In this document: positions 1 through 64,000 of the stretch, piece by piece
How the letters are laid out: each line of letters begins with the position of its first letter
Position numbering within the stretch: the first letter of the stretch is position 1
From: Metabacillus flavus
GTDB lineage: Bacteria > Bacillota > Bacilli > Bacillales > Bacillaceae
DNA length: 64,000 nt
Reading direction: 5' to 3'
NCBI RefSeq assembly: GCF_018283675.1
Contig: NZ_JAGVRK010000001.1
Span: 744,001 to 808,000, forward strand
Notes under the pieces: model-generated
Told to the model about the DNA's origin: nothing
What the model saw: the letters and a program-made list of their open reading frames with translations, nothing else
The model's database searches: none
Made by a program: the position numbers and the translations under genes

Positions 1-107
1 AATCAATGCAGCTAGTACCTACTGTAATTAATAGTAAATTTGGCCACCTTGGTGGTGTAGGGGAAATAAAGAAATTAATCCAGATGAACATTTTTGAGGA
101 GGATTAA
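1..107 (+). CDS. 3' end of a polymorphic toxin gene (HNH-like C-terminus), partial
   Basis: The first 107 bases are open in one frame and end at TAA (105-107), giving about 34 C-terminal residues that include MQLVPTVINSKFGHLGG. A 'QLVP...H.GG' tail is typical of HNH/LHH-type nuclease domains at the C-terminus of LXG and related contact-dependent toxins. The stop is three bases before the next gene, whose ribosome binding site (GAGGAGGAT) lies inside this coding end. That tight toxin-immunity coupling supports the reading. The body of the gene is outside the window, so the nuclease assignment rests on the tail only. Confidence 0.6.
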   Translation, partial: SMQLVPTVINSKFGHLGGVGEIKKLIQMNIFEED

Positions 108-110
108 AAG

Positions 111-593
111 ATGAGTGAAGAAATAAATCATGAGGTATTTGGAAAAATTACTTTTAGACATGGATGGAGAAAGAAAGACTTTGAATTAGAGATGTTTGGT
201 AAAATTCAACTTATCGAAATAGTAATAGATGCTGAAGAAGATGGGGATTTTGAGGTTGAGCAAGAACACTCATATACAGAGTTTATGAAAGACTTAAACA
301 AAAGAGTAAATGATGCGGAGAAATCGGTGTTTAATTATTACCAAGAGCATGTTCTTTCTTACCGAGAACAGTTTGGAACGGATGCGGATAAATTAGCTCC
401 AAATATAAACAGTGTTGAAGAACTTGGAAATTTGGTGGTTCCTAAGCAGATATTTTTCCCCATGATATTTGATGAAGATAGAAGGGAAGCTGGCTTTATT
501 TGTGATTGTTCCTGGGATATTGAACTTGGCTTGGGTATAAAATTTGTAAACGAATCTATAGAAGAAGTTGGAGCCCAAGATATACTTATATGA
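111..593 (+). CDS. Putative immunity protein (DUF6985-like) for the upstream toxin
   Basis: A 160-residue, acidic, soluble protein with no signal peptide or membrane segment. The start ATG follows AGGAGG at a good distance. The C-terminal stretch 'CSWDIELGLGIKFVN...EEVGAQDI' resembles the end of DUF6985-type proteins, which often sit directly after polymorphic toxins. It begins three bases after the stop of the toxin tail, so it is almost certainly co-transcribed and probably neutralises that toxin in the cytoplasm. The family match is from memory of the motif; the immunity role is inferred from position. Confidence 0.6.
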   Translation: MSEEINHEVFGKITFRHGWRKKDFELEMFGKIQLIEIVIDAEEDGDFEVEQEHSYTEFMKDLNKRVNDAEKSVFNYYQEHVLSYREQFGTDADKLAPNINSVEELGNLVVPKQIFFPMIFDEDRREAGFICDCSWDIELGLGIKFVNESIEEVGAQDILI

Positions 594-632
594 ACTTTTT
601 CTTCTGAAGATATAGCCAAAAATAAAATTTTT

Positions 633-690
633 AAAAAGTGCCTGTCACCACCCGACAAACGACGAACTTGGGAAGTGGCTGGCACTTTTT
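633..690. repeat. Inverted repeat with AAAAAGTGCC / GGCACTTTTT arms
   Basis: The arms AAAAAGTGCC (633-642) and GGCACTTTTT (681-690) are exact complements and enclose 'TGTCACCACCCGACAAA...'. The T-runs on both sides allow it to work as a terminator after the immunity gene. The words GTGCCTGTCAC and GTGGCTGGCAC recur near 4613 and 6655, so it also looks like a dispersed Bacillus-type repeat. Confidence 0.5.
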
Positions 691-836
691 AAAACTTCAA
701 TTATTTTCCCCGTAGCAAAAAAACAGGTCATTCTATCCAATAAATTTCAACGTCAAAAACCACCAAGTCGACAAAATTCACGAAGTTTGGAAAAACGTAG
801 AATATAAGGAATCAAGGCCCACTAAAACAGCAAGCA

Positions 837-911
837 GGGACAAAGGGACTGGTTCCTTGTCCCACGCTTTAGGAAAGCTCTGAAGAGAGAAATTCTCTGC
901 GGGGCTTTTCT
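837..911. repeat. GGGACAA palindrome followed by a terminator-like hairpin
   Basis: GGGACAAAGG and TCCTTGTCCC (837-863) form a short hairpin, a common motif of Bacillaceae intergenic repeats. It is followed by AAAGCTCTG...GGGGCTTTT (873-909), another hairpin with a T-run. No gene could be supported between 594 and about 1245; the rest of that gap is A/T-rich with no clear homology. Confidence 0.35.
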
Positions 912-1406
912 TTTTGTATATACATTATGCATTTGCGGTGAGGACAAGGGCACAAGAACCTCGTCCTGAGCTCCCGTGGAGTTTACTGACCTAGAAATTT
1001 ATCCAGTTCTAAATGGATTCTATCCATTGCATAGGTCTAAGAGTTTATAAAGATAGCATAAATGGAGTTTGATTGAAGAAATTTTGTTTTAGTAACATTC
1101 ATGCAGTTCATATAAAGGGTTGTTTACATAAATGAGAAATATTTGGAAGAGGACATTTAGTTCCTTCCTTGATTCTGTATCCGTAAGGGACTTCATTTCC
1201 TAATGATCATGTTTTAAAGGGGAGTATGTTCCAAGGAGGCCTAAATCGACCTGGTCACGGACTGGAAAAAATTCATCCAGGCCGTTACTGATTTTTACAG
1301 TGACGTTCCGAAATGGGCAGAGGATTACAACCTTGCCGAATCGACTAAAGTCGCCATCCCCTTTCTTAAGGAAGGGCTCGAAACAGGTTCAAAAAACAGT
1401 AAAACG

Positions 1407-3230
1407 ATGGTCGAAACGCAGCACAGCGATCTCGAGGAGATTTTTAAACCTATTCACGATCTGATTTCCCTCACCGCTTTCTCCACAGAATCCTTCGACA
1501 CCAATATGAAAAAAGCGGACACGAAAAGAAGTGAAACGGTTACGGCTGTAGAGAATCTTGATACCTCCTATAAGGAAACCTACACGGCTCAGTCCAGTAC
1601 CATCGGAGTCGTCCAGCAAGGCTATATGGCTATCATGAACGCCACCGCCAAAAGCGGTTCCGTCCAGCCTATGAATTTCAACGTCAAAACCTATCAGGCC
1701 GACCCCATCCACGAGGTCCGGAAAAACGTACAGGAATCCATCGAAGCCTACCAAAAGCAGCAAGAGGAAGCCCAGAAAATCCGCGACGAAATCGCCGCAG
1801 AAAAAGCCAAAATCGAAGCGGAAAAGGCCCGAATCGAAGCCGAAAAGAACAAACCATGGTATGAAAAAACATGGGACGGCGTCAAAACATTTGCCGGAGA
1901 ATTCAGCGGCTTTTATGACTCCGTCCGGGCGACGACAGGCGTAGACCCCGTCACAGGCCGCAAGCTCTCCAACGCCGAGCGCGTAGCCGCAGGCGCCATG
2001 GCAGCGGCAGGCTTCATCCCCGTCGTCGGCTGGGCAGGCCGCGCCGTCAAAGGCGGAAGCGGGATTTATAAAACCGCCAAAGGCATAAACACAGCCAACC
2101 ATATGCTCGACGCCTACAAAAGCACAAAAGCCATGGACATTCTAAACAAGACTGAAAAAGGAATCTACGGCCTCTACACCGCCAACAGCGCCTGGGAATT
2201 CGGCAGCGGCCGGGATATGTTCGGGAACAAGCTGACAGAGGAGCAAAGGCAGAATGCGCTATGGAATGGGTTGACGATGGGGCTTGTTGGGGGTGGGGCT
2301 CATATTATTGATAAGGGCGGACTTCAAAAGCTCGGAAGCAAATTCCCGTACAGCACGAATTATGTGAAGGACAAACTCGCCAACGCCAACAATACTCTAA
2401 GGCAGATCGGAAGCAGGATAGGATCCAGAACGGAGGATGGCTTCCGCAGCATGCGAAACAGTGTTAACACCATCGGGACCAGAGCTAAGGACGCTGTGAA
2501 CCAGGTTAAAAAGAGAGCGCTGGATATTGAGGTTTCAACACCTCGTGTGTATAGCACAGCAGGCGGTCCGGGCATGCCACTGATTCAATGGGAGAAGCAA
2601 AAGCTTGGGGATATGATTCAGAGGATGGATTCAGGTGAAAATGTAAAGGCAAGTAACAAAGCTATGTACGGTGATAAGTTTTTGCCAAAAAAAGAAGATT
2701 TGGATGGTTTGCGAAAAAAGTGGAATGTTCCAGAAACACAAACAGTTGCAATTGGAAAAACTGATATACCTGGACTTGAAGATTTAAGTTTTGAAGGGGG
2801 TTCTCCAAAAGTTAGAAAAGAAGCAGGGCTACCAAGTTTGGATGAAATATACCCTGATCGGGAAATTAAAGCTCCATATAATAGAACAATAAGAGGACAC
2901 GCCCAGTTTATGGACCATGCAGAGGAAGGTGTAATAGCATCTTTCGAAGATTCTGTAAAAAAAGCAGGTATTGAGCCACATGAGTTGAAAGGAATACTTT
3001 ATATTCACCAGTCTAATCCCAACGGAATTTGTAATAAATGTACAAAAGGATTATTTGATCCTGTTGCAATAGGTGAGAGGGGAATTTTTAAGCAATTAAC
3101 TGATATGTATCCAAATTTAAATATAAAGGTATCTACAGAAATAGATTCAGGTCTACCATATCCTAGAGATACTTTGTCTTTTGAGATTCTTAACGGTGTC
3201 ACAAAAGATGTTGTTAAAATAAAAAAGTGA
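1407..3230 (+). CDS. LXG-type polymorphic toxin with C-terminal deaminase-fold domain; N-terminus damaged
   Basis: The 607-residue product has the layout of a type VII-secreted LXG effector. An N-terminal helical part (to about residue 110) is followed by a charged coiled coil rich in K/E/A (about 110-150). Next is a pre-toxin module with 'TTGVDPVTGRKLSNAERV' and 'AAAGFIPVVGWAGRA' (about 170-300). The C-terminal 170 residues contain GHAQFMDHAEEGV and, later, NPNGICNKCTKGL. The HAE plus CxxC pair is the zinc site of the nucleic-acid deaminase fold and recalls SCP1.201/DddA-type toxins. The frame is open back to 1245, where a TAA closes it, and no ATG, GTG or TTG with a ribosome site precedes 1407. 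The LXG start is therefore missing or frameshifted, and secretion may be lost. The deaminase call is from motifs only. Confidence 0.65.
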   Translation: MVETQHSDLEEIFKPIHDLISLTAFSTESFDTNMKKADTKRSETVTAVENLDTSYKETYTAQSSTIGVVQQGYMAIMNATAKSGSVQPMNFNVKTYQADPIHEVRKNVQESIEAYQKQQEEAQKIRDEIAAEKAKIEAEKARIEAEKNKPWYEKTWDGVKTFAGEFSGFYDSVRATTGVDPVTGRKLSNAERVAAGAMAAAGFIPVVGWAGRAVKGGSGIYKTAKGINTANHMLDAYKSTKAMDILNKTEKGIYGLYTANSAWEFGSGRDMFGNKLTEEQRQNALWNGLTMGLVGGGAHIIDKGGLQKLGSKFPYSTNYVKDKLANANNTLRQIGSRIGSRTEDGFRSMRNSVNTIGTRAKDAVNQVKKRALDIEVSTPRVYSTAGGPGMPLIQWEKQKLGDMIQRMDSGENVKASNKAMYGDKFLPKKEDLDGLRKKWNVPETQTVAIGKTDIPGLEDLSFEGGSPKVRKEAGLPSLDEIYPDREIKAPYNRTIRGHAQFMDHAEEGVIASFEDSVKKAGIEPHELKGILYIHQSNPNGICNKCTKGLFDPVAIGERGIFKQLTDMYPNLNIKVSTEIDSGLPYPRDTLSFEILNGVTKDVVKIKK

Positions 3231-3246
3231 ATAAGGAATGATTATT

Positions 3247-3744
3247 ATGAATTCTATTGAAAACCTCAAAGCAGAAGAGAAGGTAGCAGTTGGACTAGTG
3301 ATAGCGGAAAAAATGTTTAATAGTCTTGCTATAGAAGAACCAGGGTATAATACTGGAAGAGAAGCATTAGATTCTAGTTGGAAATGGCTTGAAGGTGGAA
3401 ATATTAGTGGAGATGAATTATGCAACTATATAGACAGCGAAGATTATATAGATGTAGCGGAGTTTGCGAACAAAGAAAAAGACGCTCAAAAGCAGTATGC
3501 GTGGTATTCCGTTTTAGATGCGGTTTCATATACAACATACCAAGCATATAACAAAGAGGGAAGGAGATTTCTTCCTCAAGTCATTGAAATAATTGATGAT
3601 GAAACTTTGATAACATTATGTGAAAACGCAATAGAATCTGGACAAGTTGAAAAGGAAAATCTTAATAATATAATTAGTTATGTATCAGAAAACGGTTACG
3701 TATCTGAGAAAAATATAAAAAAGGATAGTTTACCATTTTTTTGA
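3247..3744 (+). CDS. Imm6-like immunity protein for the deaminase toxin
   Basis: A 165-residue acidic cytoplasmic protein. ATG 3247 is preferred over ATG 3238 because AAGGA (3233-3237) is then nine bases upstream. The stretch 'ALDSSWKWLEGGNISGDELCNYID' matches the WKWL...L..Y.D core of Imm6 immunity proteins, a family linked in the literature on polymorphic toxins to deaminase and nuclease effectors. It starts 16 bases after the toxin stop and ends just before a strong terminator, so toxin and immunity form one unit. It would bind and block the toxin domain of the preceding gene. Family from motif, pairing from context. Confidence 0.7.
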   Translation: MNSIENLKAEEKVAVGLVIAEKMFNSLAIEEPGYNTGREALDSSWKWLEGGNISGDELCNYIDSEDYIDVAEFANKEKDAQKQYAWYSVLDAVSYTTYQAYNKEGRRFLPQVIEIIDDETLITLCENAIESGQVEKENLNNIISYVSENGYVSEKNIKKDSLPFF

Positions 3745-3761
3745 GAATCTATCTTGGGAGT

Positions 3762-3789
3762 CCCCTGGTAATGACCAGGGGGTTTTTTT
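3762..3789 (+). terminator. Rho-independent terminator of the toxin-immunity unit
   Basis: CCCCTGGT...ACCAGGGG with a five-base loop is followed by seven T residues. It lies 18 bases after the stop of the Imm6-like gene. Confidence 0.85.
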
Positions 3790-3965
3790 GTTAGAGGACG
3801 AAGTTTAAAAGGATGGGACAAAACGCTGTAAATATGAGAGGCCGTTGCAGCTGAAGTCAAAGCAGGTATAAGGGTTACTGGAAAGGAAAGTTTTATCTAA
3901 AGAAATGGAAAAATAATTGAGTAAATGAGGGATACTATGTTAGATACACTTCGGAAATTAAGAGA

Positions 3966-4395
3966 AAACATGGGACGGCGTCAAAACCTTCACAGGCGAA
4001 GTCAACGACTACTATGACTCTGTCCGCGCGGCAACCGGAGTCGACCCGGTCTCCGGTCGCAATCTCTCAGACGTCGAACGTGTTGCTTCCGGAGCCATGG
4101 CCGTCGCTGGCTTCATCCCCGTCATCGGCTAGGCCGAGCACGCCATCAAAGGCGGGACCGCCATTGTGAAAACCGCAATTGATTTTACTGAGGGAATTCA
4201 TATAGATACAAATATTGGATCGATCATCATTCGGGTGGAAATTTATCTGTGAAGAGATAATGGGGGGATTCATATGGTTATGAAGATAAAATAACGAAGC
4301 TAACTGAAGAATTTGAAAATGATAAAACTGGAGAAAAAGTACAAGGAATAACAATAATTGTGGATGGAAAGTTTCAACAAGTTTTAGATATTTAG
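3966..4395 (+). pseudogene. LXG toxin debris: pre-toxin module plus a different toxin tail
   Basis: Reading from about 3966 gives WDGVKTFTGEVNDYYDSV, then 'AATGVDPVSGRNLSDVERV...GFIPVIG' and a TAG at 4130. This is nearly the same module as residues ~155-215 of the toxin at 1407. After a degenerate stretch containing 'DHHSGGNLSVKR', another frame gives a 40-residue tail 'GYEDKITKLTEEFEND...VDGKFQQVLDI' ending at TAG 4393-4395. It is a decayed orphan toxin cassette. There is no intact frame or start. Confidence 0.65.
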
Positions 4396-4556
4396 AGAAC
4401 AGCATGGTTACGAGAATTATACTGATTTGATAAGAGATGCTTTATTTGAAGGAATGAATGGATTAAGGAAGCGGTAATATAAAAGTTATCCAAAGGCTTC
4501 ATATCGCCAATGGTAGTGATTTTACTGATGAAGAATTGTTAGAATTTGAAAGTTAA
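4396..4556 (+). pseudogene. Decayed immunity-gene fragment
   Basis: Directly after the toxin debris, short pieces in two frames read 'HGYENYTDLIRDALFEGMNG' and 'VIQRLHIANGSDFTDEELLEFES', ending at TAA 4554-4556. Position and acidic composition suggest the remnant of the cognate immunity gene, broken by at least one frameshift. No family could be named. Confidence 0.35.
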
Positions 4557-4729
4557 CTATGCAATAACTTTAACGAGACAGCTCCCATTGTTATTCATTT
4601 ATTCAAAAGTAGTGTCTGTCACCATCCGAACATGTCAGAAGACCTGATTTTGGTTTGCAGGGGATTGTTTAAATCTTGTCCTCTGTACCTATTTATTAGA
4701 AGGATTTAATATAATTTCGGAGGTGCCAA

Positions 4730-5173
4730 ATGGAAGGCGAAACAATTTATGACAAAAAATATATTATTGATAACGGGCTGGTATTTAACGATCAGTTGAG
4801 TTACGGAGGAGATGAATATGACTCCTTTATAGTTAAATACGATCAAAATAATAATGAACATATATATACTGGTATTATTTATGAGCTATACGAGAATGGG
4901 AACATTGCAAATTATTATGAAGTAAAAGCTGGTATAAAAGAAGGTTTAATGGTTTATTTCTTTCCAAATGGCCAAATTAAGGAAATTAAAAGATTGGAAA
5001 AGAACTCTTTGGAAGGTTTGCAAAAAGAATTTTCTGAAAATGGTGTTATAAAATCAAAAGAGCATAGAGTTTCCGGAAGATTAATGTCTTTTAAAAAGTA
5101 TGATAGCAAGGGGAATATTATTGAAGAAGAAACCGAACCTGCAAAAATAGAACTAAACTATAGGAACATGTAA
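4730..5173 (+). CDS. YwqK-like antitoxin/immunity protein with MORN-variant repeats
   Basis: A 147-residue protein preceded by CGGAGGTG at good spacing. It contains successive 'YENGNIANYYEVKAGIKEG', 'FFPNGQIKEIKRLEKNSLEG' and 'FSENGVIKSKEHRVSG' segments, the ~22-residue MORN-variant repeats of the YwqK family. In B. subtilis YwqK protects against the LXG deaminase toxin YwqJ, so an orphan copy inside this toxin locus fits an immunity role. After the stop, another frame reads TCKEDNEYWEFKKEQEKW before a stop, which hints at a truncated neighbour or a C-terminal frameshift. Family fairly sure; the toxin it matches is not visible. Confidence 0.65.
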   Translation: MEGETIYDKKYIIDNGLVFNDQLSYGGDEYDSFIVKYDQNNNEHIYTGIIYELYENGNIANYYEVKAGIKEGLMVYFFPNGQIKEIKRLEKNSLEGLQKEFSENGVIKSKEHRVSGRLMSFKKYDSKGNIIEEETEPAKIELNYRNM

Positions 5174-5329
5174 GGAAGATAATGAGTATTGGGAATTTAA
5201 AAAAGAACAAGAAAAATGGACTGCTGAAATTCCATTGAGGCGATGAGAAATACAAAATCCGGGAACTGAGAATTGAAAAGGCGATTTCAGCCTCCATCGA
5301 ACACAAGAGGGCATTCATTAAAGAAACAA

Positions 5330-5358
5330 ATAAAGCACTCTCATGAGTGCTTTATTTC
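5330..5358. terminator. Bidirectional terminator
   Basis: AAAGCACTC TCAT GAGTGCTTT with A-run on one side and T-run on the other lies between the converging YwqK-like gene and the Ltp-repeat gene and can serve both. Confidence 0.8.
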
Positions 5359-5364
5359 ATCTTA

Positions 5365-6111
5365 TTAGTTTAGTTTTTGTATCGCGTAATCGGCTTCTTC
5401 TTTAGTAAACTTCTCCCCGTACTCAGAAGTGAGCTGATCTCTTATGGATTCAGGGGACATGTTCATTTGGGACTGATAATCTTTTGCTTTTTTTAAAGCA
5501 TTTTCTTTGTAGTCCGCTTTTAAATTGTCGACGGCATATTTCGCTTCTTCCGTCGTGAATTTCTCGCCGCTGTCTGAGGTCAGCTGGTCATAGATGCCTG
5601 CTTTGGACATGTACATCGTGTCTGAATACGATTGGGCTTTCGCGAGTGCGTTCGCATTCCAGTCGTGCTCTAGGTTTTCTATAGCGTAATCGGCTGCCTC
5701 TTTTGAGAACTTTTCGCCGTACTCTGATGTCAATTGGTCGGATATGGAGTTTTTTGACATATCCATGGTGCTTGCGTAGGATTTTGCTTTATCGAGTGCA
5801 GAGGCGTGCTCGGCAGGAACGTTGCTCTCTTCCGCTTCCTCGACTGCTATCTCTTCTGCTTCCTCGACTGCTATCTCTTCTGTTGCATCTTCTGCAGGTG
5901 CCGGTTCTGTTTCCTCGACGACTACCTCTTCAGTCGTCGTTTCCACTGCAGCTGGCTCTGTTTCGACCTCTTCTGCTTCCGCTGCCACCGGTTTTTCTTC
6001 CGGTTGTTCTTCTTGTCCTCCGCCGACAGTCCCTGCACCAATCAAAAAGATAATGGCCCATACCCACCATTTCTTATACCAGGATTTTTTAGATTTTACT
6101 TGTGCTTGCAC
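5365..6111 (-). CDS. Membrane-anchored protein with three Ltp-type helical repeats
   Basis: A 248-residue protein starting at GTG 6111 (AAGGAGG nine bases upstream). A short basic N-terminus is followed by one membrane segment (WWVWAIIFLIGAGTVGG). A ~75-residue linker is very rich in Glu, Val and Ala with direct repeats of EEIAVEEAEE. Three ~48-residue repeats follow, each with 'ALxKAxxYxxxMxMSxxxIxDQLTSexGEKFxxEEAxYAIxxL'. These repeats are those of the host-cell-surface Ltp family (PF07553), known from a streptococcal phage superinfection-exclusion lipoprotein. This copy has no lipobox cysteine and is held by the N-terminal helix with repeats outside. Its role is unknown; a cell-surface or phage-exclusion function is possible. 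Confidence 0.7.
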   Translation of the reverse strand: MQAQVKSKKSWYKKWWVWAIIFLIGAGTVGGGQEEQPEEKPVAAEAEEVETEPAAVETTTEEVVVEETEPAPAEDATEEIAVEEAEEIAVEEAEESNVPAEHASALDKAKSYASTMDMSKNSISDQLTSEYGEKFSKEAADYAIENLEHDWNANALAKAQSYSDTMYMSKAGIYDQLTSDSGEKFTTEEAKYAVDNLKADYKENALKKAKDYQSQMNMSPESIRDQLTSEYGEKFTKEEADYAIQKLN

Positions 6112-6176
6112 GTTGTGTGCCTCCTTCTTAATTTAACTGATTTAGTATATCATGCCTGCATCGTTTGTAACGCTTT

Positions 6177-6298
6177 TATTTTCCTTGATTTTCACCTTTT
6201 TCCACATTAAAGTATCCTTGCCCCGATATGAACTGTTTAAGCGGAATCCCTTCCTTGCTCAACCGTTTAAACTCTTCTGGGGTCCCTTCGTTAAAGAT
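6177..6298 (-). pseudogene. Small unrecognised coding remnant
   Basis: The reverse strand reads 'IFNEGTPEEFKRLSKEGIP' followed by LKQFISGQGYFNVEKGENQGK and a stop, a sequence of protein-like quality. It has no start and a stop just upstream, so it is at most the tail of a lost gene at the edge of the toxin locus. Family not recognised. Confidence 0.3.
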
Positions 6299-6424
6299 AC
6301 AGGTTCATTTTATGGGTCCCGTCAAGGTGGTGGCCAAGAATGGTAACAATGGGTTCAATTGCTACTTCGATGGCGTCCACAGTAACCGAGATAATGCGAC
6401 CTCCAAGGATGTCCCTATTTCACA

Positions 6425-6655
6425 GTCCGACCGTTCCAGCAAGCTCGGCAGCAAATTTCCGTACAGCACGAACTATGTGAAGGACAAACTCGTCAATGCA
6501 AATAGCAGATAGGAAGCCGGGTAGGATCGAGAACAGAGGATGCCTTACGAAATACCCTAACGGCTGCAAACAAAATGGGGACAAGAGCCAAAGAGGCCGT
6601 CAACTATGTTAAACAGAAAGTATTAAATACCAAGGTTCCAAAAGAAGTCCGTGTG
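6425..6655 (+). pseudogene. Second LXG toxin remnant
   Basis: The words KLGSKFPYSTNYVKDKL and then 'TRTEDALRN..NTMGTRAKEAVNYVKQKVLNTKVP' read in different frames match residues ~310-390 of the toxin at 1407, with stops and frameshifts between. It is the linker between pre-toxin and toxin domain of another damaged cassette, located just upstream of an intact immunity-like gene. Confidence 0.65.
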
Positions 6656-6861
6656 AAGTGACAGGCACCTTTTTAAAGAAATTTATTATATTCATCACAG
6701 TAAAAAGCCGTTCAGTACAGTCAATGGATTGGCATACAAACATGTATGATAGTTATGGAACTGTAAAATTCATTCCAATTGTTCAGTGTTTAAGATATCA
6801 TAATTTTTAGAATAAGTAATATTAGTTTCGAAAACATAGTCTGCTAGAGGATGTGAATGAT

Positions 6862-7425
6862 ATGGGATTCTTTCAGCGCTTTTTTAAGAAAGTGGAAGAG
6901 GTAAATAATCAAGAAGCGGCCGCTTCTGAACTGGAGTCTGAGTTATATGTCGAGTCACCGGAAGAAGAGGCAATGAACCTATGGGTGGAAATTGCACAGA
7001 ATATTCTTGTCAATTCAGTCAGGGCCACTGGTAATTCAGTCGATCGTGCTTTTGTTTTAGTTGAAATGAGAGAACAGCCTTCTTTCGATATTTTTTATCA
7101 AAAAGATGGAGATTTAGTAATGTGGTACGAGCTGGAAGATCCTGCGATTAAAGAAAGAATTGAAAATGAGCTTTTGCCGCAAGCGCCGAGTGTTGCGTCT
7201 GCGGTGAATGGAAACTTTGCTGAAATTGGACAACCTGAAATTACATTTGCCCAGCTGCAGTTTGAGTGGGCAACGAAAGCATGGTTTTCTCATATCATCA
7301 GGGAAGATGATGCTCATGCCAAGCTTGCCAAGGATGAGGTTTTACATAATTGGTTCAATAACTTAAGTACGGAAATTAAAACGCAGCAATTGGATAGCGA
7401 TACAAAGCTTTCGTGGTATCCATAA
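6862..7425 (+). CDS. Unknown acidic protein, possibly an orphan immunity protein
   Basis: A 187-residue soluble protein. ATG 6862 (AGAGG eleven bases upstream) is a better start than the in-frame GTG at 6853, which almost touches the ribosome site. The middle holds 'VEMREQPSFDIFYQKDGDLVMW' and 'ITFAQLQFEWATKAWFSHI', a mixed alpha/beta pattern rich in Trp and acidic residues. This is loosely like YezG/DUF600-type immunity proteins. It follows a toxin remnant and could be the surviving immunity half of that pair. The family is not certain. Confidence 0.45.
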   Translation: MGFFQRFFKKVEEVNNQEAAASELESELYVESPEEEAMNLWVEIAQNILVNSVRATGNSVDRAFVLVEMREQPSFDIFYQKDGDLVMWYELEDPAIKERIENELLPQAPSVASAVNGNFAEIGQPEITFAQLQFEWATKAWFSHIIREDDAHAKLAKDEVLHNWFNNLSTEIKTQQLDSDTKLSWYP

Positions 7426-7459
7426 ACGTATAATAAAAACTGTACACCGGAGGCAAACC

Positions 7460-8005
7460 ATGAAAAATATCATCATCCAAAGACCCGTACCAGCCCAGAC
7501 AAACGAACTGCACCAATTCTTCAGCCGCGTCATCACCGATACCTTCATTAAAGAAGGAATTGGCGACAGAAAAGAGGACTTAAAAGACGAGATAGCTGAA
7601 AAAGTATATTATCTTCAAAGTGATTTTGAAACGAATGGAGAAAAGCGATTTTTTTTAGCTGCATTAGAAGATGGCAAGGTCATTGGCACGATTGAATTTG
7701 GTCCTGCAAGTGAACTCATTTGTAAATGTACAAACGGCACTTATAAAGATCTGATGGAGGTTGGCACGGTGTTTGTAGATCCGGATTATCAGAAGAATGG
7801 ACTTGGCAGCCGGATGCTGCAGGCTATGTTTGCCGAATTGAGGAATCGGGGATTTGAAGAATTTTGTCTGGACAGCGGCTATGGCCAGGCACAGCAGATC
7901 TGGAGTAAAAGATTTGGGGAGCCGGAGTATTGGCTGCGGGATTATTGGGGAGAGGGATTGGATCATATGATTTGGAGGTTTAAGGTTAGGGATGTTTTGG
8001 TTTAG
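7460..8005 (+). CDS. GNAT-family N-acetyltransferase
   Basis: A 181-residue protein with CCGGAGG eight bases before ATG. 'VGTVFVDPDYQKNGLGSRML' is the acetyl-CoA-binding motif A of GNAT enzymes (Q-x-x-G-L-G pyrophosphate loop), followed by an amphipathic helix and 'GFEEFCLDSGYGQAQ'. It would transfer an acetyl group from acetyl-CoA to a small molecule or protein amine in the cytoplasm; the substrate cannot be told. It lies 35 bases after the preceding gene and may share its transcript. Confidence 0.75.
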   Translation: MKNIIIQRPVPAQTNELHQFFSRVITDTFIKEGIGDRKEDLKDEIAEKVYYLQSDFETNGEKRFFLAALEDGKVIGTIEFGPASELICKCTNGTYKDLMEVGTVFVDPDYQKNGLGSRMLQAMFAELRNRGFEEFCLDSGYGQAQQIWSKRFGEPEYWLRDYWGEGLDHMIWRFKVRDVLV

Positions 8006-8035
8006 TTTTTTTCATTTAAATGGCCAAGTTCCGAA

Positions 8036-8067
8036 CAAAAAAAGGGCTATAGTAAGCCCCTTTTGTT
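8036..8067 (-). terminator. Terminator of the ankyrin gene
   Basis: On the reverse strand AAAAGGGGCTTACTATAGCCC is followed by TTTTTTTG, directly after the ankyrin-gene stop. Confidence 0.75.
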
Positions 8068-8471
8068 TACCTGCAGCCAGCTAAGTTATACTCATTCAAA
8101 ATAGCTGTGTGTTCGCCTGTTGTTACCAATTGGATGATGTCTTTATTGTTATGTTTGATGGCAGCACTTATTTCCTTTGCATTTGGAGCAGCTCCATATT
8201 TCATGAGGTAGGCGACCATGTATTTATTATTTCTGGCGATGGCCAGTTCCAGTGCAGAATGTCCGGATGCCGCTTTTGAGTGGGGTCCGTGGTTCGCTTC
8301 CAATGCCGCTGCTAGGCTTGTTACATTATTGTTTATTATACTATTAATCAGGATATTGTTTGGTTCTTTTGGTTCTTTATTTTTTCCAAATGTATATAGT
8401 CCAATGGCTATGATCATAACAAGAGTCCAGGAGTTTGCGGATAAAAAAGTGCTGATTGTTTCAAAATTCAT
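8067..8471 (-). CDS. Small membrane-anchored ankyrin-repeat protein
   Basis: A 134-residue protein with GAAGGAGAG ahead of ATG 8471. The N-terminal helix (SWTLVMIIAIGLYTFG) is a membrane anchor. The rest carries about three ankyrin repeats; 'SGHSALELAIARNNKYMVAYLMKYGAAP' is the clearest. Such proteins serve protein-protein contact, here on the inner membrane face. It is monocistronic with its own terminator and its partner is unknown. Confidence 0.65.
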   Translation of the reverse strand: MNFETISTFLSANSWTLVMIIAIGLYTFGKNKEPKEPNNILINSIINNNVTSLAAALEANHGPHSKAASGHSALELAIARNNKYMVAYLMKYGAAPNAKEISAAIKHNNKDIIQLVTTGEHTAILNEYNLAGCR

Positions 8472-8618
8472 GCTGTGTTCTCTCCTTCGATATTTGTTTC
8501 TTACAATAGCTATATCGGGAGAGATTCGTAATAGTTTAGTAGTGGGTATTTTTACATAAATCCCTATTATGGTCTAACATAAAAGGGAAGCAGCTCCCTA
8601 TGAAGGTCTGCTTATTTT

Positions 8619-9281
8619 TCAATCCTTCACAATTCCTAATGCAAATCCGTCATATCCTTTAGATCCGACGGTCTGAATGGCGGTGGAATCGATCCTTGGG
8701 TCTTCTGCCAGCAGGTCAATAAACTGCTGAACGCCTTTTACGCTGGCATCTTTGTGGTTTTCGTCCGCCACCTGTCCTTCACGAACGACGTTATCCCCAA
8801 TGATGACCGCTCCGGGCTTGGAAAGCTCCAGTGCCCATTTCAAATAATGAGGGTTGTTCGGTTTATCAGCATCTATAAAAATGAAGTCAAACTCTTTTCC
8901 TTTTAAGGATGGCAATGTATCAAGGGCTGCTCCGACCAGTACATTAATTTTCTTCTCTAAGCCTGCATTACGGATATTCTCCTCCGCAACCTTTGCGTGC
9001 CTTGGATCATACTCCAGGGTCGTGAGGTATCCATCCTCTGGCAAAGCACGGGCAAGCCAAATACTGCTGTATCCGCCGAGTGTACCAATTTCCAATATGT
9101 TTTTTGCTCTTTTCAGCTTGGCGAGTAGATGAAGGAATTTCCCTTGATTCGGAGAGACATCGATGGCAGGCAGATTGGCATCTGAATTTGCTTTTAATAC
9201 GGCATCCATGATTGGATCTTCCGGATGGAGTTTCGTACTGAAATAATGGTCTACATCTTTCCAAAGCTCTGTTTGGTTCAT
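8619..9281 (-). CDS. SAM-dependent O-methyltransferase (class I, YrrM/CCoAOMT-like)
   Basis: A 220-residue protein with CAAGGAGAG before ATG 9281. Motif I 'ILEIGTLGGYSSIWLA' (about 61-76) binds S-adenosylmethionine, 'DFIFIDADKPNNPHYL' carries the metal/SAM acidic residues, and 'GAVIIGDNVVREGQV' is the conserved beta-strand/catalytic loop of methyltransferase family 3. Length is normal. It would methylate a hydroxyl group of a small catechol-like molecule or modified nucleoside; the substrate is unknown. It stands alone. Confidence 0.8.
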   Translation of the reverse strand: MNQTELWKDVDHYFSTKLHPEDPIMDAVLKANSDANLPAIDVSPNQGKFLHLLAKLKRAKNILEIGTLGGYSSIWLARALPEDGYLTTLEYDPRHAKVAEENIRNAGLEKKINVLVGAALDTLPSLKGKEFDFIFIDADKPNNPHYLKWALELSKPGAVIIGDNVVREGQVADENHKDASVKGVQQFIDLLAEDPRIDSTAIQTVGSKGYDGFALGIVKD

Positions 9282-9449
9282 GGGCCTCTCTCCTTGAAAG
9301 TAGAATTTTCAAACAAATTGATTGTATCATATTTCCATATGGGGGAGAGGTGTTTGTTAAATAGTTTCAGGGATGTGGTTCTTGATAATCTGGTTCAAAA
9401 AGTATAAAGGGCATCCCCAACCCCCATTCGCGAAAACCGCCTAATTAAA

Positions 9450-9479
9450 AGAGGGATGCCGTTTTCAGCATCCCTCTCC
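9450..9479 (-). terminator. Terminator of the BCCT transporter gene
   Basis: AGAGGGATGC TGAAAAC GGCATCCCTCT on the reverse strand, followed by TTTTAATT, lies four bases after the gene stop. Confidence 0.8.
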
Positions 9480-9482
9480 AGG

Positions 9483-11024
9483 TTAACGTGTTTCTATAGG
9501 ATCTTTCATCATTTTAGCCTTCAGCTTTCTTTCTTCTTCCACTTCACTCTTCATCGCTTTTTGCAATGACCAGCACATGAGAAGAAGGACGATCGCGAAT
9601 GGGAAAGCGGCCACTAGGGAAGCGGTTTGAAGAACTTCAAGACCGCCTGCTAAGAGAAGCACAGCAGCAGAAGCAGATTGAATGACTCCCCATGTTACTT
9701 TAATCTTGATGCTCGGGTTCAAGTTCCCTCTTTCGCTTAGCATGCCAAGGACATATGAAGATGTGTCAGCAACCGTAATATAATAGATGGCTACGACAGC
9801 AAATCCAATGACACTCAGCAGGGAGCTTGCCGGCAAATAATCAAAGAAGTTGAATATGGAAAGTGAAACGTTGTCCGCAATTTGTTTAGCCAGTTCTGGG
9901 TGACCCATGTTCTGGATGATATCAAGAGCGGCTCCTCCGAAGATGGCGAACCATACACATGTTCCAAGCGCCGGAACAAAGAGAACACCGATTACGAATT
10001 CACGAACGGTCCGCCCTTTTGAAATACGGGCGATGAACATTCCGACAAACGGACACCAGGCAATCCACCATGCCCAATAGAATAGCGTCCAATCTCCAAT
10101 CCATGTGTTGTCCCCAAACGGTCTGATCCGCAGACTCATGTTGACAAAGTCGCTTGCGTAGCTTCCGAGTGAGCTGAAGAACACTTCAAAAATAGTCAGT
10201 GTAGGTCCAAGGATCAGCACAAGCAGCATGATCAGGAATGATAGGATAATCGCTGCGTTGGACAGGTACTGAATTCCCTTCTCCAATCCGGTGCTGATGG
10301 AGACAATAAAGAGAAGTGTAGCCACTCCGATCACGATTAATTGGACCGATACATTATCCGGTACACCCATAAGGGAGTGCATACCTGCGGATATTTGCAT
10401 GGCACCTAGTCCAAGAGAGGTGGCAATTCCGAAAACAGTGGCGAATACGGAAAGAATATCAATTGTCTTTCCAATCGGACCGTAGATTTTTTCTTTTAAA
10501 AGAGGGTAAAAAGCAGAGCTTACGGCTGCAGGAAGACCCTTTTTAAACTGGAAATAAGCAAGTGCGAGGCTTATGACCGTATAAATTCCCCAGGGCTGTA
10601 ATCCCCAGTGGAAAAAGGAGTACTTCATAGCTGTATTCGCTGCTTGAGCGGTGTAGCCTTCTCCGTATGGCGGGTTTGTGTAGTGGGTAACAGGTTCAGC
10701 AACCCCCCAGTAAACAATTCCAACTCCCATCCCTGCGCCAAACAGCATCGCAAGCCAGGAGCCTGTTTTAAATTCTGGTTTGTCCGTCTCTTTTCCCAGC
10801 TTAATGTGCCCGAATTTAGAAAATAACAGGTAAATCGCATAAATTACGAGAAAAAAGGCAGTTCCGATATAAACCCAGCCAAGATACTCAATAACAAAGT
10901 CATAAGCTGTGGTCGTAATTTTGTTGAAGCTGGCTGTGAAAAAACCACCCCAAACAATGAAAATCAGTGTTAAAAGAACGGATATAAAAAATACACTATG
11001 CTTTGAAAAGCTAAAATTCTTCAT
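9483..11024 (-). CDS. BCCT-family glycine betaine/choline transporter (OpuD/BetL-like)
   Basis: A 513-residue, twelve-helix membrane protein. 'LFGAGMGVGIVYWGVAEPV' is the glycine-rich helix-3 signature of sodium-coupled betaine carriers. 'FYWAWWIAWCPFVGMFIARISKGR' in helix 8 supplies the aromatic box that binds the trimethylammonium head. It would import glycine betaine or a related osmoprotectant with sodium. AGGAGAG lies somewhat far (about 13 bases) upstream of ATG 11024. The preceding ~170 bases can form an ordered RNA structure. It is a single gene with its own terminator. Confidence 0.85.
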   Translation of the reverse strand: MKNFSFSKHSVFFISVLLTLIFIVWGGFFTASFNKITTTAYDFVIEYLGWVYIGTAFFLVIYAIYLLFSKFGHIKLGKETDKPEFKTGSWLAMLFGAGMGVGIVYWGVAEPVTHYTNPPYGEGYTAQAANTAMKYSFFHWGLQPWGIYTVISLALAYFQFKKGLPAAVSSAFYPLLKEKIYGPIGKTIDILSVFATVFGIATSLGLGAMQISAGMHSLMGVPDNVSVQLIVIGVATLLFIVSISTGLEKGIQYLSNAAIILSFLIMLLVLILGPTLTIFEVFFSSLGSYASDFVNMSLRIRPFGDNTWIGDWTLFYWAWWIAWCPFVGMFIARISKGRTVREFVIGVLFVPALGTCVWFAIFGGAALDIIQNMGHPELAKQIADNVSLSIFNFFDYLPASSLLSVIGFAVVAIYYITVADTSSYVLGMLSERGNLNPSIKIKVTWGVIQSASAAVLLLAGGLEVLQTASLVAAFPFAIVLLLMCWSLQKAMKSEVEEERKLKAKMMKDPIETR

Positions 11025-11044
11025 AAGTTCTAGTTCTTCTCTCC

Positions 11045-11192
11045 TTCCATTTTATTGGTATTCCGCCCGAACTATGCCACCGTGTAGTCTAACGATAACT
11101 TTTGGCTATGTCCAGTGCAGCCCCTTGCTATCGTCTCAAAACCGCTTGCAATGAACCCTAAGTCACCGTTGCCATGAAGGCGATGGTATCCC
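11045..11192 (-). promoter_or_regulatory. Structured 5' leader of the BCCT gene, class unknown
   Basis: On the reverse strand, ACGATAGC (11127-11134) can pair with GTTATCGT (11092-11099), enclosing an inner GGCT...AGCC hairpin. Further 5', ACCATCGCC and GGCAACGGT can form a second helix. GC-rich ordered sequence in an otherwise A/T-rich spacer suggests a regulatory RNA. It does not match the riboswitch classes I know (c-di-AMP, SAM, T-box, glycine). Confidence 0.3.
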
Positions 11193-11373
11193 TTTCAAAA
11201 AAAAACCGAAAAAAGTTTGAGAGGTTTTTTTATTTTTATATAATATTTTCCTGTTATTCAATGGATTGCCTATTTTATCTTCTGCAAATTTATGGTGATT
11301 TAGTCGGAAAAACTAAAAATTTGAAGAGGAAAATCCAAGCATGCCGAAAAGGTATGTAAAGGAGGCAAAGAAG

Positions 11374-12223
11374 ATGAAAAAATTAATGGCAATATTGCTC
11401 GCAGGAAGTCTTTTGATCATAGCCGCTGGATTTCAGCAAAGCCCTGCAGAGGCCAGTTTTCGTCTGAATTTGGTAAACTATTCCTCAAACCGAATATGAA
11501 AAAATATACAAACAGACAAGCGATGAAGTCCTGCTGGACGCATTTGTGCACTTAGGCCGGGAATTTAACAAAGGGGTACGCAAATACCGCTTGGAATCCA
11601 CCATACCCTTAAGCGGAAACAAGCAGTATATCTGGACGAATCAAACGAAAACCAAAGGGATCTAAGTGATTGTTCAGGCAGATTGGACAATCGCCGGCTT
11701 AAACCTATTACCACTTCAGCCTAATTCTCAAACCGATAAATACTATACTAAAAAAATACAGCATGCCGGTCAGGCGGCACGAATGTCCTGATTAATTACT
11801 ATTACGCACACGAAAGCCAGTGTTACGCTTACGATCTCCTGCAAATGAAAAAAGGACAAACCTACCACGGTGATCCATTTGTTTTTTGGCAAGCCAGTGG
11901 CTGTTCCATTAGAAGGAACCGCCGTAAAAACCGTTGATGGAATAAAACATAATGTACCCGGTGAATCCGGATCATGATGAAGGAAATTACGTGGAAATCA
12001 AGCACAAGAACGGAGAACACAGCATCCTGGCTCACTTCATGAAAAACTCCATCAAAGTACGTGAAGGAAAACGGGACAAGTCCTTGGAAACTCCGGGAAT
12101 TCGACGGAGGCGCACATTCATTTTCAAGTGAGCAGCAGTCCGGATAACATGACAGGCAAATCGATTAGAATTCAGTTTAAAAACGGAAAAGAGCCGGTAA
12201 GAGGGGAATTTACGAGGAAATAG
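11374..12223 (+). pseudogene. Secreted M23-family peptidase, heavily frameshifted
   Basis: An AAAGGAGG site and ATG 11374 open a signal peptide (MKKLMAILLAGSLLIIAAG...AEA) that runs into TGA after 41 codons. Downstream, pieces in all frames read 'GGTNVLINYYYAHESQCYAYDL', 'NPDHDEGNYVEIKHKNGEHSILAHFMKNSIKVREG' and 'EAHIHFQVSSSPDNMTGKSIRIQF'. These are the strands of LytM/M23 zinc peptidases, including the HxH. The tail ends at TAG 12221-12223. At least four frame changes and two in-frame stops make it non-functional. Confidence 0.75.
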
Positions 12224-12380
12224 CGGGTGTTTAATGAAGTATAGCTAACCCTTTAAAAATAATCATTTATCCGGTATTATTTATAGTGAGCTACTTGATT
12301 TTTCCAGGGGGTGTCCTTATGGCCGTGAGTTCTCTTTTGCCATACATGTCAGCTTCCCATGCAGAGCCTAAGTAAGCAGA

Positions 12381-12418
12381 AGGCGATCCTTTGCATGGGT
12401 GATGTTTATCAATCGCCT
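12381..12418. other. AGGCGAT/ATCGCCT inverted repeat in the spacer before the HTH gene
   Basis: Seven-base perfect arms lie 24 bases apart. A possible 18-codon reading frame (ATG 12319 to TAA 12375) precedes them. No clear gene was found between 12224 and 12490; this may be leader structure. Confidence 0.25.
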
Positions 12419-12490
12419 AAAAGATAGGATTACTTCTGCGGAATCGGCTTTGCCCTTCATTCTTACATTCAGAAGAAGGAGCTGGCAGAA

Positions 12491-12775
12491 GTGAAACAAA
12501 TCAAAGCAGCCGCTGTGCTGCCTGAAAGTCTGCTGATGGAAATCCAGAAGTACGTACAGGGAGAAACCATTTATATACCGAAGCCGAAGGAGGCTTATGG
12601 AAAATGGGGATCCCAATCAGGTGGAAGAAAAGCGGTAGACGAACGGAACGCGCAAATGAGGAGAGCATTTAAGCGGGGAAGAGCCATTTCTCAGCTGGCA
12701 TCAGACTATCATTTATCAGTGGAGACCGTGAAAAAAATTGTATATACGAAAACCTCAAAGCACGGATCATCATGA
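12491..12775 (+). CDS. Small HTH protein, CD3324-like family
   Basis: A 94-residue protein with GTG start and GAAGGAG ten bases upstream. The N-terminal half 'LLMEIQKYVQGETIYIPK' and central 'KWGSQSGGRKAVDERN' match the CD3324/Mor-like family. The C-terminus 'RGRAISQLASDYHLSVETVKKIVY' is a helix-turn-helix like those of sigma region 4. It is probably a DNA-binding regulator; targets unknown. Confidence 0.65.
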   Translation: MKQIKAAAVLPESLLMEIQKYVQGETIYIPKPKEAYGKWGSQSGGRKAVDERNAQMRRAFKRGRAISQLASDYHLSVETVKKIVYTKTSKHGSS

Positions 12776-12787
12776 TTCGTGCTTTTT
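12757..12787 (+). terminator. Terminator overlapping the end of the HTH gene
   Basis: AAAGCACGGATCATCATGATTCGTGCTTTTT forms a near-perfect stem with T-run. Its left arm lies inside the last codons of the gene. Confidence 0.7.
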
Positions 12788-12875
12788 ATGGCGAAATTGG
12801 TTCATAAACATTTTATCCCTTTCGAAAAAACAAAGTCGTGTTTACAATAAAAGGGTACAGAAAGGGGCGGTACAA

Positions 12876-13508
12876 GTGGAACCGTTTATTCGAACTGATC
12901 AGTACCACTATATAAAATCACAAGCGCAAAACCTTGTAAATGGCCACGCCACAGCAAACGATCAAGGTGTTTTGAAGGCAGTCAGAGAATTGGCCAGAGA
13001 AAACGTGCTGAATCTAATGGAATTGAATGAGGAACAGCAGGAATTACTGCTTCCGATTACAGAAATTAAAGAACGCGGCGATGCGGAACTATTCACAGCT
13101 GCCGTAAAATCGTATGTTATTCCTTTTCCAGAATTAACGGAAGCGGCCATCAAAAGGACGTTTCCTAAAGCTAAAAAGCTAAAAGCTCCTGCAATGGAGG
13201 AACTGGATTTAAAGGAACTGACCTATTTGAGCTGGATTGATAAAGGTTCAGATAAAATGTTCATCATTGCCCCGTACAAAGGGAAACTCAAGGGGCTGCA
13301 AGGAACCTACGACCGCTTTCATAAAAAGGGTATCTGCACCATCTGCCACGGCTATGAAGAAATCGGAATGTTCATGACTGAGATTAAAGGGAAGGTGCAG
13401 GGCACATTCGTAAAGCGCGGCAATTATATATGCCGGGACAGCTTAAACTGCAATCAAAATTTGACGTCGCTTGACAGGCTTGAGGATTTGTTTGAATTGT
13501 TGGGTTGA
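12876..13508 (+). CDS. EF-G-binding protein (FusB/FusC, FBP family)
   Basis: A 210-residue protein. GTG 12876 is chosen because AAAGGGG lies just upstream and the family begins 'xxPFIRxDQYxxIKxQ'. The helical N-terminal FBP domain is followed by a C-terminal treble-clef zinc finger: 'GICTICHGYEEIGMFM...CRDSLNCNQN' with four Cys ligands. FusB-type proteins bind elongation factor G and help it leave the ribosome, which can give fusidic acid tolerance. Chromosomal Bacillus copies are not generally resistance genes, so a housekeeping ribosome-rescue role is the safer reading. Confidence 0.75.
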   Translation: MEPFIRTDQYHYIKSQAQNLVNGHATANDQGVLKAVRELARENVLNLMELNEEQQELLLPITEIKERGDAELFTAAVKSYVIPFPELTEAAIKRTFPKAKKLKAPAMEELDLKELTYLSWIDKGSDKMFIIAPYKGKLKGLQGTYDRFHKKGICTICHGYEEIGMFMTEIKGKVQGTFVKRGNYICRDSLNCNQNLTSLDRLEDLFELLG

Positions 13509-13529
13509 AATTTATTTATTGGGTGGTGC

Positions 13530-13800
13530 CTCACCATGGGTGGCGGCGCCTGACCCGCGTTGCTTCACCGCATCGGGGGACAGAGGCATAAAGTGATGAA
13601 CACTTATGGTGCAAGGGCTGGGAAACCACCGTGCCAGAGCTTTAGTCCGGTAAAATTTGAGGGGACTGGCACGGTGCCAGTCCCACTTTGCTTCACCGCA
13701 CCGGGGGACAGAGGCAAATAGCGATGAACCCTTATGGTGCAAGGGCCGGCGAACCACGGTGCCAGAGCTTTAGTCCGGTAAAATTTGAGGGGACTGACAC
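13530..13800. repeat. Two tandem copies of a ~125-bp dispersed repeat
   Basis: TTGCTTCACCGCA...GGGGGACAGAGGCA...GTGCAAGGGC...GTGCCAGAGCTTTAGTCCG and GTAAAATTTGAGGGGACTG occur twice (about 13559-13676 and 13687-13795) with few differences. Between them is the palindrome half-pair GGGACTGGCAC/GTGCCAGTCCC. Related copies lie at 53447-53711 and 58043-58301. Confidence 0.7.
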
Positions 13801-13810
13801 CCCAGAGGCG

Positions 13811-13945
13811 AGGAACGGCCAAATTATCAGAGTGACCGGCCCGATAAAATTGATTAGCTAAAAAAGCTTGTCGATCGGTCAGAAACATGGATGGACCGGC
13901 TAAATTAGGACTATGAACGGTCAAATAAAATCAATCGGCTAATTC
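13811..13945. repeat. Degenerate ~21-bp-period array, CGG(C/T) core
   Basis: CGG words begin at 13816, 13837, 13876, 13897, 13918 and 13936, i.e. steps of 21 (or 18, and one double step of 39). Each is in a context like gaaCGGcTaaAt. No coding potential was accepted here. Confidence 0.55.
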
Positions 13946-14030
13946 ATAAGCATTTCAGCACTCTCAACCACCTCCCTAAAAAGTGGTAATATGAAAGAAG
14001 AGCTTACCTACATAAAGGGGAGAAACCAAC

Positions 14031-15257
14031 ATGCAAGCTGCTGAAAGAAGGCCATCGGTCAATCCGACGGTGTATCCGATTCTTTTTGCGATCGGATTTG
14101 TACATTTACTGAATGATACGATGCAATCTGTCGTTCCGGCTGTGTTTCCGATTTTGGAGAGAAGCATGAACCTATCCTATGGCCAGCTGGGGTGGATTGG
14201 GTTTGCGCTTAGTATGACGTCTTCCATTATGCAGCCGGTTGTGGGGTGGCTGACGGATAAAAAAAGTGCTCCGTATGTGCTGCCGTTCGGAATGGGGCTG
14301 TCAATGATCGGGATGCTCGGGCTAGCCTTTGCGCCGAACTTCGGTTTCGTGCTGCTTTCGGTTATTTTCATCGGGCTTGGTTCGGCGGCGTTCCATCCGG
14401 AAGGATCGCGGGTTGCTTACATGGCAGCGGGAGGAAAGCGGGGGCTTGCTCAATCCATTTACCAGGTGGGCGGAAATTTTGGACAGTCGCTTGCGCCGCT
14501 TATGACGATCCTGATTTTCATTCCGTTAGGCCAATTCGGTTCGATTTGGTTTACGCTTGTCGCTGCCTTAGCGGTTTTCGTACTCCTTTTTGTATCAAAA
14601 TGGTACTCAAACCAGCTGATCCGGTTTCCGAAAACAGTAAAAGCGACGGTGAAAACGAAGACCAGAAAACGGACGAAGCAGGTAGGCTTTGCGATTACGC
14701 TGCTCGTTTTCCTCGTATTTGCCCGTTCCTGGTATTCTGCCGGAATCTCAAACTATTTTCAGTTTTACTTGATTGAGGATTATGGAATCTCCATTAAGGA
14801 AGCACAATATTTTATTTTTCTATTCCTTGCTTCCGGGGTAATTGGAACGTTCCTCGGCGGACCGCTTGCCGACCGGTTCGGCAAACGGAATGTCATTTTG
14901 TTTTCGATGGTCGGATCGGCTCCATTTGCGCTCATCCTTCCTCATGTCAGTCTGATATGGGTGTACCCGTTATTCTTTATTATTGGAGTGATTATTCTAT
15001 CAAGCTTTTCCGTTACGGTTGTTTATGCGCAGGAGCTCATTCCAGGAAAGATAGGAACAGTATCCGGGCTTATTGTGGGCTTGGCCTTCGGAATGGGGGC
15101 AATCGGGTCTGCGTTTCTCGGAATGCTTGCGGATGTATGGGGCTTGTATGCAACGATGATTTTGTGCAGTGTGCTCCCGGTGATTGGGATTTTGACCGTG
15201 TTTTTGCCTTCGGATCAGAAGCTGAGGGAGTGGGAAGCGGAGTCTCAAACGCAATAA
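14031..15257 (+). CDS. MFS exporter of the fosmidomycin-resistance (Fsr) type
   Basis: A 408-residue, twelve-helix transporter with AGGGGAG before ATG. 'AIGFVHLLNDTMQSVVPAVFPIL', 'GSAAFHPEGSRVAYMA' and 'GNFGQSLAPL' are hallmark segments of the Fsr subfamily of proton-driven MFS pumps. In E. coli Fsr gives resistance to fosmidomycin, so this protein likely exports a small acidic drug or metabolite. It is transcribed alone, converging on natB across a shared terminator. Confidence 0.8.
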   Translation: MQAAERRPSVNPTVYPILFAIGFVHLLNDTMQSVVPAVFPILERSMNLSYGQLGWIGFALSMTSSIMQPVVGWLTDKKSAPYVLPFGMGLSMIGMLGLAFAPNFGFVLLSVIFIGLGSAAFHPEGSRVAYMAAGGKRGLAQSIYQVGGNFGQSLAPLMTILIFIPLGQFGSIWFTLVAALAVFVLLFVSKWYSNQLIRFPKTVKATVKTKTRKRTKQVGFAITLLVFLVFARSWYSAGISNYFQFYLIEDYGISIKEAQYFIFLFLASGVIGTFLGGPLADRFGKRNVILFSMVGSAPFALILPHVSLIWVYPLFFIIGVIILSSFSVTVVYAQELIPGKIGTVSGLIVGLAFGMGAIGSAFLGMLADVWGLYATMILCSVLPVIGILTVFLPSDQKLREWEAESQTQ

Positions 15258-15296
15258 AAAAAGCAGGCCATCCTTTTGGGATGTGCCTGCTTTTTT
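15256..15296. terminator. Bidirectional terminator between MFS gene and natB
   Basis: AAAAAAGCAGGC...GCCTGCTTTTTT with an inner CATCC/GGATG stem serves both converging genes. The natB stop lies three bases away. Confidence 0.85.
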
Positions 15297-15298
15297 AG

Positions 15299-16465
15299 TT
15301 ATTTCCCCATTACCCACTGATCCTTCTTAAACAGAGAAACCGTGACGGCAAGTACGATGATCATGAACAAAGCGGTGCTTCCGACAGTCAAAAGAATGTT
15401 CTGGACATTAATGATGCCGTAGAGCATTTCTTTTATCAGGGCAAACATATTGATTGCGGGAATGATGAAATGCTGAAAGCTCGTTTCATTTACGCCAGTG
15501 CTTGTTAAGGTGAAGATTGGCAGAATGGGTAGCATCATAATCGGAGTTTGATAGCTTTGGGCCTCTTTTACCGACTTTGAGATAAGACTCGCGAGCATTT
15601 GCACGGATGACATAAAGAGGGCGAACATGACGGATGTTATTAGCGTAATTCCGATAAAAATCCAAACATGATCTCCAAATTGGAGCGCTTCTTTCAATTT
15701 TTCGGTCAAAAAGATAATTTCTAAGCTGACAACGGCAACTGCTGCAACACCGGAAAATACGGCTATGGTGGAGACCGTCAGCCATTTAGCTAAAAGCATT
15801 TTTGTCCGGCTTACCGGTGTAATAAGGAGAGCTTCCATCGTTTTGCGGTCTTTTTCGCCTGCGAATAAATCGGTTGCGGAAGGGTAAGCACCTGATACGA
15901 TTGCCATAGAGATAATCATTGGCAGGAAGTTTGAAAAGATACTTAAGGCGGCAGCACTGTCATCCTCACTGTTCATTTCTTTCGTCGTGACTTCAAGAGG
16001 CTGAATGACCATTGGATCAAGGTTTGCTGCCTGAAGGCGGTTTTTGACTACTCCCTCCTCAAATGCAGTTAGCTGTGCATCAATCATCTCCATTAATACA
16101 GACGAATTTTTGCTGAAGGAATCACCATATAGAGTGGCATTTGCCTGCTGTCCGCTGTTAATTTTCTGCACAAATCCGCTGTCGAATGTAACCGCCGCCT
16201 GAGCATCTCCATCTCTTACGGCTTTTTCAGGATCCGTAAAGCTTTTTGTATTCACATTCTTCAATCCGCTCACCAGCTGTTCTTCATCCTTAGCAATGCT
16301 GGAAGAAACGGCAAGGGTAAAGGTTTGCTTCGAATCTGCCATGATATTTTCGTAAAACAGAGTGAGTCCCGTAAGAACCAGTATTGGAATAAACACTCCC
16401 ATCAGCAGCGTTCTCCGGTCTCGAAGCGAGTCCTTCATTTCCTTTAGATAAATTTTAAGAAACAT
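15299..16465 (-). CDS. natB: ABC-2 type permease NatB
   Basis: A 388-residue membrane protein. One helix near the N-terminus (LLMGVFIPILVLTGLTLFY), a ~150-residue outer domain and five further helices from about residue 180 are the standard ABC-2 exporter layout. It overlaps the end of natA by 11 bases, so translation is coupled. With NatA it forms an ATP-driven exporter that in B. subtilis extrudes sodium. The adjacent NatK-NatR-like pair supports this identity over other ABC-2 exporters. Confidence 0.8.
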   Translation of the reverse strand: MFLKIYLKEMKDSLRDRRTLLMGVFIPILVLTGLTLFYENIMADSKQTFTLAVSSSIAKDEEQLVSGLKNVNTKSFTDPEKAVRDGDAQAAVTFDSGFVQKINSGQQANATLYGDSFSKNSSVLMEMIDAQLTAFEEGVVKNRLQAANLDPMVIQPLEVTTKEMNSEDDSAAALSIFSNFLPMIISMAIVSGAYPSATDLFAGEKDRKTMEALLITPVSRTKMLLAKWLTVSTIAVFSGVAAVAVVSLEIIFLTEKLKEALQFGDHVWIFIGITLITSVMFALFMSSVQMLASLISKSVKEAQSYQTPIMMLPILPIFTLTSTGVNETSFQHFIIPAINMFALIKEMLYGIINVQNILLTVGSTALFMIIVLAVTVSLFKKDQWVMGK

Positions 16466-17204
16466 GGCTTTTCCCCCTTACTAATTTTGACATGAAAATG
16501 TAGTTCAAATCCTTGCTTGCTTCCTCTTGATAAAGGCGCTCTAGATTCCCCTTGTAAACGACTTCTCCTTTATGAATCATGACAACGGAATCGCAAAGCA
16601 TCTGAACCTCTTCCATGATGTGGCTTGAAAAGACAATCGTTTTCCCCTTTGACTTCAGCTGGTGAATCAGCTGGCGGAAGATGTTCGACGACGTGATATC
16701 AAGTCCGGTTGTCGGTTCATCAAACAGGATGATGTCCGGATCATGAATAAGTGTTCTTGCAATCGCGACCTTTTGGCGCATCCCCTTCGAAAAGCCGCCG
16801 ACTTTGCGGTCTAGGTAATCCTTCATCCCGAACATCACGGCAAGCTCATCAATCCGTACCTTTGTTTCATGCTTGCTCATTCCGTAAAGAGCAGCGAAAT
16901 ACTCGAGATTTTCTTTGGCCGTCAGCCTATCGTACAAGCCGGTTTCTCCTCCAAAGAGCACACCGATCCGTTTTTTTACATCAAAGGATTTTTTGACGGT
17001 ATCGAACCCGGCTACGCTGATTGATCCGTCTGTAGGTGTAATAAGGGTTGCAATTGAGCGGAGAAGGGTTGTTTTGCCGGCTCCGTTTTCACCGAGCAGC
17101 CCGACCACTTCTCCCTTTTTCACGTCGAATGAAACATGCTTGAGTGCCGTTACGTATGTTTTTCGATCTTTAAATTGCTTTGTTACTTCTTTTATCTGAA
17201 TCAT
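16455..17204 (-). CDS. natA: ABC exporter ATPase NatA
   Basis: A 249-residue ATPase. ATG 17204 (AGGAGACGAGAGC ahead) is chosen over an in-frame start 39 bases upstream. Walker A 'GLLGENGAGKTTLL', signature 'GGFSKGMRQKVAIAR', Walker B 'IILFDEPTTGLD' and the H-loop 'SSHIMEE' are all present. It powers NatB at the membrane. natAB is divergent from natR-natK with LytTR-type repeats between, so NatR probably activates it. Confidence 0.85.
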   Translation of the reverse strand: MIQIKEVTKQFKDRKTYVTALKHVSFDVKKGEVVGLLGENGAGKTTLLRSIATLITPTDGSISVAGFDTVKKSFDVKKRIGVLFGGETGLYDRLTAKENLEYFAALYGMSKHETKVRIDELAVMFGMKDYLDRKVGGFSKGMRQKVAIARTLIHDPDIILFDEPTTGLDITSSNIFRQLIHQLKSKGKTIVFSSHIMEEVQMLCDSVVMIHKGEVVYKGNLERLYQEEASKDLNYIFMSKLVRGKSHVS

Positions 17205-17273
17205 GCTCTCGTCTCCTTTTCTGCTGGTTTCTTTCGTTATCATACCTGGTGGAATCCGGTGAATCTGCGAAGT

Positions 17274-17303
17274 TGTCGCGAAAACGCCTTTTCCTGTCGC
17301 GAA
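17274..17303. promoter_or_regulatory. Direct repeat TGTCGCGAA x2, probable NatR (LytTR) binding site
   Basis: TGTCGCGAA occurs exactly twice, at 17274-17282 and 17295-17303, 21 bp apart and on the same strand. LytTR regulators bind such paired repeats. The site lies between divergent natA and natR, and TACAAT (17328-17333) is a plausible -10 for natR just downstream. Confidence 0.65.
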
Positions 17304-17367
17304 TGGGTCAAAAAGGGAATCTTAAATGTTACAATAATGGTGGAATTTGTTTACTAGGAGCAGAGCG

Positions 17368-18069
17368 ATGATCAAAGTAGGATTAGTAGATGACCGGATG
17401 ATAGATCTGGATAAACTGAAGGGCATTGTGTCCAAAATGGATGAAATCAAGATCTTTTTTGCGACCCAATCTGCAGAAGAAGCGTATGAGTATGTAAAAA
17501 GGGAAGAAGTGGATCTGCTGATTGCCGACATTGAAATGCCAGAGCTGTCAGGCTATGAGCTTGCCGATATCATCCATACCCATGCCCTCAGTATTGCGGT
17601 TATTTTTGTAACAGCGACTAGCGGCTACGCCGTGCATGCATTTGAACTGAATGTGCATGATTACATTATGAAGCCGTATACGAAAGACAGGCTGGAAAAA
17701 TCGATTCAGCGCTACATAGAAAAAACCCACTCCTCTGAAATTGCGGGAAGACTGTTTTTAAAGCAAAAATCAGAGATTCATATTGTTCAAAAGAAAGAGA
17801 TTATTTTTATCGAACGGACGGGCCGGTCTACAACCATTTATACAAAGTCCGGCCAGGTCAAAACGTATCAGACGCTGAATGAACTGGAAGGGGAGCTGAG
17901 GGAACGGGATTTTATCCGCTCTCACCGTTCATTTATTATCAACATTCATTTTGTGAAAAACTTTTCGATTTATACGAAAACGACGTATATGGTTTCCTTT
18001 GAGGGAATTGAAGAAAAAGCGATGATTACAAAAGAGCAGATTGATTTTATTCAATCTCATTACTTTTAA
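17368..18069 (+). CDS. natR: LytTR response regulator NatR
   Basis: A 233-residue protein. ATG 17368 with AGGAG upstream is preferred to an in-frame TTG at 17347. The receiver domain has the acidic pair 'LVDD' and phospho-acceptor Asp54 in LLIADIEMPELSGYEL, then 'VTATSGYAVHAFELNVHDYIMKP'. The C-terminal LytTR DNA-binding domain (about 135-233) contains 'IIFIERTGRSTTIYT' and 'FIRSHRSFIINIHFV'. It is followed 14 bases later by its kinase gene. Confidence 0.85.
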   Translation: MIKVGLVDDRMIDLDKLKGIVSKMDEIKIFFATQSAEEAYEYVKREEVDLLIADIEMPELSGYELADIIHTHALSIAVIFVTATSGYAVHAFELNVHDYIMKPYTKDRLEKSIQRYIEKTHSSEIAGRLFLKQKSEIHIVQKKEIIFIERTGRSTTIYTKSGQVKTYQTLNELEGELRERDFIRSHRSFIINIHFVKNFSIYTKTTYMVSFEGIEEKAMITKEQIDFIQSHYF

Positions 18070-18083
18070 GGCGGAGATGATGA

Positions 18084-19043
18084 ATGAAAGGAATGATTTA
18101 CGCGGCGTCCGCGGGAATCGGAGTTTATTTTTTGATTTTGATGATAGATGTCCTGCCTTTATGGGCGGCTGCCATAGCTGCGGTTGTTTTTATTTACGCA
18201 GGAGTTAAGCATTGGTTCAGGAATATCGTGTATGTCCAGCAATCTATGAATGGAACGCTGACTGGCATTCAGCTGCTGCTTGCGATCAGTGCTTGGCAGG
18301 CTCCTATTCCGGTTCGCTGCCTGCTTTTCCTTGTATTTTCCGGATTGGAATATGTCCGCTTTTTAATAGGAAAACAGTCAAAGGCAACAGACCGGAAAAT
18401 GACTCAGCTTCTCGATGCACAGAATACGGTCAACGAAACCTTCCGGGTGGTCCGAAGCCAGCGGCATGACTACATGAAGCATATTTCAGCCGTCCACTAT
18501 CTATTGGAAAAGGGGAGGTATAGCGAAGCGAAGGAGTATATGAACGGCCTTGTCCGCACCTATGAAGAGACGAATATCTCTATAAAAGGCGAGGACGGGG
18601 TAGCGGCGGGAATTCTGCATGATGTCTACCGGCGAGCAGACAGTCTCGGAATTCAGATCGCTTATGAATTCGATTTGCCGATCTCCACCTTGCCTATGCA
18701 CCCGGTTGACCTGGTCGGTTTGCTTGGAAACATGCTCTCCAACGCAATCGAGGCTTGCGAGGAATCGATTCGTGAGGGGCAGAAAGATCCGATGCTGACC
18801 GTCCGATTTGAGAAAAGAAGCGGGGTTTATCTCCTTGTTTGCCGGAACTCAAGTGTTCAGCCTCCAAACGAGGTGCTGGATGTTCTTTTTGAAAAATCAG
18901 GCCGCTCCACAAAAGGACAGGAAGGCCTTGGTACAAAAGTGATAGCAGATACAGTCAAACAATACGGCGGCTTTCTCGATTTTACATACAAGGAACACAT
19001 TTTTACGCTGAAGCTGAAATTTCCTTCGATAGGGAGGAGCTGA
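18084..19043 (+). CDS. natK: Sensor histidine kinase NatK (GHKL type)
   Basis: A 319-residue protein with GGCGGAG before ATG. Three or four N-terminal helices (to about 95) form the sensor. 'RSQRHDYMKHISAVHYLLE' carries the phosphorylated His128 in the relaxed H-box typical of LytS/AgrC-like kinases. 'LVGLLGNMLSNAIEACEES' is the N box and 'GLGTKVIADTVKQYGG' the G box. The Spo0B-like architecture agrees with a LytTR partner. Confidence 0.8.
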   Translation: MKGMIYAASAGIGVYFLILMIDVLPLWAAAIAAVVFIYAGVKHWFRNIVYVQQSMNGTLTGIQLLLAISAWQAPIPVRCLLFLVFSGLEYVRFLIGKQSKATDRKMTQLLDAQNTVNETFRVVRSQRHDYMKHISAVHYLLEKGRYSEAKEYMNGLVRTYEETNISIKGEDGVAAGILHDVYRRADSLGIQIAYEFDLPISTLPMHPVDLVGLLGNMLSNAIEACEESIREGQKDPMLTVRFEKRSGVYLLVCRNSSVQPPNEVLDVLFEKSGRSTKGQEGLGTKVIADTVKQYGGFLDFTYKEHIFTLKLKFPSIGRS

Positions 19044-19044
19044 T

Positions 19045-20040
19045 ATGGAAAACCTTGATATTGCGGAAAGTATGAAGGAGTACCATATTGCGGGTGCCGG
19101 CATTGCCTTAATTCAGGACGGCCGAATCAGCCGGAAAGCAGGGTTTGGAGTGCTTGAAAGAGGGCAGGAGGAGAGAGTTACGGCTGATACCGTGTTCAAT
19201 GCTTGTTCCATCAGCAAATTTGCTGCAGCGATGCTTGCCCTGCGACTAGTAGGTGAAGATATTCTTGCTTTGGATGAGGATGTGAATATAAGGCTGAAAT
19301 CATGGAGAGTCCCGTCAAATGGTTTTACGCAGCCTGTAACGCTCCGTCTGCTTTTAAGCCACCAATCAGGCATAAAGGATCCAGGCGGAAGTTTTATGGA
19401 ATTGGATTTTTCAAGGTCAGCTCCATCTATTATAGAGATTCTTGAGGGGACAACACCTTATTGCCCGGAGCCTGTAAACATCAAGTATGAACCTGGAACA
19501 GAGTTTCATTATTCAGATGCCGGATTTTGTGTGCTGGAGCAGTTGATTCATGATGTGACAGGTGTAACGTATGAGGAATTGCTAAAAAGCAAGGTGCTGA
19601 ATCCACTCGGCATGGATGGCAGTACATTAAATGTTTTAGGTGCTCATGCGGCAGCGGGCCATGATCGAGAAGGCAGTTTACTGGAGGAAAAGTATCCGGT
19701 ATATCCATACCCTGCAGCTGCAGGTTTATGGTCAAGCGCGGCTGATCTTGGAAAGCTTTTTGGTGAATTGCTTGATGCCATGAATGCAAGAAGCAAATTG
19801 GGTATATCCCAAAAACTTGCGGAAGAGATGATTCGTTCTCAGGGCTGTTCACCGTGGACGGGATTAGGGGTTTTTGTAAACGGAGAGGAAATTTCCTCGC
19901 TTGGCTGGGGCAAAGGGTTTCAAAGTATGGCGGTCGTTTATCCCCGCCTTGGCACTGGGGCAATCATCATGACGAACACGGATACGGGTTTCCATCAAAG
20001 GAATGGGTGGATTGGGGAGACTATAGAACGTATTCTCTAG
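19045..20040 (+). CDS. Serine hydrolase of the beta-lactamase/class C family
   Basis: A 331-residue protein starting one base after the natK stop region (AGGGAGGAG upstream). 'SISK' (Ser55-x-x-Lys58) is the catalytic pair, 'FHYSDAGFCVLEQLI' holds the Y-S-D/N motif, and 'LGWGKGFQSM' takes the place of the KTG box. There is no signal peptide, so it is probably a cytoplasmic esterase or peptidase rather than a secreted beta-lactamase. Its tight spacing puts it in the natR-natK transcript, which is unusual. Substrate unknown. Confidence 0.75.
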   Translation: MENLDIAESMKEYHIAGAGIALIQDGRISRKAGFGVLERGQEERVTADTVFNACSISKFAAAMLALRLVGEDILALDEDVNIRLKSWRVPSNGFTQPVTLRLLLSHQSGIKDPGGSFMELDFSRSAPSIIEILEGTTPYCPEPVNIKYEPGTEFHYSDAGFCVLEQLIHDVTGVTYEELLKSKVLNPLGMDGSTLNVLGAHAAAGHDREGSLLEEKYPVYPYPAAAGLWSSAADLGKLFGELLDAMNARSKLGISQKLAEEMIRSQGCSPWTGLGVFVNGEEISSLGWGKGFQSMAVVYPRLGTGAIIMTNTDTGFHQRNGWIGETIERIL

Positions 20041-20061
20041 CTAGAGTAATGAGAAACAAGT

Positions 20062-20097
20062 TGAAAACGCTTGGATGTCATTTTCCATGCGTTTTGC
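20062..20097 (+). terminator. Possible terminator after the serine hydrolase
   Basis: AAAACGCttggatg...CCATGCGTTTT forms an imperfect stem shortly after the stop, with only a short T-run. The remaining ~170 bases to the next gene hold repeated TTTTGCA(A/G) words and no gene. Confidence 0.45.
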
Positions 20098-20272
20098 AGT
20101 GGATTATGCAATAGAGGCTTTCCTCAAACAATCGACCTTTTGCAATAGCTTACGTTCCATTTTGCAGTCCCTTAGCTTGAATTATTTTTTGAAATTAATG
20201 GACCGGGCTCTTCTTTTGGAGGGGGAGCATGTTTGATTCGATAATAAATAACCTGCAGGAGGACAGGAAGCG

Positions 20273-20899
20273 ATGAAACAATTCCAAAACATCATAGAAT
20301 CAGCGGAACAGCTGGATGAGATATGGGGAAAACCGGGTAAGCTCGCTTCAAGCAAGGTCATTGACCACTTAGATCACCACTGTATAAACTTTCTATCTCT
20401 CTCCCCATTTGCATTGATCGGTACTTCCAATTCTAATGGAGAATGTGATGTTTCTCCCCGGGGAGACCATCCCGGTTTTATACTGATATTGAATGAAAAG
20501 CAGCTTGTCATACCAGAGCGTCCAGGAAACAAACGATTGGACTCCATTCGCAATCTATTAGAAAATCATCATGCAAGTCTGTTATGTCTGATTCCTGGTT
20601 TAGATGAGTCGCTTAGAATAACGGGGAAAGCTTCTGTCATCAGAGACCAGGATATTCTGGAGCAAATGCAGGCAAGAGGGAAAACTCCGATTGCAGGAAT
20701 TGCAATAGAAGTAGAGGAGTGCTTTATTCACTGCGGAAAGGCACTGAAGCGATCACATCTTTGGGATAGCGATGAATGGCCGGCAGAAGAATTGCCTAAA
20801 GTAAATGAAATATTGGCGGATCATGCGAAATGTAAGGAATTTGATGCTGAAAGTGTGGCTGCTGCTCTGGAAGAAAGCTACAAGAGGAGATTATATTAG
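20273..20899 (+). CDS. Pyridoxamine 5'-phosphate oxidase-fold FMN-binding protein
   Basis: A 208-residue protein with CAGGAGG before ATG. 'FALIGTSNSNGECDVSPRGDHPGFI', 'LVIPERPGNKRLDSIRNLLEN' and 'LRITGKASVIRD' are the split-barrel flavin-binding strands of the MSMEG_1061-type PNPOx-like family. The C-terminal 'AIEVEECFIHCGKALKRSHLWD' is also conserved. It probably binds FMN or F420-like cofactor and reduces an unknown small molecule. It converges on the amidase gene across a repeat-filled spacer. Confidence 0.75.
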   Translation: MKQFQNIIESAEQLDEIWGKPGKLASSKVIDHLDHHCINFLSLSPFALIGTSNSNGECDVSPRGDHPGFILILNEKQLVIPERPGNKRLDSIRNLLENHHASLLCLIPGLDESLRITGKASVIRDQDILEQMQARGKTPIAGIAIEVEECFIHCGKALKRSHLWDSDEWPAEELPKVNEILADHAKCKEFDAESVAAALEESYKRRLY

Positions 20900-20940
20900 C
20901 AAATAGTTCTTTTGAGGCTGGCTGCATATTGCTGATCTAA

Positions 20941-21040
20941 TATATCGACCGAAATAAAAATATATCGACCGAAAAAAAGTTATATCGACCAAAATAAAAA
21001 TATATCGGCTATTTTTTTGATATATCGACTTTTCGACATG
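20941..21040. repeat. Five 20-bp tandem units, TATATCGACC core
   Basis: TATATCG starts at 20941, 20961, 20981, 21001 and 21021, an exact 20-bp period. The first three units are nearly identical (TATATCGACCGAAATAAAAA); the last two diverge after the core. It sits between converging genes. Confidence 0.85.
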
Positions 21041-21095
21041 AAGTGACAAATTCCGCCGGCCGTTATGACCGCCAACTTCATACGCATCCCTAAAC

Positions 21096-21170
21096 CCAAC
21101 CCAACCCAACCCAACCCAACCCAACCCAACCCAACCCAACCCAACCCAACCCAACCCAACCCAACCCAAC
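21096..21170. repeat. Pentanucleotide microsatellite (CCAAC)15
   Basis: Fifteen perfect CCAAC copies in a row, just downstream of the amidase terminator. All three frames stay open through it because five is not a multiple of three, which creates spurious long reading frames of Gly-Leu-Gly-Trp-Val type. Such tracts are prone to slippage. Confidence 0.95.
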
Positions 21171-21178
21171 CCCAAACC

Positions 21179-21213
21179 AAAAGGATGCCCCCAAAAAAAA
21201 TGAGGCATCCTTT
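21179..21213 (-). terminator. Terminator of the amidase gene
   Basis: On the reverse strand AAAGGATGCC...GGCATCCTTT has ten-base arms around an A/T-rich loop, immediately after the amidase stop. Confidence 0.75.
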
Positions 21214-21215
21214 CC

Positions 21216-22235
21216 TTATTTCAATGCATTAAGCATGTAAGTTCGAGTACTCGGTCCGTACACACCGTCATCTGCCAGAGAAGTATACCGGCTTTGAAAA
21301 CGGCGTACGGCAGCGGCTGTATGCGGACCATATTGTCCGTCGATGGAACCGCTGTAGAGACCGAGTTTTTGCAGGGCGCGCTGAATTTGTTTAACGGGCT
21401 CGCCTGATGATCCGTCTCTGGATACTCCTGTAGGCAGTGGGTAACTGGCAGAGGGCGGCTTGAATTTGCTTAGTGCGGCATATGTCTGACTGCCGATGAT
21501 GCCGTCAGCGGTAAGGTTGTTTTTCTTTTGAAAAGCAAGTACCGCAGCTTCGGTACTTGCTCCGAAAATTTCGTCCGCTGTCAAGGTGTATCCAGCGGCA
21601 ATCAATTTTCTCTGGACATCTTTAACCAGATCTCCTGTGTCGCCTCTTTTCACCGGCAGATTTTCGGCAGCTGGAGGTGCAGCGGGTGCCTTGCCAAAGT
21701 CATTTGCGAGGGAACGTTTAACGCTGCTGATAAACTGAGTCCATGATACGCCATATCGCTGAAAGGCATTGAGAGGATCGGTTCTCCTCGAAGGATCCAG
21801 TGTATAGTGGCCGATAATGTGTTTGTCCGAATTCAATCCGAAGCGGTCGCAAAGGTAGGCATGATACCAGACATATCGATCGAATGCCTGCTGGAAGTTA
21901 ATGCTTCCGCCAAAGCATAATTCCACACCGATGGCTGCATCATTGGCATCATCTCCAAATCGGCGGTTGTCTTCCGTAATGCCTGATTGAACGTGAAAAG
22001 CTAGTTCATCCAAAGGAATGATTTCCAAAATCGTTTTGTCATCGATAAATGCATGGGCCGAGGCTAATGGCTGCTGATCGTTAAAATATTTGCGGTTCTG
22101 AGCCGCACTTGTCCCAGGGTTTCCAGTGTCGTGGCTTACAATGAACAGAACTGTCCTTATTTTTCGTCCGGAACGAGAATTCCCGGTACGAATGTAGGAA
22201 CGTTGTATAGGATATTTCACTCTCTCACTCTCCAT
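21216..22235 (-). CDS. N-acetylmuramoyl-L-alanine amidase with two peptidoglycan-binding domains
   Basis: A 339-residue protein. ATG 22235 is chosen because the amidase fold begins just after it; a longer frame to 22334 would run into DnaA-box DNA. Amidase_2 domain (about 20-165): 'FIVSHDTGNPGTSAAQNRKYF' (zinc His), 'AIGVELCFGG' and 'HIIGHYTLDPSRRTDP' (second zinc His and acid). Two PG_binding_1 repeats follow (about 190-250 and 270-335: 'VKDVQRKLIAAGY', 'VKQIQRALQKLGLYSG'). No signal peptide, as in XlyA/CwlA-type prophage or spore lysins. It cuts the lactyl-peptide bond of peptidoglycan. Confidence 0.8.
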   Translation of the reverse strand: MESERVKYPIQRSYIRTGNSRSGRKIRTVLFIVSHDTGNPGTSAAQNRKYFNDQQPLASAHAFIDDKTILEIIPLDELAFHVQSGITEDNRRFGDDANDAAIGVELCFGGSINFQQAFDRYVWYHAYLCDRFGLNSDKHIIGHYTLDPSRRTDPLNAFQRYGVSWTQFISSVKRSLANDFGKAPAAPPAAENLPVKRGDTGDLVKDVQRKLIAAGYTLTADEIFGASTEAAVLAFQKKNNLTADGIIGSQTYAALSKFKPPSASYPLPTGVSRDGSSGEPVKQIQRALQKLGLYSGSIDGQYGPHTAAAVRRFQSRYTSLADDGVYGPSTRTYMLNALK

Positions 22236-22296
22236 CTCTCTATATAGCTTGTTTATGTTTCTGGGAAAACATCGTTCCGAGGATTCGACAAAATGG

Positions 22297-22463
22297 TTAT
22301 CCACACAAAATTCGCACAATATAGAATAATTCAAGAGTTATCAACGTTATCCACACCTAAAACGACGAGAAATTGATGATATTGTGGATAGAGGGTTGTT
22401 GTCCTAAGCGTGATCCACACATTTTTCCACAATATCAACAGGGGTGTGAATAACTTATGCACA
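22297..22463. promoter_or_regulatory. Cluster of DnaA boxes
   Basis: Two perfect TTATCCACA boxes (22297-22305, 22347-22355) and six one-mismatch boxes occur in 167 bp: TGTGGATAG 22384, TGATCCACA 22411, TTTTCCACA 22423, TGTGAATAA 22445, TTATGCACA 22455 and a weaker TTATCAACG 22338. They fall between the divergent amidase and nagA genes. It looks like a DnaA-binding cluster of the kind found away from oriC in B. subtilis. Confidence 0.75.
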
Positions 22464-22588
22464 GCTTTTGCGGAAATTGTAGAATGGCGCGGAGCGATAT
22501 TGCTACATAAGAAAAACGTTCGGTTAAGATATACAAATTGGTTTCTGTAAAGGATCGGATGGGGAAAATTACGATGCTGATTTTTATA

Positions 22589-22623
22589 AGTGGTCTAGAC
22601 GACTAGCCTCCTATATGGTACAA
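22589..22623 (+). promoter_or_regulatory. NagR operator and nagA promoter
   Basis: AGTGGTCTAGACGACT (22589-22604) is a near-perfect palindrome around CTAG and matches the dre-type site of NagR/YvoA GntR regulators. TATGGTACAAT (22614-22624) is an extended -10 just downstream, so NagR bound here would block the promoter until an N-acetylglucosamine-derived phosphate releases it. Confidence 0.75.
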
Positions 22624-22658
22624 TTTTTGTAAAATTAGGAAAAGTAGGTGCCTTATCG

Positions 22659-23831
22659 ATGCTTGCAATCACTCACGCAACGGTTTATGCAGAGTTTGAA
22701 ACATTCCGGCCGGGATATGTACTTGTTAAAGAGGGGAAAGTGGCAGAAGTCGGGCCGATGGAAAAATTTCAAATGCATTCAGGTTATATTGAGCTGAAAC
22801 TTAGCCAAACAATTGAACTAATTCCTGGGATGATCGATATGCACATTCATGGAGCTGGCGGGGCTGATGCGATGGATTCAGAAGAGGAAGCACTTGCAGC
22901 GATGGCCAACCAGCTTGTTCAAGAAGGAACTACGGCCTTTTTGCCAACAACCATGACTTCCGATACTCAATCAATTGAAAAAGCACTTTCCAATCTAGCT
23001 GTCTGCATGTCTAGACCTCCTAAAGGTGCGGAAATTCTCGGGGTCCATGTAGAAGGGCCTTTTTTATCTCCAAAGCGGGCAGGAGCGCAGCTGCCGACTC
23101 ATTTCTTAACGCCGGACATCCCTCTTTTTGAACAATGGCAGGAAAAAGCAGGCGGTGCGATTAAATTAGTTACGATGGCTCCAGAACTGGAAGGCGGCTT
23201 GGAACTGGCCGATTATTTGACCAACAAAGGAGTTATTCCATCCATCGGGCATTCAGATGCGCTATTTTCTGAAGGAGAAAGTGCGGCAGATCACGGGGTA
23301 CGCCAGGCAACCCATTTATTCAATGGAATGAGGGGACTGCACCATAGGGAAGCAGGAACAGCGGGTTTTGCGCTGCTGGATCCGCGAATCAAGTGCGAGA
23401 TTATCGCTGACGGGGTTCACGTTGCGCCTGAAATGATCCTTCTCGCATACCGTCTGAAAGGTCCAGAAGGGATGATTATGGTTACGGATTCCATGAGAGC
23501 CAAGGGATTAGAAAATGGAGTGTACGATCTTGGCGGCCAGGACGTGTATGTGAAAGACGGAAAAGCAGAGCTTGAGAACGGATCCCTTGCAGGCAGTGTT
23601 TTGAAAATGAATGAAGCGGTGCAGAACATGAAGAAATTCACAGGCTGCTCTATGGAGGATATTGTGCAAATGGCATCTGTGAATCCCGCAAAGCAGCTGA
23701 ATATTTTTGACCGGAAAGGCAGCATTAAGCCCGGAAAGGATGCAGATTTGACGGCTTTATCAAAGGATGGAGATGTGGTGCTGACGATTTGCAGGGGGAA
23801 AATCGCATATCAAAAAGGGGGATGGGCATGA
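22659..23831 (+). CDS. nagA: N-acetylglucosamine-6-phosphate deacetylase
   Basis: A 390-residue amidohydrolase. 'GMIDMHIHGAGGADAMD' carries the HxH metal ligands, 'VHVEGPFLSPKRAGAQ' the metal Glu, 'SIGHSDA' and 'ATHLFNGMRGLHHRE' further His ligands, and 'MVTDSMRAKG' the catalytic Asp. It removes acetate from GlcNAc-6-phosphate to give glucosamine-6-phosphate for NagB. It is the first gene of nagA-nagB-nagR, with the operator 55 bases upstream, and its TGA overlaps the nagB ATG. Confidence 0.95.
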   Translation: MLAITHATVYAEFETFRPGYVLVKEGKVAEVGPMEKFQMHSGYIELKLSQTIELIPGMIDMHIHGAGGADAMDSEEEALAAMANQLVQEGTTAFLPTTMTSDTQSIEKALSNLAVCMSRPPKGAEILGVHVEGPFLSPKRAGAQLPTHFLTPDIPLFEQWQEKAGGAIKLVTMAPELEGGLELADYLTNKGVIPSIGHSDALFSEGESAADHGVRQATHLFNGMRGLHHREAGTAGFALLDPRIKCEIIADGVHVAPEMILLAYRLKGPEGMIMVTDSMRAKGLENGVYDLGGQDVYVKDGKAELENGSLAGSVLKMNEAVQNMKKFTGCSMEDIVQMASVNPAKQLNIFDRKGSIKPGKDADLTALSKDGDVVLTICRGKIAYQKGGWA

Positions 23832-24583
23832 AATTAATAGCAGCAGCGGATTATCAGGATATGAGTCAAAAAGCAGCCAGTATTTTTCTAAAGCAGATGG
23901 AACAAAAAAAGCAGTCGGTCCTTGGCCTGGCGACGGGAGGAACGGTTAAAGGGGTTTATTCTGAACTGGTTGATGTATTCATCGAAGGGGAAATCTCTTT
24001 TGCTGAAGCGGCTTCCTTTAATCTGGATGAATACTTTGGAATGAAAAAAGAGGATCCGAACAGCTACTTCAGCTACATGCAGGAACAATTTTTCAGTAAA
24101 ACGGATTTTGCTTTAGAAAGAAATCATATTCCGGATGGAACAGCCGCTGATCCTATGGAGGAGTGCAGCAGATATGATCGTTTGATTGAGCAAGCTGGCG
24201 GGGTGGACCTGCAGCTCCTTGGCATCGGAGAAAATGGCCATATCGGGTTTAACGAGCCCGGTACGCCTTTTGAGATTGGTACCCATCTCGTCCGGCTGAC
24301 GGAATCAACGAGACAGGCGAATGCAAGGTATTTCGAAACGATGGCACAGGTACCAAAAGAAGCCATCACAATGGGAATTGGCACCATCATGAAAAGCCGC
24401 AAGATCGTTCTCCTTGCTTCCGGAGTGAAAAAAGCGGGAGCGATCGAGCAGCTATGGTACGGAGAAGTGACAGAGGATTTCCCGGCATCCGTGCTGAAAC
24501 AGCATCCTGATGCTACCATAATTGCAGATAAAGAGGCACTCTCTGGTATTCGTATGGATGGGAAGGGGGAGCTTCATCAATGA
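23828..24583 (+). CDS. nagB: Glucosamine-6-phosphate deaminase
   Basis: A 251-residue protein. ATG 23828 overlaps the nagA stop (ATGA), with GGGGGATGGG as ribosome site. 'LGLATGGTVKGVY' binds the sugar phosphate, 'ASFNLDEYFGM' contains the catalytic Asp, and 'LLGIGENGHIGFNEPGTPF' carries the catalytic His loop. It isomerises and deaminates GlcN-6-phosphate to fructose-6-phosphate and ammonia. Confidence 0.95.
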   Translation: MKLIAAADYQDMSQKAASIFLKQMEQKKQSVLGLATGGTVKGVYSELVDVFIEGEISFAEAASFNLDEYFGMKKEDPNSYFSYMQEQFFSKTDFALERNHIPDGTAADPMEECSRYDRLIEQAGGVDLQLLGIGENGHIGFNEPGTPFEIGTHLVRLTESTRQANARYFETMAQVPKEAITMGIGTIMKSRKIVLLASGVKKAGAIEQLWYGEVTEDFPASVLKQHPDATIIADKEALSGIRMDGKGELHQ

Positions 24584-25317
24584 TAAAAAAAGATTCCCCG
24601 GTTCCGATCTATTATCAGGTGGAAGAGAATATTAAAGAAAAAATTAATTCGGGTGAGTGGAAAAGCGGAGAAGCGATCCCTTCTGAGAGACAATTTTGCG
24701 AGCAGTATTCGATTAGCCGGATGACGGTCAGGCAGGCAATCAGCAACCTGGTTAGTGAAGGCATTTTGGAGCGGAAAAGAGGGCGGGGAACCTTTGTTTC
24801 TGCTCCAAAGCTCAATCAGGAACTGACAGGAATTACGAGTTTTACGGAGCAAATGGCGGAGCAGGGAAGAAAACCGGAAACGAAGGTTATTAGCTTTGAG
24901 CAAACGGCATCCTCAAAGCAGGCTGCAAAAGAACTTGGCCTCACGCAGGATGAGGAGATGTACAAAGTGAAAAGGATTCGGCTGGCAGATGGGGAAGCGA
25001 TGGCTTACGAAACTCTCTACATGCCGGTTCATCTCTTTCCAGACATGACGAAAAAGCATGCCGAGGGTTCCATTTATCAATACATTGAAAATCACTGCAG
25101 CATGCCGATCCAATATGGAAAGCAGGAGCTCGAAGCAGCGGAAGCAGGAAAAAAAGCCGCAGAGGCATTGAAACTTGCGGAAGGGGCTCCTGTTTTGAAA
25201 ATACAGCGGACAAGCTTTTCGGCAGATCATCAGCCAGTTGAATATACAAAAACCATTTATCGCGGAGACCGCTATAAGTATGTAATGGAGCTTGAACGGA
25301 GGCAAGGGGGACAATAG
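24580..25317 (+). CDS. nagR: GntR/UTRA repressor of the nag genes
   Basis: A 245-residue protein whose ATG overlaps the nagB stop. N-terminal winged HTH 'GEAIPSERQFCEQYSISRMTVRQAISNLVSEGILERKRGRGTFV' followed by a UTRA ligand domain (about 90-240, 'ITSFTEQMAEQGRKPETKVI'). YvoA/NagR of B. subtilis represses GlcNAc use and responds to sugar phosphates. The CTAG-centred operator before nagA agrees with autoregulation. Confidence 0.9.
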   Translation: MIKKDSPVPIYYQVEENIKEKINSGEWKSGEAIPSERQFCEQYSISRMTVRQAISNLVSEGILERKRGRGTFVSAPKLNQELTGITSFTEQMAEQGRKPETKVISFEQTASSKQAAKELGLTQDEEMYKVKRIRLADGEAMAYETLYMPVHLFPDMTKKHAEGSIYQYIENHCSMPIQYGKQELEAAEAGKKAAEALKLAEGAPVLKIQRTSFSADHQPVEYTKTIYRGDRYKYVMELERRQGGQ

Positions 25318-25318
25318 G

Positions 25319-26161
25319 ATGGAGCTTAAGGATTTAGCTGTAAAAATGGCAGAGATATATAAATGCAATCCAAAAGTGGATACTATATGGCTTGGAGGAT
25401 CTGTCTCCAGAGGCTGGGAGGATCGCTATTCCGATATTGAGCTTTTCCTATGCTGGAGTGAAGAACCAAGTGATGAAGACCGGCTTCTTCCTATTCAAGA
25501 GGTCAAGGGGGAAATCATAGATTTTCATGACTATGAAGACGAAGAATGGTCAGAAACCTACCACGCTCACGGTGTGAAAATGGAGCTCAGCCATTTTTTG
25601 ACGAGGACCGTAGATTCAGTTATAGGAGATGTCATTTACCGTTTATCCACAGATCTTGAAAAACAGTGTCTGGCGGCAGCTGTTTTCAACGGGAAATGTC
25701 TTGCAGGGGAAGACACATTTCAGAGGCTAATAGAAAAAACAGCTGTCTATCCGGAATCCTTAAAGCTGGCGATGATAACAGAGAATCTAAAGCTTGGAAG
25801 CAGATGGAGAAACCGTGATGCCCTTGTGGAAAGACAGGATTGGCTCTTGCTCCATCAGATTTTTGTCACCGTACAGAGAAACGTGATGAGTGTGCTTTTT
25901 GCATTAAATGAAACCTATGTTCATCACCCGGGATTTAAATGGCAGAGGCAGTCTCTAGGCGAAATGAATAGGAAGCCAGCATTGGCAGCAGAGCGCATGG
26001 AAAATGTCTTTTTGAAGGATCCAAAGCAAGGTTTGGTTATTTTGGAGGAGCTGTTAAAGGATGTCTATCAATTGGTGAAGGATGAATGCCCTGCCCTCAG
26101 TATTGATCCTCTCATTCAAGCTAATCAATCGTTTACAGCAAAAAAAACAGGCAAATCATAA
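25319..26161 (+). CDS. Nucleotidyltransferase-fold protein
   Basis: A 280-residue protein beginning one base after the nagR stop. 'WLGGSVSRGWEDRYSDIELFLCW' is the GG(S)-x9-D-x-E motif of the DNA polymerase beta-like nucleotidyltransferase fold, and a helical C-terminal domain follows. Such proteins include antibiotic-adenylating enzymes (ANT-like) and DUF4037-type relatives. Substrate unknown. Co-transcription with the nag genes is likely by spacing, but the function need not be linked. Confidence 0.7.
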   Translation: MELKDLAVKMAEIYKCNPKVDTIWLGGSVSRGWEDRYSDIELFLCWSEEPSDEDRLLPIQEVKGEIIDFHDYEDEEWSETYHAHGVKMELSHFLTRTVDSVIGDVIYRLSTDLEKQCLAAAVFNGKCLAGEDTFQRLIEKTAVYPESLKLAMITENLKLGSRWRNRDALVERQDWLLLHQIFVTVQRNVMSVLFALNETYVHHPGFKWQRQSLGEMNRKPALAAERMENVFLKDPKQGLVILEELLKDVYQLVKDECPALSIDPLIQANQSFTAKKTGKS

Positions 26162-26178
26162 ATGATTCGCCTGTTTTT
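26141..26178. terminator. Bidirectional terminator after the nag cluster
   Basis: AAAAAACAGGC...GCCTGTTTTTT with an inner AATCAT/ATGATT stem lies between the nucleotidyltransferase gene and the converging RDD gene. Confidence 0.85.
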
Positions 26179-26180
26179 TC

Positions 26181-26765
26181 TTATGCTTCTTTTATTACAT
26201 TTACTCCAGTGCCAACCGGTTCACCTGGGGAATTCCGGGTTACATATGTACCGGCAATTAAATCATGAAGCGAGCGCTTATCTTCCCTCACACCTACCAT
26301 AATGGCACTTGCTGCAAGCAAGATTAAAGTAAGCAGCATTCCTCCGAAAAAAATGGCAAAAGCTGACATCATTGAATTGCTCATTTCTAAATTCGCATCC
26401 ATTGGGCTTGCTAAGGCTTGTGCAAGCTCAGTCCATGCCATTGTTAACGCAATAATAACTCCGATTCCAATGGGAGCGCTATAGAGAATACCGCTTAACA
26501 GCGTCCGTTTGAGCATGGTCCAAAACGTGACGTTCGACCCGTTCACTCTTACAATACGAATGCTGACGGCCCTTTTCCCTACCGTATATCCATACCAGAA
26601 TATCGGAAGCAGCAGTCCGTATAAGAACTGAATTCCGCTGTTAGCATTACTGCCAATGCCTTCTCCAATTAGTAAAACCAAAAAATAACCTAAAATTGCA
26701 AAAATAATTCCGTCAATCAGATTTGCGCCTAAGCGAATCCAAAAGCCTGCAGGATTTTTTTCCAT
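26181..26765 (-). CDS. RDD-family membrane protein
   Basis: A 194-residue protein with AGGAGGGG before ATG 26765 (an in-frame TTG six bases earlier is too close to the ribosome site). 'GFWIRLGANLIDGIIF' is the Arg-Asp-Asp helix, 'GYTVGKRAVSIRIVRVNG' the conserved loop, and there are about four membrane segments. Some RDD proteins act in ion exchange, but a role for this one cannot be read from sequence. Confidence 0.75.
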   Translation of the reverse strand: MEKNPAGFWIRLGANLIDGIIFAILGYFLVLLIGEGIGSNANSGIQFLYGLLLPIFWYGYTVGKRAVSIRIVRVNGSNVTFWTMLKRTLLSGILYSAPIGIGVIIALTMAWTELAQALASPMDANLEMSNSMMSAFAIFFGGMLLTLILLAASAIMVGVREDKRSLHDLIAGTYVTRNSPGEPVGTGVNVIKEA

Positions 26766-26966
26766 AGGCAATCCCCTCCTTTAATATAGTACTTTCCCAT
26801 CATACACTTTAAAAAAACTCCAGGTAAACCAGTTTTTTGGATAAATGGAGTGCTGCAGCAGAAAAATTTTCTATGATATGATAAAAAGCAGATGCCAATC
26901 AGACAAACTGAAGGCTCATCTTTATTTAAAAGTGAGTTTTTATTTTTCAAGGGGAGGCAATTTGTT

Positions 26967-28178
26967 ATGCAGTATAGCTATATGACCAGGCTTTTTTGCC
27001 CTAAATGCGGGAGGGATTATGATCCCGAGCAAATTCATCAATTGTGTACATGCGGCTCTCCGCTGCTGGTGGATTATGATTATGAGGAAATCAAAAAGGT
27101 ATGGAATAAGCAAAGTTTAGCTGCAAGACCAAGCAATATATGGAGATACCACGAGCTTCTGCCAGTGCGCAAGGAAGAGAATGCCGTCACGATGGGCGAG
27201 GGTGGAACACCAATACTTCCCGTCTCGAAAATGGGCGAAAAATATGGAATATCACAGCTGTTTATGAAGGATGAAGGACTGATTCCGACTGGGTCCTTTA
27301 AAGCCAGGGGAGCGGCAGTTGGGCTCTCAAAAGCGAAAGAGCTTGGAGTGAAAAGATTTGCGATGCCAACGAATGGAAATGCAGGTGCAGCATGGTCGCT
27401 TTATGCCGCCAGGGCAGGCCTTGAAGCGAATGTAGTGATGCCGGTTGATGCTCCCATCACGACCCGAAAGGAATGTGCAGCCTCGGGAGCAAGATTGTGG
27501 CTGGTGAACGGGCTGATCAGCGATGCCGGAAAAATGGTGGGTGAGCTTGTGGGCAAAAAAGGGTACTACGATGCTTCCACCTTAAAGGAGCCTTACCGGA
27601 TTGAAGGAAAGAAGACGATGGGCCTGGAGATCGCAGAGCAGTTTAATTGGGAAGTTCCGGATGTCATTCTTTATCCAACAGGCGGCGGAGTCGGACTGAT
27701 TGGAATTTATAAAGCCATGGTCGAATTGCAAAAACTCGGCTGGATTTCGTCTGAAAAACTGCCCAGGCTGGTTGCTGTTCAGGCGGATGGGTGCGCCCCA
27801 ATTGTGAAAGCATGGGAAGAAGGAAAACAGGAATCCGAATTCTGGAACAATTCCCAGACCGGGGCCTTTGGAATCAATGTTCCAAAAGCGATTGGAGATT
27901 TTCTCGTTCTTGATGCGATTTATCAGACGAAAGGCTGTGCTGTGTCTGTATCAGAGGAAGCCATTCAGCATGCACAGCTGGATGTTGCATCGAAGGAAGG
28001 CCTTTTTATTTGTCCTGAAGGGGCGGCCGTTTTTGCTGCTGCCCAGAAGCTGCGTCAGGAGCAATGGATAAAGGAAGATGACACGGTTGTCCTGCTTAAC
28101 ACAGGACTGGGTATTAAGTACGCTGATGATCTCAAGGCTGAGGCTCCCGTACTTGAACCGGGTGACTCCCTCTTATAA
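26967..28178 (+). CDS. Threonine synthase-like PLP enzyme with N-terminal zinc ribbon
   Basis: A 403-residue protein starting at ATG 26967 (AAGGGGAGG ten bases ahead). 'FCPKCGRDYDPEQIHQLCTCG' is a four-Cys ribbon. Lys112 in PTGSFKARGA is the PLP lysine, 'PTNGNAGAAWSLYAARAG' contacts the substrate and 'YPTGGGVGLIGIYKA' holds the cofactor phosphate. It belongs to the long threonine synthase branch that makes threonine from O-phosphohomoserine. As no hom or thrB gene is adjacent, another beta-replacement activity is possible. Confidence 0.75.
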   Translation: MQYSYMTRLFCPKCGRDYDPEQIHQLCTCGSPLLVDYDYEEIKKVWNKQSLAARPSNIWRYHELLPVRKEENAVTMGEGGTPILPVSKMGEKYGISQLFMKDEGLIPTGSFKARGAAVGLSKAKELGVKRFAMPTNGNAGAAWSLYAARAGLEANVVMPVDAPITTRKECAASGARLWLVNGLISDAGKMVGELVGKKGYYDASTLKEPYRIEGKKTMGLEIAEQFNWEVPDVILYPTGGGVGLIGIYKAMVELQKLGWISSEKLPRLVAVQADGCAPIVKAWEEGKQESEFWNNSQTGAFGINVPKAIGDFLVLDAIYQTKGCAVSVSEEAIQHAQLDVASKEGLFICPEGAAVFAAAQKLRQEQWIKEDDTVVLLNTGLGIKYADDLKAEAPVLEPGDSLL

Positions 28179-28307
28179 ACATTTCGACTAAAAATAAGGA
28201 ATTCACCAGTCTAAATGAGCAGGAACAGTTGGGGAATTGGCGCTATTGGCATCGGATGAAGCTGCTGACATAATGGTGGGGAGATTAGGAAAAGGAGCCC
28301 AAACTAT

Positions 28308-29516
28308 ATGAAAATGAAAGTAATCGCCGCCATAGCCATAAGCTCTAGTTTAGCAATTAGTCTCCCGTTCATTAAGTCATCTGCAGCTACAATCCTGCAA
28401 ACAGCCAAGCAGTATATGGGTACAAGCTATTCAAGTAAAGGAAATACACCGGCTGAAGGATTCAACTCAGCCGGATTTGTTCAATATGTTTTTAAGAAAA
28501 CTAAGGGAATTGAACTTCCGTCTCTATCAAGCGAGCAGTGGAGCTTTGGAACAGAGGTAAAAAGGGATAACCTGCAGCCGGGGGATGTCCTGTTTTTTAA
28601 CGATTCATCCGGCGGAAAGCTTTCCACGACCGGAATTTATGAAGGGAATGGACGGATGATTTACAGCTCTGTGTCGAAAGGAGTTACAACTGTCGGATTT
28701 CAAAACTCTGATTATTGGAACAGCCGCTATGCGGGAGCGAAGCGGATTACCGCGCCGCTGAAGATGGCATTGGATAACCCGGTTATTTCAAAAGGGCTTC
28801 AGTATTTAAATGTTCCGTATACAGAGGGAGGCCAGTCGCCTGATGGATTTGACTGTTCCGGATTCACCAAGTATGTGTATGAAAAAGCATCCGGAATCTA
28901 CTTGCCGGACACCCCTGACCAGCAATGGGCGGTTGGAGCTTCGGTAGCGAGGGAAAACATCCAGCCGGGAGATCTTGTGCTTTTCAAAGACACACATCGG
29001 CCCGGAATTTCCCACGTTGGCATTTACGCAGGAAATAACCAAATTCTCAATGCAACGCGGATTGGCGGCGCGAATAAAGTAACGGTCAGCTACCTCACGA
29101 ATAACTTTTTACAGGAAAAATTCGCGGGAATAAAACGGGTCAGCGGACTTGGGATCGACCGAAGCGAGCCCGTGGTGAAGAATGCTGAAGAACTTGTCGG
29201 AACAAAGTTCGCGAAGAACGGAGTTTCGCCTGAAACCGGATTTGATACATCCGGTTTCGTGCAGTATGTATTTAAGAAGGCAAAAGGCATGCAGCTGCCA
29301 AGGTACGGAAACCAGCAGATTAACCTGGGTCAGGAAGTTGCTGAAAAGGACCTTAAACCAGGAGATCTCGTCTTTTTCCAAACCGGCTCAATCGTACCTG
29401 CTATTTATGCCGGTAAAGGGCAGGTAATCCTCACATCAAATGATGGAGTAAAAGTCATTCATTACAAGGTGAGCACTTACTGGTCCGGCAAATATTTGAA
29501 AGCTAAACGCATATAA
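28308..29516 (+). CDS. Secreted wall hydrolase with three NlpC/P60 modules, only the middle one catalytic
   Basis: A 402-residue protein with AAGGAG before ATG and a signal peptide ending near SSA-ATI (residue 27). Three ~125-residue NlpC/P60 modules follow. The middle one has FDCSGF and ISHVGIYAG, i.e. catalytic Cys and His. The first reads FNSAGF and STTGIYEG, the third FDTSGF and VPAIYAG, so both lack Cys and His. 'LQPGDVLFF', 'IQPGDLVLF' and 'LKPGDLVFF' mark the same strand in each. It likely cuts D-Glu-diaminopimelate bonds in peptidoglycan, with the dead modules as substrate clamps. Confidence 0.85.
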   Translation: MKMKVIAAIAISSSLAISLPFIKSSAATILQTAKQYMGTSYSSKGNTPAEGFNSAGFVQYVFKKTKGIELPSLSSEQWSFGTEVKRDNLQPGDVLFFNDSSGGKLSTTGIYEGNGRMIYSSVSKGVTTVGFQNSDYWNSRYAGAKRITAPLKMALDNPVISKGLQYLNVPYTEGGQSPDGFDCSGFTKYVYEKASGIYLPDTPDQQWAVGASVARENIQPGDLVLFKDTHRPGISHVGIYAGNNQILNATRIGGANKVTVSYLTNNFLQEKFAGIKRVSGLGIDRSEPVVKNAEELVGTKFAKNGVSPETGFDTSGFVQYVFKKAKGMQLPRYGNQQINLGQEVAEKDLKPGDLVFFQTGSIVPAIYAGKGQVILTSNDGVKVIHYKVSTYWSGKYLKAKRI

Positions 29517-29521
29517 GTGAA

Positions 29522-29551
29522 AAGCCCCTGCTGACTCCTGGCAGGGGCTTA
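29522..29551. terminator. Terminator between the NlpC/P60 gene and yfhD
   Basis: AAGCCCCTGC TGACTCCTG GCAGGGGCTT forms a ten-base perfect stem eight bases after the hydrolase stop. Confidence 0.75.
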
Positions 29552-29560
29552 ATGCATGTT

Positions 29561-29749
29561 TTAGTGGCTTTTTTGCTGACGCTGGTTTGCTGCGCTGGCT
29601 CTCGCCTGTGCTTCAACGTCGGCTTGGTCGGCTAATTCACGGGAATACTCCTCATACGTTCCATCCGTTTCTTTTTTCAGCTGCTTCGGAACTTGAGGAA
29701 GACTATTCTTGTTTTTATCACGATTGTGCTGTTTGTGTCCTCTTCCCAA
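29561..29749 (-). CDS. yfhD: YfhD-family small spore-associated protein
   Basis: A 62-residue, very hydrophilic protein: 'GHKQHNRDKNKNSLPQVPKQL' and 'EYSRELADQADVEAQARA' are the conserved blocks of the YfhD family, which is restricted to spore formers. ATG 29749 lies after a GGAAGAGG-like site. It is the first of the B. subtilis-like yfhD-yfhE-yfhF order. Function unknown; low complexity suggests a spore-core protein. Confidence 0.8.
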   Translation of the reverse strand: MGRGHKQHNRDKNKNSLPQVPKQLKKETDGTYEEYSRELADQADVEAQARASAANQRQQKSH

Positions 29750-29824
29750 AATGAACGCCCCCTGTGTTGTGAACTTGTGGTTCCCTACTAGAATGGCCGA
29801 TATAGGCGGCGAACATGCTGGAAA

Positions 29825-29944
29825 CTAGTTCTTCTTCTTCGTAAAACCGCCAGCGCGGTCAGCCGCTTTAAATTCTTTTCCGAAGAGAACCTCCTGTGCA
29901 GTGGTCAGTGTTCTCTTTGAATTCTCATGACGTTTCTTTTCCAT
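29825..29944 (-). CDS. yfhE: YfhE-family small protein
   Basis: A 39-residue protein, 'MEKKRHENSKRTLTTAQEVL' then FGKEFKAADRAGGFTKKKN, matching the YfhE family. ATG 29944 is assumed; an in-frame ATG 21 bases further upstream also follows a weak GGAG site. It is in the same orientation as yfhD and 75 bases before it, as in B. subtilis. Confidence 0.75.
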   Translation of the reverse strand: MEKKRHENSKRTLTTAQEVLFGKEFKAADRAGGFTKKKN

Positions 29945-30044
29945 TATGTATTCAGCTCCATTCATTAGAATAGGACTATTTTCGACAAGTATGGGGGGAT
30001 TCATACAATGGGGCGGGGAAGTAATTGAAGTAATTATAACCGAT

Positions 30045-30252
30045 AGCTGAAGCGGGTGGTTTCGGCTGGTTCTAAGGTGAAGGTGGCTGAAAAGAAGGCG
30101 AGTTTGGCTGGAAGGAGATTCGGGTCGGCTGGAAAAATCAGTTTGGCTGGAAAGCCGCTGGTATCGGCTGAAATCGGGATCGAAGTGGCTGATATAACAT
30201 TGAAATCGGCCGCAAAGAGAAGGGGATCGGCTGGAAAAGCACATTACGATGG
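30045..30252. repeat. Ten-unit 21-bp-period array, GGCTGgAAA core
   Basis: GGCTG (or GGC) words start at 30064, 30085, 30106, 30127, 30145, 30166, 30187, 30208 and 30229. Every step is 21 bp except one of 18. Sequence between words is degenerate. One frame stays open and reads heptads like GSAGKIS and SLAGRRF, but there is no ribosome site or start, so it is treated as non-coding. Confidence 0.8.
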
Positions 30253-30292
30253 AAAATTTGTTTATTCCAGCAGCTGCAGTCCAAACCAATCA

Positions 30293-30319
30293 AAAAGCCC
30301 GCAAATAAAATTGGCGGGC
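30293..30319 (-). terminator. Terminator of the GNAT gene
   Basis: GCCCGCCAATTTTATTTGCGGGC followed by TTTTT on the reverse strand, eight bases after the stop. Confidence 0.8.
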
Positions 30320-30326
30320 GATTTTC

Positions 30327-30884
30327 TCAAGCTTCTTTCAAGTGCTGTTCTTCCGCAGCGGAAGGGGTTCTCATGGTGAAGAGTGTATATAAATCCTTTT
30401 TAATTTCATATAGGCTGTAGATGTCTTCGCCGTTGTTGATTTGATCCAGCAGCGCTTTGCGTGTTTCATTGGCACATTCAACGTATGGGAGTTTTTCAGC
30501 CGCTTTGGTGGACCGGACGTTGACTTTCCGGATGCGGAGAAAAATAGTGTCGATTCCCAGTTCGTAGAATAGTTCATTGAAAAATGCGTCTTTTGCCGCT
30601 TGGTTGTAGCCCTTCCCATGGTAAGGCTTGCCGAGCCAGGTTCCGAGGAACCCGGCATTTTCCTGGAGGTCAAAAAGACTGATGGTCCCGATTGGAGAGC
30701 CCCATTCATCGAGAATGGTCCGTGAAATCAATTCACTGCGCTCTTCGGCTTCGATTGTTTGCTTGGTTAAAAACAAATATTCCTCGATTGAATCAGCTTT
30801 ATGACGTACGTAAGGGAAGACGTCGGGGTGTACCATAAGTTCATACAGCGCATGACTATCGTGAATGTCACGTTTTTTAAGCAT
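30327..30884 (-). CDS. GNAT-family acetyltransferase (RimJ/RimL-like)
   Basis: A 185-residue protein. ATG 30884 is chosen with GGAGGGAG about ten bases ahead. 'LGTWLGKPYHGKGYNQAAKDAFFNELFYELGIDTIFLRI' is motif A with the acetyl-CoA loop and matches the RimJ/L branch that acetylates protein N-termini or small molecules. It is inserted between yfhE and yfhF relative to B. subtilis. Substrate unknown. Confidence 0.7.
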   Translation of the reverse strand: MLKKRDIHDSHALYELMVHPDVFPYVRHKADSIEEYLFLTKQTIEAEERSELISRTILDEWGSPIGTISLFDLQENAGFLGTWLGKPYHGKGYNQAAKDAFFNELFYELGIDTIFLRIRKVNVRSTKAAEKLPYVECANETRKALLDQINNGEDIYSLYEIKKDLYTLFTMRTPSAAEEQHLKEA

Positions 30885-30927
30885 CTTTCTCGCTCCCTCC
30901 AACATGAGGGCAGACGCGTAGCCTTAG

Positions 30928-31040
30928 CCCCACCCTCGAAATTTTTTAAATTAGCCAAAAAATTTCGGGGTGGGAATCGAACCCACTAGGACCAGTAAAA
31001 CTGGTGGCGCACCATTTGCCTTCCCATTGAACCCAGGTCA
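30928..31040 (-). other. tRNA-like relic joined to an 18-bp inverted repeat
   Basis: On the reverse strand GTGGGTTCGATTCCCAC is a perfect tRNA T-arm, preceded by an ACCAG/CTGGT hairpin like an anticodon arm and a D-arm-like GGTTCAATGGGAAGGC. The 5' acceptor strand that should pair with CCCGAAA is absent. The 3' side pairs instead with a downstream copy: CCCCACCC-CGAAATTTTTT and AAAAAATTTCG-GGGTGGG (30928-30979). A working tRNA is unlikely. Confidence 0.45.
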
Positions 31041-31135
31041 TTAAGTTGTCATACACAGCAAGGCTTTGTGAGCAAGCCATGCACTGATATCATACTCGAA
31101 TTTGTTTGAAAAAGATACAGTTTTTTTATGAAAAT

Positions 31136-32308
31136 TTATTGGTTTTTTTGGCCAATTTTTATCCCTTTTTCAGAGGCCCATTTGGGGTCTTCAAACACAA
31201 ATTTTCCGTCGATCATCGTGCACTTTGGTTTCGCTAAATAATGGAAAGGGTGATGGCTCCAAAGAACCAAATCTGCGTCCTTTCCAACCTCTAAACTGCC
31301 GATGCGGTGGTCGACTTGAAGATTGCGTGCTGCAGTAATTGTGATGCCTTCAATCGCTTTTTGCTCATCGAAGCCTTCACGGACGGCAAGTGAAGCGACT
31401 ACATTCAAATATTGGATTGGAGTGTATGGGTGATCCGTTGTAATGGATACTTCTACTCCTTTATCGGTTAGGGCCTGATACGTTTGCCAGCTTTTATTTC
31501 TAAGCTCGATTTTTGACCGTCTTGTAAAGGTCGGACCAACACTAACCTTTGCATTCGTGCCTGCAAATTCATCTGCAATGAGATGGCCTTCCGTACAGTG
31601 CTCAATTCTGTAATCTAAATTGAACTCCTCCGCGAACCTGATGGCAGATAGGATATCGTCTGCTCTGTGTGCGTGAATGCGGACAGGAATTTCGCGTCTT
31701 AATGCACGGCGGATGGATAGGGAGCGGAAATCTTCTTTTTCATCGCAGTATTTTGCGAGATAAAACGCTTCCCTGAGCATCCCCATAATCCCCATTCTGG
31801 TGATGGAATCCTTATTGCCTGTACTATGGATCCGTTTTGGATTTTCCCCAAGGGCAATTTTCAGACCGGCGGTTTCCTTGATCAGCATGTTGCTTATGTT
31901 GACCCCGCAGGTTTTGATAACAGATGTCGTTCCGCCGATTACGTTGGCGCTCCCAGGCATAATGTGAACGGTCGTAATTCCGTGGGAAATCGCATCACGG
32001 AATCCGGAGTCAAGCGGATGAACCCCATCAAGCGCCCGGATGTGAGGGGTCAATGGTTCAACGGTTTCATTGGCGTCGTTTCCGGCCCATCCGGTTCCTT
32101 CATCATAAAGACCAAGATGGGTATGAACATCAATCAGTCCCGGAAACAAATATTGATCCTGACAATCAATGATCGTACAGTCATCAGGTGCCGGAATGTT
32201 TTTTTCGATTTTGACGATTTTCCCATTTTCTACAAGAAGATCGGAAGCATATAAAATCTCGGACGTGACGGGAAAAATAGTAGCGCGCTTAAATAATGTG
32301 CAGGTCAT
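31136..32308 (-). CDS. Amidohydrolase (imidazolonepropionase/dihydroorotase-like fold)
   Basis: A 390-residue metal-dependent hydrolase. 'LFPGLIDVHTHLGLYDEGTGW' has the HxH ligands, 'IRIHAHRADD' and 'RIEHCTEGH' the following His ligands, and 'VSITTDHPYTP' the catalytic Asp. The closing 'GSLEVGKDADLVLWSHHPF' is typical of the family. It would open a cyclic amide or cleave an N-acyl bond; substrate unknown. It runs towards the GNAT gene and lies 31 bases after yfhF, so it may share the yfhF promoter. Confidence 0.75.
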   Translation of the reverse strand: MTCTLFKRATIFPVTSEILYASDLLVENGKIVKIEKNIPAPDDCTIIDCQDQYLFPGLIDVHTHLGLYDEGTGWAGNDANETVEPLTPHIRALDGVHPLDSGFRDAISHGITTVHIMPGSANVIGGTTSVIKTCGVNISNMLIKETAGLKIALGENPKRIHSTGNKDSITRMGIMGMLREAFYLAKYCDEKEDFRSLSIRRALRREIPVRIHAHRADDILSAIRFAEEFNLDYRIEHCTEGHLIADEFAGTNAKVSVGPTFTRRSKIELRNKSWQTYQALTDKGVEVSITTDHPYTPIQYLNVVASLAVREGFDEQKAIEGITITAARNLQVDHRIGSLEVGKDADLVLWSHHPFHYLAKPKCTMIDGKFVFEDPKWASEKGIKIGQKNQ

Positions 32309-32339
32309 TTTTGTGCTCCTAGCGGAAATGGATTTTATA

Positions 32340-33230
32340 CTATTTTATTATGTCAGACAGAGCAGGTTCAAGCGATGGATAAATAAATGTATAGCCGTTT
32401 TCAATCGCTTTTTTCGGAAGCACACGCTGTCCTTCCAATAAAAGAATGCTCATTTCCCCAAGAGCAAGCTTAATGGCGCTGCTTGGTGCCGGCAGCCAGT
32501 GGGGCTTGTTAATGACTTTGCCTAGCGTTTTCCCGAAGGTTTCCATTTGAACAGGGTTGGGTGACGTCATGTTGATCGGTCCGCTGATTTCATCATTCTG
32601 GATGATGAAATCCATTAAGCCGGCAATATCGGTTACATGAATCCAGGACATCCATTGGTTGCCTGAGCCGAGCGGGCCTCCGCCGTATAATTTATAAGGA
32701 AGGATCATTTTCTGGAGCACGCCGCCTTCTCCCAGAACAATTCCGAGTCTGGCATAAACCGTACGGATGCCAAGGTCGCGGATCATGGATGCTTCCTGTT
32801 CCCATTTTTGAACGGTGCTTGAAAGGAAATCTTCATCCGTTACATCAGAATCCTCTGTAAATGTATTTTCTTCAGACGTCCCGTATATTCCAACGGCACT
32901 GGCATTTATGAAAACAGACGGTTTATTTTCCAGTCCGTTCAAAATTTTAAAAACTTCTCTTGTGGATTCAACGCGGCTTTCTACAATTTCCTTTTTCGTT
33001 TCCTCCGTCCAGCGGGAGCTGATTGATTTTCCTGCAAGGTTGATCATGACATCGAGGCCTTCAAGATTCGGTGCAGGGTTAGACCCATCCATCCATTTCA
33101 TATATTCAATGTTTCCGTAGCCTTCTTTTTCACTTCTGGATAAGATAACAACTTTATGGCCTTCTCTTGCAAAGTATTGGGCGATATGTTTTCCGACGAA
33201 ACCGGATCCTCCGGCTATAGCTATTTTCAT
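32340..33230 (-). CDS. yfhF: YfhF: TIGR01777-type NAD(P)-dependent epimerase/oxidoreductase
   Basis: A 296-residue extended SDR. ATG 33230 follows GAGGTGAGAAGA; a GTG nine bases earlier is too close to that site. 'IAIAGGSGFVGKHIAQYF' is the Rossmann loop, 'SAVGIYGTSEENTFTE' the active-site Tyr region, and 'WMSWIHVTDIAGLMDFII' a conserved family block. It resembles the cell-division-associated SulA-like epimerase group. Divergent from recX, as in B. subtilis. Confidence 0.85.
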   Translation of the reverse strand: MKIAIAGGSGFVGKHIAQYFAREGHKVVILSRSEKEGYGNIEYMKWMDGSNPAPNLEGLDVMINLAGKSISSRWTEETKKEIVESRVESTREVFKILNGLENKPSVFINASAVGIYGTSEENTFTEDSDVTDEDFLSSTVQKWEQEASMIRDLGIRTVYARLGIVLGEGGVLQKMILPYKLYGGGPLGSGNQWMSWIHVTDIAGLMDFIIQNDEISGPINMTSPNPVQMETFGKTLGKVINKPHWLPAPSSAIKLALGEMSILLLEGQRVLPKKAIENGYTFIYPSLEPALSDIIK

Positions 33231-33326
33231 TCTTCTCACCTCGCGTTAATTTTAAATGCTTTTTCTAAGCTCTACCCTGCCTCCCTGATGATAAACGTGT
33301 GCTAAAATAGGAGAGAGGTGTTGAGG

Positions 33327-34145
33327 ATGGCTTTTATAACGAAAATTACGTCCCAGCAAAAAAACGCTGAGCGGTATAACATCTATTTGGATTATGGAAA
33401 AGGGGAAGAGTTTGGTTTCGGTGTGGACGAGCACACTCTGCTTAAACACGGCCTCGCAAAAGGCAAGGAACTCTCCGAATTGGACATTGCAGAAATCTGC
33501 ACAGGTGATAATGTAAGAAAAGCGTACAATTCCGCTCTGGACTTTCTCAGTTATAGAATGCGCTCAACCATGGAAATCAAGCAGCAGCTGGAGAAAAAAG
33601 AATTCCAGCCTGAGACCATTCAAGAGGTGCTCCATCAGCTTAATGAATCCGGCTTAATTAATGATCAGCAATTTGCTGATGCATTTACGAGAACGCAGTG
33701 GCAATCTTCTGGAAAGGGCCCGACCGTCATTAGGCAGGAGCTGATACAAAAGGGGATTGCACCGCTTGATATTGAACAGGCATTATCCTTATATTCACAT
33801 GAAGAGCAGCGCGATGCTGCGATGGTGCATGCTGAAAAATTCATGAAAAAAAATCATGCTATTTCCGCGTTTCAAATTCAAAAGAAGCTTGAACAGCTTC
33901 TCATTCGCAAGGGCTTCAGTTTCAACCTAATCTCCGAGGTCGTGCAATCGCTGGAATTCGGCGGCAATCAGGATGATGAAAAAGAAGCGCTCGCTAAGCA
34001 GGCAAATAAAGTGATGTACAAATATAACAAAGGCAATGACTATGAATACAGGCAAAAAATGAAGCAATACTTGTATCGGAAAGGCTTTCAGATCGAACTC
34101 ATTGATGAGTTCCTGGAAAACCCCGAAGAATTTATACAGAATTAA
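33327..34145 (+). CDS. recX: RecX recombination regulator
   Basis: A 272-residue protein. ATG 33327 with GAGAGAGGTG upstream. The tandem three-helix repeats include 'ALDFLSYRMRSTMEIKQQLEKKEF', 'LIQKGIAPLDIEQALSLYSHEEQ' and 'YRQKMKQYLYRKGFQIELIDEFL', the long Firmicute form. RecX binds RecA filaments and limits or remodels recombination. The start lies about 95 bases from divergent yfhF. Confidence 0.9.
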   Translation: MAFITKITSQQKNAERYNIYLDYGKGEEFGFGVDEHTLLKHGLAKGKELSELDIAEICTGDNVRKAYNSALDFLSYRMRSTMEIKQQLEKKEFQPETIQEVLHQLNESGLINDQQFADAFTRTQWQSSGKGPTVIRQELIQKGIAPLDIEQALSLYSHEEQRDAAMVHAEKFMKKNHAISAFQIQKKLEQLLIRKGFSFNLISEVVQSLEFGGNQDDEKEALAKQANKVMYKYNKGNDYEYRQKMKQYLYRKGFQIELIDEFLENPEEFIQN

Positions 34146-34198
34146 TATTCGCTTCAAACCTGCCCGATTCCTTTTTGGGCTGCACACTAGGGGGAACG

Positions 34199-34522
34199 AT
34201 GGAAATGCAAACACAGCGATACAGTGAAATGACCCAATTTGAACTGAATACGGAAATTGGAGCATTAAAAGAGAAAGCAAGGAAGGCAGAGCAAATGGGG
34301 ATGGTCAACGAATTTGCCGTGCTCGACCGGAAAATTTCAATGGCAAAATCCTACTTGCTGGATCCTGCAGAGTTTAAGGCTGGGGATGAATATGAAATCG
34401 AGGGTGCTCCCGGAGAGATTTTCAAGATTGTATATATGAACGGAATATTCGCCTGGGGACACCGTCTTGAGACCCCTGATCGGGAGGAAGCGCTGCCGAT
34501 TTCCGTGCTCCTTAAACCTTAA
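34199..34522 (+). CDS. yfhH: YfhH family protein (DUF1811)
   Basis: A 107-residue protein starting at ATG 34199 (AGGGGGAACG). 'YSEMTQFELNTEIGALKEKARKAEQMGMVNEFAVLDRKISMAKSYL' is a helical hairpin and is followed by a small beta domain 'FKAGDEYEIEGAPGEIFKIVYMNGIFAWG', as in B. subtilis YfhH. It follows recX by 50 bases. Function unknown. Confidence 0.8.
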   Translation: MEMQTQRYSEMTQFELNTEIGALKEKARKAEQMGMVNEFAVLDRKISMAKSYLLDPAEFKAGDEYEIEGAPGEIFKIVYMNGIFAWGHRLETPDREEALPISVLLKP

Positions 34523-34555
34523 AGACCGGCCGCATTAGCACGGCCAGTCTTTTTG
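34522..34555 (+). terminator. Terminator of recX-yfhH
   Basis: AAAGACcGGCCG...cGGCCaGTCTTTTT forms a stem with T-run directly after the stop. Confidence 0.8.
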
Positions 34556-34668
34556 CTGCGTTCCGCCGTTCACCTGGGGTGAGCGTACTTCAGGGTTATA
34601 GAAGCTGCGAATACGCTTTGTTCTTGAATCGAAGGATAGGTGAAGATTGCCCGGCAAGAAGATCTCGA

Positions 34669-34824
34669 TTAGTTGTAATCTTCTCTTTGGCCAGAAGCTC
34701 TCATACGCTCCTGGGGATGATCGTTGATCGAACCGTCAGCGCGTTTGGACGCATACGCGCCTTTCGCACGCGCTTCGCCTTCTGATCTTGCTGCAATGGG
34801 GAAATCCTTTGCTTTGTTCCGCAA
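34669..34824 (-). CDS. sspK: Small acid-soluble spore protein K
   Basis: A 51-residue protein with TTG start at 34824 and GGAGGCGG six bases upstream. '[18 protein letters not shown]' and '[12 protein letters not shown]' match SspK closely. The longer frame upstream is not conserved. Expressed in the forespore in B. subtilis; located between yfhH and yfhJ, as there. Confidence 0.85.
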
Positions 34825-34953
34825 TCGAACCGCCTCCAGTGATGGGTTGTTTCGCTTCATTTGTATCGAAGCGTACTACTATTATGAGCATCAGGCTTTG
34901 TATTATAATTAGTACATACAGGCAGAATTGCCTTCAAAAAGGAGGTGCTCTGA

Positions 34954-35223
34954 ATGGAGAGCTATTATGAGCGTCTTACTGATTTGCTGCTTTTAAAAAA
35001 TGATTCGCTTGCATATGCACAGGCAAGAACATGGGTAGAACTGCTTTGGGAGGATTTCGAAGCTACTTATGCAAAAGCGGGTGCAACATATAAAGGCAAA
35101 GAAATGACGGAAGCCATCGTAAGAAATTGGATTGAACAATATGGTCCAAGGCTTCATGAATTCGTCGCTTCAAATCCGAAATACAAGCATCTTTTAAACA
35201 ACGATGATTATCTGCAGCATTAA
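34954..35223 (+). CDS. yfhJ: YfhJ (WVELL family) protein
   Basis: An 89-residue protein with AAAGGAGGTG before ATG. 'ARTWVELLWEDFEATYAKAG' contains the WVELL core of the family and 'VRNWIEQYGPRLHEF' its second block. Soluble and helical, function unknown. Placed as in B. subtilis. Confidence 0.85.
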   Translation: MESYYERLTDLLLLKNDSLAYAQARTWVELLWEDFEATYAKAGATYKGKEMTEAIVRNWIEQYGPRLHEFVASNPKYKHLLNNDDYLQH

Positions 35224-35258
35224 AAAGAGGCGGGTTCCTTTTAGGAACCGCCTCTTTT
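35224..35258. terminator. Bidirectional terminator between yfhJ and yfhP
   Basis: AAAAGAGGCGGTTCC TAAA AGGAACC(C)GCCTCTTTTT is an almost perfect fifteen-base stem with A/T runs on both sides; the yfhP stop lies in it. Confidence 0.85.
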
Positions 35259-36237
35259 AATCGGGAATGATGTGAAGTTTTTTTCTGAGTTTTTCTTCAC
35301 TGAAGATCCATCCAGTATAGGAACTGACAATTTTCAGACTGCTGTCAAGCTGAACAATCGCAACGAAAGGATAATATCCTTTACTGCGGTAGCGAAGATC
35401 GATAAAGCGCACTTCATAGTGATCAGAGAATTCTTCCACTTCCCAGCGATAAACAGGCGAGAAGGATAAGAACGCAGAAATGTTATGATCCTCTTCAGCA
35501 GCTTTAATCATTTCTGTCTGCGGAACAGGGACGCGGTCGAACTCATCAAGCACAGTTAATACACCTTTAACATGACGCGCCACATAAAAATGGGATTCCG
35601 TCGTAACAGCAAGGTGCCAGCTCCTGAATTTCAATGTCGGAGAAATGATGATTCCGGTCACATTGTTGAACCGTTCGTTAATTTCATGAACGATTTTTTT
35701 GTTCATAATATACCTTACTACATAATAACCTGCCAGGATTGCGAACATGACGGCAAACGTATAGCCCTGCGGTGCTCCGAAGACCCAAATCGCAATAGCA
35801 AGACCATGAATGGAGAAAATAATCGGATCAAACGTGTTGATTAATCCGAGTGCAATCCATTTATCCGAAAATGGCCTTAAAGCCTGAGTTCCATAAGCGT
35901 TAAAAATATCCACAAACACGTGCAGTGCGACAGCAATGAATGTCCAAATCCCTAAATGCAGCAAATCTACCCCGGGAAAAAAAAGATAAATCAATGCTGT
36001 AATCAGAACTGACCATATCAAAACGGCAGGCATGGAATGCGTAATGCCCCGATGATTTCGGATATAGACAGCATTGTTTCGAAGTTTTAGAATAGTATCC
36101 AGGTCCGGAGCCTGCGAGCCAAGAATAACAGCTGCCATAACAGCATGAGATGCTGCAGGGTCACTTCCAATTACGGGATCAAGTGTCGCCGCTCCTCCAA
36201 GTGCAATCCCCATCACCACATGGGTGGCAGTATCCAT
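35257..36237 (-). CDS. yfhP: YfhP: membrane-bound metal-dependent hydrolase (DUF457/YdjM-like)
   Basis: A 326-residue protein. ATG 36237 with GGGAGGG is preferred to the longer frame. 'DTATHVVMGIALGGAAT', 'ILGSQAPDLDTILKL' and 'HRGITHSMPAVLIWS' carry the His/Asp metal ligands of the YdjM/DUF457 family between membrane helices. 'VALHVFVDIFNAYGTQAL' supplies a further HxxxD. The C-terminal ~130 residues are cytoplasmic. Divergent from mutY, as in B. subtilis. Substrate unknown, possibly a lipid. Confidence 0.85.
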   Translation of the reverse strand: MDTATHVVMGIALGGAATLDPVIGSDPAASHAVMAAVILGSQAPDLDTILKLRNNAVYIRNHRGITHSMPAVLIWSVLITALIYLFFPGVDLLHLGIWTFIAVALHVFVDIFNAYGTQALRPFSDKWIALGLINTFDPIIFSIHGLAIAIWVFGAPQGYTFAVMFAILAGYYVVRYIMNKKIVHEINERFNNVTGIIISPTLKFRSWHLAVTTESHFYVARHVKGVLTVLDEFDRVPVPQTEMIKAAEEDHNISAFLSFSPVYRWEVEEFSDHYEVRFIDLRYRSKGYYPFVAIVQLDSSLKIVSSYTGWIFSEEKLRKKLHIIPD

Positions 36238-36375
36238 AAAATCCCTCCCAGCTTTTAAACGATTCTCAAGTAAACTCTCCGACAAAATAACCGGGAAACA
36301 GGATCTCGTTTTTCTTATCATGCTACTGCTATGTTTCCCATTTTAATATGAATCTTAACATCTGGAGGCTCCAAC

Positions 36376-37464
36376 ATGAAAAACATATTGTCTAAATTGA
36401 AAAAAGAAGAGTTTCAGCAGGACCTGATCGGCTGGTTTCAAAAGGAGCAGCGGATTCTTCCATGGCGCGAAAACTCCGACCCCTACCGAGTCTGGGTATC
36501 TGAGGTTATGCTCCAGCAAACAAGAGTAGACACGGTCATCCCATATTTTCTGAACTTCATGGAAAAATTCCCTAATCCAGCAGCCCTTGCAAATGCAGAC
36601 GAGGAACAAGTCATGAAAGCCTGGGAAGGGCTCGGCTATTACTCAAGAGTGCGCAACCTCCAAGCAGCTGTTAGGGAAGTACATGAATCATACGATGGAG
36701 TAGTACCTGCTGACCCCGACAAGTTCGGTGAACTTAAAGGGGTCGGCCCATATACGAAGGGCGCTGTAATGAGCATCGCCTACAATATCCCGGAACCGGC
36801 TGTAGACGGAAACGTTATGCGCGTGATGTCCAGAATCCTTTTAATAGAAGAAGACATCGCCAAACCGAAAACAAGAAAGCTCTTTGACACAGCCATCAGA
36901 GAAGTTATTGCAAAGGACAACCCATCCGATTTTAATCAGGCACTCATGGAACTCGGCGCCCTCATCTGCACCCCGACGTCCCCATCATGCCTGCTTTGTC
37001 CCGTAAGAGAACATTGTCAGGCATTTGAGCAAGGAAAACAAAACGTCCTGCCCGTCAAAAGCAAAAAGAAAAAGCAGAAGTCCCTGCTTCTTGGAGCCGC
37101 CGTATTGACTGACAGCGAGGGGAACTTCTGGATTCACAAACGGCCGTCGGAAGGCCTGCTCGCCAATCTTTGGGAGTTTCCAAACTGCGAAACTGTATCG
37201 GAGACCATGACACAAAAAGCAGAGCTTGAATTATTTTTAAATAAAGCATACGGTGCACTAACTGAATTAACACCTATAGAAGGAATCATCCAGCACGTGT
37301 TCAGCCACCTGATTTGGAACATCACCCTTTTTACAGGAAAAGTGGAACGGGCTGATGCCGGAGCCGGACTCGTTAAAGTAACGGAAGAAGAGATGAGGGC
37401 TTACGCCTTTCCTGTATCCCACCAGAAGATTTATCAGCTGTTTTTGGATAAGGAGAAGAACTGA
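36376..37464 (+). CDS. mutY: A/G-specific adenine DNA glycosylase MutY
   Basis: A 362-residue protein with TGGAGG before ATG. '[18 protein letters not shown]' holds catalytic Glu43, '[31 protein letters not shown]' the helix-hairpin-helix and Asp144. Cys198-x6-Cys205-x2-Cys208-x5-Cys214 binds the 4Fe-4S cluster. The C-terminal NUDIX-like domain (about 230-355) recognises 8-oxoguanine. It removes adenine mispaired with 8-oxoguanine. Confidence 0.95.
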
Positions 37465-37468
37465 TTGA

Positions 37469-37492
37469 GGAACCCGGCATGTGCCGGGTTGT
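37469..37492 (+). terminator. Possible mutY terminator
   Basis: GAACCCGGCATGTGCCGGGTTG forms a compact GC-rich hairpin followed by TATTCTTATTG; the T-run is interrupted. Confidence 0.55.
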
Positions 37493-37529
37493 ATTCTTAT
37501 TGTTAGGACGGGCATCCAGAAACCCCGAA

Positions 37530-38108
37530 TAGGATGCCAGGCAAACATCAAATGAGCGTGGATGCCAGGGAAGAATGCCAGGCAAACCTCAAATGAGCGG
37601 GAATGCCAGGGAAGAATGCCAGGCGAGAATGCCAGGCAAACTTCAACTGAGCGGGGAATGCCAGGCAAGAATGCCAGGCAAACCTCAAATGAACGTGAAT
37701 GCCAGGGAAGAATGCCAGGCAAACTTCAACTGAGCGGGGAATGCCAGGGAAGAATGCGGCAAACTTCAACTGAACGGGAATGCCAGGCAAGAATGCCAGG
37801 CAAACTTCAACTGAGCGGGGAATGCCAGGGAAGAATGCGGCAAACTTCAACTGAACGGGAATGCCAGGCAAGAATGCCAGGCAAACCTCAAATGACCGTG
37901 AATGCCAGGCAAGAATGCCAGGCAAACATCAAATGACCGTGAATGCCTGGGAAGAATCCCAGGCAAACTTCAACTGAGCGGGGAATGCCAGGCAAGAATG
38001 CCAGGCAAACCTCAAATGAGGGGGAATGCCAGGGAAGAATGCCAGGCAAACCTCAAATGAACGTGAATGCCAGGCAAGAATGCCAGGCAACAATGCCAGG
38101 CAAACATC
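37530..38108. repeat. Long tandem array of GAATGCCAGGcAA / caaacCTCAAaTGAgCGG units
   Basis: About thirteen units of ~27-54 bp fill the spacer between mutY and yfhS. Each joins one to three copies of the palindromic word TGCCAGGCA (or TGCCAGGGA) to CAAAC(C/T)TCAA(A/C)TGA(G/A)CG. Units fall into two alternating subtypes (CCTCAAATGA and CTTCAACTGA). Reading frames through it on both strands are by-products of the repeat. Confidence 0.85.
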
Positions 38109-38143
38109 CCAACATGCAAAAAACGCCCCTGCACGGCAATTAA

Positions 38144-38368
38144 TTAATCGTAACTAACCCTCGTCCCATGCGTATAATCTGCTTCATTTCTCTTTATTCC
38201 GCCGCGCTCCTCGATTTCTTTCATTATTTCTTTGTGAATGGTTAGGCCTTCGGAATTCATATAAGGAAGAATTTGCTGCAGGGCATGGTGGAAATAGGCA
38301 AGTTCTTCGTTTTTCCAGTCCCGTTTCGAGATCATTGTGAGTTCTGACATATCGCGTCCAATGTACAT
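38144..38368 (-). CDS. yfhS: YfhS-like small protein
   Basis: A 74-residue protein with AAGGAGG eight bases before ATG 38368. It starts MYIGRDMSELTMISKRDW and ends with 'IHKEIMKEIEERGG...YTHGTRVSYD', which fits YfhS of B. subtilis in size, start and position (between mutY and fabL). Soluble and helical; function unknown. Confidence 0.65.
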   Translation of the reverse strand: MYIGRDMSELTMISKRDWKNEELAYFHHALQQILPYMNSEGLTIHKEIMKEIEERGGIKRNEADYTHGTRVSYD

Positions 38369-38406
38369 ATCTTATTGCCTCCTTGCCGAATATGGCGAAT
38401 TGACCT

Positions 38407-39208
<802 letters not shown>

Positions 39209-39233
39209 GATGATAAAAATTAAAAAATAAATC

Positions 39234-39263
39234 GCATATTCCTCACCTTCACAGGACATGATA
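39234..39263 (+). promoter_or_regulatory. Sigma-G promoter of sspE
   Basis: GCATA (39234-39238), 18 bases, then CATGATA (39257-39263) matches the forespore sigma-G consensus at both boxes and spacing, about 20 bases before the sspE start. Confidence 0.75.
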
Positions 39264-39284
39264 TTTTTTGTGGAGGTGATTACA

Positions 39285-39476
39285 ATGGCAAACAACAACC
39301 AAAACCAACAACAAGCTGGTAAAACTACTTCTGGTACAAACGTGCAACACGTTAAGCAACAAAACCAGCAAGCTGCTCAAGGACAATACGGTACTGAGTA
39401 TGCTTCTGAAACAGATGCTCAGCACGTGAAAAAGTACAACCAGCAAGCTGAAGCAAACAAATCTAAAAATAGCTAA
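39285..39476 (+). CDS. sspE: Gamma-type small acid-soluble spore protein
   Basis: A 63-residue Gln/Asn-rich protein with GGAGGTG before ATG 39285. Two repeats (GTNVQHVKQQNQQA and ETDAQHVKKYNQQA) separated by a 'YGTEYASE' GPR-protease-type site are diagnostic of gamma SASP, the amino-acid store of the spore core. A sigma-G promoter lies upstream. Confidence 0.95.
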   Translation: MANNNQNQQQAGKTTSGTNVQHVKQQNQQAAQGQYGTEYASETDAQHVKKYNQQAEANKSKNS

Positions 39477-39753
39477 TTCACACCACTGAATGCAGCAATG
39501 CAAGAGAGGTCGCCTGTAAGAATTGTGCTTATCTCCAAACTCTGTACAAGGATCGCTTAATCGTGAGCGGGTCCGGCTGCAGAAGGAGAGAAAGGACGGC
39601 TTGCATGAAGGCGGCCTCTTTTCATTTTTTCTGAAAAGAGTTTTAGCCTCCGACAAAACATGCCATTCTTCTGCATTATTTTCTAAAGGAGCCCGGTCAT
39701 TCGAGGCCGAATATATAGATGAACGAAAGGTAAAGCGGGAAAGGGGCTCTTGC

Positions 39754-40008
39754 ATGAGCAAATTTGATGTGCTTGTTGAGGAGCAGCTTAGGACGATGGA
39801 TAAGCTGCTGGAACTTCAGAATGAAGTGGAGCGATGCCAGAGGATTGAAAGGGAGCTCGAAAGGCTTCAGAACGAGGATAAGCTTAGATTGGTTCAGGAT
39901 GAGATTCAGGTGATGAAAATGGAGTTGCATTCCATTCAGCAGACATTTGAAAAGCAGACGGAAGAAGTAATCCAGTCCTATAAAAATCACCCGGTGAGGG
40001 AACGATAA
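39754..40008 (+). CDS. ygaB: YgaB coiled-coil protein
   Basis: An 84-residue protein starting at ATG 39754 after GGAAAGGGG. Almost all of it is a charged amphipathic helix ('ERCQRIERELERLQNEDKLR'), so a coiled coil is likely. Start and position match YgaB. The ~275-base spacer from sspE shows GGCGGCCTCTTTTC-like terminator sequence and no other gene. Confidence 0.8.
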   Translation: MSKFDVLVEEQLRTMDKLLELQNEVERCQRIERELERLQNEDKLRLVQDEIQVMKMELHSIQQTFEKQTEEVIQSYKNHPVRER

Positions 40009-40180
40009 GAGATTCGAAGGTCATGCATCTGCGAAGTAGAGGATCCCTCTATTTCTGCGGCAATGGCCTTTTGTTTTCTTTTTCAATCTAGTAACTGTAT
40101 AATAAAAAGAAATATGAATTCTGGCTTCTGCATATGATCGGAAATTCTTATGGAAGCTGCTTCAAAGGATGGCGAAAAAG

Positions 40181-40711
40181 ATGGGCTTACCGGCGGAAGG
40201 AGAAACAATACAAATACATAGCTATAAACACAACGGCAAGCTGCATCGAATCTGGGAAGAGACAATGATTCTTAAAGGGACGGACAGCCTGATTATCGGA
40301 GGCAATGACCGGACTACCGTTGTAGAGTCAGATGGAAGGACTTGGATTACCAGAGAACCCGCTATCTGCTATTTTCACGCAAAGCATTGGTTTAATATTA
40401 TCGGCATGATCCGCGAAGACGGTGTCTATTACTACTGTAACATCAGCTCCCCATTTGTATGGGACGATGAGGCACTGAAATATATTGATTATGATCTGGA
40501 TGTTAAGGTGTTCCCGGACAAGTCGTATATTTTACTCGATGAGGATGAATACGAAACCCATAAGAAAGAAATGAACTATCCGGGTGTAATTGATCTTATT
40601 TTGAGAAAAAATGTTGATAGGCTGATTACTTGGATTCATGAAGGAGAGGGACCTTTTTCCTCAGAATTTATTGATACATGGTACGAACAGTATTTAAAAT
40701 TCTCGAAATGA
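40181..40711 (+). CDS. ygaC: Nucleoside tri-/diphosphate phosphatase Ntdp family (DUF402, YgaC)
   Basis: A 176-residue protein. ATG 40181 (MGLPAEGE) is chosen because the family begins there; an ATG 12 bases earlier is possible. '[22 protein letters not shown]', '[33 protein letters not shown]' and '[16 protein letters not shown]' are DUF402 blocks with metal-binding acids. Staphylococcal relatives hydrolyse nucleoside tri- and diphosphates. Confidence 0.9.
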
Positions 40712-40830
40712 AGAGGCCTGTTGGAGCGGTTCAGCAGGCTTTTTGCTTGTTTCACGGGGTTGAATGCCCTTCTCGTAGAGGCAGAGAAAGGTGCTTCTGT
40801 TTTTGTTTTATACATCATGGGGGTTAGAAA

Positions 40831-42576
40831 ATGGGTTCAATTAAGCGCTATATGGAATTTGTTAAACCTTATAAATGGCAAATCACCGGTACAATAGCAA
40901 TCGGGATTATAAAATTTGCGATACCGCTTCTGATACCGCTTTTGATCAAATACGTGGTGGATGATATTGTTGGCGGTCCTGGCACGGCTGATGAAAAGAC
41001 GCAGCATCTTTTCACCATTTTGGGTGCTATGTTTGCCGTGTTTGTCGTGATGAGGCCTCCGGTTGAGTATTATCGGCAATACTTGGCTCAGCTTGCATCG
41101 AACAAGATTCTGTATGATATCCGGGATCATCTTTTTACCCATCTCCAAAAGCTTAGTCTCCGATATTATGCGAATACCCGGGGCGGAGAGATTATTTCGC
41201 GGGTAATAAATGATGTCGAGCAGACGAAAAACTTTGTTATGACGGGGTTGATGAATGTCTGGCTGGATGTTGCCACCATATTGATTGCTATCGCCATCAT
41301 GATGACAATGGATATCCCGCTTACACTCATTTCCATCGTTCTTTTCCCTCTATATGGTATCTCGGTAAAGTATTTCTATGGAAAACTGCGCACCTTGACT
41401 AAGGTACGGTCACAGGCGCTCGCAGAGGTACAGGGCCATTTGCACGAACGTGTTCAAGGGATGCCTGTGATCCGAAGCTTTGCCATTGAGGATCATGAGC
41501 AGCGCCAGTTTGCTTCTGAAAATCAGAACTTCCTGCAGAAAGCGATTGATCATACAAGCTGGAATGCGAAGACATTTGCCGTCGTGAATACGATCACCGA
41601 TGCCGCTCCGCTCATTGTCATCGCTTATGCAGGATATCAGGTTATCCACGGCAATTTAACAGTCGGAACAATGGTCGCATTTATTGCTTATATTGAAAGA
41701 CTGTATGGTCCTTTGAGACGTCTGATCAATTCCTCTACTCTGATTACCCAGGCATTTGCTTCGATGGATCGTGTATTTGAGTTTATGGATGAACCATATG
41801 ATATTGTAGACAAGCCGAATGCAGTCAAAGCGGATCGTGTGAAAGGGCAGCTCAAATTCGAGAATGTAACGTTTCAATACGACGACGATGATGCAAAGGT
41901 TCTCGATGATGTAACCCTTGAGGCAAATAAAGGGGAAACCATTGCCCTCGTAGGAATGAGCGGAGGCGGAAAATCGACGCTTGTCAGCCTTATTCCCAGG
42001 TTTTATGATGTAACGGGCGGCCGGATTACCCTTGACGGCACCGACATTCGCGACTACGAAGCGACCAGTCTTCGCAATCAAATTGGCATGGTGCTTCAGG
42101 ATACCTTCCTTTTCTCTCACTCAGTAAAAGAAAACATCCTTGTCGGGAAACCGGATGCGACGGATGAGGAAGTAATCGAGGCCGCCAAAGCAGCCAATGC
42201 ACATGACTTTATCATGAAGCTTCCAGACGGTTATGAAACAAAGGTCGGAGAACGAGGGGTCAAGCTTTCCGGGGGACAAAAGCAAAGAGTATCTATTGCC
42301 CGGGTATTCCTGAAAAATCCTCCAATCCTTGTAATGGACGAAGCAACCAGCGCACTCGATCTCGAAAGTGAACACCTCATTCAGGAAGCGCTCGAAGGGC
42401 TATCTAAGGATCGAACCACCTTTATTGTCGCTCACCGCCTTTCAACCATTACCCACGCAGGCCAGATTATCCTCATGGACCATGGGAAAATTGCGGAAAA
42501 AGGAACACATAGGGAACTGATGGCGAAAAAAGGTCTGTACCACAACCTGTTTCAAATTCAGCAGTTAAACTTGTAG
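40831..42576 (+). CDS. ygaD: Homodimeric ABC exporter YgaD (MsbA/BmrA-like)
   Basis: A 581-residue half-transporter. Six helices (1-310) with '[37 protein letters not shown]', then ATPase: Walker A '[14 protein letters not shown]', Q loop 'MVLQDTFLF', signature '[14 protein letters not shown]', Walker B '[12 protein letters not shown]', H loop 'VAHRLST'. It exports lipids or drugs as a dimer. It is downstream of ygaC as in B. subtilis. Confidence 0.9.
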
Positions 42577-42706
42577 AAGCCCTCGAATACAGCGGCTCAA
42601 ACTGGGTTGCTTTATGGAGTGCTGATAAGGGAGCGATGCTTTTGGTTAAGGTGAACGGGTTGAGATTGCTGAAAGGAAAAGATCGCTAATCAATGGTTTA
42701 ATGAAG

Positions 42707-42736
42707 GCACCGGAGCAGTTTTTCCGGTGCTTTTTG
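42707..42736 (+). terminator. Terminator after ygaD
   Basis: GCACCGGAgcagTTTTTCCGGTGC followed by TTTTT. Confidence 0.8.
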
Positions 42737-42780
42737 TATAATCAGCTGCCATGTTTCCGTTTGTATACCATCCAGTAAGC

Positions 42781-42900
42781 GGGAATAATGCTAGCTGTTT
42801 AGGATAATTGCTGACTTTTTGGGATAATTGCTGACTTTTTGGAATAATTGCTGACTTTTCAGGATAATTGCTGACTTTTTGAAATAATTGCTGACTTTCG
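42781..42900. repeat. Six 20-bp tandem units, GGATAATTGCTGACTTTTT
   Basis: Units start at 42781 (degenerate), 42801, 42821, 42841, 42861 and 42881, an exact 20-bp period; the last five share ATAATTGCTGACTTT. The 1.2-kb gap that contains it holds no supported gene. A short open piece near 42905-43051 (HPGDFMDVSGILNS...) may be a remnant, and AAGCTCTCC...GGAGGGCTTTTT (43161-43187) is a lone terminator. Confidence 0.9.
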
Positions 42901-43353
42901 AGATTAGCAGTCCATCCCGGCGATTTCATGGATGTCAGCGGTATCTTGAATAGCAATTTCACCGCTTCTAAATTCTGCTTTAAACGTAAGGAAGAGAACG
43001 TGAGCATCAATATTTTTGACGAAAGACTCGTTCACGGAGAGCAGATTTCCTAAGTCCTGTTTTCTCAAAGGCTCTCAGCTGCGCTGCCAGCGTAAGTAAT
43101 TCTTCTTTTCCGCCCCGCCCCCGGCTTCAACTAATCATCCCGTTTTTTTACCATTGCTTCAAGCTCTCCAAAAAGGAGGGCTTTTTGTCATAATAAAAAG
43201 CCTGTCTTCATAACAATGTAGTACCTTCTGGCTAATTCAGGGAAAAATTTTTATAGCAAATAAAATTATATTGATTGCCATCACATTGCCTGAAACCAGT
43301 GATTTCTATCATAAAAAATACTATAGAACAGAAAATGTTATTTTTTCTGAATA

Positions 43354-43382
43354 TTTACACTAGTGTAAAAGTTTGATATATT
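43354..43382 (+). promoter_or_regulatory. Sigma-A promoter covered by a 16-bp palindrome
   Basis: TTTACA (43354-43359), 17 bases, TATATT (43377-43382) is a good promoter. Its -35 box is the left arm of TTTACACTAGTGTAAA (43354-43369), a perfect palindrome. It probably drives the peptide-importer operon ~400 bases downstream under a TetR- or Fnr-like dimeric regulator. Confidence 0.6.
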
Positions 43383-43558
43383 ATTGAAATATAAAACTCC
43401 TTAGTTTCCACTCTGCTCAAAAAAATCTTAGATTTTCTGCATTATCTACATAATTTCTGCAAAATCTGCCCGCAAATTGGCTCGTAAAAGAGCCCCAACA
43501 AGATGAAAAACATTTAAGCTGCTGTAATAATTTTTCTTAAACAGAGATAAACGAATAC

Positions 43559-43735
43559 GGCTGAAAAACGTCCAGTATCGGCTTGAAAAAGAAGATTGGC
43601 TGGAACCCCAGGTGAACGGCTCAAAAAGAACCGCACCCGGCCAGCTGGGAAGCGCCGAGCTCTGGCTGGAAAATAAGGTTTGGCTGGAAACCCCAGGTGA
43701 ACGGCTGAACAGCGTTCCGCCTGGACTGCAAAAAG
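43559..43735. repeat. ~21-bp-period array, GGCTGgAAa core
   Basis: GGCT-type words start at 43559, 43580, 43598, 43618, 43639, 43664, 43682, 43703 and about 43723, mostly 18, 20 or 21 bp apart. GGCTGGAACCCCAGGTGAACG occurs twice. The core is the same as in the array at 30045. It fills the leader of the importer operon. Confidence 0.7.
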
Positions 43736-43775
43736 ACAAAATAATAGAGGGTACCGCATAGAGGGGGCAAGACCT

Positions 43776-44777
43776 TTGAAAAATGAGACGGTGTTGGAAG
43801 TCAGGAATCTATCAGTCGGCTTCAAACGAGATGCTTCTGTAACGGATGTGGTGAAGTCCGTTGATTTGACCTTGAAGAAAGGAGAAATTCTCGGGATTGT
43901 CGGCGAGTCAGGCTGCGGAAAAAGTGTGACGTCGATGGCGCTGATGGGTCTTTTGCCGAATACTTCTCTGGTTAGAGGCGAAATTCTCTATAAGGATAAG
44001 GATCTTCTTAAACAAAGTGAAGTGTCGTTAAGAAAAATCAGAGGCAATGAAATTGCAATGATTTTTCAGGAGCCGATGACGTCGCTGAATCCGCTTCTCA
44101 AAATCGGGGAACAGCTGATGGAAGCGTGCCGGGTTCATACGAAGTGTTCAAAAAAGGAAGCGAAGGAGCAGGCGGTTCAAATGCTTGGGCTTGTCGGTAT
44201 GCCAAGGCCGGAATCTCTTCTCGGTGAATATCCGCATCAGCTGTCTGGCGGGATGCGCCAGCGTGTCATGATTGCTATGGCGATGATCTGCAATCCGGGT
44301 GTATTGATTGCGGACGAGCCGACAACAGCGCTTGATGTAACAATTCAGTCTCAGATCCTGGCGCTTATGAAGGATTTGAATAAAAAGCTGAATACATCGA
44401 TTTTACTAATTACCCATGATCTTGGTGTAGTTGCTCAGGTGTGCGACCGGGTCGCGGTGATGTATGCAGGGCAAATTGCTGAGGAAGGGGATGTTGAATC
44501 CATTTTTTCTTCTCCAAAGCATCCGTATACGAGGGGGCTGCTGCAGTCCGTTCCGGATATCCGTACGAAGAAAGAAAAGCTTTTTTCTATAAAAGGTCAG
44601 GTTCCGAAGCCAGGCAGTATCCAGAGAGGATGCGCGTATGCCAACCGGTGTGAATTCGTTCAGCCGCTGTGCCAGGAGGAGGGGCCGGACTTGACTGTAA
44701 GCAGCGGGCAGAAGGTTCGATGCTGGCTGTATAAAGAGGAGGGTGCCCTGATTGAGTCAGCCATTGCTAGAGATTGA
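43776..44777 (+). CDS. Peptide ABC importer ATPase, OppD/DppD-like
   Basis: A 333-residue ATPase with TTG start and AGGGGG upstream. Walker A '[22 protein letters not shown]', signature '[15 protein letters not shown]', Walker B '[13 protein letters not shown]', and the C-terminal oligopeptide-transporter extension with '[15 protein letters not shown]'. First of five genes of a complete oligopeptide/dipeptide importer; overlaps the next gene by 26 bases. Confidence 0.85.
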
Positions 44778-45720
44778 AGACTTAAGAAAAGTATATACAA
44801 GCCACAAGGGGCTCCTTGGCAGGAATAAAACAGAGGTCACGGCTGTGGATGGAATCAGGCTTCAATTGAATGCCGGGGAAACGCTTGGAATTGTCGGGGA
44901 GTCGGGGTGCGGGAAATCTACCCTCGGCCGCCTGATTGCCAGACTTACTGAAGCGACATCCGGTTCGGTCCGGTTTAATGGAGAATCACTATTTGACCTG
45001 AACAAAAAGGACATGAAATCCGTTCGGCGGGAGATGCAAATGGTGTTTCAGGATCCGTATGCTTCCTTGAATCCGCGGCAGCAGGTCCAATCCATTTTGG
45101 AGGAGCCGCTCATCGTTCATAAAATGGGATCTAAGAAAGATCGGACGGAGAGAGTCGCGGAAATTATGCGAATCGCGGGCTTTGATCCCGATCTTGGTAA
45201 AAGGTATCCCCATCAGTTCAGCGGCGGCCAGAGACAGCGGATCGGGATTGCAAGGGCGCTGATGACGAATCCAAAGCTCATTATTGCCGATGAACCTGTT
45301 TCCGCTTTGGACGTTTCCATTCAGGCACAGATTCTGAATCTGCTAAAGGAGCTGCAGGGAACTTTTTCTCTGACCTATCTATTTATCTCTCATGATCTTG
45401 GGGTCGTCAGGCATATTAGCGACCGGGTAGCCGTTATGTACCTTGGTAGATTGGCAGAGCTGTCTGACAGCGAATCTCTTTATCGGAATCCTCTTCATCC
45501 GTATACGGAGGCATTGCTGTCGAGTGTTCCGATTGCTGAGCCTTCCGGCAGAAAAGAGCCGATTGTCATCAAAGGGGACATGCCGAATCCGGCCAATCCG
45601 CCGAAAGGGTGTGCCTTCCATACGAGGTGCCCGAAGGTAATGGATATTTGCAAGGAAGTGAAGCCGGAGCTTTATTCGGTGGAGGATGGTCGTTTCGTTG
45701 CCTGCCATTTATATGGTTGA
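44752..45720 (+). CDS. Peptide ABC importer ATPase, OppF/DppF-like
   Basis: A 322-residue ATPase, TTG start with GAGGAGGGTG upstream inside the preceding gene. Walker A '[20 protein letters not shown]', 'MVFQDPYASLNPRQ', signature 'QFSGGQRQRIGIARA', Walker B 'LIIADEPVSALDVS', C-terminal 'GCAFHTRCPKVMDIC'. It forms the heterodimeric motor with the preceding ATPase. Confidence 0.85.
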   Translation: MSQPLLEIEDLRKVYTSHKGLLGRNKTEVTAVDGIRLQLNAGETLGIVGESGCGKSTLGRLIARLTEATSGSVRFNGESLFDLNKKDMKSVRREMQMVFQDPYASLNPRQQVQSILEEPLIVHKMGSKKDRTERVAEIMRIAGFDPDLGKRYPHQFSGGQRQRIGIARALMTNPKLIIADEPVSALDVSIQAQILNLLKELQGTFSLTYLFISHDLGVVRHISDRVAVMYLGRLAELSDSESLYRNPLHPYTEALLSSVPIAEPSGRKEPIVIKGDMPNPANPPKGCAFHTRCPKVMDICKEVKPELYSVEDGRFVACHLYG

Positions 45721-45768
45721 GCATCGTGAATGATAGATGATGATGATAAATTAGGGGGGAAACAGACA

Positions 45769-47382
45769 ATGAGAAAAAAGTGGTCCATGCTTGGTTTGAT
45801 TTTAGTCCTCATTCTTTCACTTGCTTTGTCCGCGTGCAGCAATAAGTCAGCGGGAGGGAAAGACGGAGATGAAAAGGCCGGAGAGAAATCGAACGCGAAG
45901 GATACGCTCATTTATGGAAGGGGCGGAGATTCTACTTCTCTTGACCCGATAACCACAACTGAGGGTGAAGCATTTAAAGTTACTGAGAACATTTACGAAA
46001 GTCTTTTAACCTATGGCGATGAAGATACTACGGTTCAGCCCGGGTTAGCTGAGAAATGGGAAGCGTCAGATGACGGTCTCACTTACACGTTCCATCTTCG
46101 CGAGGGAGTCAAATTCCATGACGGAACGGACTTCAATGCTGAAGCAGTAGTGAAAAACTTCGATCGCTGGATGAACGGAGATGCGGAAAAATTCCCGTAT
46201 TACACCATGTTCGGAGGCTTTAAAAAGGATGAAGGCCACGTCATTAAAGAAATTAAAGCTACCGATGAAAAGACGGTTGTTTTCACACTGAAGCGTCCGC
46301 AGGCACCATTCCTTAAAAATATTGCCATGTCACCATTTGGAATCGCAAGTCCGGCTGCCATTGAAAAATACGGCGACGACTTGAGAGCAAATCCAGTAGG
46401 AACAGGTCCATTCAAGTTTGTGGAGTGGAAAGCGAATGACCGGATTGTACTTGAAAAAAATGAGGATTTTTGGATGGAAGGCTATCCGAAGCTGAAACAG
46501 GTAATCTTTAAAACGATTCCTGAAAACTCAGCACGCCTTAACGCCCTGCAAACAGGAGAAATCGATTTAATGGACGGTTTGAATCCATCTGATCTTTCTA
46601 AGGTCGAGGGCGATAAAAATCTTCAGCTTTTCAAGCGTCCATCTATGAACGTTGGTTACGTTGGGTTAACGGTAACGAGAAAGCCGCTTGATAACAAGCT
46701 TGTCAGACAGGCACTTAATCATGCTGTTGATAAGAAAGCAATCATCGACTCCTTCTATGGAGGATTTGCAGAGCCGGCTAAAAACCCGATGCCTCCTTCC
46801 CTTGAAGGCTATGATGATTCCGTTGAAGAATATCCGTACGATGTTGAAAAAGCAAAAGCTCTTCTAAAAGAAGCCGGTTTCCCGAATGGATTTGAAATGG
46901 AGCTATGGGCTATGCCGGTTGCACGTCCTTACATGCCTGAAGGAATGAAGGTCGCGGAAGTGCTGCAGGCAAGCTTTGAAAAAATCGGTGTTAAAGCGAA
47001 AATTGTAACATATGAATGGGCAACGTATTTGGAAAAAGCGAGCAAGGGAGAAGCGGATTCTTTCCTTCTTGGCTGGACGGGTGACAATGGAGATCCTGAC
47101 AACTTTATCTATACGCTTTTGGATAAAGACAGCATTGGCGGAAACAATTACACCTACTTCAGCAACCCTGAAATGCATGACATTCTGATTGAAGCTCAAA
47201 CGGTAACGGATCAAGCGAAACGGAATGAGCTGTATAAAAAAGCGCAGGCTATTGTGCATGATGAAGCACCTTGGATTCCGCTCGTTCACTCCACTCCTAT
47301 GATGGCGGGAATGTCAGACATTGCAAACTTCATTCCGCATCCAACCGGAACGGATCTGTTCACTAAAGTCGAATTTAAGTAA
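45769..47382 (+). CDS. Peptide ABC importer substrate-binding lipoprotein
   Basis: A 537-residue protein. ATG 45769 with AGGGGGG. Lipoprotein signal ends LALSAC with Cys23 acylated. SBP_bac_5 domain: 'YGRGGDSTSLDPITTTEGEAFKVTENIYESL' and 'EDFWMEGYPKLKQVIFKTIPE', ending in 'APWIPLVHSTPM'. It captures peptides or a similar solute outside the membrane. It is followed by a hairpin that may lower expression of the permease genes. Confidence 0.85.
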   Translation: MRKKWSMLGLILVLILSLALSACSNKSAGGKDGDEKAGEKSNAKDTLIYGRGGDSTSLDPITTTEGEAFKVTENIYESLLTYGDEDTTVQPGLAEKWEASDDGLTYTFHLREGVKFHDGTDFNAEAVVKNFDRWMNGDAEKFPYYTMFGGFKKDEGHVIKEIKATDEKTVVFTLKRPQAPFLKNIAMSPFGIASPAAIEKYGDDLRANPVGTGPFKFVEWKANDRIVLEKNEDFWMEGYPKLKQVIFKTIPENSARLNALQTGEIDLMDGLNPSDLSKVEGDKNLQLFKRPSMNVGYVGLTVTRKPLDNKLVRQALNHAVDKKAIIDSFYGGFAEPAKNPMPPSLEGYDDSVEEYPYDVEKAKALLKEAGFPNGFEMELWAMPVARPYMPEGMKVAEVLQASFEKIGVKAKIVTYEWATYLEKASKGEADSFLLGWTGDNGDPDNFIYTLLDKDSIGGNNYTYFSNPEMHDILIEAQTVTDQAKRNELYKKAQAIVHDEAPWIPLVHSTPMMAGMSDIANFIPHPTGTDLFTKVEFK

Positions 47383-47386
47383 TGTG

Positions 47387-47416
47387 AAAAGGGAGGGGTC
47401 CAGGCTCCTCCCTTTT
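47387..47416 (+). terminator. Hairpin between binding protein and permease genes
   Basis: AAAAGGGAGG GGTCCAGGCT CCTCCCTTTT is a ten-base perfect stem with only four T residues. Such hairpins in importer operons give partial termination or stabilise the upstream binding-protein mRNA. Confidence 0.6.
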
Positions 47417-47439
47417 GAAATTTGAAAGGAGATGCGGCG

Positions 47440-48441
47440 ATGCTATCTTATACTATCAGGCGCATTGGCATGCTTGTGCCGGTTCTGCTCGGCATGACAA
47501 TTGTTGTCTTTGCGATCATCCGTGCAATTCCGGGCGACCCTGCCCAGGTTATCCTAGGCCAGAGGGCTACGCCGGAAGCGATTCAGCAGCTGACCGCAAA
47601 GCTTGGGCTGGATCAGCCGATTTATGTACAGTATGGATCTTATTTAATGGATCTTATCACTGGAAATCTCGGTGAATCCATTCGGACTGGCGAGCAGATT
47701 AGCAAGGAAATGATTCCGTATCTTGCAGCCACCGCCGAGCTGACGATTTTTGCCATGGCCATCGCAATTATTGTAGGGGTTAACGCTGGGATTATCAGCG
47801 CATGGTTTCAGCGCTCATGGTTTGATTACGGAGCTATGATTATCGCACTCATTGGAATTTCAATGCCGATTTTCTGGCTTGGCCTGATGGGACAGTGGTT
47901 CTTTTCCATTCAATTGGACTGGCTTCCGACGACTGGCCGCGAAGAAATCCGGAATCCTGTTGACGCTGTGACCAACCTATACTTAATTGATACGCTTATT
48001 AACGGGCGGTTTGATCAGTTCGGAGAGGTATTCAAGCATCTCATTCTTCCCGGAACCGCGCTTGCAACCATTCCAATGGCGATTATCGCGCGAATTACCC
48101 GTTCAAGTATGATAGAAGTGTTGAACGCTGATTACATAAGGACTGCAAGGGCAAAGGGACTTCGGATGAGCTGGGTCGTTTACCGTCATGCTTTAAAAAA
48201 TGCTGTCATCCCGATTTTGACGGTCATCGGTCTTCAAACGGGTTTGCTTTTAGGAGGCGCGATTCTTACGGAAACGATTTTCGGCTGGCCTGGACTTGGA
48301 CGTTATATTGTGGAAGCCATCAGCTACCGTGATTATCCAGTCATTCAGTCCGGAATTTTGATGATTGCTCTTCTTTTTGTACTTGTGAATCTTGTTGTGG
48401 ATCTGCTATATGCGGCTATTGATCCGCGCATTAAATATTAA
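47440..48441 (+). CDS. Peptide ABC importer permease, DppB/OppB-like
   Basis: A 333-residue, six-helix protein. ATG 47440 with AAAGGAGATG. N-terminal 'YTIRRIGMLVPVLLGMTIVVFAIIRAIPGDP' is typical of the B subunit. The cytoplasmic EAA loop 'DYIRTARAKGLRMSWVVYRHALKNAVIPIL' contacts the ATPases. Pairs with the next gene in the pore. Confidence 0.85.
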   Translation: MLSYTIRRIGMLVPVLLGMTIVVFAIIRAIPGDPAQVILGQRATPEAIQQLTAKLGLDQPIYVQYGSYLMDLITGNLGESIRTGEQISKEMIPYLAATAELTIFAMAIAIIVGVNAGIISAWFQRSWFDYGAMIIALIGISMPIFWLGLMGQWFFSIQLDWLPTTGREEIRNPVDAVTNLYLIDTLINGRFDQFGEVFKHLILPGTALATIPMAIIARITRSSMIEVLNADYIRTARAKGLRMSWVVYRHALKNAVIPILTVIGLQTGLLLGGAILTETIFGWPGLGRYIVEAISYRDYPVIQSGILMIALLFVLVNLVVDLLYAAIDPRIKY

Positions 48442-48455
48442 GGGGGGGAACTATT

Positions 48456-49346
48456 ATGGGAGAACCGCAGCTGCCAGAATCCATCCAATATGCTGAAGAA
48501 AAACCTCTGACCCCGTTTCAGGAGGGGCTCCGCTCCTTTATGAAAAATAAAATAGCAGTAGCGGGAACAGCTATTGTCCTATTCTTTATCGTTGTTGCCA
48601 TTTTTTCCCCGCTGATTGCACCCTTTGGAATCAACGAACAGGATTTAACGAAGCGCCTGCTGCCGCCATCATCCGAGCACTGGCTCGGAACGGATGACTT
48701 TGGCCGGGATATTTTTTCAAGAGTTGTTCATGGGGCAAAAATTTCATTGTTTGTTGGCTTCTTCTCCGTGCTGGGGTCAGTCATCATTGGCTGTCTGCTC
48801 GGGATTATCGCCGGCTATTACGGTAAATGGGCAGACACCATTATTTCTCGTTTTTTCGATATCATGCTTGCTTTTCCAAGTATCCTGCTTGCCATTGCCA
48901 TCATTTCTATTCTGGGGCCATCCCTTCAAAATGCGTTAATTGCCATTGCTGTTATCAACATTCCGAATTTTGGACGGCTGCTGAGGGCAAAGGTGCTCAG
49001 TGTAAAGCAGGAGGATTATATTATGGCCGCCAAGTCTATTGGCATGAAGGATGCGCGAATTCTTTTCAAGCATGTGCTGCCGAACAGTTTTTCTCCGATT
49101 ATCGTTCAGGCAAGCCTTGCCATTGCAACAGCGATCATTGAAGCTGCTGCCCTTGGATTCCTTGGACTCGGCGCACAGGCACCAAGTCCGGAGTGGGGGA
49201 AAATGCTTTCGGATTCAAAGCAATACTTGATCCAGGCACCGTGGACGATGATTTTCCCTGGACTTGCCATCATGCTGACAGTTTTAGGCTTCAACCTAAT
49301 GGGGGATGGGCTCAGAGATGCGCTTGATCCTAAATCAAAGCATTAA
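48456..49346 (+). CDS. Peptide ABC importer permease, DppC/OppC-like
   Basis: A 296-residue protein with AAGGGGGGG before ATG. 'EHWLGTDDFGRDIFSRVVHGAKISLFVGFF' and 'DYIMAAKSIGMKDARILFKHVLPNSFSPIIV' are the C-subunit and EAA-loop signatures. Last gene of the operon. Confidence 0.85.
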   Translation: MGEPQLPESIQYAEEKPLTPFQEGLRSFMKNKIAVAGTAIVLFFIVVAIFSPLIAPFGINEQDLTKRLLPPSSEHWLGTDDFGRDIFSRVVHGAKISLFVGFFSVLGSVIIGCLLGIIAGYYGKWADTIISRFFDIMLAFPSILLAIAIISILGPSLQNALIAIAVINIPNFGRLLRAKVLSVKQEDYIMAAKSIGMKDARILFKHVLPNSFSPIIVQASLAIATAIIEAAALGFLGLGAQAPSPEWGKMLSDSKQYLIQAPWTMIFPGLAIMLTVLGFNLMGDGLRDALDPKSKH

Positions 49347-49370
49347 TAAGGATAATATGAGATACTTTAA

Positions 49371-49416
49371 AACACCTTCGAAATGGCTACATTGTTACCA
49401 TTTCGAAGGTGTTTTT
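49371..49416 (+). terminator. Terminator of the peptide-importer operon
   Basis: AACACCTTCGAAATGG CTACATTGTTA CCATTTCGAAGGTGTTTTT: a sixteen-base perfect stem with T-run. Confidence 0.9.
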
Positions 49417-49498
49417 GCGTGTTCATCAACTAATTAAAGAATGGGTTTGGGACTATATGTTAAAGTATCAGTAGAGAAAACTTAAGGGGAAGATGAGA

Positions 49499-49906
49499 AT
49501 GAATATTGAACAGCAGCTTTATCACTCAGCAATAGATTTAATAGCAAAAAGATATCCTGCCGGCTGGGGTGGAGCTGCAGCGATGTATACGGAAGATGGT
49601 CAAATTTTAACAAGTGTGTCACCGGAAGTTATTAATGCATCAACTGAATTATGTATTGAAACAGGTGCAATACTTGAAGCACATAAACTGAATACAAGGA
49701 TTACACATACTGTCTGTGTTGTAAGAGAGGACGAAAATGCCGAATTTACTGTTTTAACTCCTTGTGGTGTATGTCAGGAACGGCTTTTTTACTGGGGAGA
49801 AAATGTAAAAGCTGCTGTAACGAATGCAAATGGTAAATTGGAGTATAAATCATTAAAGGAAATACAGCCGTATCATTGGCATAAAGCCTATGAGAAACAA
49901 TTGTAA
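49499..49906 (+). CDS. Cytidine/blasticidin-type deaminase
   Basis: A 135-residue protein. ATG 49499 is preferred to ATG 49493 for spacing from AAGGGG. 'ASTELCIETGAILEA' (Cys ligand and catalytic Glu) and 'LTPCGVCQERLFYWG' (PCxxC) form the zinc site of the small free-nucleoside deaminase family. The usual C-A-E is C-I-E here. It likely deaminates a cytidine-like compound; blasticidin S deaminase is a relative. Confidence 0.75.
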   Translation: MNIEQQLYHSAIDLIAKRYPAGWGGAAAMYTEDGQILTSVSPEVINASTELCIETGAILEAHKLNTRITHTVCVVREDENAEFTVLTPCGVCQERLFYWGENVKAAVTNANGKLEYKSLKEIQPYHWHKAYEKQL

Positions 49907-49935
49907 TATTGAATTAGCAGGGCTTTATTTGAAAA

Positions 49936-50090
49936 GCTCTGTTAAACTTGGCTGTTGATTTCCGTTGCAGGCGCTCGCTTTCCGCCTGCGGGGTCTCACC
50001 TGTCCCGCTGCTCTCGCAGGAGTCTCGCGCCTTCCACTCCAATCAACAGGTGTTAAAAATCAACAACAGGCTTTAACAGAGCCATTTGAA
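49936..50090. repeat. MITE-like dispersed Bacillaceae repeat
   Basis: A ~155-bp element with terminal inverted repeats (A)GCTCTGTTAAA and TTTAACAGAGCC and inner GTTGATTTCCGTTGCAGGCG and CACTCCAATCAACAG. I recognise it as a widespread Bacillus intergenic repeat rich in 'CGCTTTCCGC...GGGGTCTCACCTGTCCCGC'. It is a non-coding hairpin element, possibly mobilised in trans. Confidence 0.75.
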
Positions 50091-50108
50091 TAGAAGATTA
50101 AACACGAT

Positions 50109-50143
50109 GAAAAAACGCTTGGAAAAATCTCCAAGCATTTTTT
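50109..50143. terminator. Terminator upstream of ygaE 3' end
   Basis: AAAAAACGCTTGGAAAAATCTCCAAGCATTTTTT can terminate from either side; it is about 50 bases after the ygaE stop on the reverse strand. Confidence 0.7.
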
Positions 50144-50191
50144 AGGTGCTAAATTTACAGCTATTTCAAATACTGAATATTTTGGCCATCC

Positions 50192-51268
50192 CTATTCTTT
50201 CGTCTCGCTTATTTCAATTTCATTTTCTTCCTTGTGGTAGCTTTGGAAGCTGTTGATCAGTGTATCGAGATGCTCCAGCTGTTCGCTGTAATCTAATATG
50301 TTTGCAACGAGCGGTAGCATGTGATAGAAGCAGGCAGGATCATGGCATTGGTTTTGATATTTCATGAATTCCTCTACCAGTTCCCGTTTATTGAAAAAGC
50401 CTTCTTGTATTAATTCATTCGGTGTTTCCGTTTTGATTTTGCCGATAAATTTCAAAAGAATGCGCTCATGATAACTTAGCAGGTAATCCAATTCAGTTGT
50501 GATGATCTGCTGCAGCTCAGGTGTTGTCAGGTGAAGCTCGTTTTCAAGGCGGTGCAGCTTTTTCAATGTATCAAGCGCCTTGTTCGTAGTGAGAAGCATC
50601 TGTCTGAAAAGAACAAGCTTCCTCGATTTCGTCAGCGTGTTGCGGCGCAAATAGTTTCGCTCTTCCTTGTAAAGGAGATAAAGCTGATCGAGCTGCATCA
50701 TATTTTCCTTAAGACGCTCAATATCCTCTTTCAGGACACTATGTTCAGAAGCCTGGCGGATGTTGATTCGGATCCACTTCAGGATTTCCTCTGTACTGTC
50801 CGAAATCCGGTAGTAAAGCTTCGTCTCATATTTTGGAGGCAGGAATAGCAAATTCACTATAAATGCTGAGAATACCCCAAGCATGACGGTTCCGAAACGG
50901 AGCAGGGCGAATTGAATGAAATTTTCCCCGGGTGTCTCCATGATGGCGATGACTGTAACAATCGCAACTGGAATAGTATTTTGAATCTTGAGCTTCAGGT
51001 TAATGGAAATGACGATAACAGCAGTCAAACCGACGACGAATGGATGGGGGCCAAAGATAAGTCCAAAAACTATAGCAAAAGCGGCTCCAATAAAATTCGC
51101 TTGCACTTGTTCAATTACGGATAAGTAAGACCGGTAAATCGTTGGCTGAATGGCAAAAATCGCTGCGATCCCCGCGAAAACCGGAGACTGCAGGTTCAAC
51201 AGAGAGGCAATCCATAATGCAATGGCAATCGCAATCCCTGTCTTTAAAATTCGGGCACCGAGTTTCAT
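50192..51268 (-). CDS. ygaE: YgaE: aromatic acid exporter-like membrane protein (UPF0421/DUF939)
   Basis: A 358-residue protein. ATG 51268 (MKLGARILKTG) fits the family start; AAGGAATG is rather far upstream. Four to five N-terminal helices ('TGIAIAIALWIASLLNLQSPVFAGIAAIFAIQPTIYRSY') are followed by a ~200-residue helical cytoplasmic domain with 'EILKWIRINIRQ'. It matches the ArAE_1 family and is likely an efflux protein. The ~365-base divergent spacer to the next gene shows no other feature. Confidence 0.8.
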   Translation of the reverse strand: MKLGARILKTGIAIAIALWIASLLNLQSPVFAGIAAIFAIQPTIYRSYLSVIEQVQANFIGAAFAIVFGLIFGPHPFVVGLTAVIVISINLKLKIQNTIPVAIVTVIAIMETPGENFIQFALLRFGTVMLGVFSAFIVNLLFLPPKYETKLYYRISDSTEEILKWIRINIRQASEHSVLKEDIERLKENMMQLDQLYLLYKEERNYLRRNTLTKSRKLVLFRQMLLTTNKALDTLKKLHRLENELHLTTPELQQIITTELDYLLSYHERILLKFIGKIKTETPNELIQEGFFNKRELVEEFMKYQNQCHDPACFYHMLPLVANILDYSEQLEHLDTLINSFQSYHKEENEIEISETKE

Positions 51269-51635
51269 ATAAGTTAAGGTTACATTCCTTTCAAAAGGTT
51301 TAAGTAAACAACTACGTAATATACAATGTTTAAAAGGATTATTCAAGATACTATTTCCCATTTTCGAATAAATAATAACGCGATCCATCGAAAGAGAAAA
51401 AACGCACCCTCTATTTATAAGGATGGAAGCCTTTACACTGATAAAATAGAAATTAACCCATTTTCAGTAAATTTGTCTGTTCTTTTAGCTAGTAGCAATG
51501 GTAAATTAAAACAGGATTTATTTTAATACAGTTAAAATAGGTAGTTGTATGGGCAATCCGCAAATCGGCGGGACGATGGAGAAGCAGAAATGAGCAATTA
51601 TCACAAATGAAAAATAAACAAGAGGAGTCACTGCC

Positions 51636-52457
51636 ATGGATTATGTTATTTGTGCAACATGCGGAGTGCAATACGGAAAGGTACAAAGTCCATCCCAATG
51701 TATAATCTGTTCAGAAGAAAGACAATATGTCAGTCCATCCGGCCAGACATGGACTAGCCTTGAAGAAATGCAAAAGTCAGGTTCTTATAAAAATGAGATC
51801 CTTGCAGAAGAACCGGGACTGTACAGTTTAACAACCAAACCGGGATTTGGAATTGGCCAGACGGCCTATTTGATTCAAGAGAAGGGGTTTAATGTCCTTT
51901 GGGATTGCATCACCTACCTAGACCAACAAACCATCCAGCATATTAATGAACTTGGAGGACTGCAGGCAATCGCTCTATCCCATCCTCATTATTATTCAAC
52001 TCAAGTGGAATGGGCAGAAACCTTCAATGCTCCCATATATATTCATGAGGATGACAAAGAATGGGTAACGAGAAGCAGTGATAAAATCATCTTCTGGTCT
52101 GGAGAGTCCATAGAACTCCATCAAGGTATCGTACTGCACCGGCTGGGAGGACACTTCAAAGGCGGAGCAGTGCTCCAATGGATAAATGGAAACAGCCATA
52201 ACGGAGTTTTGCTGACCGGAGATGTGATCCAAGTCGTAGCTGACCGGAGATGGGTGAGCTTCATGTATAGCTATCCGAATCTGATTCCGCTGCCGCCCGG
52301 CAAGGTTGAAGAAATAGCTGAAAAAGTAAGACCATTAAAATTTAATCGGCTTTACAATGCTTTTCACCGTGTCGTACAGGAGCAGGCAAATCAATCTGTT
52401 CAAAAGTCAGCAGAGAGATATGTGAAAGCGATTAATGGGACGCTATTTGATACATAA
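51636..52457 (+). CDS. Metallo-beta-lactamase-fold protein with N-terminal zinc ribbon
   Basis: A 273-residue protein with AAGAGGAG before ATG. 'VICATCGVQYGKVQSPSQCIICSEE' is a four-Cys ribbon. The MBL domain follows: 'AIALSHPHYYSTQVEWAE', 'LHRLGGHFKGGAVLQW' and 'GVLLTGDVIQVV' give metal His/Asp ligands. The usual H-x-H-x-D-H is H-P-H-Y-Y-S, so the second metal site is damaged. It may bind one metal. Substrate unknown. Confidence 0.7.
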   Translation: MDYVICATCGVQYGKVQSPSQCIICSEERQYVSPSGQTWTSLEEMQKSGSYKNEILAEEPGLYSLTTKPGFGIGQTAYLIQEKGFNVLWDCITYLDQQTIQHINELGGLQAIALSHPHYYSTQVEWAETFNAPIYIHEDDKEWVTRSSDKIIFWSGESIELHQGIVLHRLGGHFKGGAVLQWINGNSHNGVLLTGDVIQVVADRRWVSFMYSYPNLIPLPPGKVEEIAEKVRPLKFNRLYNAFHRVVQEQANQSVQKSAERYVKAINGTLFDT

Positions 52458-52460
52458 GGA

Positions 52461-52487
52461 AAAGGCCTGACTTACGGCCTTTTATGT
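52461..52487 (+). terminator. Terminator after the MBL-fold gene
   Basis: AAAAGGCCTGACTTACGGCCTTTTATG, stem GGCC-based with flanking A/T runs. A second hairpin AGCAGGAACCGTTAGGCGGTTCCTGCTT lies at 52662-52690 in the otherwise empty 550-base spacer before yezD. Confidence 0.65.
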
Positions 52488-52855
52488 TTTCCTTTAACAA
52501 GGTCACTCGGCATTATTTAAAAGATTTATATTTGCTGAAGGCTTTAATTTTCCTTGTGCATCTCAAGCAGTTCATTCACTATTCTACCGTCTTTACTGAA
52601 TACCCATTTTATATAAAAAGGTTTTTAATAGTATCTGCAAAGAATAAGTCCATAGAAATAGAAGCAGGAACCGTTAGGCGGTTCCTGCTTCATAAATCGG
52701 CTAACGCTTTCTTCACCTTAATCTCCTTTTTTGTAAGGGTGTTTTCAGAATGTCTTCATTGATTCCTGCAAGCAAAGAAAGGTAGCCTGCGAAGTTATCG
52801 GGATGCACCTTTGCCAAGTCTCAAACCTTTTCTTGATCTATTTGGATTATTTTTT

Positions 52856-52894
52856 TAATTCCGAGTTGACCGATGGGATAATATTGTTTAAAAT
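52856..52894 (+). promoter_or_regulatory. yezD promoter with CymR-like box
   Basis: TTGACC (52866-52871), 17 bases, TAAAAT (52889-52894) is a strong sigma-A promoter. TAATTCCG (52856-52863; CGGAATTA on the other strand) abuts the -35 and resembles the ATNGGAATTA core bound by the cysteine-metabolism repressor CymR. The same element sits at the -35 of the ssuD-like operon. Confidence 0.55.
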
Positions 52895-52931
52895 ACAAAT
52901 AATAAAATTATTTTTGCCGATCGGTTAACCG

Positions 52932-52978
52932 AAGGCTCTTTAATTCCCTTTTTGGCGAGGAATAAAGAGCCTTTTTTC
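52932..52978 (+). terminator. Terminator hairpin inside the yezD leader
   Basis: AAGGCTCTTTAATTCC...GGAATAAAGAGCCTTTTTTC forms a ~13-base stem with T-run about 40 bases after the predicted transcription start and 28 bases before the gene. GGTTAACC just upstream could compete. Confidence 0.7.
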
Positions 52979-53005
52979 ATTATCTAACAGAGGGAGTGGA
53001 CATGG

Positions 53006-53176
53006 ATGAAGAAGCTTGATCAAACGAAAATAGAGTATTTGATGTCCCTGCTGCAGCGCCTTGAATATGGTTCATTGCTTATAACCGTTCATGCAAATGA
53101 AATTACTCAGGTAGAAATTAAGGAAAAAACGAGAATAGCCAAAACAGGAACAGTGAAATATGAGGGAGAGGGTTGA
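53006..53176 (+). CDS. yezD: YezD family protein (DUF2292)
   Basis: A 56-residue protein with GAGGGAG before ATG 53006 (an ATG at 53002 opens only six codons). 'LQRLEYGSLLITVHANEITQVEIKEKTRI' is the DUF2292 core. Relatives often lie beside sulfate or sulfonate assimilation genes, which agrees with the CymR-like promoter. Function unknown. Its stop overlaps the TTG start of the next gene (TTGA). Confidence 0.75.
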   Translation: MKKLDQTKIEYLMSLLQRLEYGSLLITVHANEITQVEIKEKTRIAKTGTVKYEGEG

Positions 53177-53442
53177 TTTCAACGGAAACTGTGAACAGTC
53201 CTGATCTTGTTTTTCAGCAATATTGCAAAGAGGTCTTCGGAGTTAATAGAGGGATTTATAATACGATTGATGAGTGGTTTCTTCAAGCGGGAGCTGTGTC
53301 TGTTCTCGAAAGACGGAGGATGATTGTTGATTTTCTGCAGGATTTGTCTGAACCGAATCCAGGGGAAAAGGCAGCTCTGTTAAAAGTAGGGAAAGGGGGA
53401 CTGACGACAGCACTTCATGCGTTTTGGAAGAAGTGTGCGTAG
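53173..53442 (+). CDS. Unknown 89-residue protein coupled to yezD
   Basis: TTG 53173 overlaps the yezD stop and follows GAGGGAGAGG. The product 'NRGIYNTIDEWFLQAGAVSVLERRRMIVDFLQDL' is soluble and largely helical. I do not recognise a family. Translational coupling suggests it acts with YezD, perhaps in sulfur metabolism. Confidence 0.6.
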   Translation: MISTETVNSPDLVFQQYCKEVFGVNRGIYNTIDEWFLQAGAVSVLERRRMIVDFLQDLSEPNPGEKAALLKVGKGGLTTALHAFWKKCA

Positions 53443-53446
53443 GGCT

Positions 53447-53711
53447 GTTTAGAGGGTGTCTGACCCGCGTTATTGTAGAGAACTAAAGCTCCGGCACCAT
53501 CTCTGCCGGTCTTTGCGGCTCAAGGCCTCGCAAAACGCAGTCTCTATCCCCCGCTGCGGTGAAGATTGAGGGGACTGGCACGGTGCCAGTCCCCGGTTTC
53601 TCTGCAGAACGAAAGCTCCGGCACCTGCTCCTTAATGGCTTGATAGGAAAGGGTTAAAGCATCGTAGTCTCCGTCCCCTGTTGCGTTAAAGCAAGTCGGG
53701 ACAGGCACCCG
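53447..53711 (+). repeat. ~260-bp dispersed repeat, left copy flanking the sulfonate operon
   Basis: It shares long identical blocks with 58043-58301: CTGACCCGC, TAAAGCT(C/T)CGGCACCAT, CCCCCGCTGCGGTGAAGA, CGGTTTCTCTGCAGAACG, AAAGCTCCGGCACCTGCTCC and GGGACAGGCACCC. The centre holds the palindromic arms GGGACTGGCAC and GTGCCAGTCCC. Same orientation in both copies; related units lie at 13530-13800. Confidence 0.85.
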
Positions 53712-53731
53712 CCATAAAATATTCAAACGCG

Positions 53732-53759
53732 AAAAAACCGGCCGTAGCCGGTTTTTTTA
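53732..53759 (-). terminator. Terminator of the sulfonate/sugar operon
   Basis: AAAAAAACCGGC TACG GCCGGTTTTTT on the reverse strand, overlapping the stop of the last permease gene. Confidence 0.85.
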
Positions 53760-54575
53760 CCCTTTCAACGCACCGCTTAATGCTCCCGAAATAAAGAAAC
53801 GCTGCAAAAACACATAGAGAATGATCAGAGGCAGAGATGTAATGAGAACGCCTGCAAACAAAATAGGGTAGTTGGTTAAATATTCTCCCTGAAATTGCAG
53901 AAGGGCAAGAGGCAAAGTCTTTTTCTCCTCGTTGGTAATAAACAAAAGGGAAAACAGCAGATCGTTCCATACAATGACCATTGAAAAGATGGCTGTAATT
54001 GCAAGTGAAGGGAAGGAAAGCGGGAGCGTGATTCTCCAGTACATATTCCACTCCGATGCCCCGTCTACTCTTGCCGCTTCAAATAGTTCACCGGGAAGGG
54101 TCTTCATAAATCCAGTTAAGATAAAAACGCAGATGGGCAGAAGCACAGCGATATGAACAAGAATCAGCCCAAGCAGTGAATTGGTTAATTGCAGCTTCAG
54201 CATAAGAGAATACAACGGAACCATGAGCGTTTGTGCGGGTACAATCATTCCGAGCATGAATGCTGCGAAAAGAAGGTTCCCCAATTTGTTGCGTATCCTT
54301 GTAATTCCATAAGCGATCATACTGGCAAACCATAGGGCGAAAAATACGGAAGCAGCCGTCACAATGATGCTGTTAACGAGATAGTGAGAGAGGGATTTCT
54401 CAAACAGCAGAAGGCTGAAGTTCGAGAAATCCAGCTGTTCCGGCAGAGCAAGGGCCCCGTCATACACATTGCGTAGCTGTTTAAATGATGTCAGCAATGC
54501 TACAAAAAGCGGGACGATTATGAGCACAGAATAGCCTGACAGAAGGATCGGTTTAACAAGTCCTGGTCTCTTCAT
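53757..54575 (-). CDS. Sugar-type ABC importer permease (MalG/AraQ-like)
   Basis: A 272-residue, six-helix protein with AAAGGAGG before ATG 54575. The EAA loop 'PGELFEAARVDGASEWNMYWRITLPLSFPSLAITAIF' defines the second permease of CUT1 carbohydrate importers. Last gene of the operon SsuD-like, binding protein, permease, permease. No ATPase gene is present, so it probably uses a shared MsmX-type ATPase, as many Bacillus sugar importers do. Confidence 0.85.
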   Translation of the reverse strand: MKRPGLVKPILLSGYSVLIIVPLFVALLTSFKQLRNVYDGALALPEQLDFSNFSLLLFEKSLSHYLVNSIIVTAASVFFALWFASMIAYGITRIRNKLGNLLFAAFMLGMIVPAQTLMVPLYSLMLKLQLTNSLLGLILVHIAVLLPICVFILTGFMKTLPGELFEAARVDGASEWNMYWRITLPLSFPSLAITAIFSMVIVWNDLLFSLLFITNEEKKTLPLALLQFQGEYLTNYPILFAGVLITSLPLIILYVFLQRFFISGALSGALKG

Positions 54576-54586
54576 GGGGACCTCCT

Positions 54587-55462
54587 TTAATAGCTGATGC
54601 TGCTTGAACGGAGCAGTTTAAATTGGATAAATGTAAGGATGGCAATCAGTATCATAAAAAGTACGGAGGCAGCTGACGCATATCCAAACTGATAATTTTC
54701 AAAGGCTGCATGATAAATAAAAGTTGATAGAATTTCTGTTGAATAGTTTGGCCCGCCTCTTGTCATAGCAAATATCAGGTCAAATGCTTTGAATGATTGA
54801 ATGGTTGTGTAAGCCACGACAATGGTTGTGGTCGGAGCGAGCAGGGGCCAAGTGATTTTCCGGAATATGTCCCATTTCGAACCGCCCTCAATGGCTGCGG
54901 ATTCATACAGCTCTGCAGGGATTGCCTGCATTCCGGCTACGAAAAGAACAATCATCTGTCCGATATGAGCCCATACTTGCACGAAGGCAAGGGAGAAAAT
55001 TGCCCGCTTCGGATCTCCAATCCAGTTTGCGGCAAGGAAATCGAGGTGCACCGCATTTAAAACCTGATTTAACAGACCAAGACTCGGGTCGTAAATAAAC
55101 GACCATAGAAACGCCACTGCAACCGAAGAGAGAATGGTTGGAAAAAAGAACAGCGCTCTGAAGAAAATACTGATTTTGTTATTCTTTAATAAATAAAGTG
55201 CAAGAATAAGAGAAAACAGAGTTTGCAGAATGACAACCGTCAGCATGAATTTTCCATTGTTGCCGAGCGACTGCTGAAAAATAGAATCATTTGTAATCAG
55301 CTGTACATAATTTTTTATTCCGACAAAAGGCGGATTTCCCGTATAGCCGTCCCAAGTTGTAAAAGAATAATAAACCGTTTGAGCGAGCGGCAGGAGAAAA
55401 AAAAACGCGAATAAGAGCAAGCCAGGCAGGAAAAACAAGTAGATGCTTTTGCTGTATTTCAT
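54587..55462 (-). CDS. Sugar-type ABC importer permease (MalF/MsmF-like)
   Basis: A 291-residue membrane protein. 'FFLLPLAQTVYYSFTTWDGYTGNPPFVGIKNY' and the EAA loop 'PAELYESAAIEGGSKWDIFRKITWPLLAPTTTIVV' mark the first CUT1 permease. It ends 11 bases before the second permease and forms the pore with it. Confidence 0.85.
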   Translation of the reverse strand: MKYSKSIYLFFLPGLLLFAFFFLLPLAQTVYYSFTTWDGYTGNPPFVGIKNYVQLITNDSIFQQSLGNNGKFMLTVVILQTLFSLILALYLLKNNKISIFFRALFFFPTILSSVAVAFLWSFIYDPSLGLLNQVLNAVHLDFLAANWIGDPKRAIFSLAFVQVWAHIGQMIVLFVAGMQAIPAELYESAAIEGGSKWDIFRKITWPLLAPTTTIVVAYTTIQSFKAFDLIFAMTRGGPNYSTEILSTFIYHAAFENYQFGYASAASVLFMILIAILTFIQFKLLRSSSISY

Positions 55463-55527
55463 AGTTTGTCCTTCCTTTCTCAGATAAAAAGGAAGAGGGT
55501 GGATGACGGCTCTCTTCCTTTTTACGT

Positions 55528-56772
55528 TTATTTGTTTATCGTCTGGTCAATGATTTTCTGTGCCTTTGAGGCTGCTTCTTCAGGGCTTGTTCCGCTTAGT
55601 GTATCCTGAATGGAGTTAACGACCGCTTTTTGGACATCAAGGTTTTCAATCAGGAAGCGCGGCTGAAATCTTGTTTTCTTGTCAGCCCATACCGCGGTTT
55701 CTTTTAAATCTTCAGATTCGTATTTTACTTCATTAACGGTTACATGCTGGGCCGTTTGATTGGCATAATCGGATGCGTGTTCAGGCTCACTTAAGAATTC
55801 AATAAATTTTTCTGCTGCTTCCTTATGTTTTGAACGGTTGTTGATTCCGAGCATAAAGGTGGTAGTATGAATGCCCTCCCACTTTGCTTCGCCTTCCGGA
55901 ACCGTAATAGGAGCCAGCAGCTGAACTTTTATATCGGGATTAAGGGATTTCACAGTTGCAATGGAGTAGGAACCGGTAGCAAGCATGGCAGCTTTTTCCT
56001 GAGCGAATAATGCAACAGCTGTATCCTGCTTCGTTCCAAGAGCGTCTTTCTGGAAGGCACCCTTATCCTGGAGCTCTTTTATTTGGGTTAATGTTTTGAC
56101 CCACCATTCTTCAGTTAGCTTTGAATCTCCTTTTTCCAAGCCGGTAATTGTCTTGTCATCAGGTGCGTTATTCATGACCATTGTATTCATGAACTGGCCG
56201 GCACCGATGTCTGCACCTGCAAAAGCAATTGGAGTGATTCCATTATCCTGGAGCTTTTTGGAGACAGAAAGAAACTCTTCCCAGTTCTTTGGCGGGGTCA
56301 GCCCATATTTCTCAAATAGCTCCTTATTATAAAGCGGCATGTTGTAAACAAGCTGATATGGAACCGCCAGCTGCTTGCCATCCTTCTGTCCAGCCTTTAT
56401 GTATTGGGGCTGATATTGTTTAACTGCCTTGCTGTCAGTGAGGTCAGTGTATAAATTTGCTTTGGCGATGGACTGGAATTGTGCTCCCGGGAAGGAGGCA
56501 AAGACATCTCCTACCGTTCCATCCATTAATTTCGTTTGAGCCAGGGTTTGATATTGATCAGATGGAAAGACGTTCATTTCCACATCAATGTTCGGGTTTT
56601 TTTCTTCAAATTGGGAGATCAGCTCGTTGAATACTTTCGTATCCTCGCCACGCCAATGGATAAAACTGATCTTTTCCTTTTCCCCGCCGTTCTCCGAATT
56701 ACCGGAAGTTCCTGCTGAACATCCTGTTAATGCTAAACTTGCAGCGAAAAGCAGCCCTGCCCATTTCTTCAT
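55528..56772 (-). CDS. Sugar-type ABC importer binding lipoprotein
   Basis: A 414-residue lipoprotein: signal peptide with LALTGC (Cys18). SBP_bac_1 fold: '[28 protein letters not shown]', '[42 protein letters not shown]', '[11 protein letters not shown]'. Its ATG overlaps the stop of the SsuD-like gene (ATGA), so the importer is coupled to the monooxygenase. This suggests a sulfonated sugar or related solute. Confidence 0.85.
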
Positions 56773-57853
56773 ATTGCTTCCTCCCTAATTGGTGCTGATT
56801 GATTTTTTAATTTTGGAAAAACAAGCTCTGCAAAACGGTACGCCTCTTCAAGATGCGGGTAGCCAGAGAGAATAAAGGTATCAATTCCAATATCCTCGTA
56901 TTCTCTCAATCTTTCAGCGACGATATCTGGATCTCCGACAATGGCGGTACCAGCGCCTTCTCTTGCAAGTCCCACACCTGCCCATAGATTAGGTGAAATC
57001 TCTAAATCTCTTCTGGACTTGGATCCGCCATGAAGGGATGATTGGGTCTTCTGCGCGGTTGAATCAAAGATAGAAAATCTCTTTTGGAAGCTTTCAATCG
57101 TGTCATCTGTTACATATTGGATCAGTTCTTCCGCTGCAGCCCATGCAGCCTGTTCGGTTTCTCTCACGATGACATGCATACGCAGACCAAATCTCATTGT
57201 TTTTCCGGCAGCCTTTGCCTGCTTTTTCATCTCCTCTACTTTTTTTCTTATTTTTGCAGGGGGTTCCCCCATAACAAATGAACATCAGCGTGCTTCAGCC
57301 CAACCCGCTTGCCGGCATCTGAGGAGCCTCCAAAATAGATTGGGGGATAAGGCTGCTGGATGGGCTTTTCCGGTACATGGGCACCCGTAACAGAAAGGTG
57401 CTTTCCTTCGAAATCAACCGTTTTGCCTTGAAGAACATCCCTCCAGATGGTTAAAAATTCATCAGTGAGGTCATATCTTTGGTCATGGTTGAGATAATTC
57501 CCAAAGCCTGCCTGCTCAGCCGGATTCCCGCCGGTAACAATGTTAAGGAGGAGGCGGCCATTCGACAGCTGATCAAAGCTTGCAGCCATTCGGGCAGATA
57601 GGGTAGGGGACATTAAACCGGGCCGTAATGCCACCAAAAATTTCAAACGCTCTGTTACCGATGCAAGCATTGAGGCGGTAATCCAAGCATCCTCGCAATT
57701 TGCTCCGGTTGGCAGCAGAGCGCCGTCATAGCCGAGAGTGTCTAAAGCTCCTGCAATTTGCTTTAAGTAAGAAAGATCGCTTTTTCGGGCTCCTTGAAGG
57801 GTACCTAAATAGCGTTCGTCTCCTGCAGTTGGAAAAAACCAGAAAAGATTCAA
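56769..57853 (-). pseudogene. ssuD: SsuD-like FMNH2-dependent sulfonate monooxygenase, one frameshift
   Basis: Two abutting frames make one ~361-residue LLM-class monooxygenase. The first (TTG 57853, AAGGGGAG upstream) runs 'FWFFPTAGDERYLGT', 'LLPTGANCEDAWITASMLASVTERLKFLVALRPG', 'LLLNIVTGGNPAEQAGFG' to '[27 protein letters not shown]'. The second continues '[13 protein letters not shown]', '[14 protein letters not shown]', '[23 protein letters not shown]' and '[21 protein letters not shown]'. The break is in a GGGGG-AA-CCCCC run near 57259-57270; one extra G restores the frame. It may be a sequencing error or a recent mutation. SsuD releases sulfite from alkanesulfonates. Here the neighbours are a sugar importer, not SsuABC, and no flavin reductase gene is present. 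Confidence 0.85.
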
Positions 57854-57906
57854 TTTTTTTCTCCCCTTATCGTTATGTTTGATGGAAAAATGGAAGTTTA
57901 AACAGG

Positions 57907-57947
57907 AAAAAGGCGCCTGCTTACCTTGGGAGTAAGTAGACGCCTTC
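57907..57947 (-). terminator. Terminator hairpin in the leader of the SsuD-like operon
   Basis: On the reverse strand AAGGCGtCTaCTTAC TCCCAAG GTAAGcAGgCGCC is followed by TTTTT, about 25 bases after the predicted transcription start and ~55 bases before the gene. It can act as an attenuator. Confidence 0.7.
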
Positions 57948-57979
57948 AGTTTCTCTGATCAGCTCATATCATTTGTTAT

Positions 57980-58009
57980 ATTTTAATGTATATAATTCCG
58001 ATCAGTCAA
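57980..58009 (-). promoter_or_regulatory. Promoter of the SsuD-like operon with CymR-like box
   Basis: Reverse strand: TTGACT (58009-58004), 18 bases, TAAAAT (57985-57980). ACTGATCGGAATTA overlaps and follows the -35, containing the ATNGGAATTA core of CymR boxes, so sulfur (cysteine) supply probably controls it. Confidence 0.6.
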
Positions 58010-58042
58010 GTGTGTATTTAAATTTTTTTGGAGGAAAGTCGG

Positions 58043-58301
58043 TGGTGCCTGACCCGCACTTTATTAGAGAAGTAAAGCTTCGGCACCATTTCCGCCATCC
58101 GCTGCGGCGCAAGGGCTGGTTAGACATGGCCTCTGTCCCCCGCTGCGGTGAAGAATGACGGGACTGGCACCGTGCCAGTCCCCGGTTTCTCTGCAGAACG
58201 AAAGCTCCGGCACCTGCTCCTCCAAACCTTGGTAACAAAGGGTTTAAACACCCCCGTCTCCGTCCCCTTATGCTTTAAAGCAAGCCGGGACAGGCACCCT
58301 T
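58043..58301 (+). repeat. ~260-bp dispersed repeat, right copy flanking the sulfonate operon
   Basis: Same order of blocks and same orientation as 53447-53711, with the central GGGACTGGCAC and GTGCCAGTCCC arms. The two copies are 4.3 kb apart and bracket the SsuD-like operon. Confidence 0.85.
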
Positions 58302-58324
58302 ATAAAAGTAAAAAAATTCCACCA

Positions 58325-58357
58325 AAAAAGAACCGGCCCCTAAAGGCCGGTTCTCAC
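58325..58357 (-). terminator. Terminator of the glutamate synthase gene
   Basis: AGAACCGGCC TTTA GGGGCCGGTTCT followed by TTTTTTGG on the reverse strand, after the stop at 58371. Confidence 0.85.
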
Positions 58358-58370
58358 ATATCAACCAAAA

Positions 58371-61300
58371 TCACTCGGTAGAAACAGAAGGATCTGCCTG
58401 TTCCTTAGCCGGTACGAGCTGCAGGAAGTGCTGCGCCGGATTGTCGAGCAGAGGTTTTAATTCTTCCGCTTCTGCCTGCTGGCCATGTTCTTCAAGTGCG
58501 GCAATGTAGACGCCTAGCAGTTCTTGAATATCGGACAGACCTTTTTTGTTGAGATGGGCAATTTCAACCTTCGCTCCTTTAGCGACTCGGCGCTCAAGCG
58601 CAGATTGAGTGAGTCCCATTTCAGGCTGCTGACGGACATAGACGACTCCGCCTGTCATCCCTGCGCAAATCCATGGACCCGGGTCGCCGAGGACAAGGCC
58701 GCGGCCGTTTGTCATGTACTCGAAGGCAAAGCCCTTGATGTTCGCGTTGACTCCGATGTTTCCGTGTTCTACTGCTGGAATCGGCTTTTCGATGCGGCCT
58801 CCGATGATCATGTCGGCGCCGGATAGACGAATGCCGGCTCTTGCATCTGCATCTCCCTGAACGAGAAGGGTACCGCTTTGTGCACCATAGCCGAAGCCTT
58901 TTCCGACAGAGCCGCTATAGAATTCACCGTCTCCGCCTTTTCCTTTAAGGACACGGATCGCGCCGCCGAAGGACGTTTTTCCGGTTCCATCCTGTGCACC
59001 GCCTTCAACGGAGATCGTGATTCCGCTTGAGTTGTAGGCGCCGAGTCCGTTACCGGGAACCGAGCCGTTTTTGTACGTCAAGCGGATATCTTCAAGCTCC
59101 CTATAGGATCCGTCAAGACGCTCGCGCACTCGATGGCCTGACACCCGGCTTCCGAGAACGCGCTGTTCGGAGGTGATGCTTGCAAATTCTCTGGATTGAT
59201 GAAGATCTTCATCCCTGTAATCCAGGTATTCTGCTCCTGCCGCAACGGCAAGACCGCGTTCCTGGCTGCTTGCTGCAACCTCTTTATGAGCGCTCGCAAG
59301 GTTCTGGATTTCAAGAGGTTTAAGCAATAAGGAAAGATCCATTGCATCGGTCTCTTTTGTTTGTTCAAGCAGATCGGAACGGCCTACAATGCTTTGAAGA
59401 TTCGTAAAGCCTAGTGAAGCGGTCAAAGCTTTCAGTTCGCTTCCGAATGCCGTGAACATGTTCTTTAATCCCTGAACGGCATTATCGTATTGTCTTGGAA
59501 CGAAGCGCCTTAAACCGTGTTCTTTTGCCTGTGCTTCGGATTCGATTTGCGTTGCAATTCCGACATGGCACGTATCCAGATGACAGCCGCGGCACGTTGT
59601 ACAGCCGATGGCGATCATAGACAGGGTTCCGAAGCCGATGCGGTTGGCACCAAGGAGCATGAGCTTTACAACGTCCATTGCGCTTTTTACGCCTCCGTCT
59701 GCCCATAGCTCGACCTTCTGGCGCAGTCCTGCTTCAAGAAGGGCATTATGAGCAGCCTTTACACCGATTTCAACGGGAAGCCCTACATACTGAAGAGCAT
59801 GAATTCTCGCTGCCCCCGTACCGCCGTCAAATCCGCTTAGAGTAATGATGTCAGCGCCTGCCTTGGCAATTCCGACAGCGATGGTTCCGATATTCGGCAC
59901 AACCGGCACCTTTACCGCGACCTTTGCCTGATCGTTTGCTGTTTTCAGCTCGGTAATCATTTGCGCAAGGTCTTCAATGGAATAGATATCATGGTTGTTT
60001 GATGGTGAAATCAAATCAGAGCCAATCGTTGCATTCCGTGCTTCCGCAATTTTCGCTGTTACTTTTGATCCCGGCAGGTGGCCGCCTTCTCCAGGCTTTG
60101 CCCCCTGGCCAATTTTGATTTCGAGAAGGTTGGAAGAGTTCAGCAGCTCTGCGTTGACTCCGAATCGTCCGGATGCAACCTGCTGGCCGCGCGTTTTCGG
60201 ATATTTGCCGAGCATATCCTTGATTTCTCCGCCTTCACCGTTCAGGCTGACCATATTCAGCTGATCAGCTGCTTCCGCATAGGCGCGGAACGCGATTTCG
60301 TTCTGGGACCCGAAGGACATGGAAGCAATGATAAACGGCAGGTCATGCTCTCCGACCCTTAAATCCACCTTATCCGGGTTTACGCTTGAATCTGTTTGCT
60401 TCAGGCTAGTCAGATGGCGAATCGTAATCGGATTTGCTTCCTCCTGCTCGGTAATTTTTTCGCGGTATGCATCATAATCACCATTGGCAGCCACATCTCC
60501 AATCGCTTTCCAGATCCTTGGGAACAGATGAAAGGTTTTAGTCGGACGGGCTTTTTCATTTTCAAAATCCTCTGCCCGCTCTATGGCATCTGTTTTCATC
60601 TGATTGAAATTGTAGCGCAGCTCATTTGAACCAAGGAAGTTCGGAATATCAAGCAAGTCACCGATTTCATGGTTAAGCCCGATAGCTGAAAACAGGCGTC
60701 CATACCCGCGCAGTTCGTGAATGCCGATCGTTGAAATGACTTTTTCCAGACCTTTATTCAGTGCTTCAAAAAGATTAATAGAAGGCTGTGTCTGGCCATC
60801 CTCCGCTACTGTCGCAAAAATCATGTACGGGTTCAGGATATTCGCACCAAGTCCATATGCTGTAATGATGTCATGCAAGGAACGAATCGCTCCGGAACGG
60901 AGGAGAATCGAACAGTTTCTGCGCAGCTGCATGGTCACAAGGGTCTGATCGATGATAGACGTAATCAAGTGAGGGTCAATCCACAGATTTCCGTCTTTAT
61001 GTGCAAGATGATCGTCCAGTACAAGCAGTGCAGCACCATCGCGGACCGCTTGAATCGCTTCCGCAGAAAGGCGGTCAAGTGCTTCCTTCAGGGATTCATT
61101 TTCAGAGAAAACGGTGTTTAAAACATAAAGCTGTTTATTTCTGGAAAAAATTTCGGATAATTCTTCATATGGCAGCTGATAGGACGCTTCAAATGCTTCA
61201 TGAGCGAGGAGGCCTTCCATAATGATCGGGGAAGGAAGCTCTAAAATATGCTCAGAAGTTTTCGCATCAAACAGGGACGGCCGTTTTCCGACAATCGTAC

Positions 61301-62903
61301 GGGTTGAGAAATGTTCGGATTCCCGGTCCCGGTCAATAGCTGGGTTTGTTACGACTGCTACGCTTTCCTTAAAGAAGTCCGCCAGGTTTTTCCGGCCTGG
61401 ATGAATGGCGGCAAGCGGACCGTCATGTCCAAGAGAACGAATCGGTTCAACGCCTTTATCCGCCATTTGTTCGAGCATCTGTATATGCTCCCTGTCCCAG
61501 CCGAATGCTGCATAATGACCGTTATGAAGCTTCATAACTGGTGATGTTGAGCATTTTCCTTTTGAAACAGGATGATTCAAGTGGGTGCCAAAGCCATCAA
61601 CCTGAACGCGGCTTGTAAAGCGGCCATGAACTTCCTCCTGATAAGCAGGATAATCATAGACTTTGATGGTGTCCTCATCCCATTTCAAGCCAACTTTTTC
61701 ACCCGGTGCAAGCGGCTTCGGGTTTGCCATGTATTCACTAGCCGGAATGATGCCGGGCTCTGATGCAAAAATATAGGAAGTTTTTGTTTCTACCTTCCAA
61801 AGCGGACGAAGCCCCAGAGCATCAACGCTGTACACTGCTTCATCCCCGAATCGGGAAATGATGCCCGCGGGACCCTGTGCGAAATGACCCCAGGCCTCCC
61901 GAATATACGTATACAGATTTTTCAGGTGGTCCGGATAGGACTTAATTTCATTAATAATAGGAGGGAACAGGACGTCAAGTGCTTCAAATAAGCTATATCC
62001 GTCACGGCATACAAGGGTCTCAATTGTCCTGTTCAAATCCTGTGAATCACTTCCGCCGATGGTGAGAGGGGCACCAATCATGCGCGCCTCATCGCGAAGC
62101 TTTGAAATGGTATTGATTTCACCGTTGTGGCCGAGCATGCTGAACGGCTGCACACGGAAAAAGTTTGATAGGGTATTAGTTGAATAGCGGTTGTGGCCGA
62201 GAGTCATGGAAGACGCCACTAGCGGATCTGCCAGGTCATGATAATACTGCGGCAAAACGTCTCCGGCGCCCATTACCTTGTAAACTGCGGCATGCTGGCT
62301 TAGGGAAGCCGCATGGATATGCTCATCCTTTTCAAGTTCAATAGCCAAGTCAAATAGGCGTTTGGCAAGTGTTTCATTGGTTTTTTTTACAGGAATCAGG
62401 GCAGTCTGCCAGAAAAGAGGCTCCTCCTGAACTGCAATCGGACCAAGTGCGTTAGAAGATGTAACTTTGTCCGTTTCAAAAACAATTTCAAAACCGTAGG
62501 ATGCAATATGCTTTATTGCGGCTTTCTTCGACTCTGACTGATTGCCATGGCGGGATAAAAAGAAATGGCCGACTATAAAATCGTCTCTGTCAGCCAGTTT
62601 TGTATCGGCACCGGCCTGTTCAAGCTTTTGCTTCCAGAGATTGCGCGGGATATCAATGTGAATGCCTACGCCGTCGCCTTCTTCATTAATGAAGCCTGCG
62701 CGATGGTTCATCGTGACAAGGGCTTTAATACAAGCATCGATGTTCTCTTTCGTCGGTATTTTATGTTTTTCTACTATTGAAACAATACCGCATGCATCGT
62801 GCTCTGCGTTTTCATAGTTTTTGAATGTACTGGGACTCCACTTTTGCTTCATATTAATCGGCTGCCATGAGGGAACTTTATATTCCGCTCGCTGCGCCTT
62901 CAC
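58371..62903 (-). CDS. gltB: Glutamate synthase large subunit
   Basis: A 1510-residue enzyme in the usual order. A class II glutaminase domain follows a ~37-residue propeptide, with nucleophile Cys38 in EHDACGIVSIVE. Next come a central domain, the FMN/synthase barrel ('KIGQGAKPGEGGHLPGSKVT', 'SNNHDIYSIEDLAQMI', 'LSGFDGGTGAARIHALQYVG') and the GXGXG domain near the C-terminus. The iron-sulfur segment is CTTCRGCHLDTCHVGIATQ, with one Cys more than the usual C-x5-C-x4-C. It makes glutamate from glutamine and 2-oxoglutarate. No gltD lies nearby, so the electron donor is unclear. GTG 62903 overlaps its AGGAGG site and ATG 62852 has none, so the start is uncertain. Confidence 0.85.
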   Translation of the reverse strand: MKAQRAEYKVPSWQPINMKQKWSPSTFKNYENAEHDACGIVSIVEKHKIPTKENIDACIKALVTMNHRAGFINEEGDGVGIHIDIPRNLWKQKLEQAGADTKLADRDDFIVGHFFLSRHGNQSESKKAAIKHIASYGFEIVFETDKVTSSNALGPIAVQEEPLFWQTALIPVKKTNETLAKRLFDLAIELEKDEHIHAASLSQHAAVYKVMGAGDVLPQYYHDLADPLVASSMTLGHNRYSTNTLSNFFRVQPFSMLGHNGEINTISKLRDEARMIGAPLTIGGSDSQDLNRTIETLVCRDGYSLFEALDVLFPPIINEIKSYPDHLKNLYTYIREAWGHFAQGPAGIISRFGDEAVYSVDALGLRPLWKVETKTSYIFASEPGIIPASEYMANPKPLAPGEKVGLKWDEDTIKVYDYPAYQEEVHGRFTSRVQVDGFGTHLNHPVSKGKCSTSPVMKLHNGHYAAFGWDREHIQMLEQMADKGVEPIRSLGHDGPLAAIHPGRKNLADFFKESVAVVTNPAIDRDRESEHFSTRTIVGKRPSLFDAKTSEHILELPSPIIMEGLLAHEAFEASYQLPYEELSEIFSRNKQLYVLNTVFSENESLKEALDRLSAEAIQAVRDGAALLVLDDHLAHKDGNLWIDPHLITSIIDQTLVTMQLRRNCSILLRSGAIRSLHDIITAYGLGANILNPYMIFATVAEDGQTQPSINLFEALNKGLEKVISTIGIHELRGYGRLFSAIGLNHEIGDLLDIPNFLGSNELRYNFNQMKTDAIERAEDFENEKARPTKTFHLFPRIWKAIGDVAANGDYDAYREKITEQEEANPITIRHLTSLKQTDSSVNPDKVDLRVGEHDLPFIIASMSFGSQNEIAFRAYAEAADQLNMVSLNGEGGEIKDMLGKYPKTRGQQVASGRFGVNAELLNSSNLLEIKIGQGAKPGEGGHLPGSKVTAKIAEARNATIGSDLISPSNNHDIYSIEDLAQMITELKTANDQAKVAVKVPVVPNIGTIAVGIAKAGADIITLSGFDGGTGAARIHALQYVGLPVEIGVKAAHNALLEAGLRQKVELWADGGVKSAMDVVKLMLLGANRIGFGTLSMIAIGCTTCRGCHLDTCHVGIATQIESEAQAKEHGLRRFVPRQYDNAVQGLKNMFTAFGSELKALTASLGFTNLQSIVGRSDLLEQTKETDAMDLSLLLKPLEIQNLASAHKEVAASSQERGLAVAAGAEYLDYRDEDLHQSREFASITSEQRVLGSRVSGHRVRERLDGSYRELEDIRLTYKNGSVPGNGLGAYNSSGITISVEGGAQDGTGKTSFGGAIRVLKGKGGDGEFYSGSVGKGFGYGAQSGTLLVQGDADARAGIRLSGADMIIGGRIEKPIPAVEHGNIGVNANIKGFAFEYMTNGRGLVLGDPGPWICAGMTGGVVYVRQQPEMGLTQSALERRVAKGAKVEIAHLNKKGLSDIQELLGVYIAALEEHGQQAEAEELKPLLDNPAQHFLQLVPAKEQADPSVSTE

Positions 62904-63261
62904 CTCCTGCTGATAAATGTTGAAATGGTAAGTAAGATTGAAGAGTAATAGGATGTAAAAATAGGGCGGAGAAAAGAAAAGTAAACAGTGCCGGACAAGT
63001 ATTGAACCTGCACTGAATTTATATAATTTTCAGAATTGTAGCTTTTATCATACCATCTAAGAAAAACATTTTCAATTATTTATGCAAAATGATGAAAGGA
63101 GCATTCATGTCAACAACTATGGCATATTTGTTCCAAACGCTCGTATGCATGAATAAGTAAGCGTTTTCATAGGAGTGTTTAAAAAGAATCAGAGAATGAA
63201 AGTGTAGTTTAATTGTATAATAGTGTATTTTTATACAGTTAGTTTATAAGAGGAGGAAATT
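62904..63261. other. Upstream region of gltB, no gene seen
   Basis: About 350 bases of A/T-rich DNA between the repeat array and gltB. AGGAGG lies at the gltB edge; AATTGTATAATAGTG (about 63211) contains a -10-like TATAAT. No clear TnrA, CcpA or GltC site was identified. Confidence 0.3.
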
Positions 63262-63490
63262 TGCCGGGCGGCCCGTATATGGAACGTACTGGCGCGTAAG
63301 TGCGGTTAGATGGCACGTATTATTCTGCGGAACTTGGCCTGTAAACAGTGCCGGATGGTCCGTATTTGGAACTTGGCCCGCAAATAGCCTCAAATGGCCC
63401 GAATTCGGGGAAACTTGGCCCGGAAACCGCCGAAAATGGCCCGTATTGAGGAAAACTTGGCCCGTAAACGGCCGTGGGTGGCCCGGAAAT
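63262..63490. repeat. Array of TTGGCCCGtAAAC / TGGCCCGTATT words, ~21-bp steps
   Basis: Words TTGGCC(C/T)G(T/C/G)AAA start near 63334, 63373, 63416 and 63457, and alternate with TGG(C/T)CCG(T/A)ATT at 63356, 63395, 63437 and 63479. The composite period is ~42 bp, made of two ~21-bp halves. The left part (63262-63333) is degenerate. The reverse frame reads GPS-FP-YGP heptads but has no start signal. Confidence 0.75.
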
Positions 63491-63525
63491 AAAAAAGGAC
63501 CGGCTCAAAAGCAGGCCGGTCCCTT
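63491..63525 (-). terminator. Terminator of hemL
   Basis: GGGACCGGCCTGC TTTT GAGCCGGTCC with TTTTTT on the reverse strand, nine bases after the stop. Confidence 0.85.
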
Positions 63526-63533
63526 ACCAAATC

Positions 63534-64000
63534 CTATTTTTTCAGCGCTTTAAACGCTTTTTCCACTGCAGCTAGAGTCTCCGTAATATCTTCTTCCGTA
63601 TGCTCGGTTGTCAGGAACCAAGCTTCGTATTTAGACGGGGCAAGGTTGATTCCCTGATGCAGCATTTCCTTAAAGAAGCGGGCGAACATTTCGCCGTCTG
63701 TGTTCTCTGCCTGCTCATAGTTTTCTACTTTTTCATCCGTAAAGTAGATCGTCAGCGCGCCTTTCAGACGATTGACTGTGATTGTGATATCATGTGCAGC
63801 CGCATGCTTCAGGATGCCTTCTTCAAGGATTGCGCCCAGGCGGTCCATTTCTTCGTATACGCCCTCCTGCTCCAGTACTTCGAGGCAGGCGATTCCGGAA
63901 AGAATGGAAGCGGGGTTGCCGGCCATTGTTCCTGCTTGATACGCAGGTCCGAGCGGTGCGACAGTTTCCATAATCTCTTTTTTGCCGCCGTACGCGCCGA
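63534..64000 (-). CDS. hemL: Glutamate-1-semialdehyde 2,1-aminomutase, C-terminal part
   Basis: The last ~155 residues of a PLP-dependent aminomutase; the frame continues past the window edge ([10 protein letters not shown] precedes [20 protein letters not shown]). '[28 protein letters not shown]' and '[23 protein letters not shown]' are conserved in HemL/GsaB. It turns glutamate-1-semialdehyde into 5-aminolevulinate for heme. In B. subtilis the second copy, gsaB, lies at this position after ygaD/ygaE, so this is probably gsaB. Confidence 0.9.

Follow-up and report, generated by a model that had tools for sequence, protein, structure and literature searches.

The window, a stretch of 64,000 nucleotides (positions 744,001–808,000 of a 4.03-Mb Bacillaceae genome, here G000), contains arrays in which a short word recurs as direct repeats at regular distances (Table 1). 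Six of these had been listed in an initial annotation as a family phased at 20–21 bp and located entirely between genes, a placement that holds on our own gene calls. When each stretch was scored against 200 dinucleotide shuffles, five of the six proved to be far beyond chance, with 0/200 shuffles reaching the score of the arrays or chains at 20940, 30064, 42789, 43644, and 63336, but the one at 13811 is weak, its score being reached by 14/200. A 41-bp array not on the earlier list has its score reached by 5/200 shuffles, yet is plain to TRF (score 730). The array at 63270 ends next to a terminator-like hairpin belonging to a class-III aminotransferase gene. Three other features of the window may be mentioned. 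Positions 1407–3230 encode a protein with LXG and pre-toxin (PT-TG) domains, probably an LXG-class polymorphic toxin. A dispersed repeat of about 128 bp (GGTGCCAGAGCTTTAGTCCGGTAAAATTTGAGGGGACTGGCACGGTGCCAGTCCC...) is found in tandem at 13560–13800 and at other intergenic sites of G000 and of three of the comparison genomes, G003, G004, and G005 (including blocks A113 and D133). A perfect, telomere-like microsatellite (AACCC, 16 copies, 21093–21172) adjoins the TATCGAC array and has just a few copies in the orthologous regions of G003 and G004.

Table 1. Repeat arrays of the window (positions are those of the window; steps are distances between successive words).
Feature	Position	Strand	Word	Steps (bp) and remarks	Basis
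Weak array	13811..13955	+	CGGYYAAA	Best chain 13876–13943: 21,21,18	Shuffles and inspection by eye
TATATCGAC/GGC array, five words	20940..21030	+	ATATATCG	Four steps of 20	Shuffles, TRF
GGCTGGAAA array	30064..30256	+	GGCTGGAA	21,21,21,18,21,21,21,21,18 (plan of the 102-bp superunit); leading strand	Shuffles
41-bp family, paired words	37534..38103	+	AATGCCAGG(C/G)AA		TRF
ATAATTGCTGAC array, six words	42789..42898	+	TGCTGACT	Five steps of 20	Shuffles
GGCTGGAAA array upstream of an oligopeptide-type ABC operon	43559..43735	+	GCTGGAAA	Chain from 43644: 21,18,21,21	Shuffles
GGCCCGTAAA array, eleven words	63270..63488	+	GGCCCGTA (chain from 63336)	21,21,24,21,18,21,21,21,21,21; chain from 63336: 21,18,21,21,21,21,21	Shuffles

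The periodicity is not confined to the window. Autocorrelation was calculated for 372 intergenic regions, each 80 bp or longer, taken from an 850-kb sample (the window, 39 stretches of 20 kb, and the 5.6-kb contig 2). The initial annotation had expected an excess of 20–21-bp periodicity over shuffled intergenic sequence throughout the genome, and in this sample, which is less than the whole genome, such an excess is found: 737 matches at lag 20 (321 ± 32 shuffled), 782 at lag 21 (315 ± 27), 1413 at lag 41 (276 ± 27), and 919 at lag 42 (288 ± 17), with lag 63 also raised (473, against 282 ± 16). At the neighboring lags the counts are 334 vs. 321 shuffled (19) and 373 vs. 300 (22). Further lags are up as well, namely 13 (2.6-fold), 54 (2.4-fold), 69 (2.1-fold), 18 (1.9-fold), 9 (1.8-fold), and 28 (1.8-fold); those at 13, 28, and 54 fit the 41-bp family, and those at multiples of three are due in part to genes missed by the gene caller, for example at 20273–20899. 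An array finder that presupposes steps of 17–23 bp gave a score of at least 4 to 19 of the 372 regions, against 0/372 with one shuffle each, and a few of the 19 (L016:7632, L040:18056, perhaps L046:5787) look by eye like coding sequence or other repeats.

Each array had at first been credited with a core word of its own. Words do differ by species, and several of them share one architecture, but a given word recurs at many loci of a genome. By our reading of the listings there are about eight word families in the genus, here represented by six genomes: G000, the genus outgroup G001, Metabacillus mangrovi KCTC 33872 (G002), the draft assembly of Bacillus sp. SJS (G003), G004, and G005. The unit of the GGC-word family is a superunit of 102 bp, with words at 21, 21, 21, 21, and 18 bp. 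Fifteen arrays from G004 and G005 comprise 389 steps: 299 are of 21 bp, 77 of 18, 10 of 20, two of 24, and one of 17, the 18-bp step usually coming after each fifth word. At 10.5 bp per turn, an 18-bp step is out of phase with one of 21 bp, and only as a mean over the superunit (20.4 bp) are the steps near two helical turns. Most loci have a similar short linker (approximately AAANAGTTT), and the long linkers are mostly private to each locus, recurring by superunit. The AACGG(A/C)CA family is organized likewise, its 18-bp steps being separated by three or four of 21 bp. Steps in other families are 20 bp (TATCGAC), 20 or 21 bp (TTGCTGAC), and 41 bp (AATGCCAGGCAA). With 9–39 bp allowed between ATAATTGCTGAC and TTGCTGAC, 49 of 51 listed pairs are at 20 or 21 bp; such pairs are found in five of 80 family genomes, all five within the window's genus, and the reversed pattern in none. 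Pairs of TATCGRC, sought in G000 at 13–25 bp, are at 20 or 21 bp in 68 of 72 cases; here the reversed control gives 10. In the outgroup G001, TATCGGCGGAT recurs every 20–21 bp in arrays whose superunits are longer (about 256 bp on contig 30); these may be one more dialect of the TATCGAC family.

Related genomes use different forms of the same word. The GGC word is GGC(T/C)GGAAA in G003 and G004, mostly GGC(A/G)GGAAA in G005, and GGCACGTAA in M. mangrovi. Pairs of GGCNGGAAA, with 15–25 bp allowed between words, number 5 in G000, 81 in G003, 85 in G004, and 107 in G005, with none in G001 or G002 and 0 for the control in all six; GGCNCGTAA pairs number 47 in G002 and five in G005 and are absent from the other four. 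Counted by locus, the majority word is GGCTGGAAA at 12/13 loci in G004, 5/5 in G003, and 4/4 in G000, GGCAGGAAA at 5/6 in G005, and GGCACGTAA at 12/14 in G002, where the remaining two have GGCACGAAA. Words in G005 are mixed, position 4 being A in 56%, G in 21%, C in 18%, and T in 5%, or 23% C or T. The 41-bp family behaves similarly. In blocks of about 200 kb from G000, G003, G004, and G005, AATGCCAGG(C/G)AA occurs 22, 11, 13, and 0 times and ATG(C/T)CCGGGAA 1, 0, 0, and 53 times, and at the site after mutY the word has changed in place, G005 having ATG(C/T)CCGGGAA. In some families, it looks as if all of a genome's loci had switched to a new word jointly, with the intervening letters left to drift.

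Sites shared between genomes show how such changes are distributed. G002 has two sites in common with the G000/G003/G004 group at which the majority word has changed, one between nlpC/P60 and GNAT genes and one between genes that we take to be metK and pckA. Four sites are common to G005 and the G000/G003/G004 group; the majority word has changed at three, and the other (L203/L216, compared with G004) is mixed. Orthologs of the array at 20940 are found in G003, G004, and G005 with words in register and differing linkers, those of G005 differing most. The array at 43559 has orthologs of 23 units each in G003 and G004 and of 50 units in G005, with the word GGCAGGAAA. At the site of the 30064 array, M. 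mangrovi has GGCACGTAA and Bacillus sp. SJS a TTGCTGAC array on the opposite strand. A short linker starting AATCAG is found at just three of 42 GGC loci, which are the nlpC/P60-GNAT site of G000, of G004, and of G002; the remaining 39 lack it. Since it survives across the word change, this array was probably inherited, with the word altered in situ. Replacement of blocks is possible as well, because at the nlpC-GNAT site of Bacillus sp. SJS (B139, L049:3603) there is a TTGCTGAC array on the other strand, vs. GGCTGGAAA in G004 (C157) and G000 (A153), inside an intergenic region whose first half is nearly identical to that of G004.

Arrays of this kind are also found outside the genus. Of 80 mutY loci from named genomes, covering about 20 kb per genome, 13 have an intergenic region scoring at least 4 and six one scoring at least 5, against 0/754 shuffled regions. 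The six are from Bacillus sp. SJS, M. mangrovi, two Allobacillus, and two Sporolactobacillus genomes; the Bacillus subtilis-group mutY loci in the list have no array in the 20 kb or so covered. Two of the 13 regions (L087, L090) are clusters of TTATCCACA, presumably DnaA boxes. Allobacillus halotolerans has 159 units of CTTCAGTGTTAA at 16 loci, with 141 steps of 21 bp and two of 20. In a count of pairs in Allobacillus for which 15–27 bp were allowed, 62 of 64 were at 21 bp and two at 20, with 0 for the control. The Allobacillus windows also hold several further words. Sporolactobacillus shoreae has eight pairs of GCTCCTAAC on three contigs. In these two genera the words found at 21 bp are unrelated ones.

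The initial annotation had suggested that the spacing keeps the words on one face of the helix, and the composition of the linkers supports this. In comparison with controls that keep the words and shuffle the linker inside each unit, A/T power in the GGC family is raised at a period of 10.25 bp (z = 5.9 in G002, 6.6 in G004, 9.1 in G005) and in Allobacillus at 10.5 bp (z = 12.5), although units share ancestry and z is not the probability of independent trials. No excess over the linker shuffles was seen at 9.5, 11, or 12 bp. Within the unit, the linker A/T is at positions 18–20, about one turn past the AAA of the word.

A word common to unrelated loci, linkers that are mostly private, and joint change within each genome are most simply explained by a factor acting in trans that reads the word, and phased A/T together with constant spacing suggests a row of protein on one face of the helix. 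Tentatively, the likeliest reading is that the arrays are rows of sites for putative sequence-reading proteins. Each array would supply a sequence-specific DNA-binding protein with a row of sites, and each word family would have a protein of its own. A unit would offer a word of 9–12 bp and a weaker A/T contact one helical turn further, and neighboring copies, lying on one face, could support a cooperative nucleoprotein filament or wrap. The protein would hold the word constant and leave the linkers free save for their A/T phasing, and if its specificity drifted in a lineage the words at its loci would follow. The role proposed is local chromosome organization, with a polarity relative to the replication fork. 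The protein, its cooperativity, and its co-evolution with the words are all three what we infer from sequence. Against binding sites it can be said that about eight word families in one genus would need several proteins, that the 18-bp step breaks the phase, that the G005 dialect is mixed, that some families lack a strand bias, and that blocks are replaced as well.

A possible but somewhat less likely alternative is a self-propagating satellite, in which an enzyme nicking, copying, or converting at the word, or slippage on one template strand, spreads and homogenizes the words with no need for a host function. Comparison of copy number between relatives, one of the checks first proposed, speaks for this. 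At five loci shared by G003 (a draft) and G004, unit numbers are 21/37, 20/30, 23/28, 23/18, and 23/23; the four that differ do so by 16, 10, 5, and 5 units, three of these differences being whole superunits, and a unit appears to have been exchanged inside one array. A mechanism that creates such arrays, which had been raised initially beside selection for one helix face, may thus still be at work. The private long linkers mean, however, that a converting enzyme would replace just about 9 bp at once, and a satellite does not predict the A/T phasing of the linkers. One 1-kb array of G005 has no blastn match on plasmids or phages, and a mobile element was rejected on this basis; in viral contigs two of the words give 19 and four stretches, with a single pair in each.

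The strand on which the arrays lie can be considered under both readings. The first gene of the G000 contig looks by eye like dnaA. Sampled stretches have positive GC skew as far as 1.9 Mb and negative skew from 2.0 Mb onward, with a single exception among the 39 (at 3.7 Mb), so the plus strand of the window was taken as leading. GGC words in the pattern with 18-bp steps are on the leading strand at 12/12 loci of G004, on the plus strand at 0.21–1.45 Mb and the minus strand at 2.43–3.39 Mb (the contig starts at dnaA; the position of the terminus is presumed). They are also on the leading strand at 6/6 loci of G005, the origin of which was put near 0.33 Mb by reference to the second RemA-like gene: in G000 and G004 this gene is 4 kb away from the origin, and in G005 it sits at 0.335 Mb. 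In G002, local GC skew calculated without the arrays matches their strand at 14/14 loci. Over five genomes there is agreement at 38 of 42 loci, and the four exceptions are one orthologous locus. By our grouping the 42 loci represent 27 unique sites, of which 17 are between co-directional genes, six convergent, three divergent, and one with an unknown flank. By majority call none is antisense to both neighbors; at the nlpC-GNAT site of one genome (C157), a small minus-strand ORF called on the left would make it so. Transcription was rejected as the cause of the orientation because the leading strand is kept at convergent and divergent sites too. The leading-strand rule suggests that the GGC family is tied to replication, through its function or through array growth, and for a satellite it is what would be expected of a one-strand process at the fork.

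The other families examined show no such bias or a weaker one. By our reading, leading-strand bias is absent from TTGCTGAC in G004 (about 3/6 loci, one of them near the presumed terminus) and from the 20-bp TATCGAC family in G000 (5/14), and it is not visible in the ATAATTGCTGAC word family. In Allobacillus, orientation agrees with 20-kb GC skew at 15/16 chosen loci, or 15/18 if two opposite-strand arrays in the same windows are added; with 7-kb stretches 15/16 agree too, the exception being another locus (L275, vs. L278 at 20 kb). Three of the 16 are antisense to both called neighbors. Gene orientation alone might nearly give the 15/18, which makes this evidence weaker than that of the GGC family.

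It is improbable that these are ordinary minisatellites (VNTRs) of slippage origin in neutral decay. Amplification of superunits and the copy-number changes between G003 and G004 are as expected of them, but unrelated loci have the word rather than the long linkers in common, and the word shifts jointly across the genome. In 4,875 pairs of units from the same locus, selected to have a linker identity below 0.5, the difference is 0.70 for linkers and 0.17 for words, the units having been chosen by word. In orthologous arrays of G003 and G004, differences are found at 19 of 882 word and 51 of 1116 linker positions (Fisher p = 0.003), although word conservation is partly built in because units were picked by word, with a finder that admits near matches only; one locus supplies 13 of the 19 and 28 of the 51. 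There is similarly little likelihood that the arrays act at the RNA level, as leaders, 3′ ends, or small RNAs. Some of them precede an operon (43559) or adjoin terminator-like hairpins (63270), which would suit this, but folding is inconsistent in five stretches (z = −2.6, +2.4, −1.4, −1.9, and +0.3), an Rfam search of the window gave no match, and the contexts of the 27 unique GGC sites are mixed. That they are the remains of repetitive protein genes is hardly credible and was rejected: 18, 21, and 102 are multiples of three, as are 378 of the 389 steps, and the minus strand is often open, but eleven steps are 20 or 17 bp, other families step by 20, 41, or 20/21, and all three minus-strand frames are poor in stops, a result of composition.

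Two well-known kinds of array can be compared. Plasmid iterons are direct repeats near 20 bp, two turns apart, which adjoin the gene of a replication initiator. The spacing is similar here, but each genome has the GGC arrays examined at a dozen or more places on the chromosome, with varied genes around them, and the starts of flanking proteins at 15 GGC loci look by eye like those of varied chromosomal proteins rather than of initiators. CRISPR arrays have repeats of about 21–48 bp with unrelated spacers of similar length, in contrast to a word of 9–12 bp and a linker of 9–12 bp here, with linkers recurring by superunit.

No description of such arrays was found in the literature searched, which was open-access PMC only. 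They are intergenic direct repeats whose nearest described relatives are the STAR elements of Staphylococcus. As presented in the main text of Purves et al. (2012; PMC3532100), STAR elements are likewise intergenic direct repeats with a conserved word, changes in copy number within loci, uneven distribution among related species, and no known function; their spacers are distinct per locus and the word common between loci, as is the case here apart from the short linker, which is similar across loci. Their word, T(G/A/T)TGTTG(G/T)GGCCC(C/A), is GC-rich and 14 bp long, and is distinct from those found here (GGCTGGAAA, GGCACGTAA, ATAATTGCTGAC, TATCGAC, CTTCAGTGTTAA, and others). Words in STAR elements are separated by at least 40 bp, in contrast to the 17–24-bp steps here, and their sites differ between species, whereas the present arrays are organized in superunits, belong to several word families, differ in dialect between species at shared sites, and in one family favor the leading strand; the term “leading strand” is absent from that main text.

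For the binding of such DNA, RemA and LrpC sites offer a possible model. In the account given in PMC8481266, RemA protects at least six 7-bp regions spaced 3 bp apart upstream of PepsA, and its octameric ring is proposed to wrap DNA. The sites are poorly conserved repeats bound with helical periodicity, as may be the case here, but their period is 10 bp (PMC8481266). Contact with A/T once per turn on one face would be matched here by the A/T power at 10.25–10.5 bp. RemA-like genes, one candidate for the nucleoid protein first suggested, are present in two copies in 40/40 family genomes searched, and with so constant a count they fail by themselves to explain arrays or dialects. The periodicity of phased A-tracts (PMC3940949, PMC3372288) is similar in that A/T runs are phased with the helix, but as described there the signal is statistical and has neither defined words nor superunits nor dialects of species.

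The binding-site reading can be extended to a chromosome-wide address system, in which a dedicated protein would polymerize on helix-phased words at dozens of intergenic sites, with a polarity set by the fork and a lineage-private, co-evolving code; in this full form it is rather unlikely. If no protein reads the words, the arrays would represent a bacterial satellite with concerted change of a short word, strand bias, and free linkers, for which slippage alone would be insufficient. If a protein does read them, these genomes would preserve, at shared sites, a history of DNA-binding specificity having changed repeatedly and genome-wide, and protein-DNA co-evolution could be tested directly by swapping arrays between sister species.
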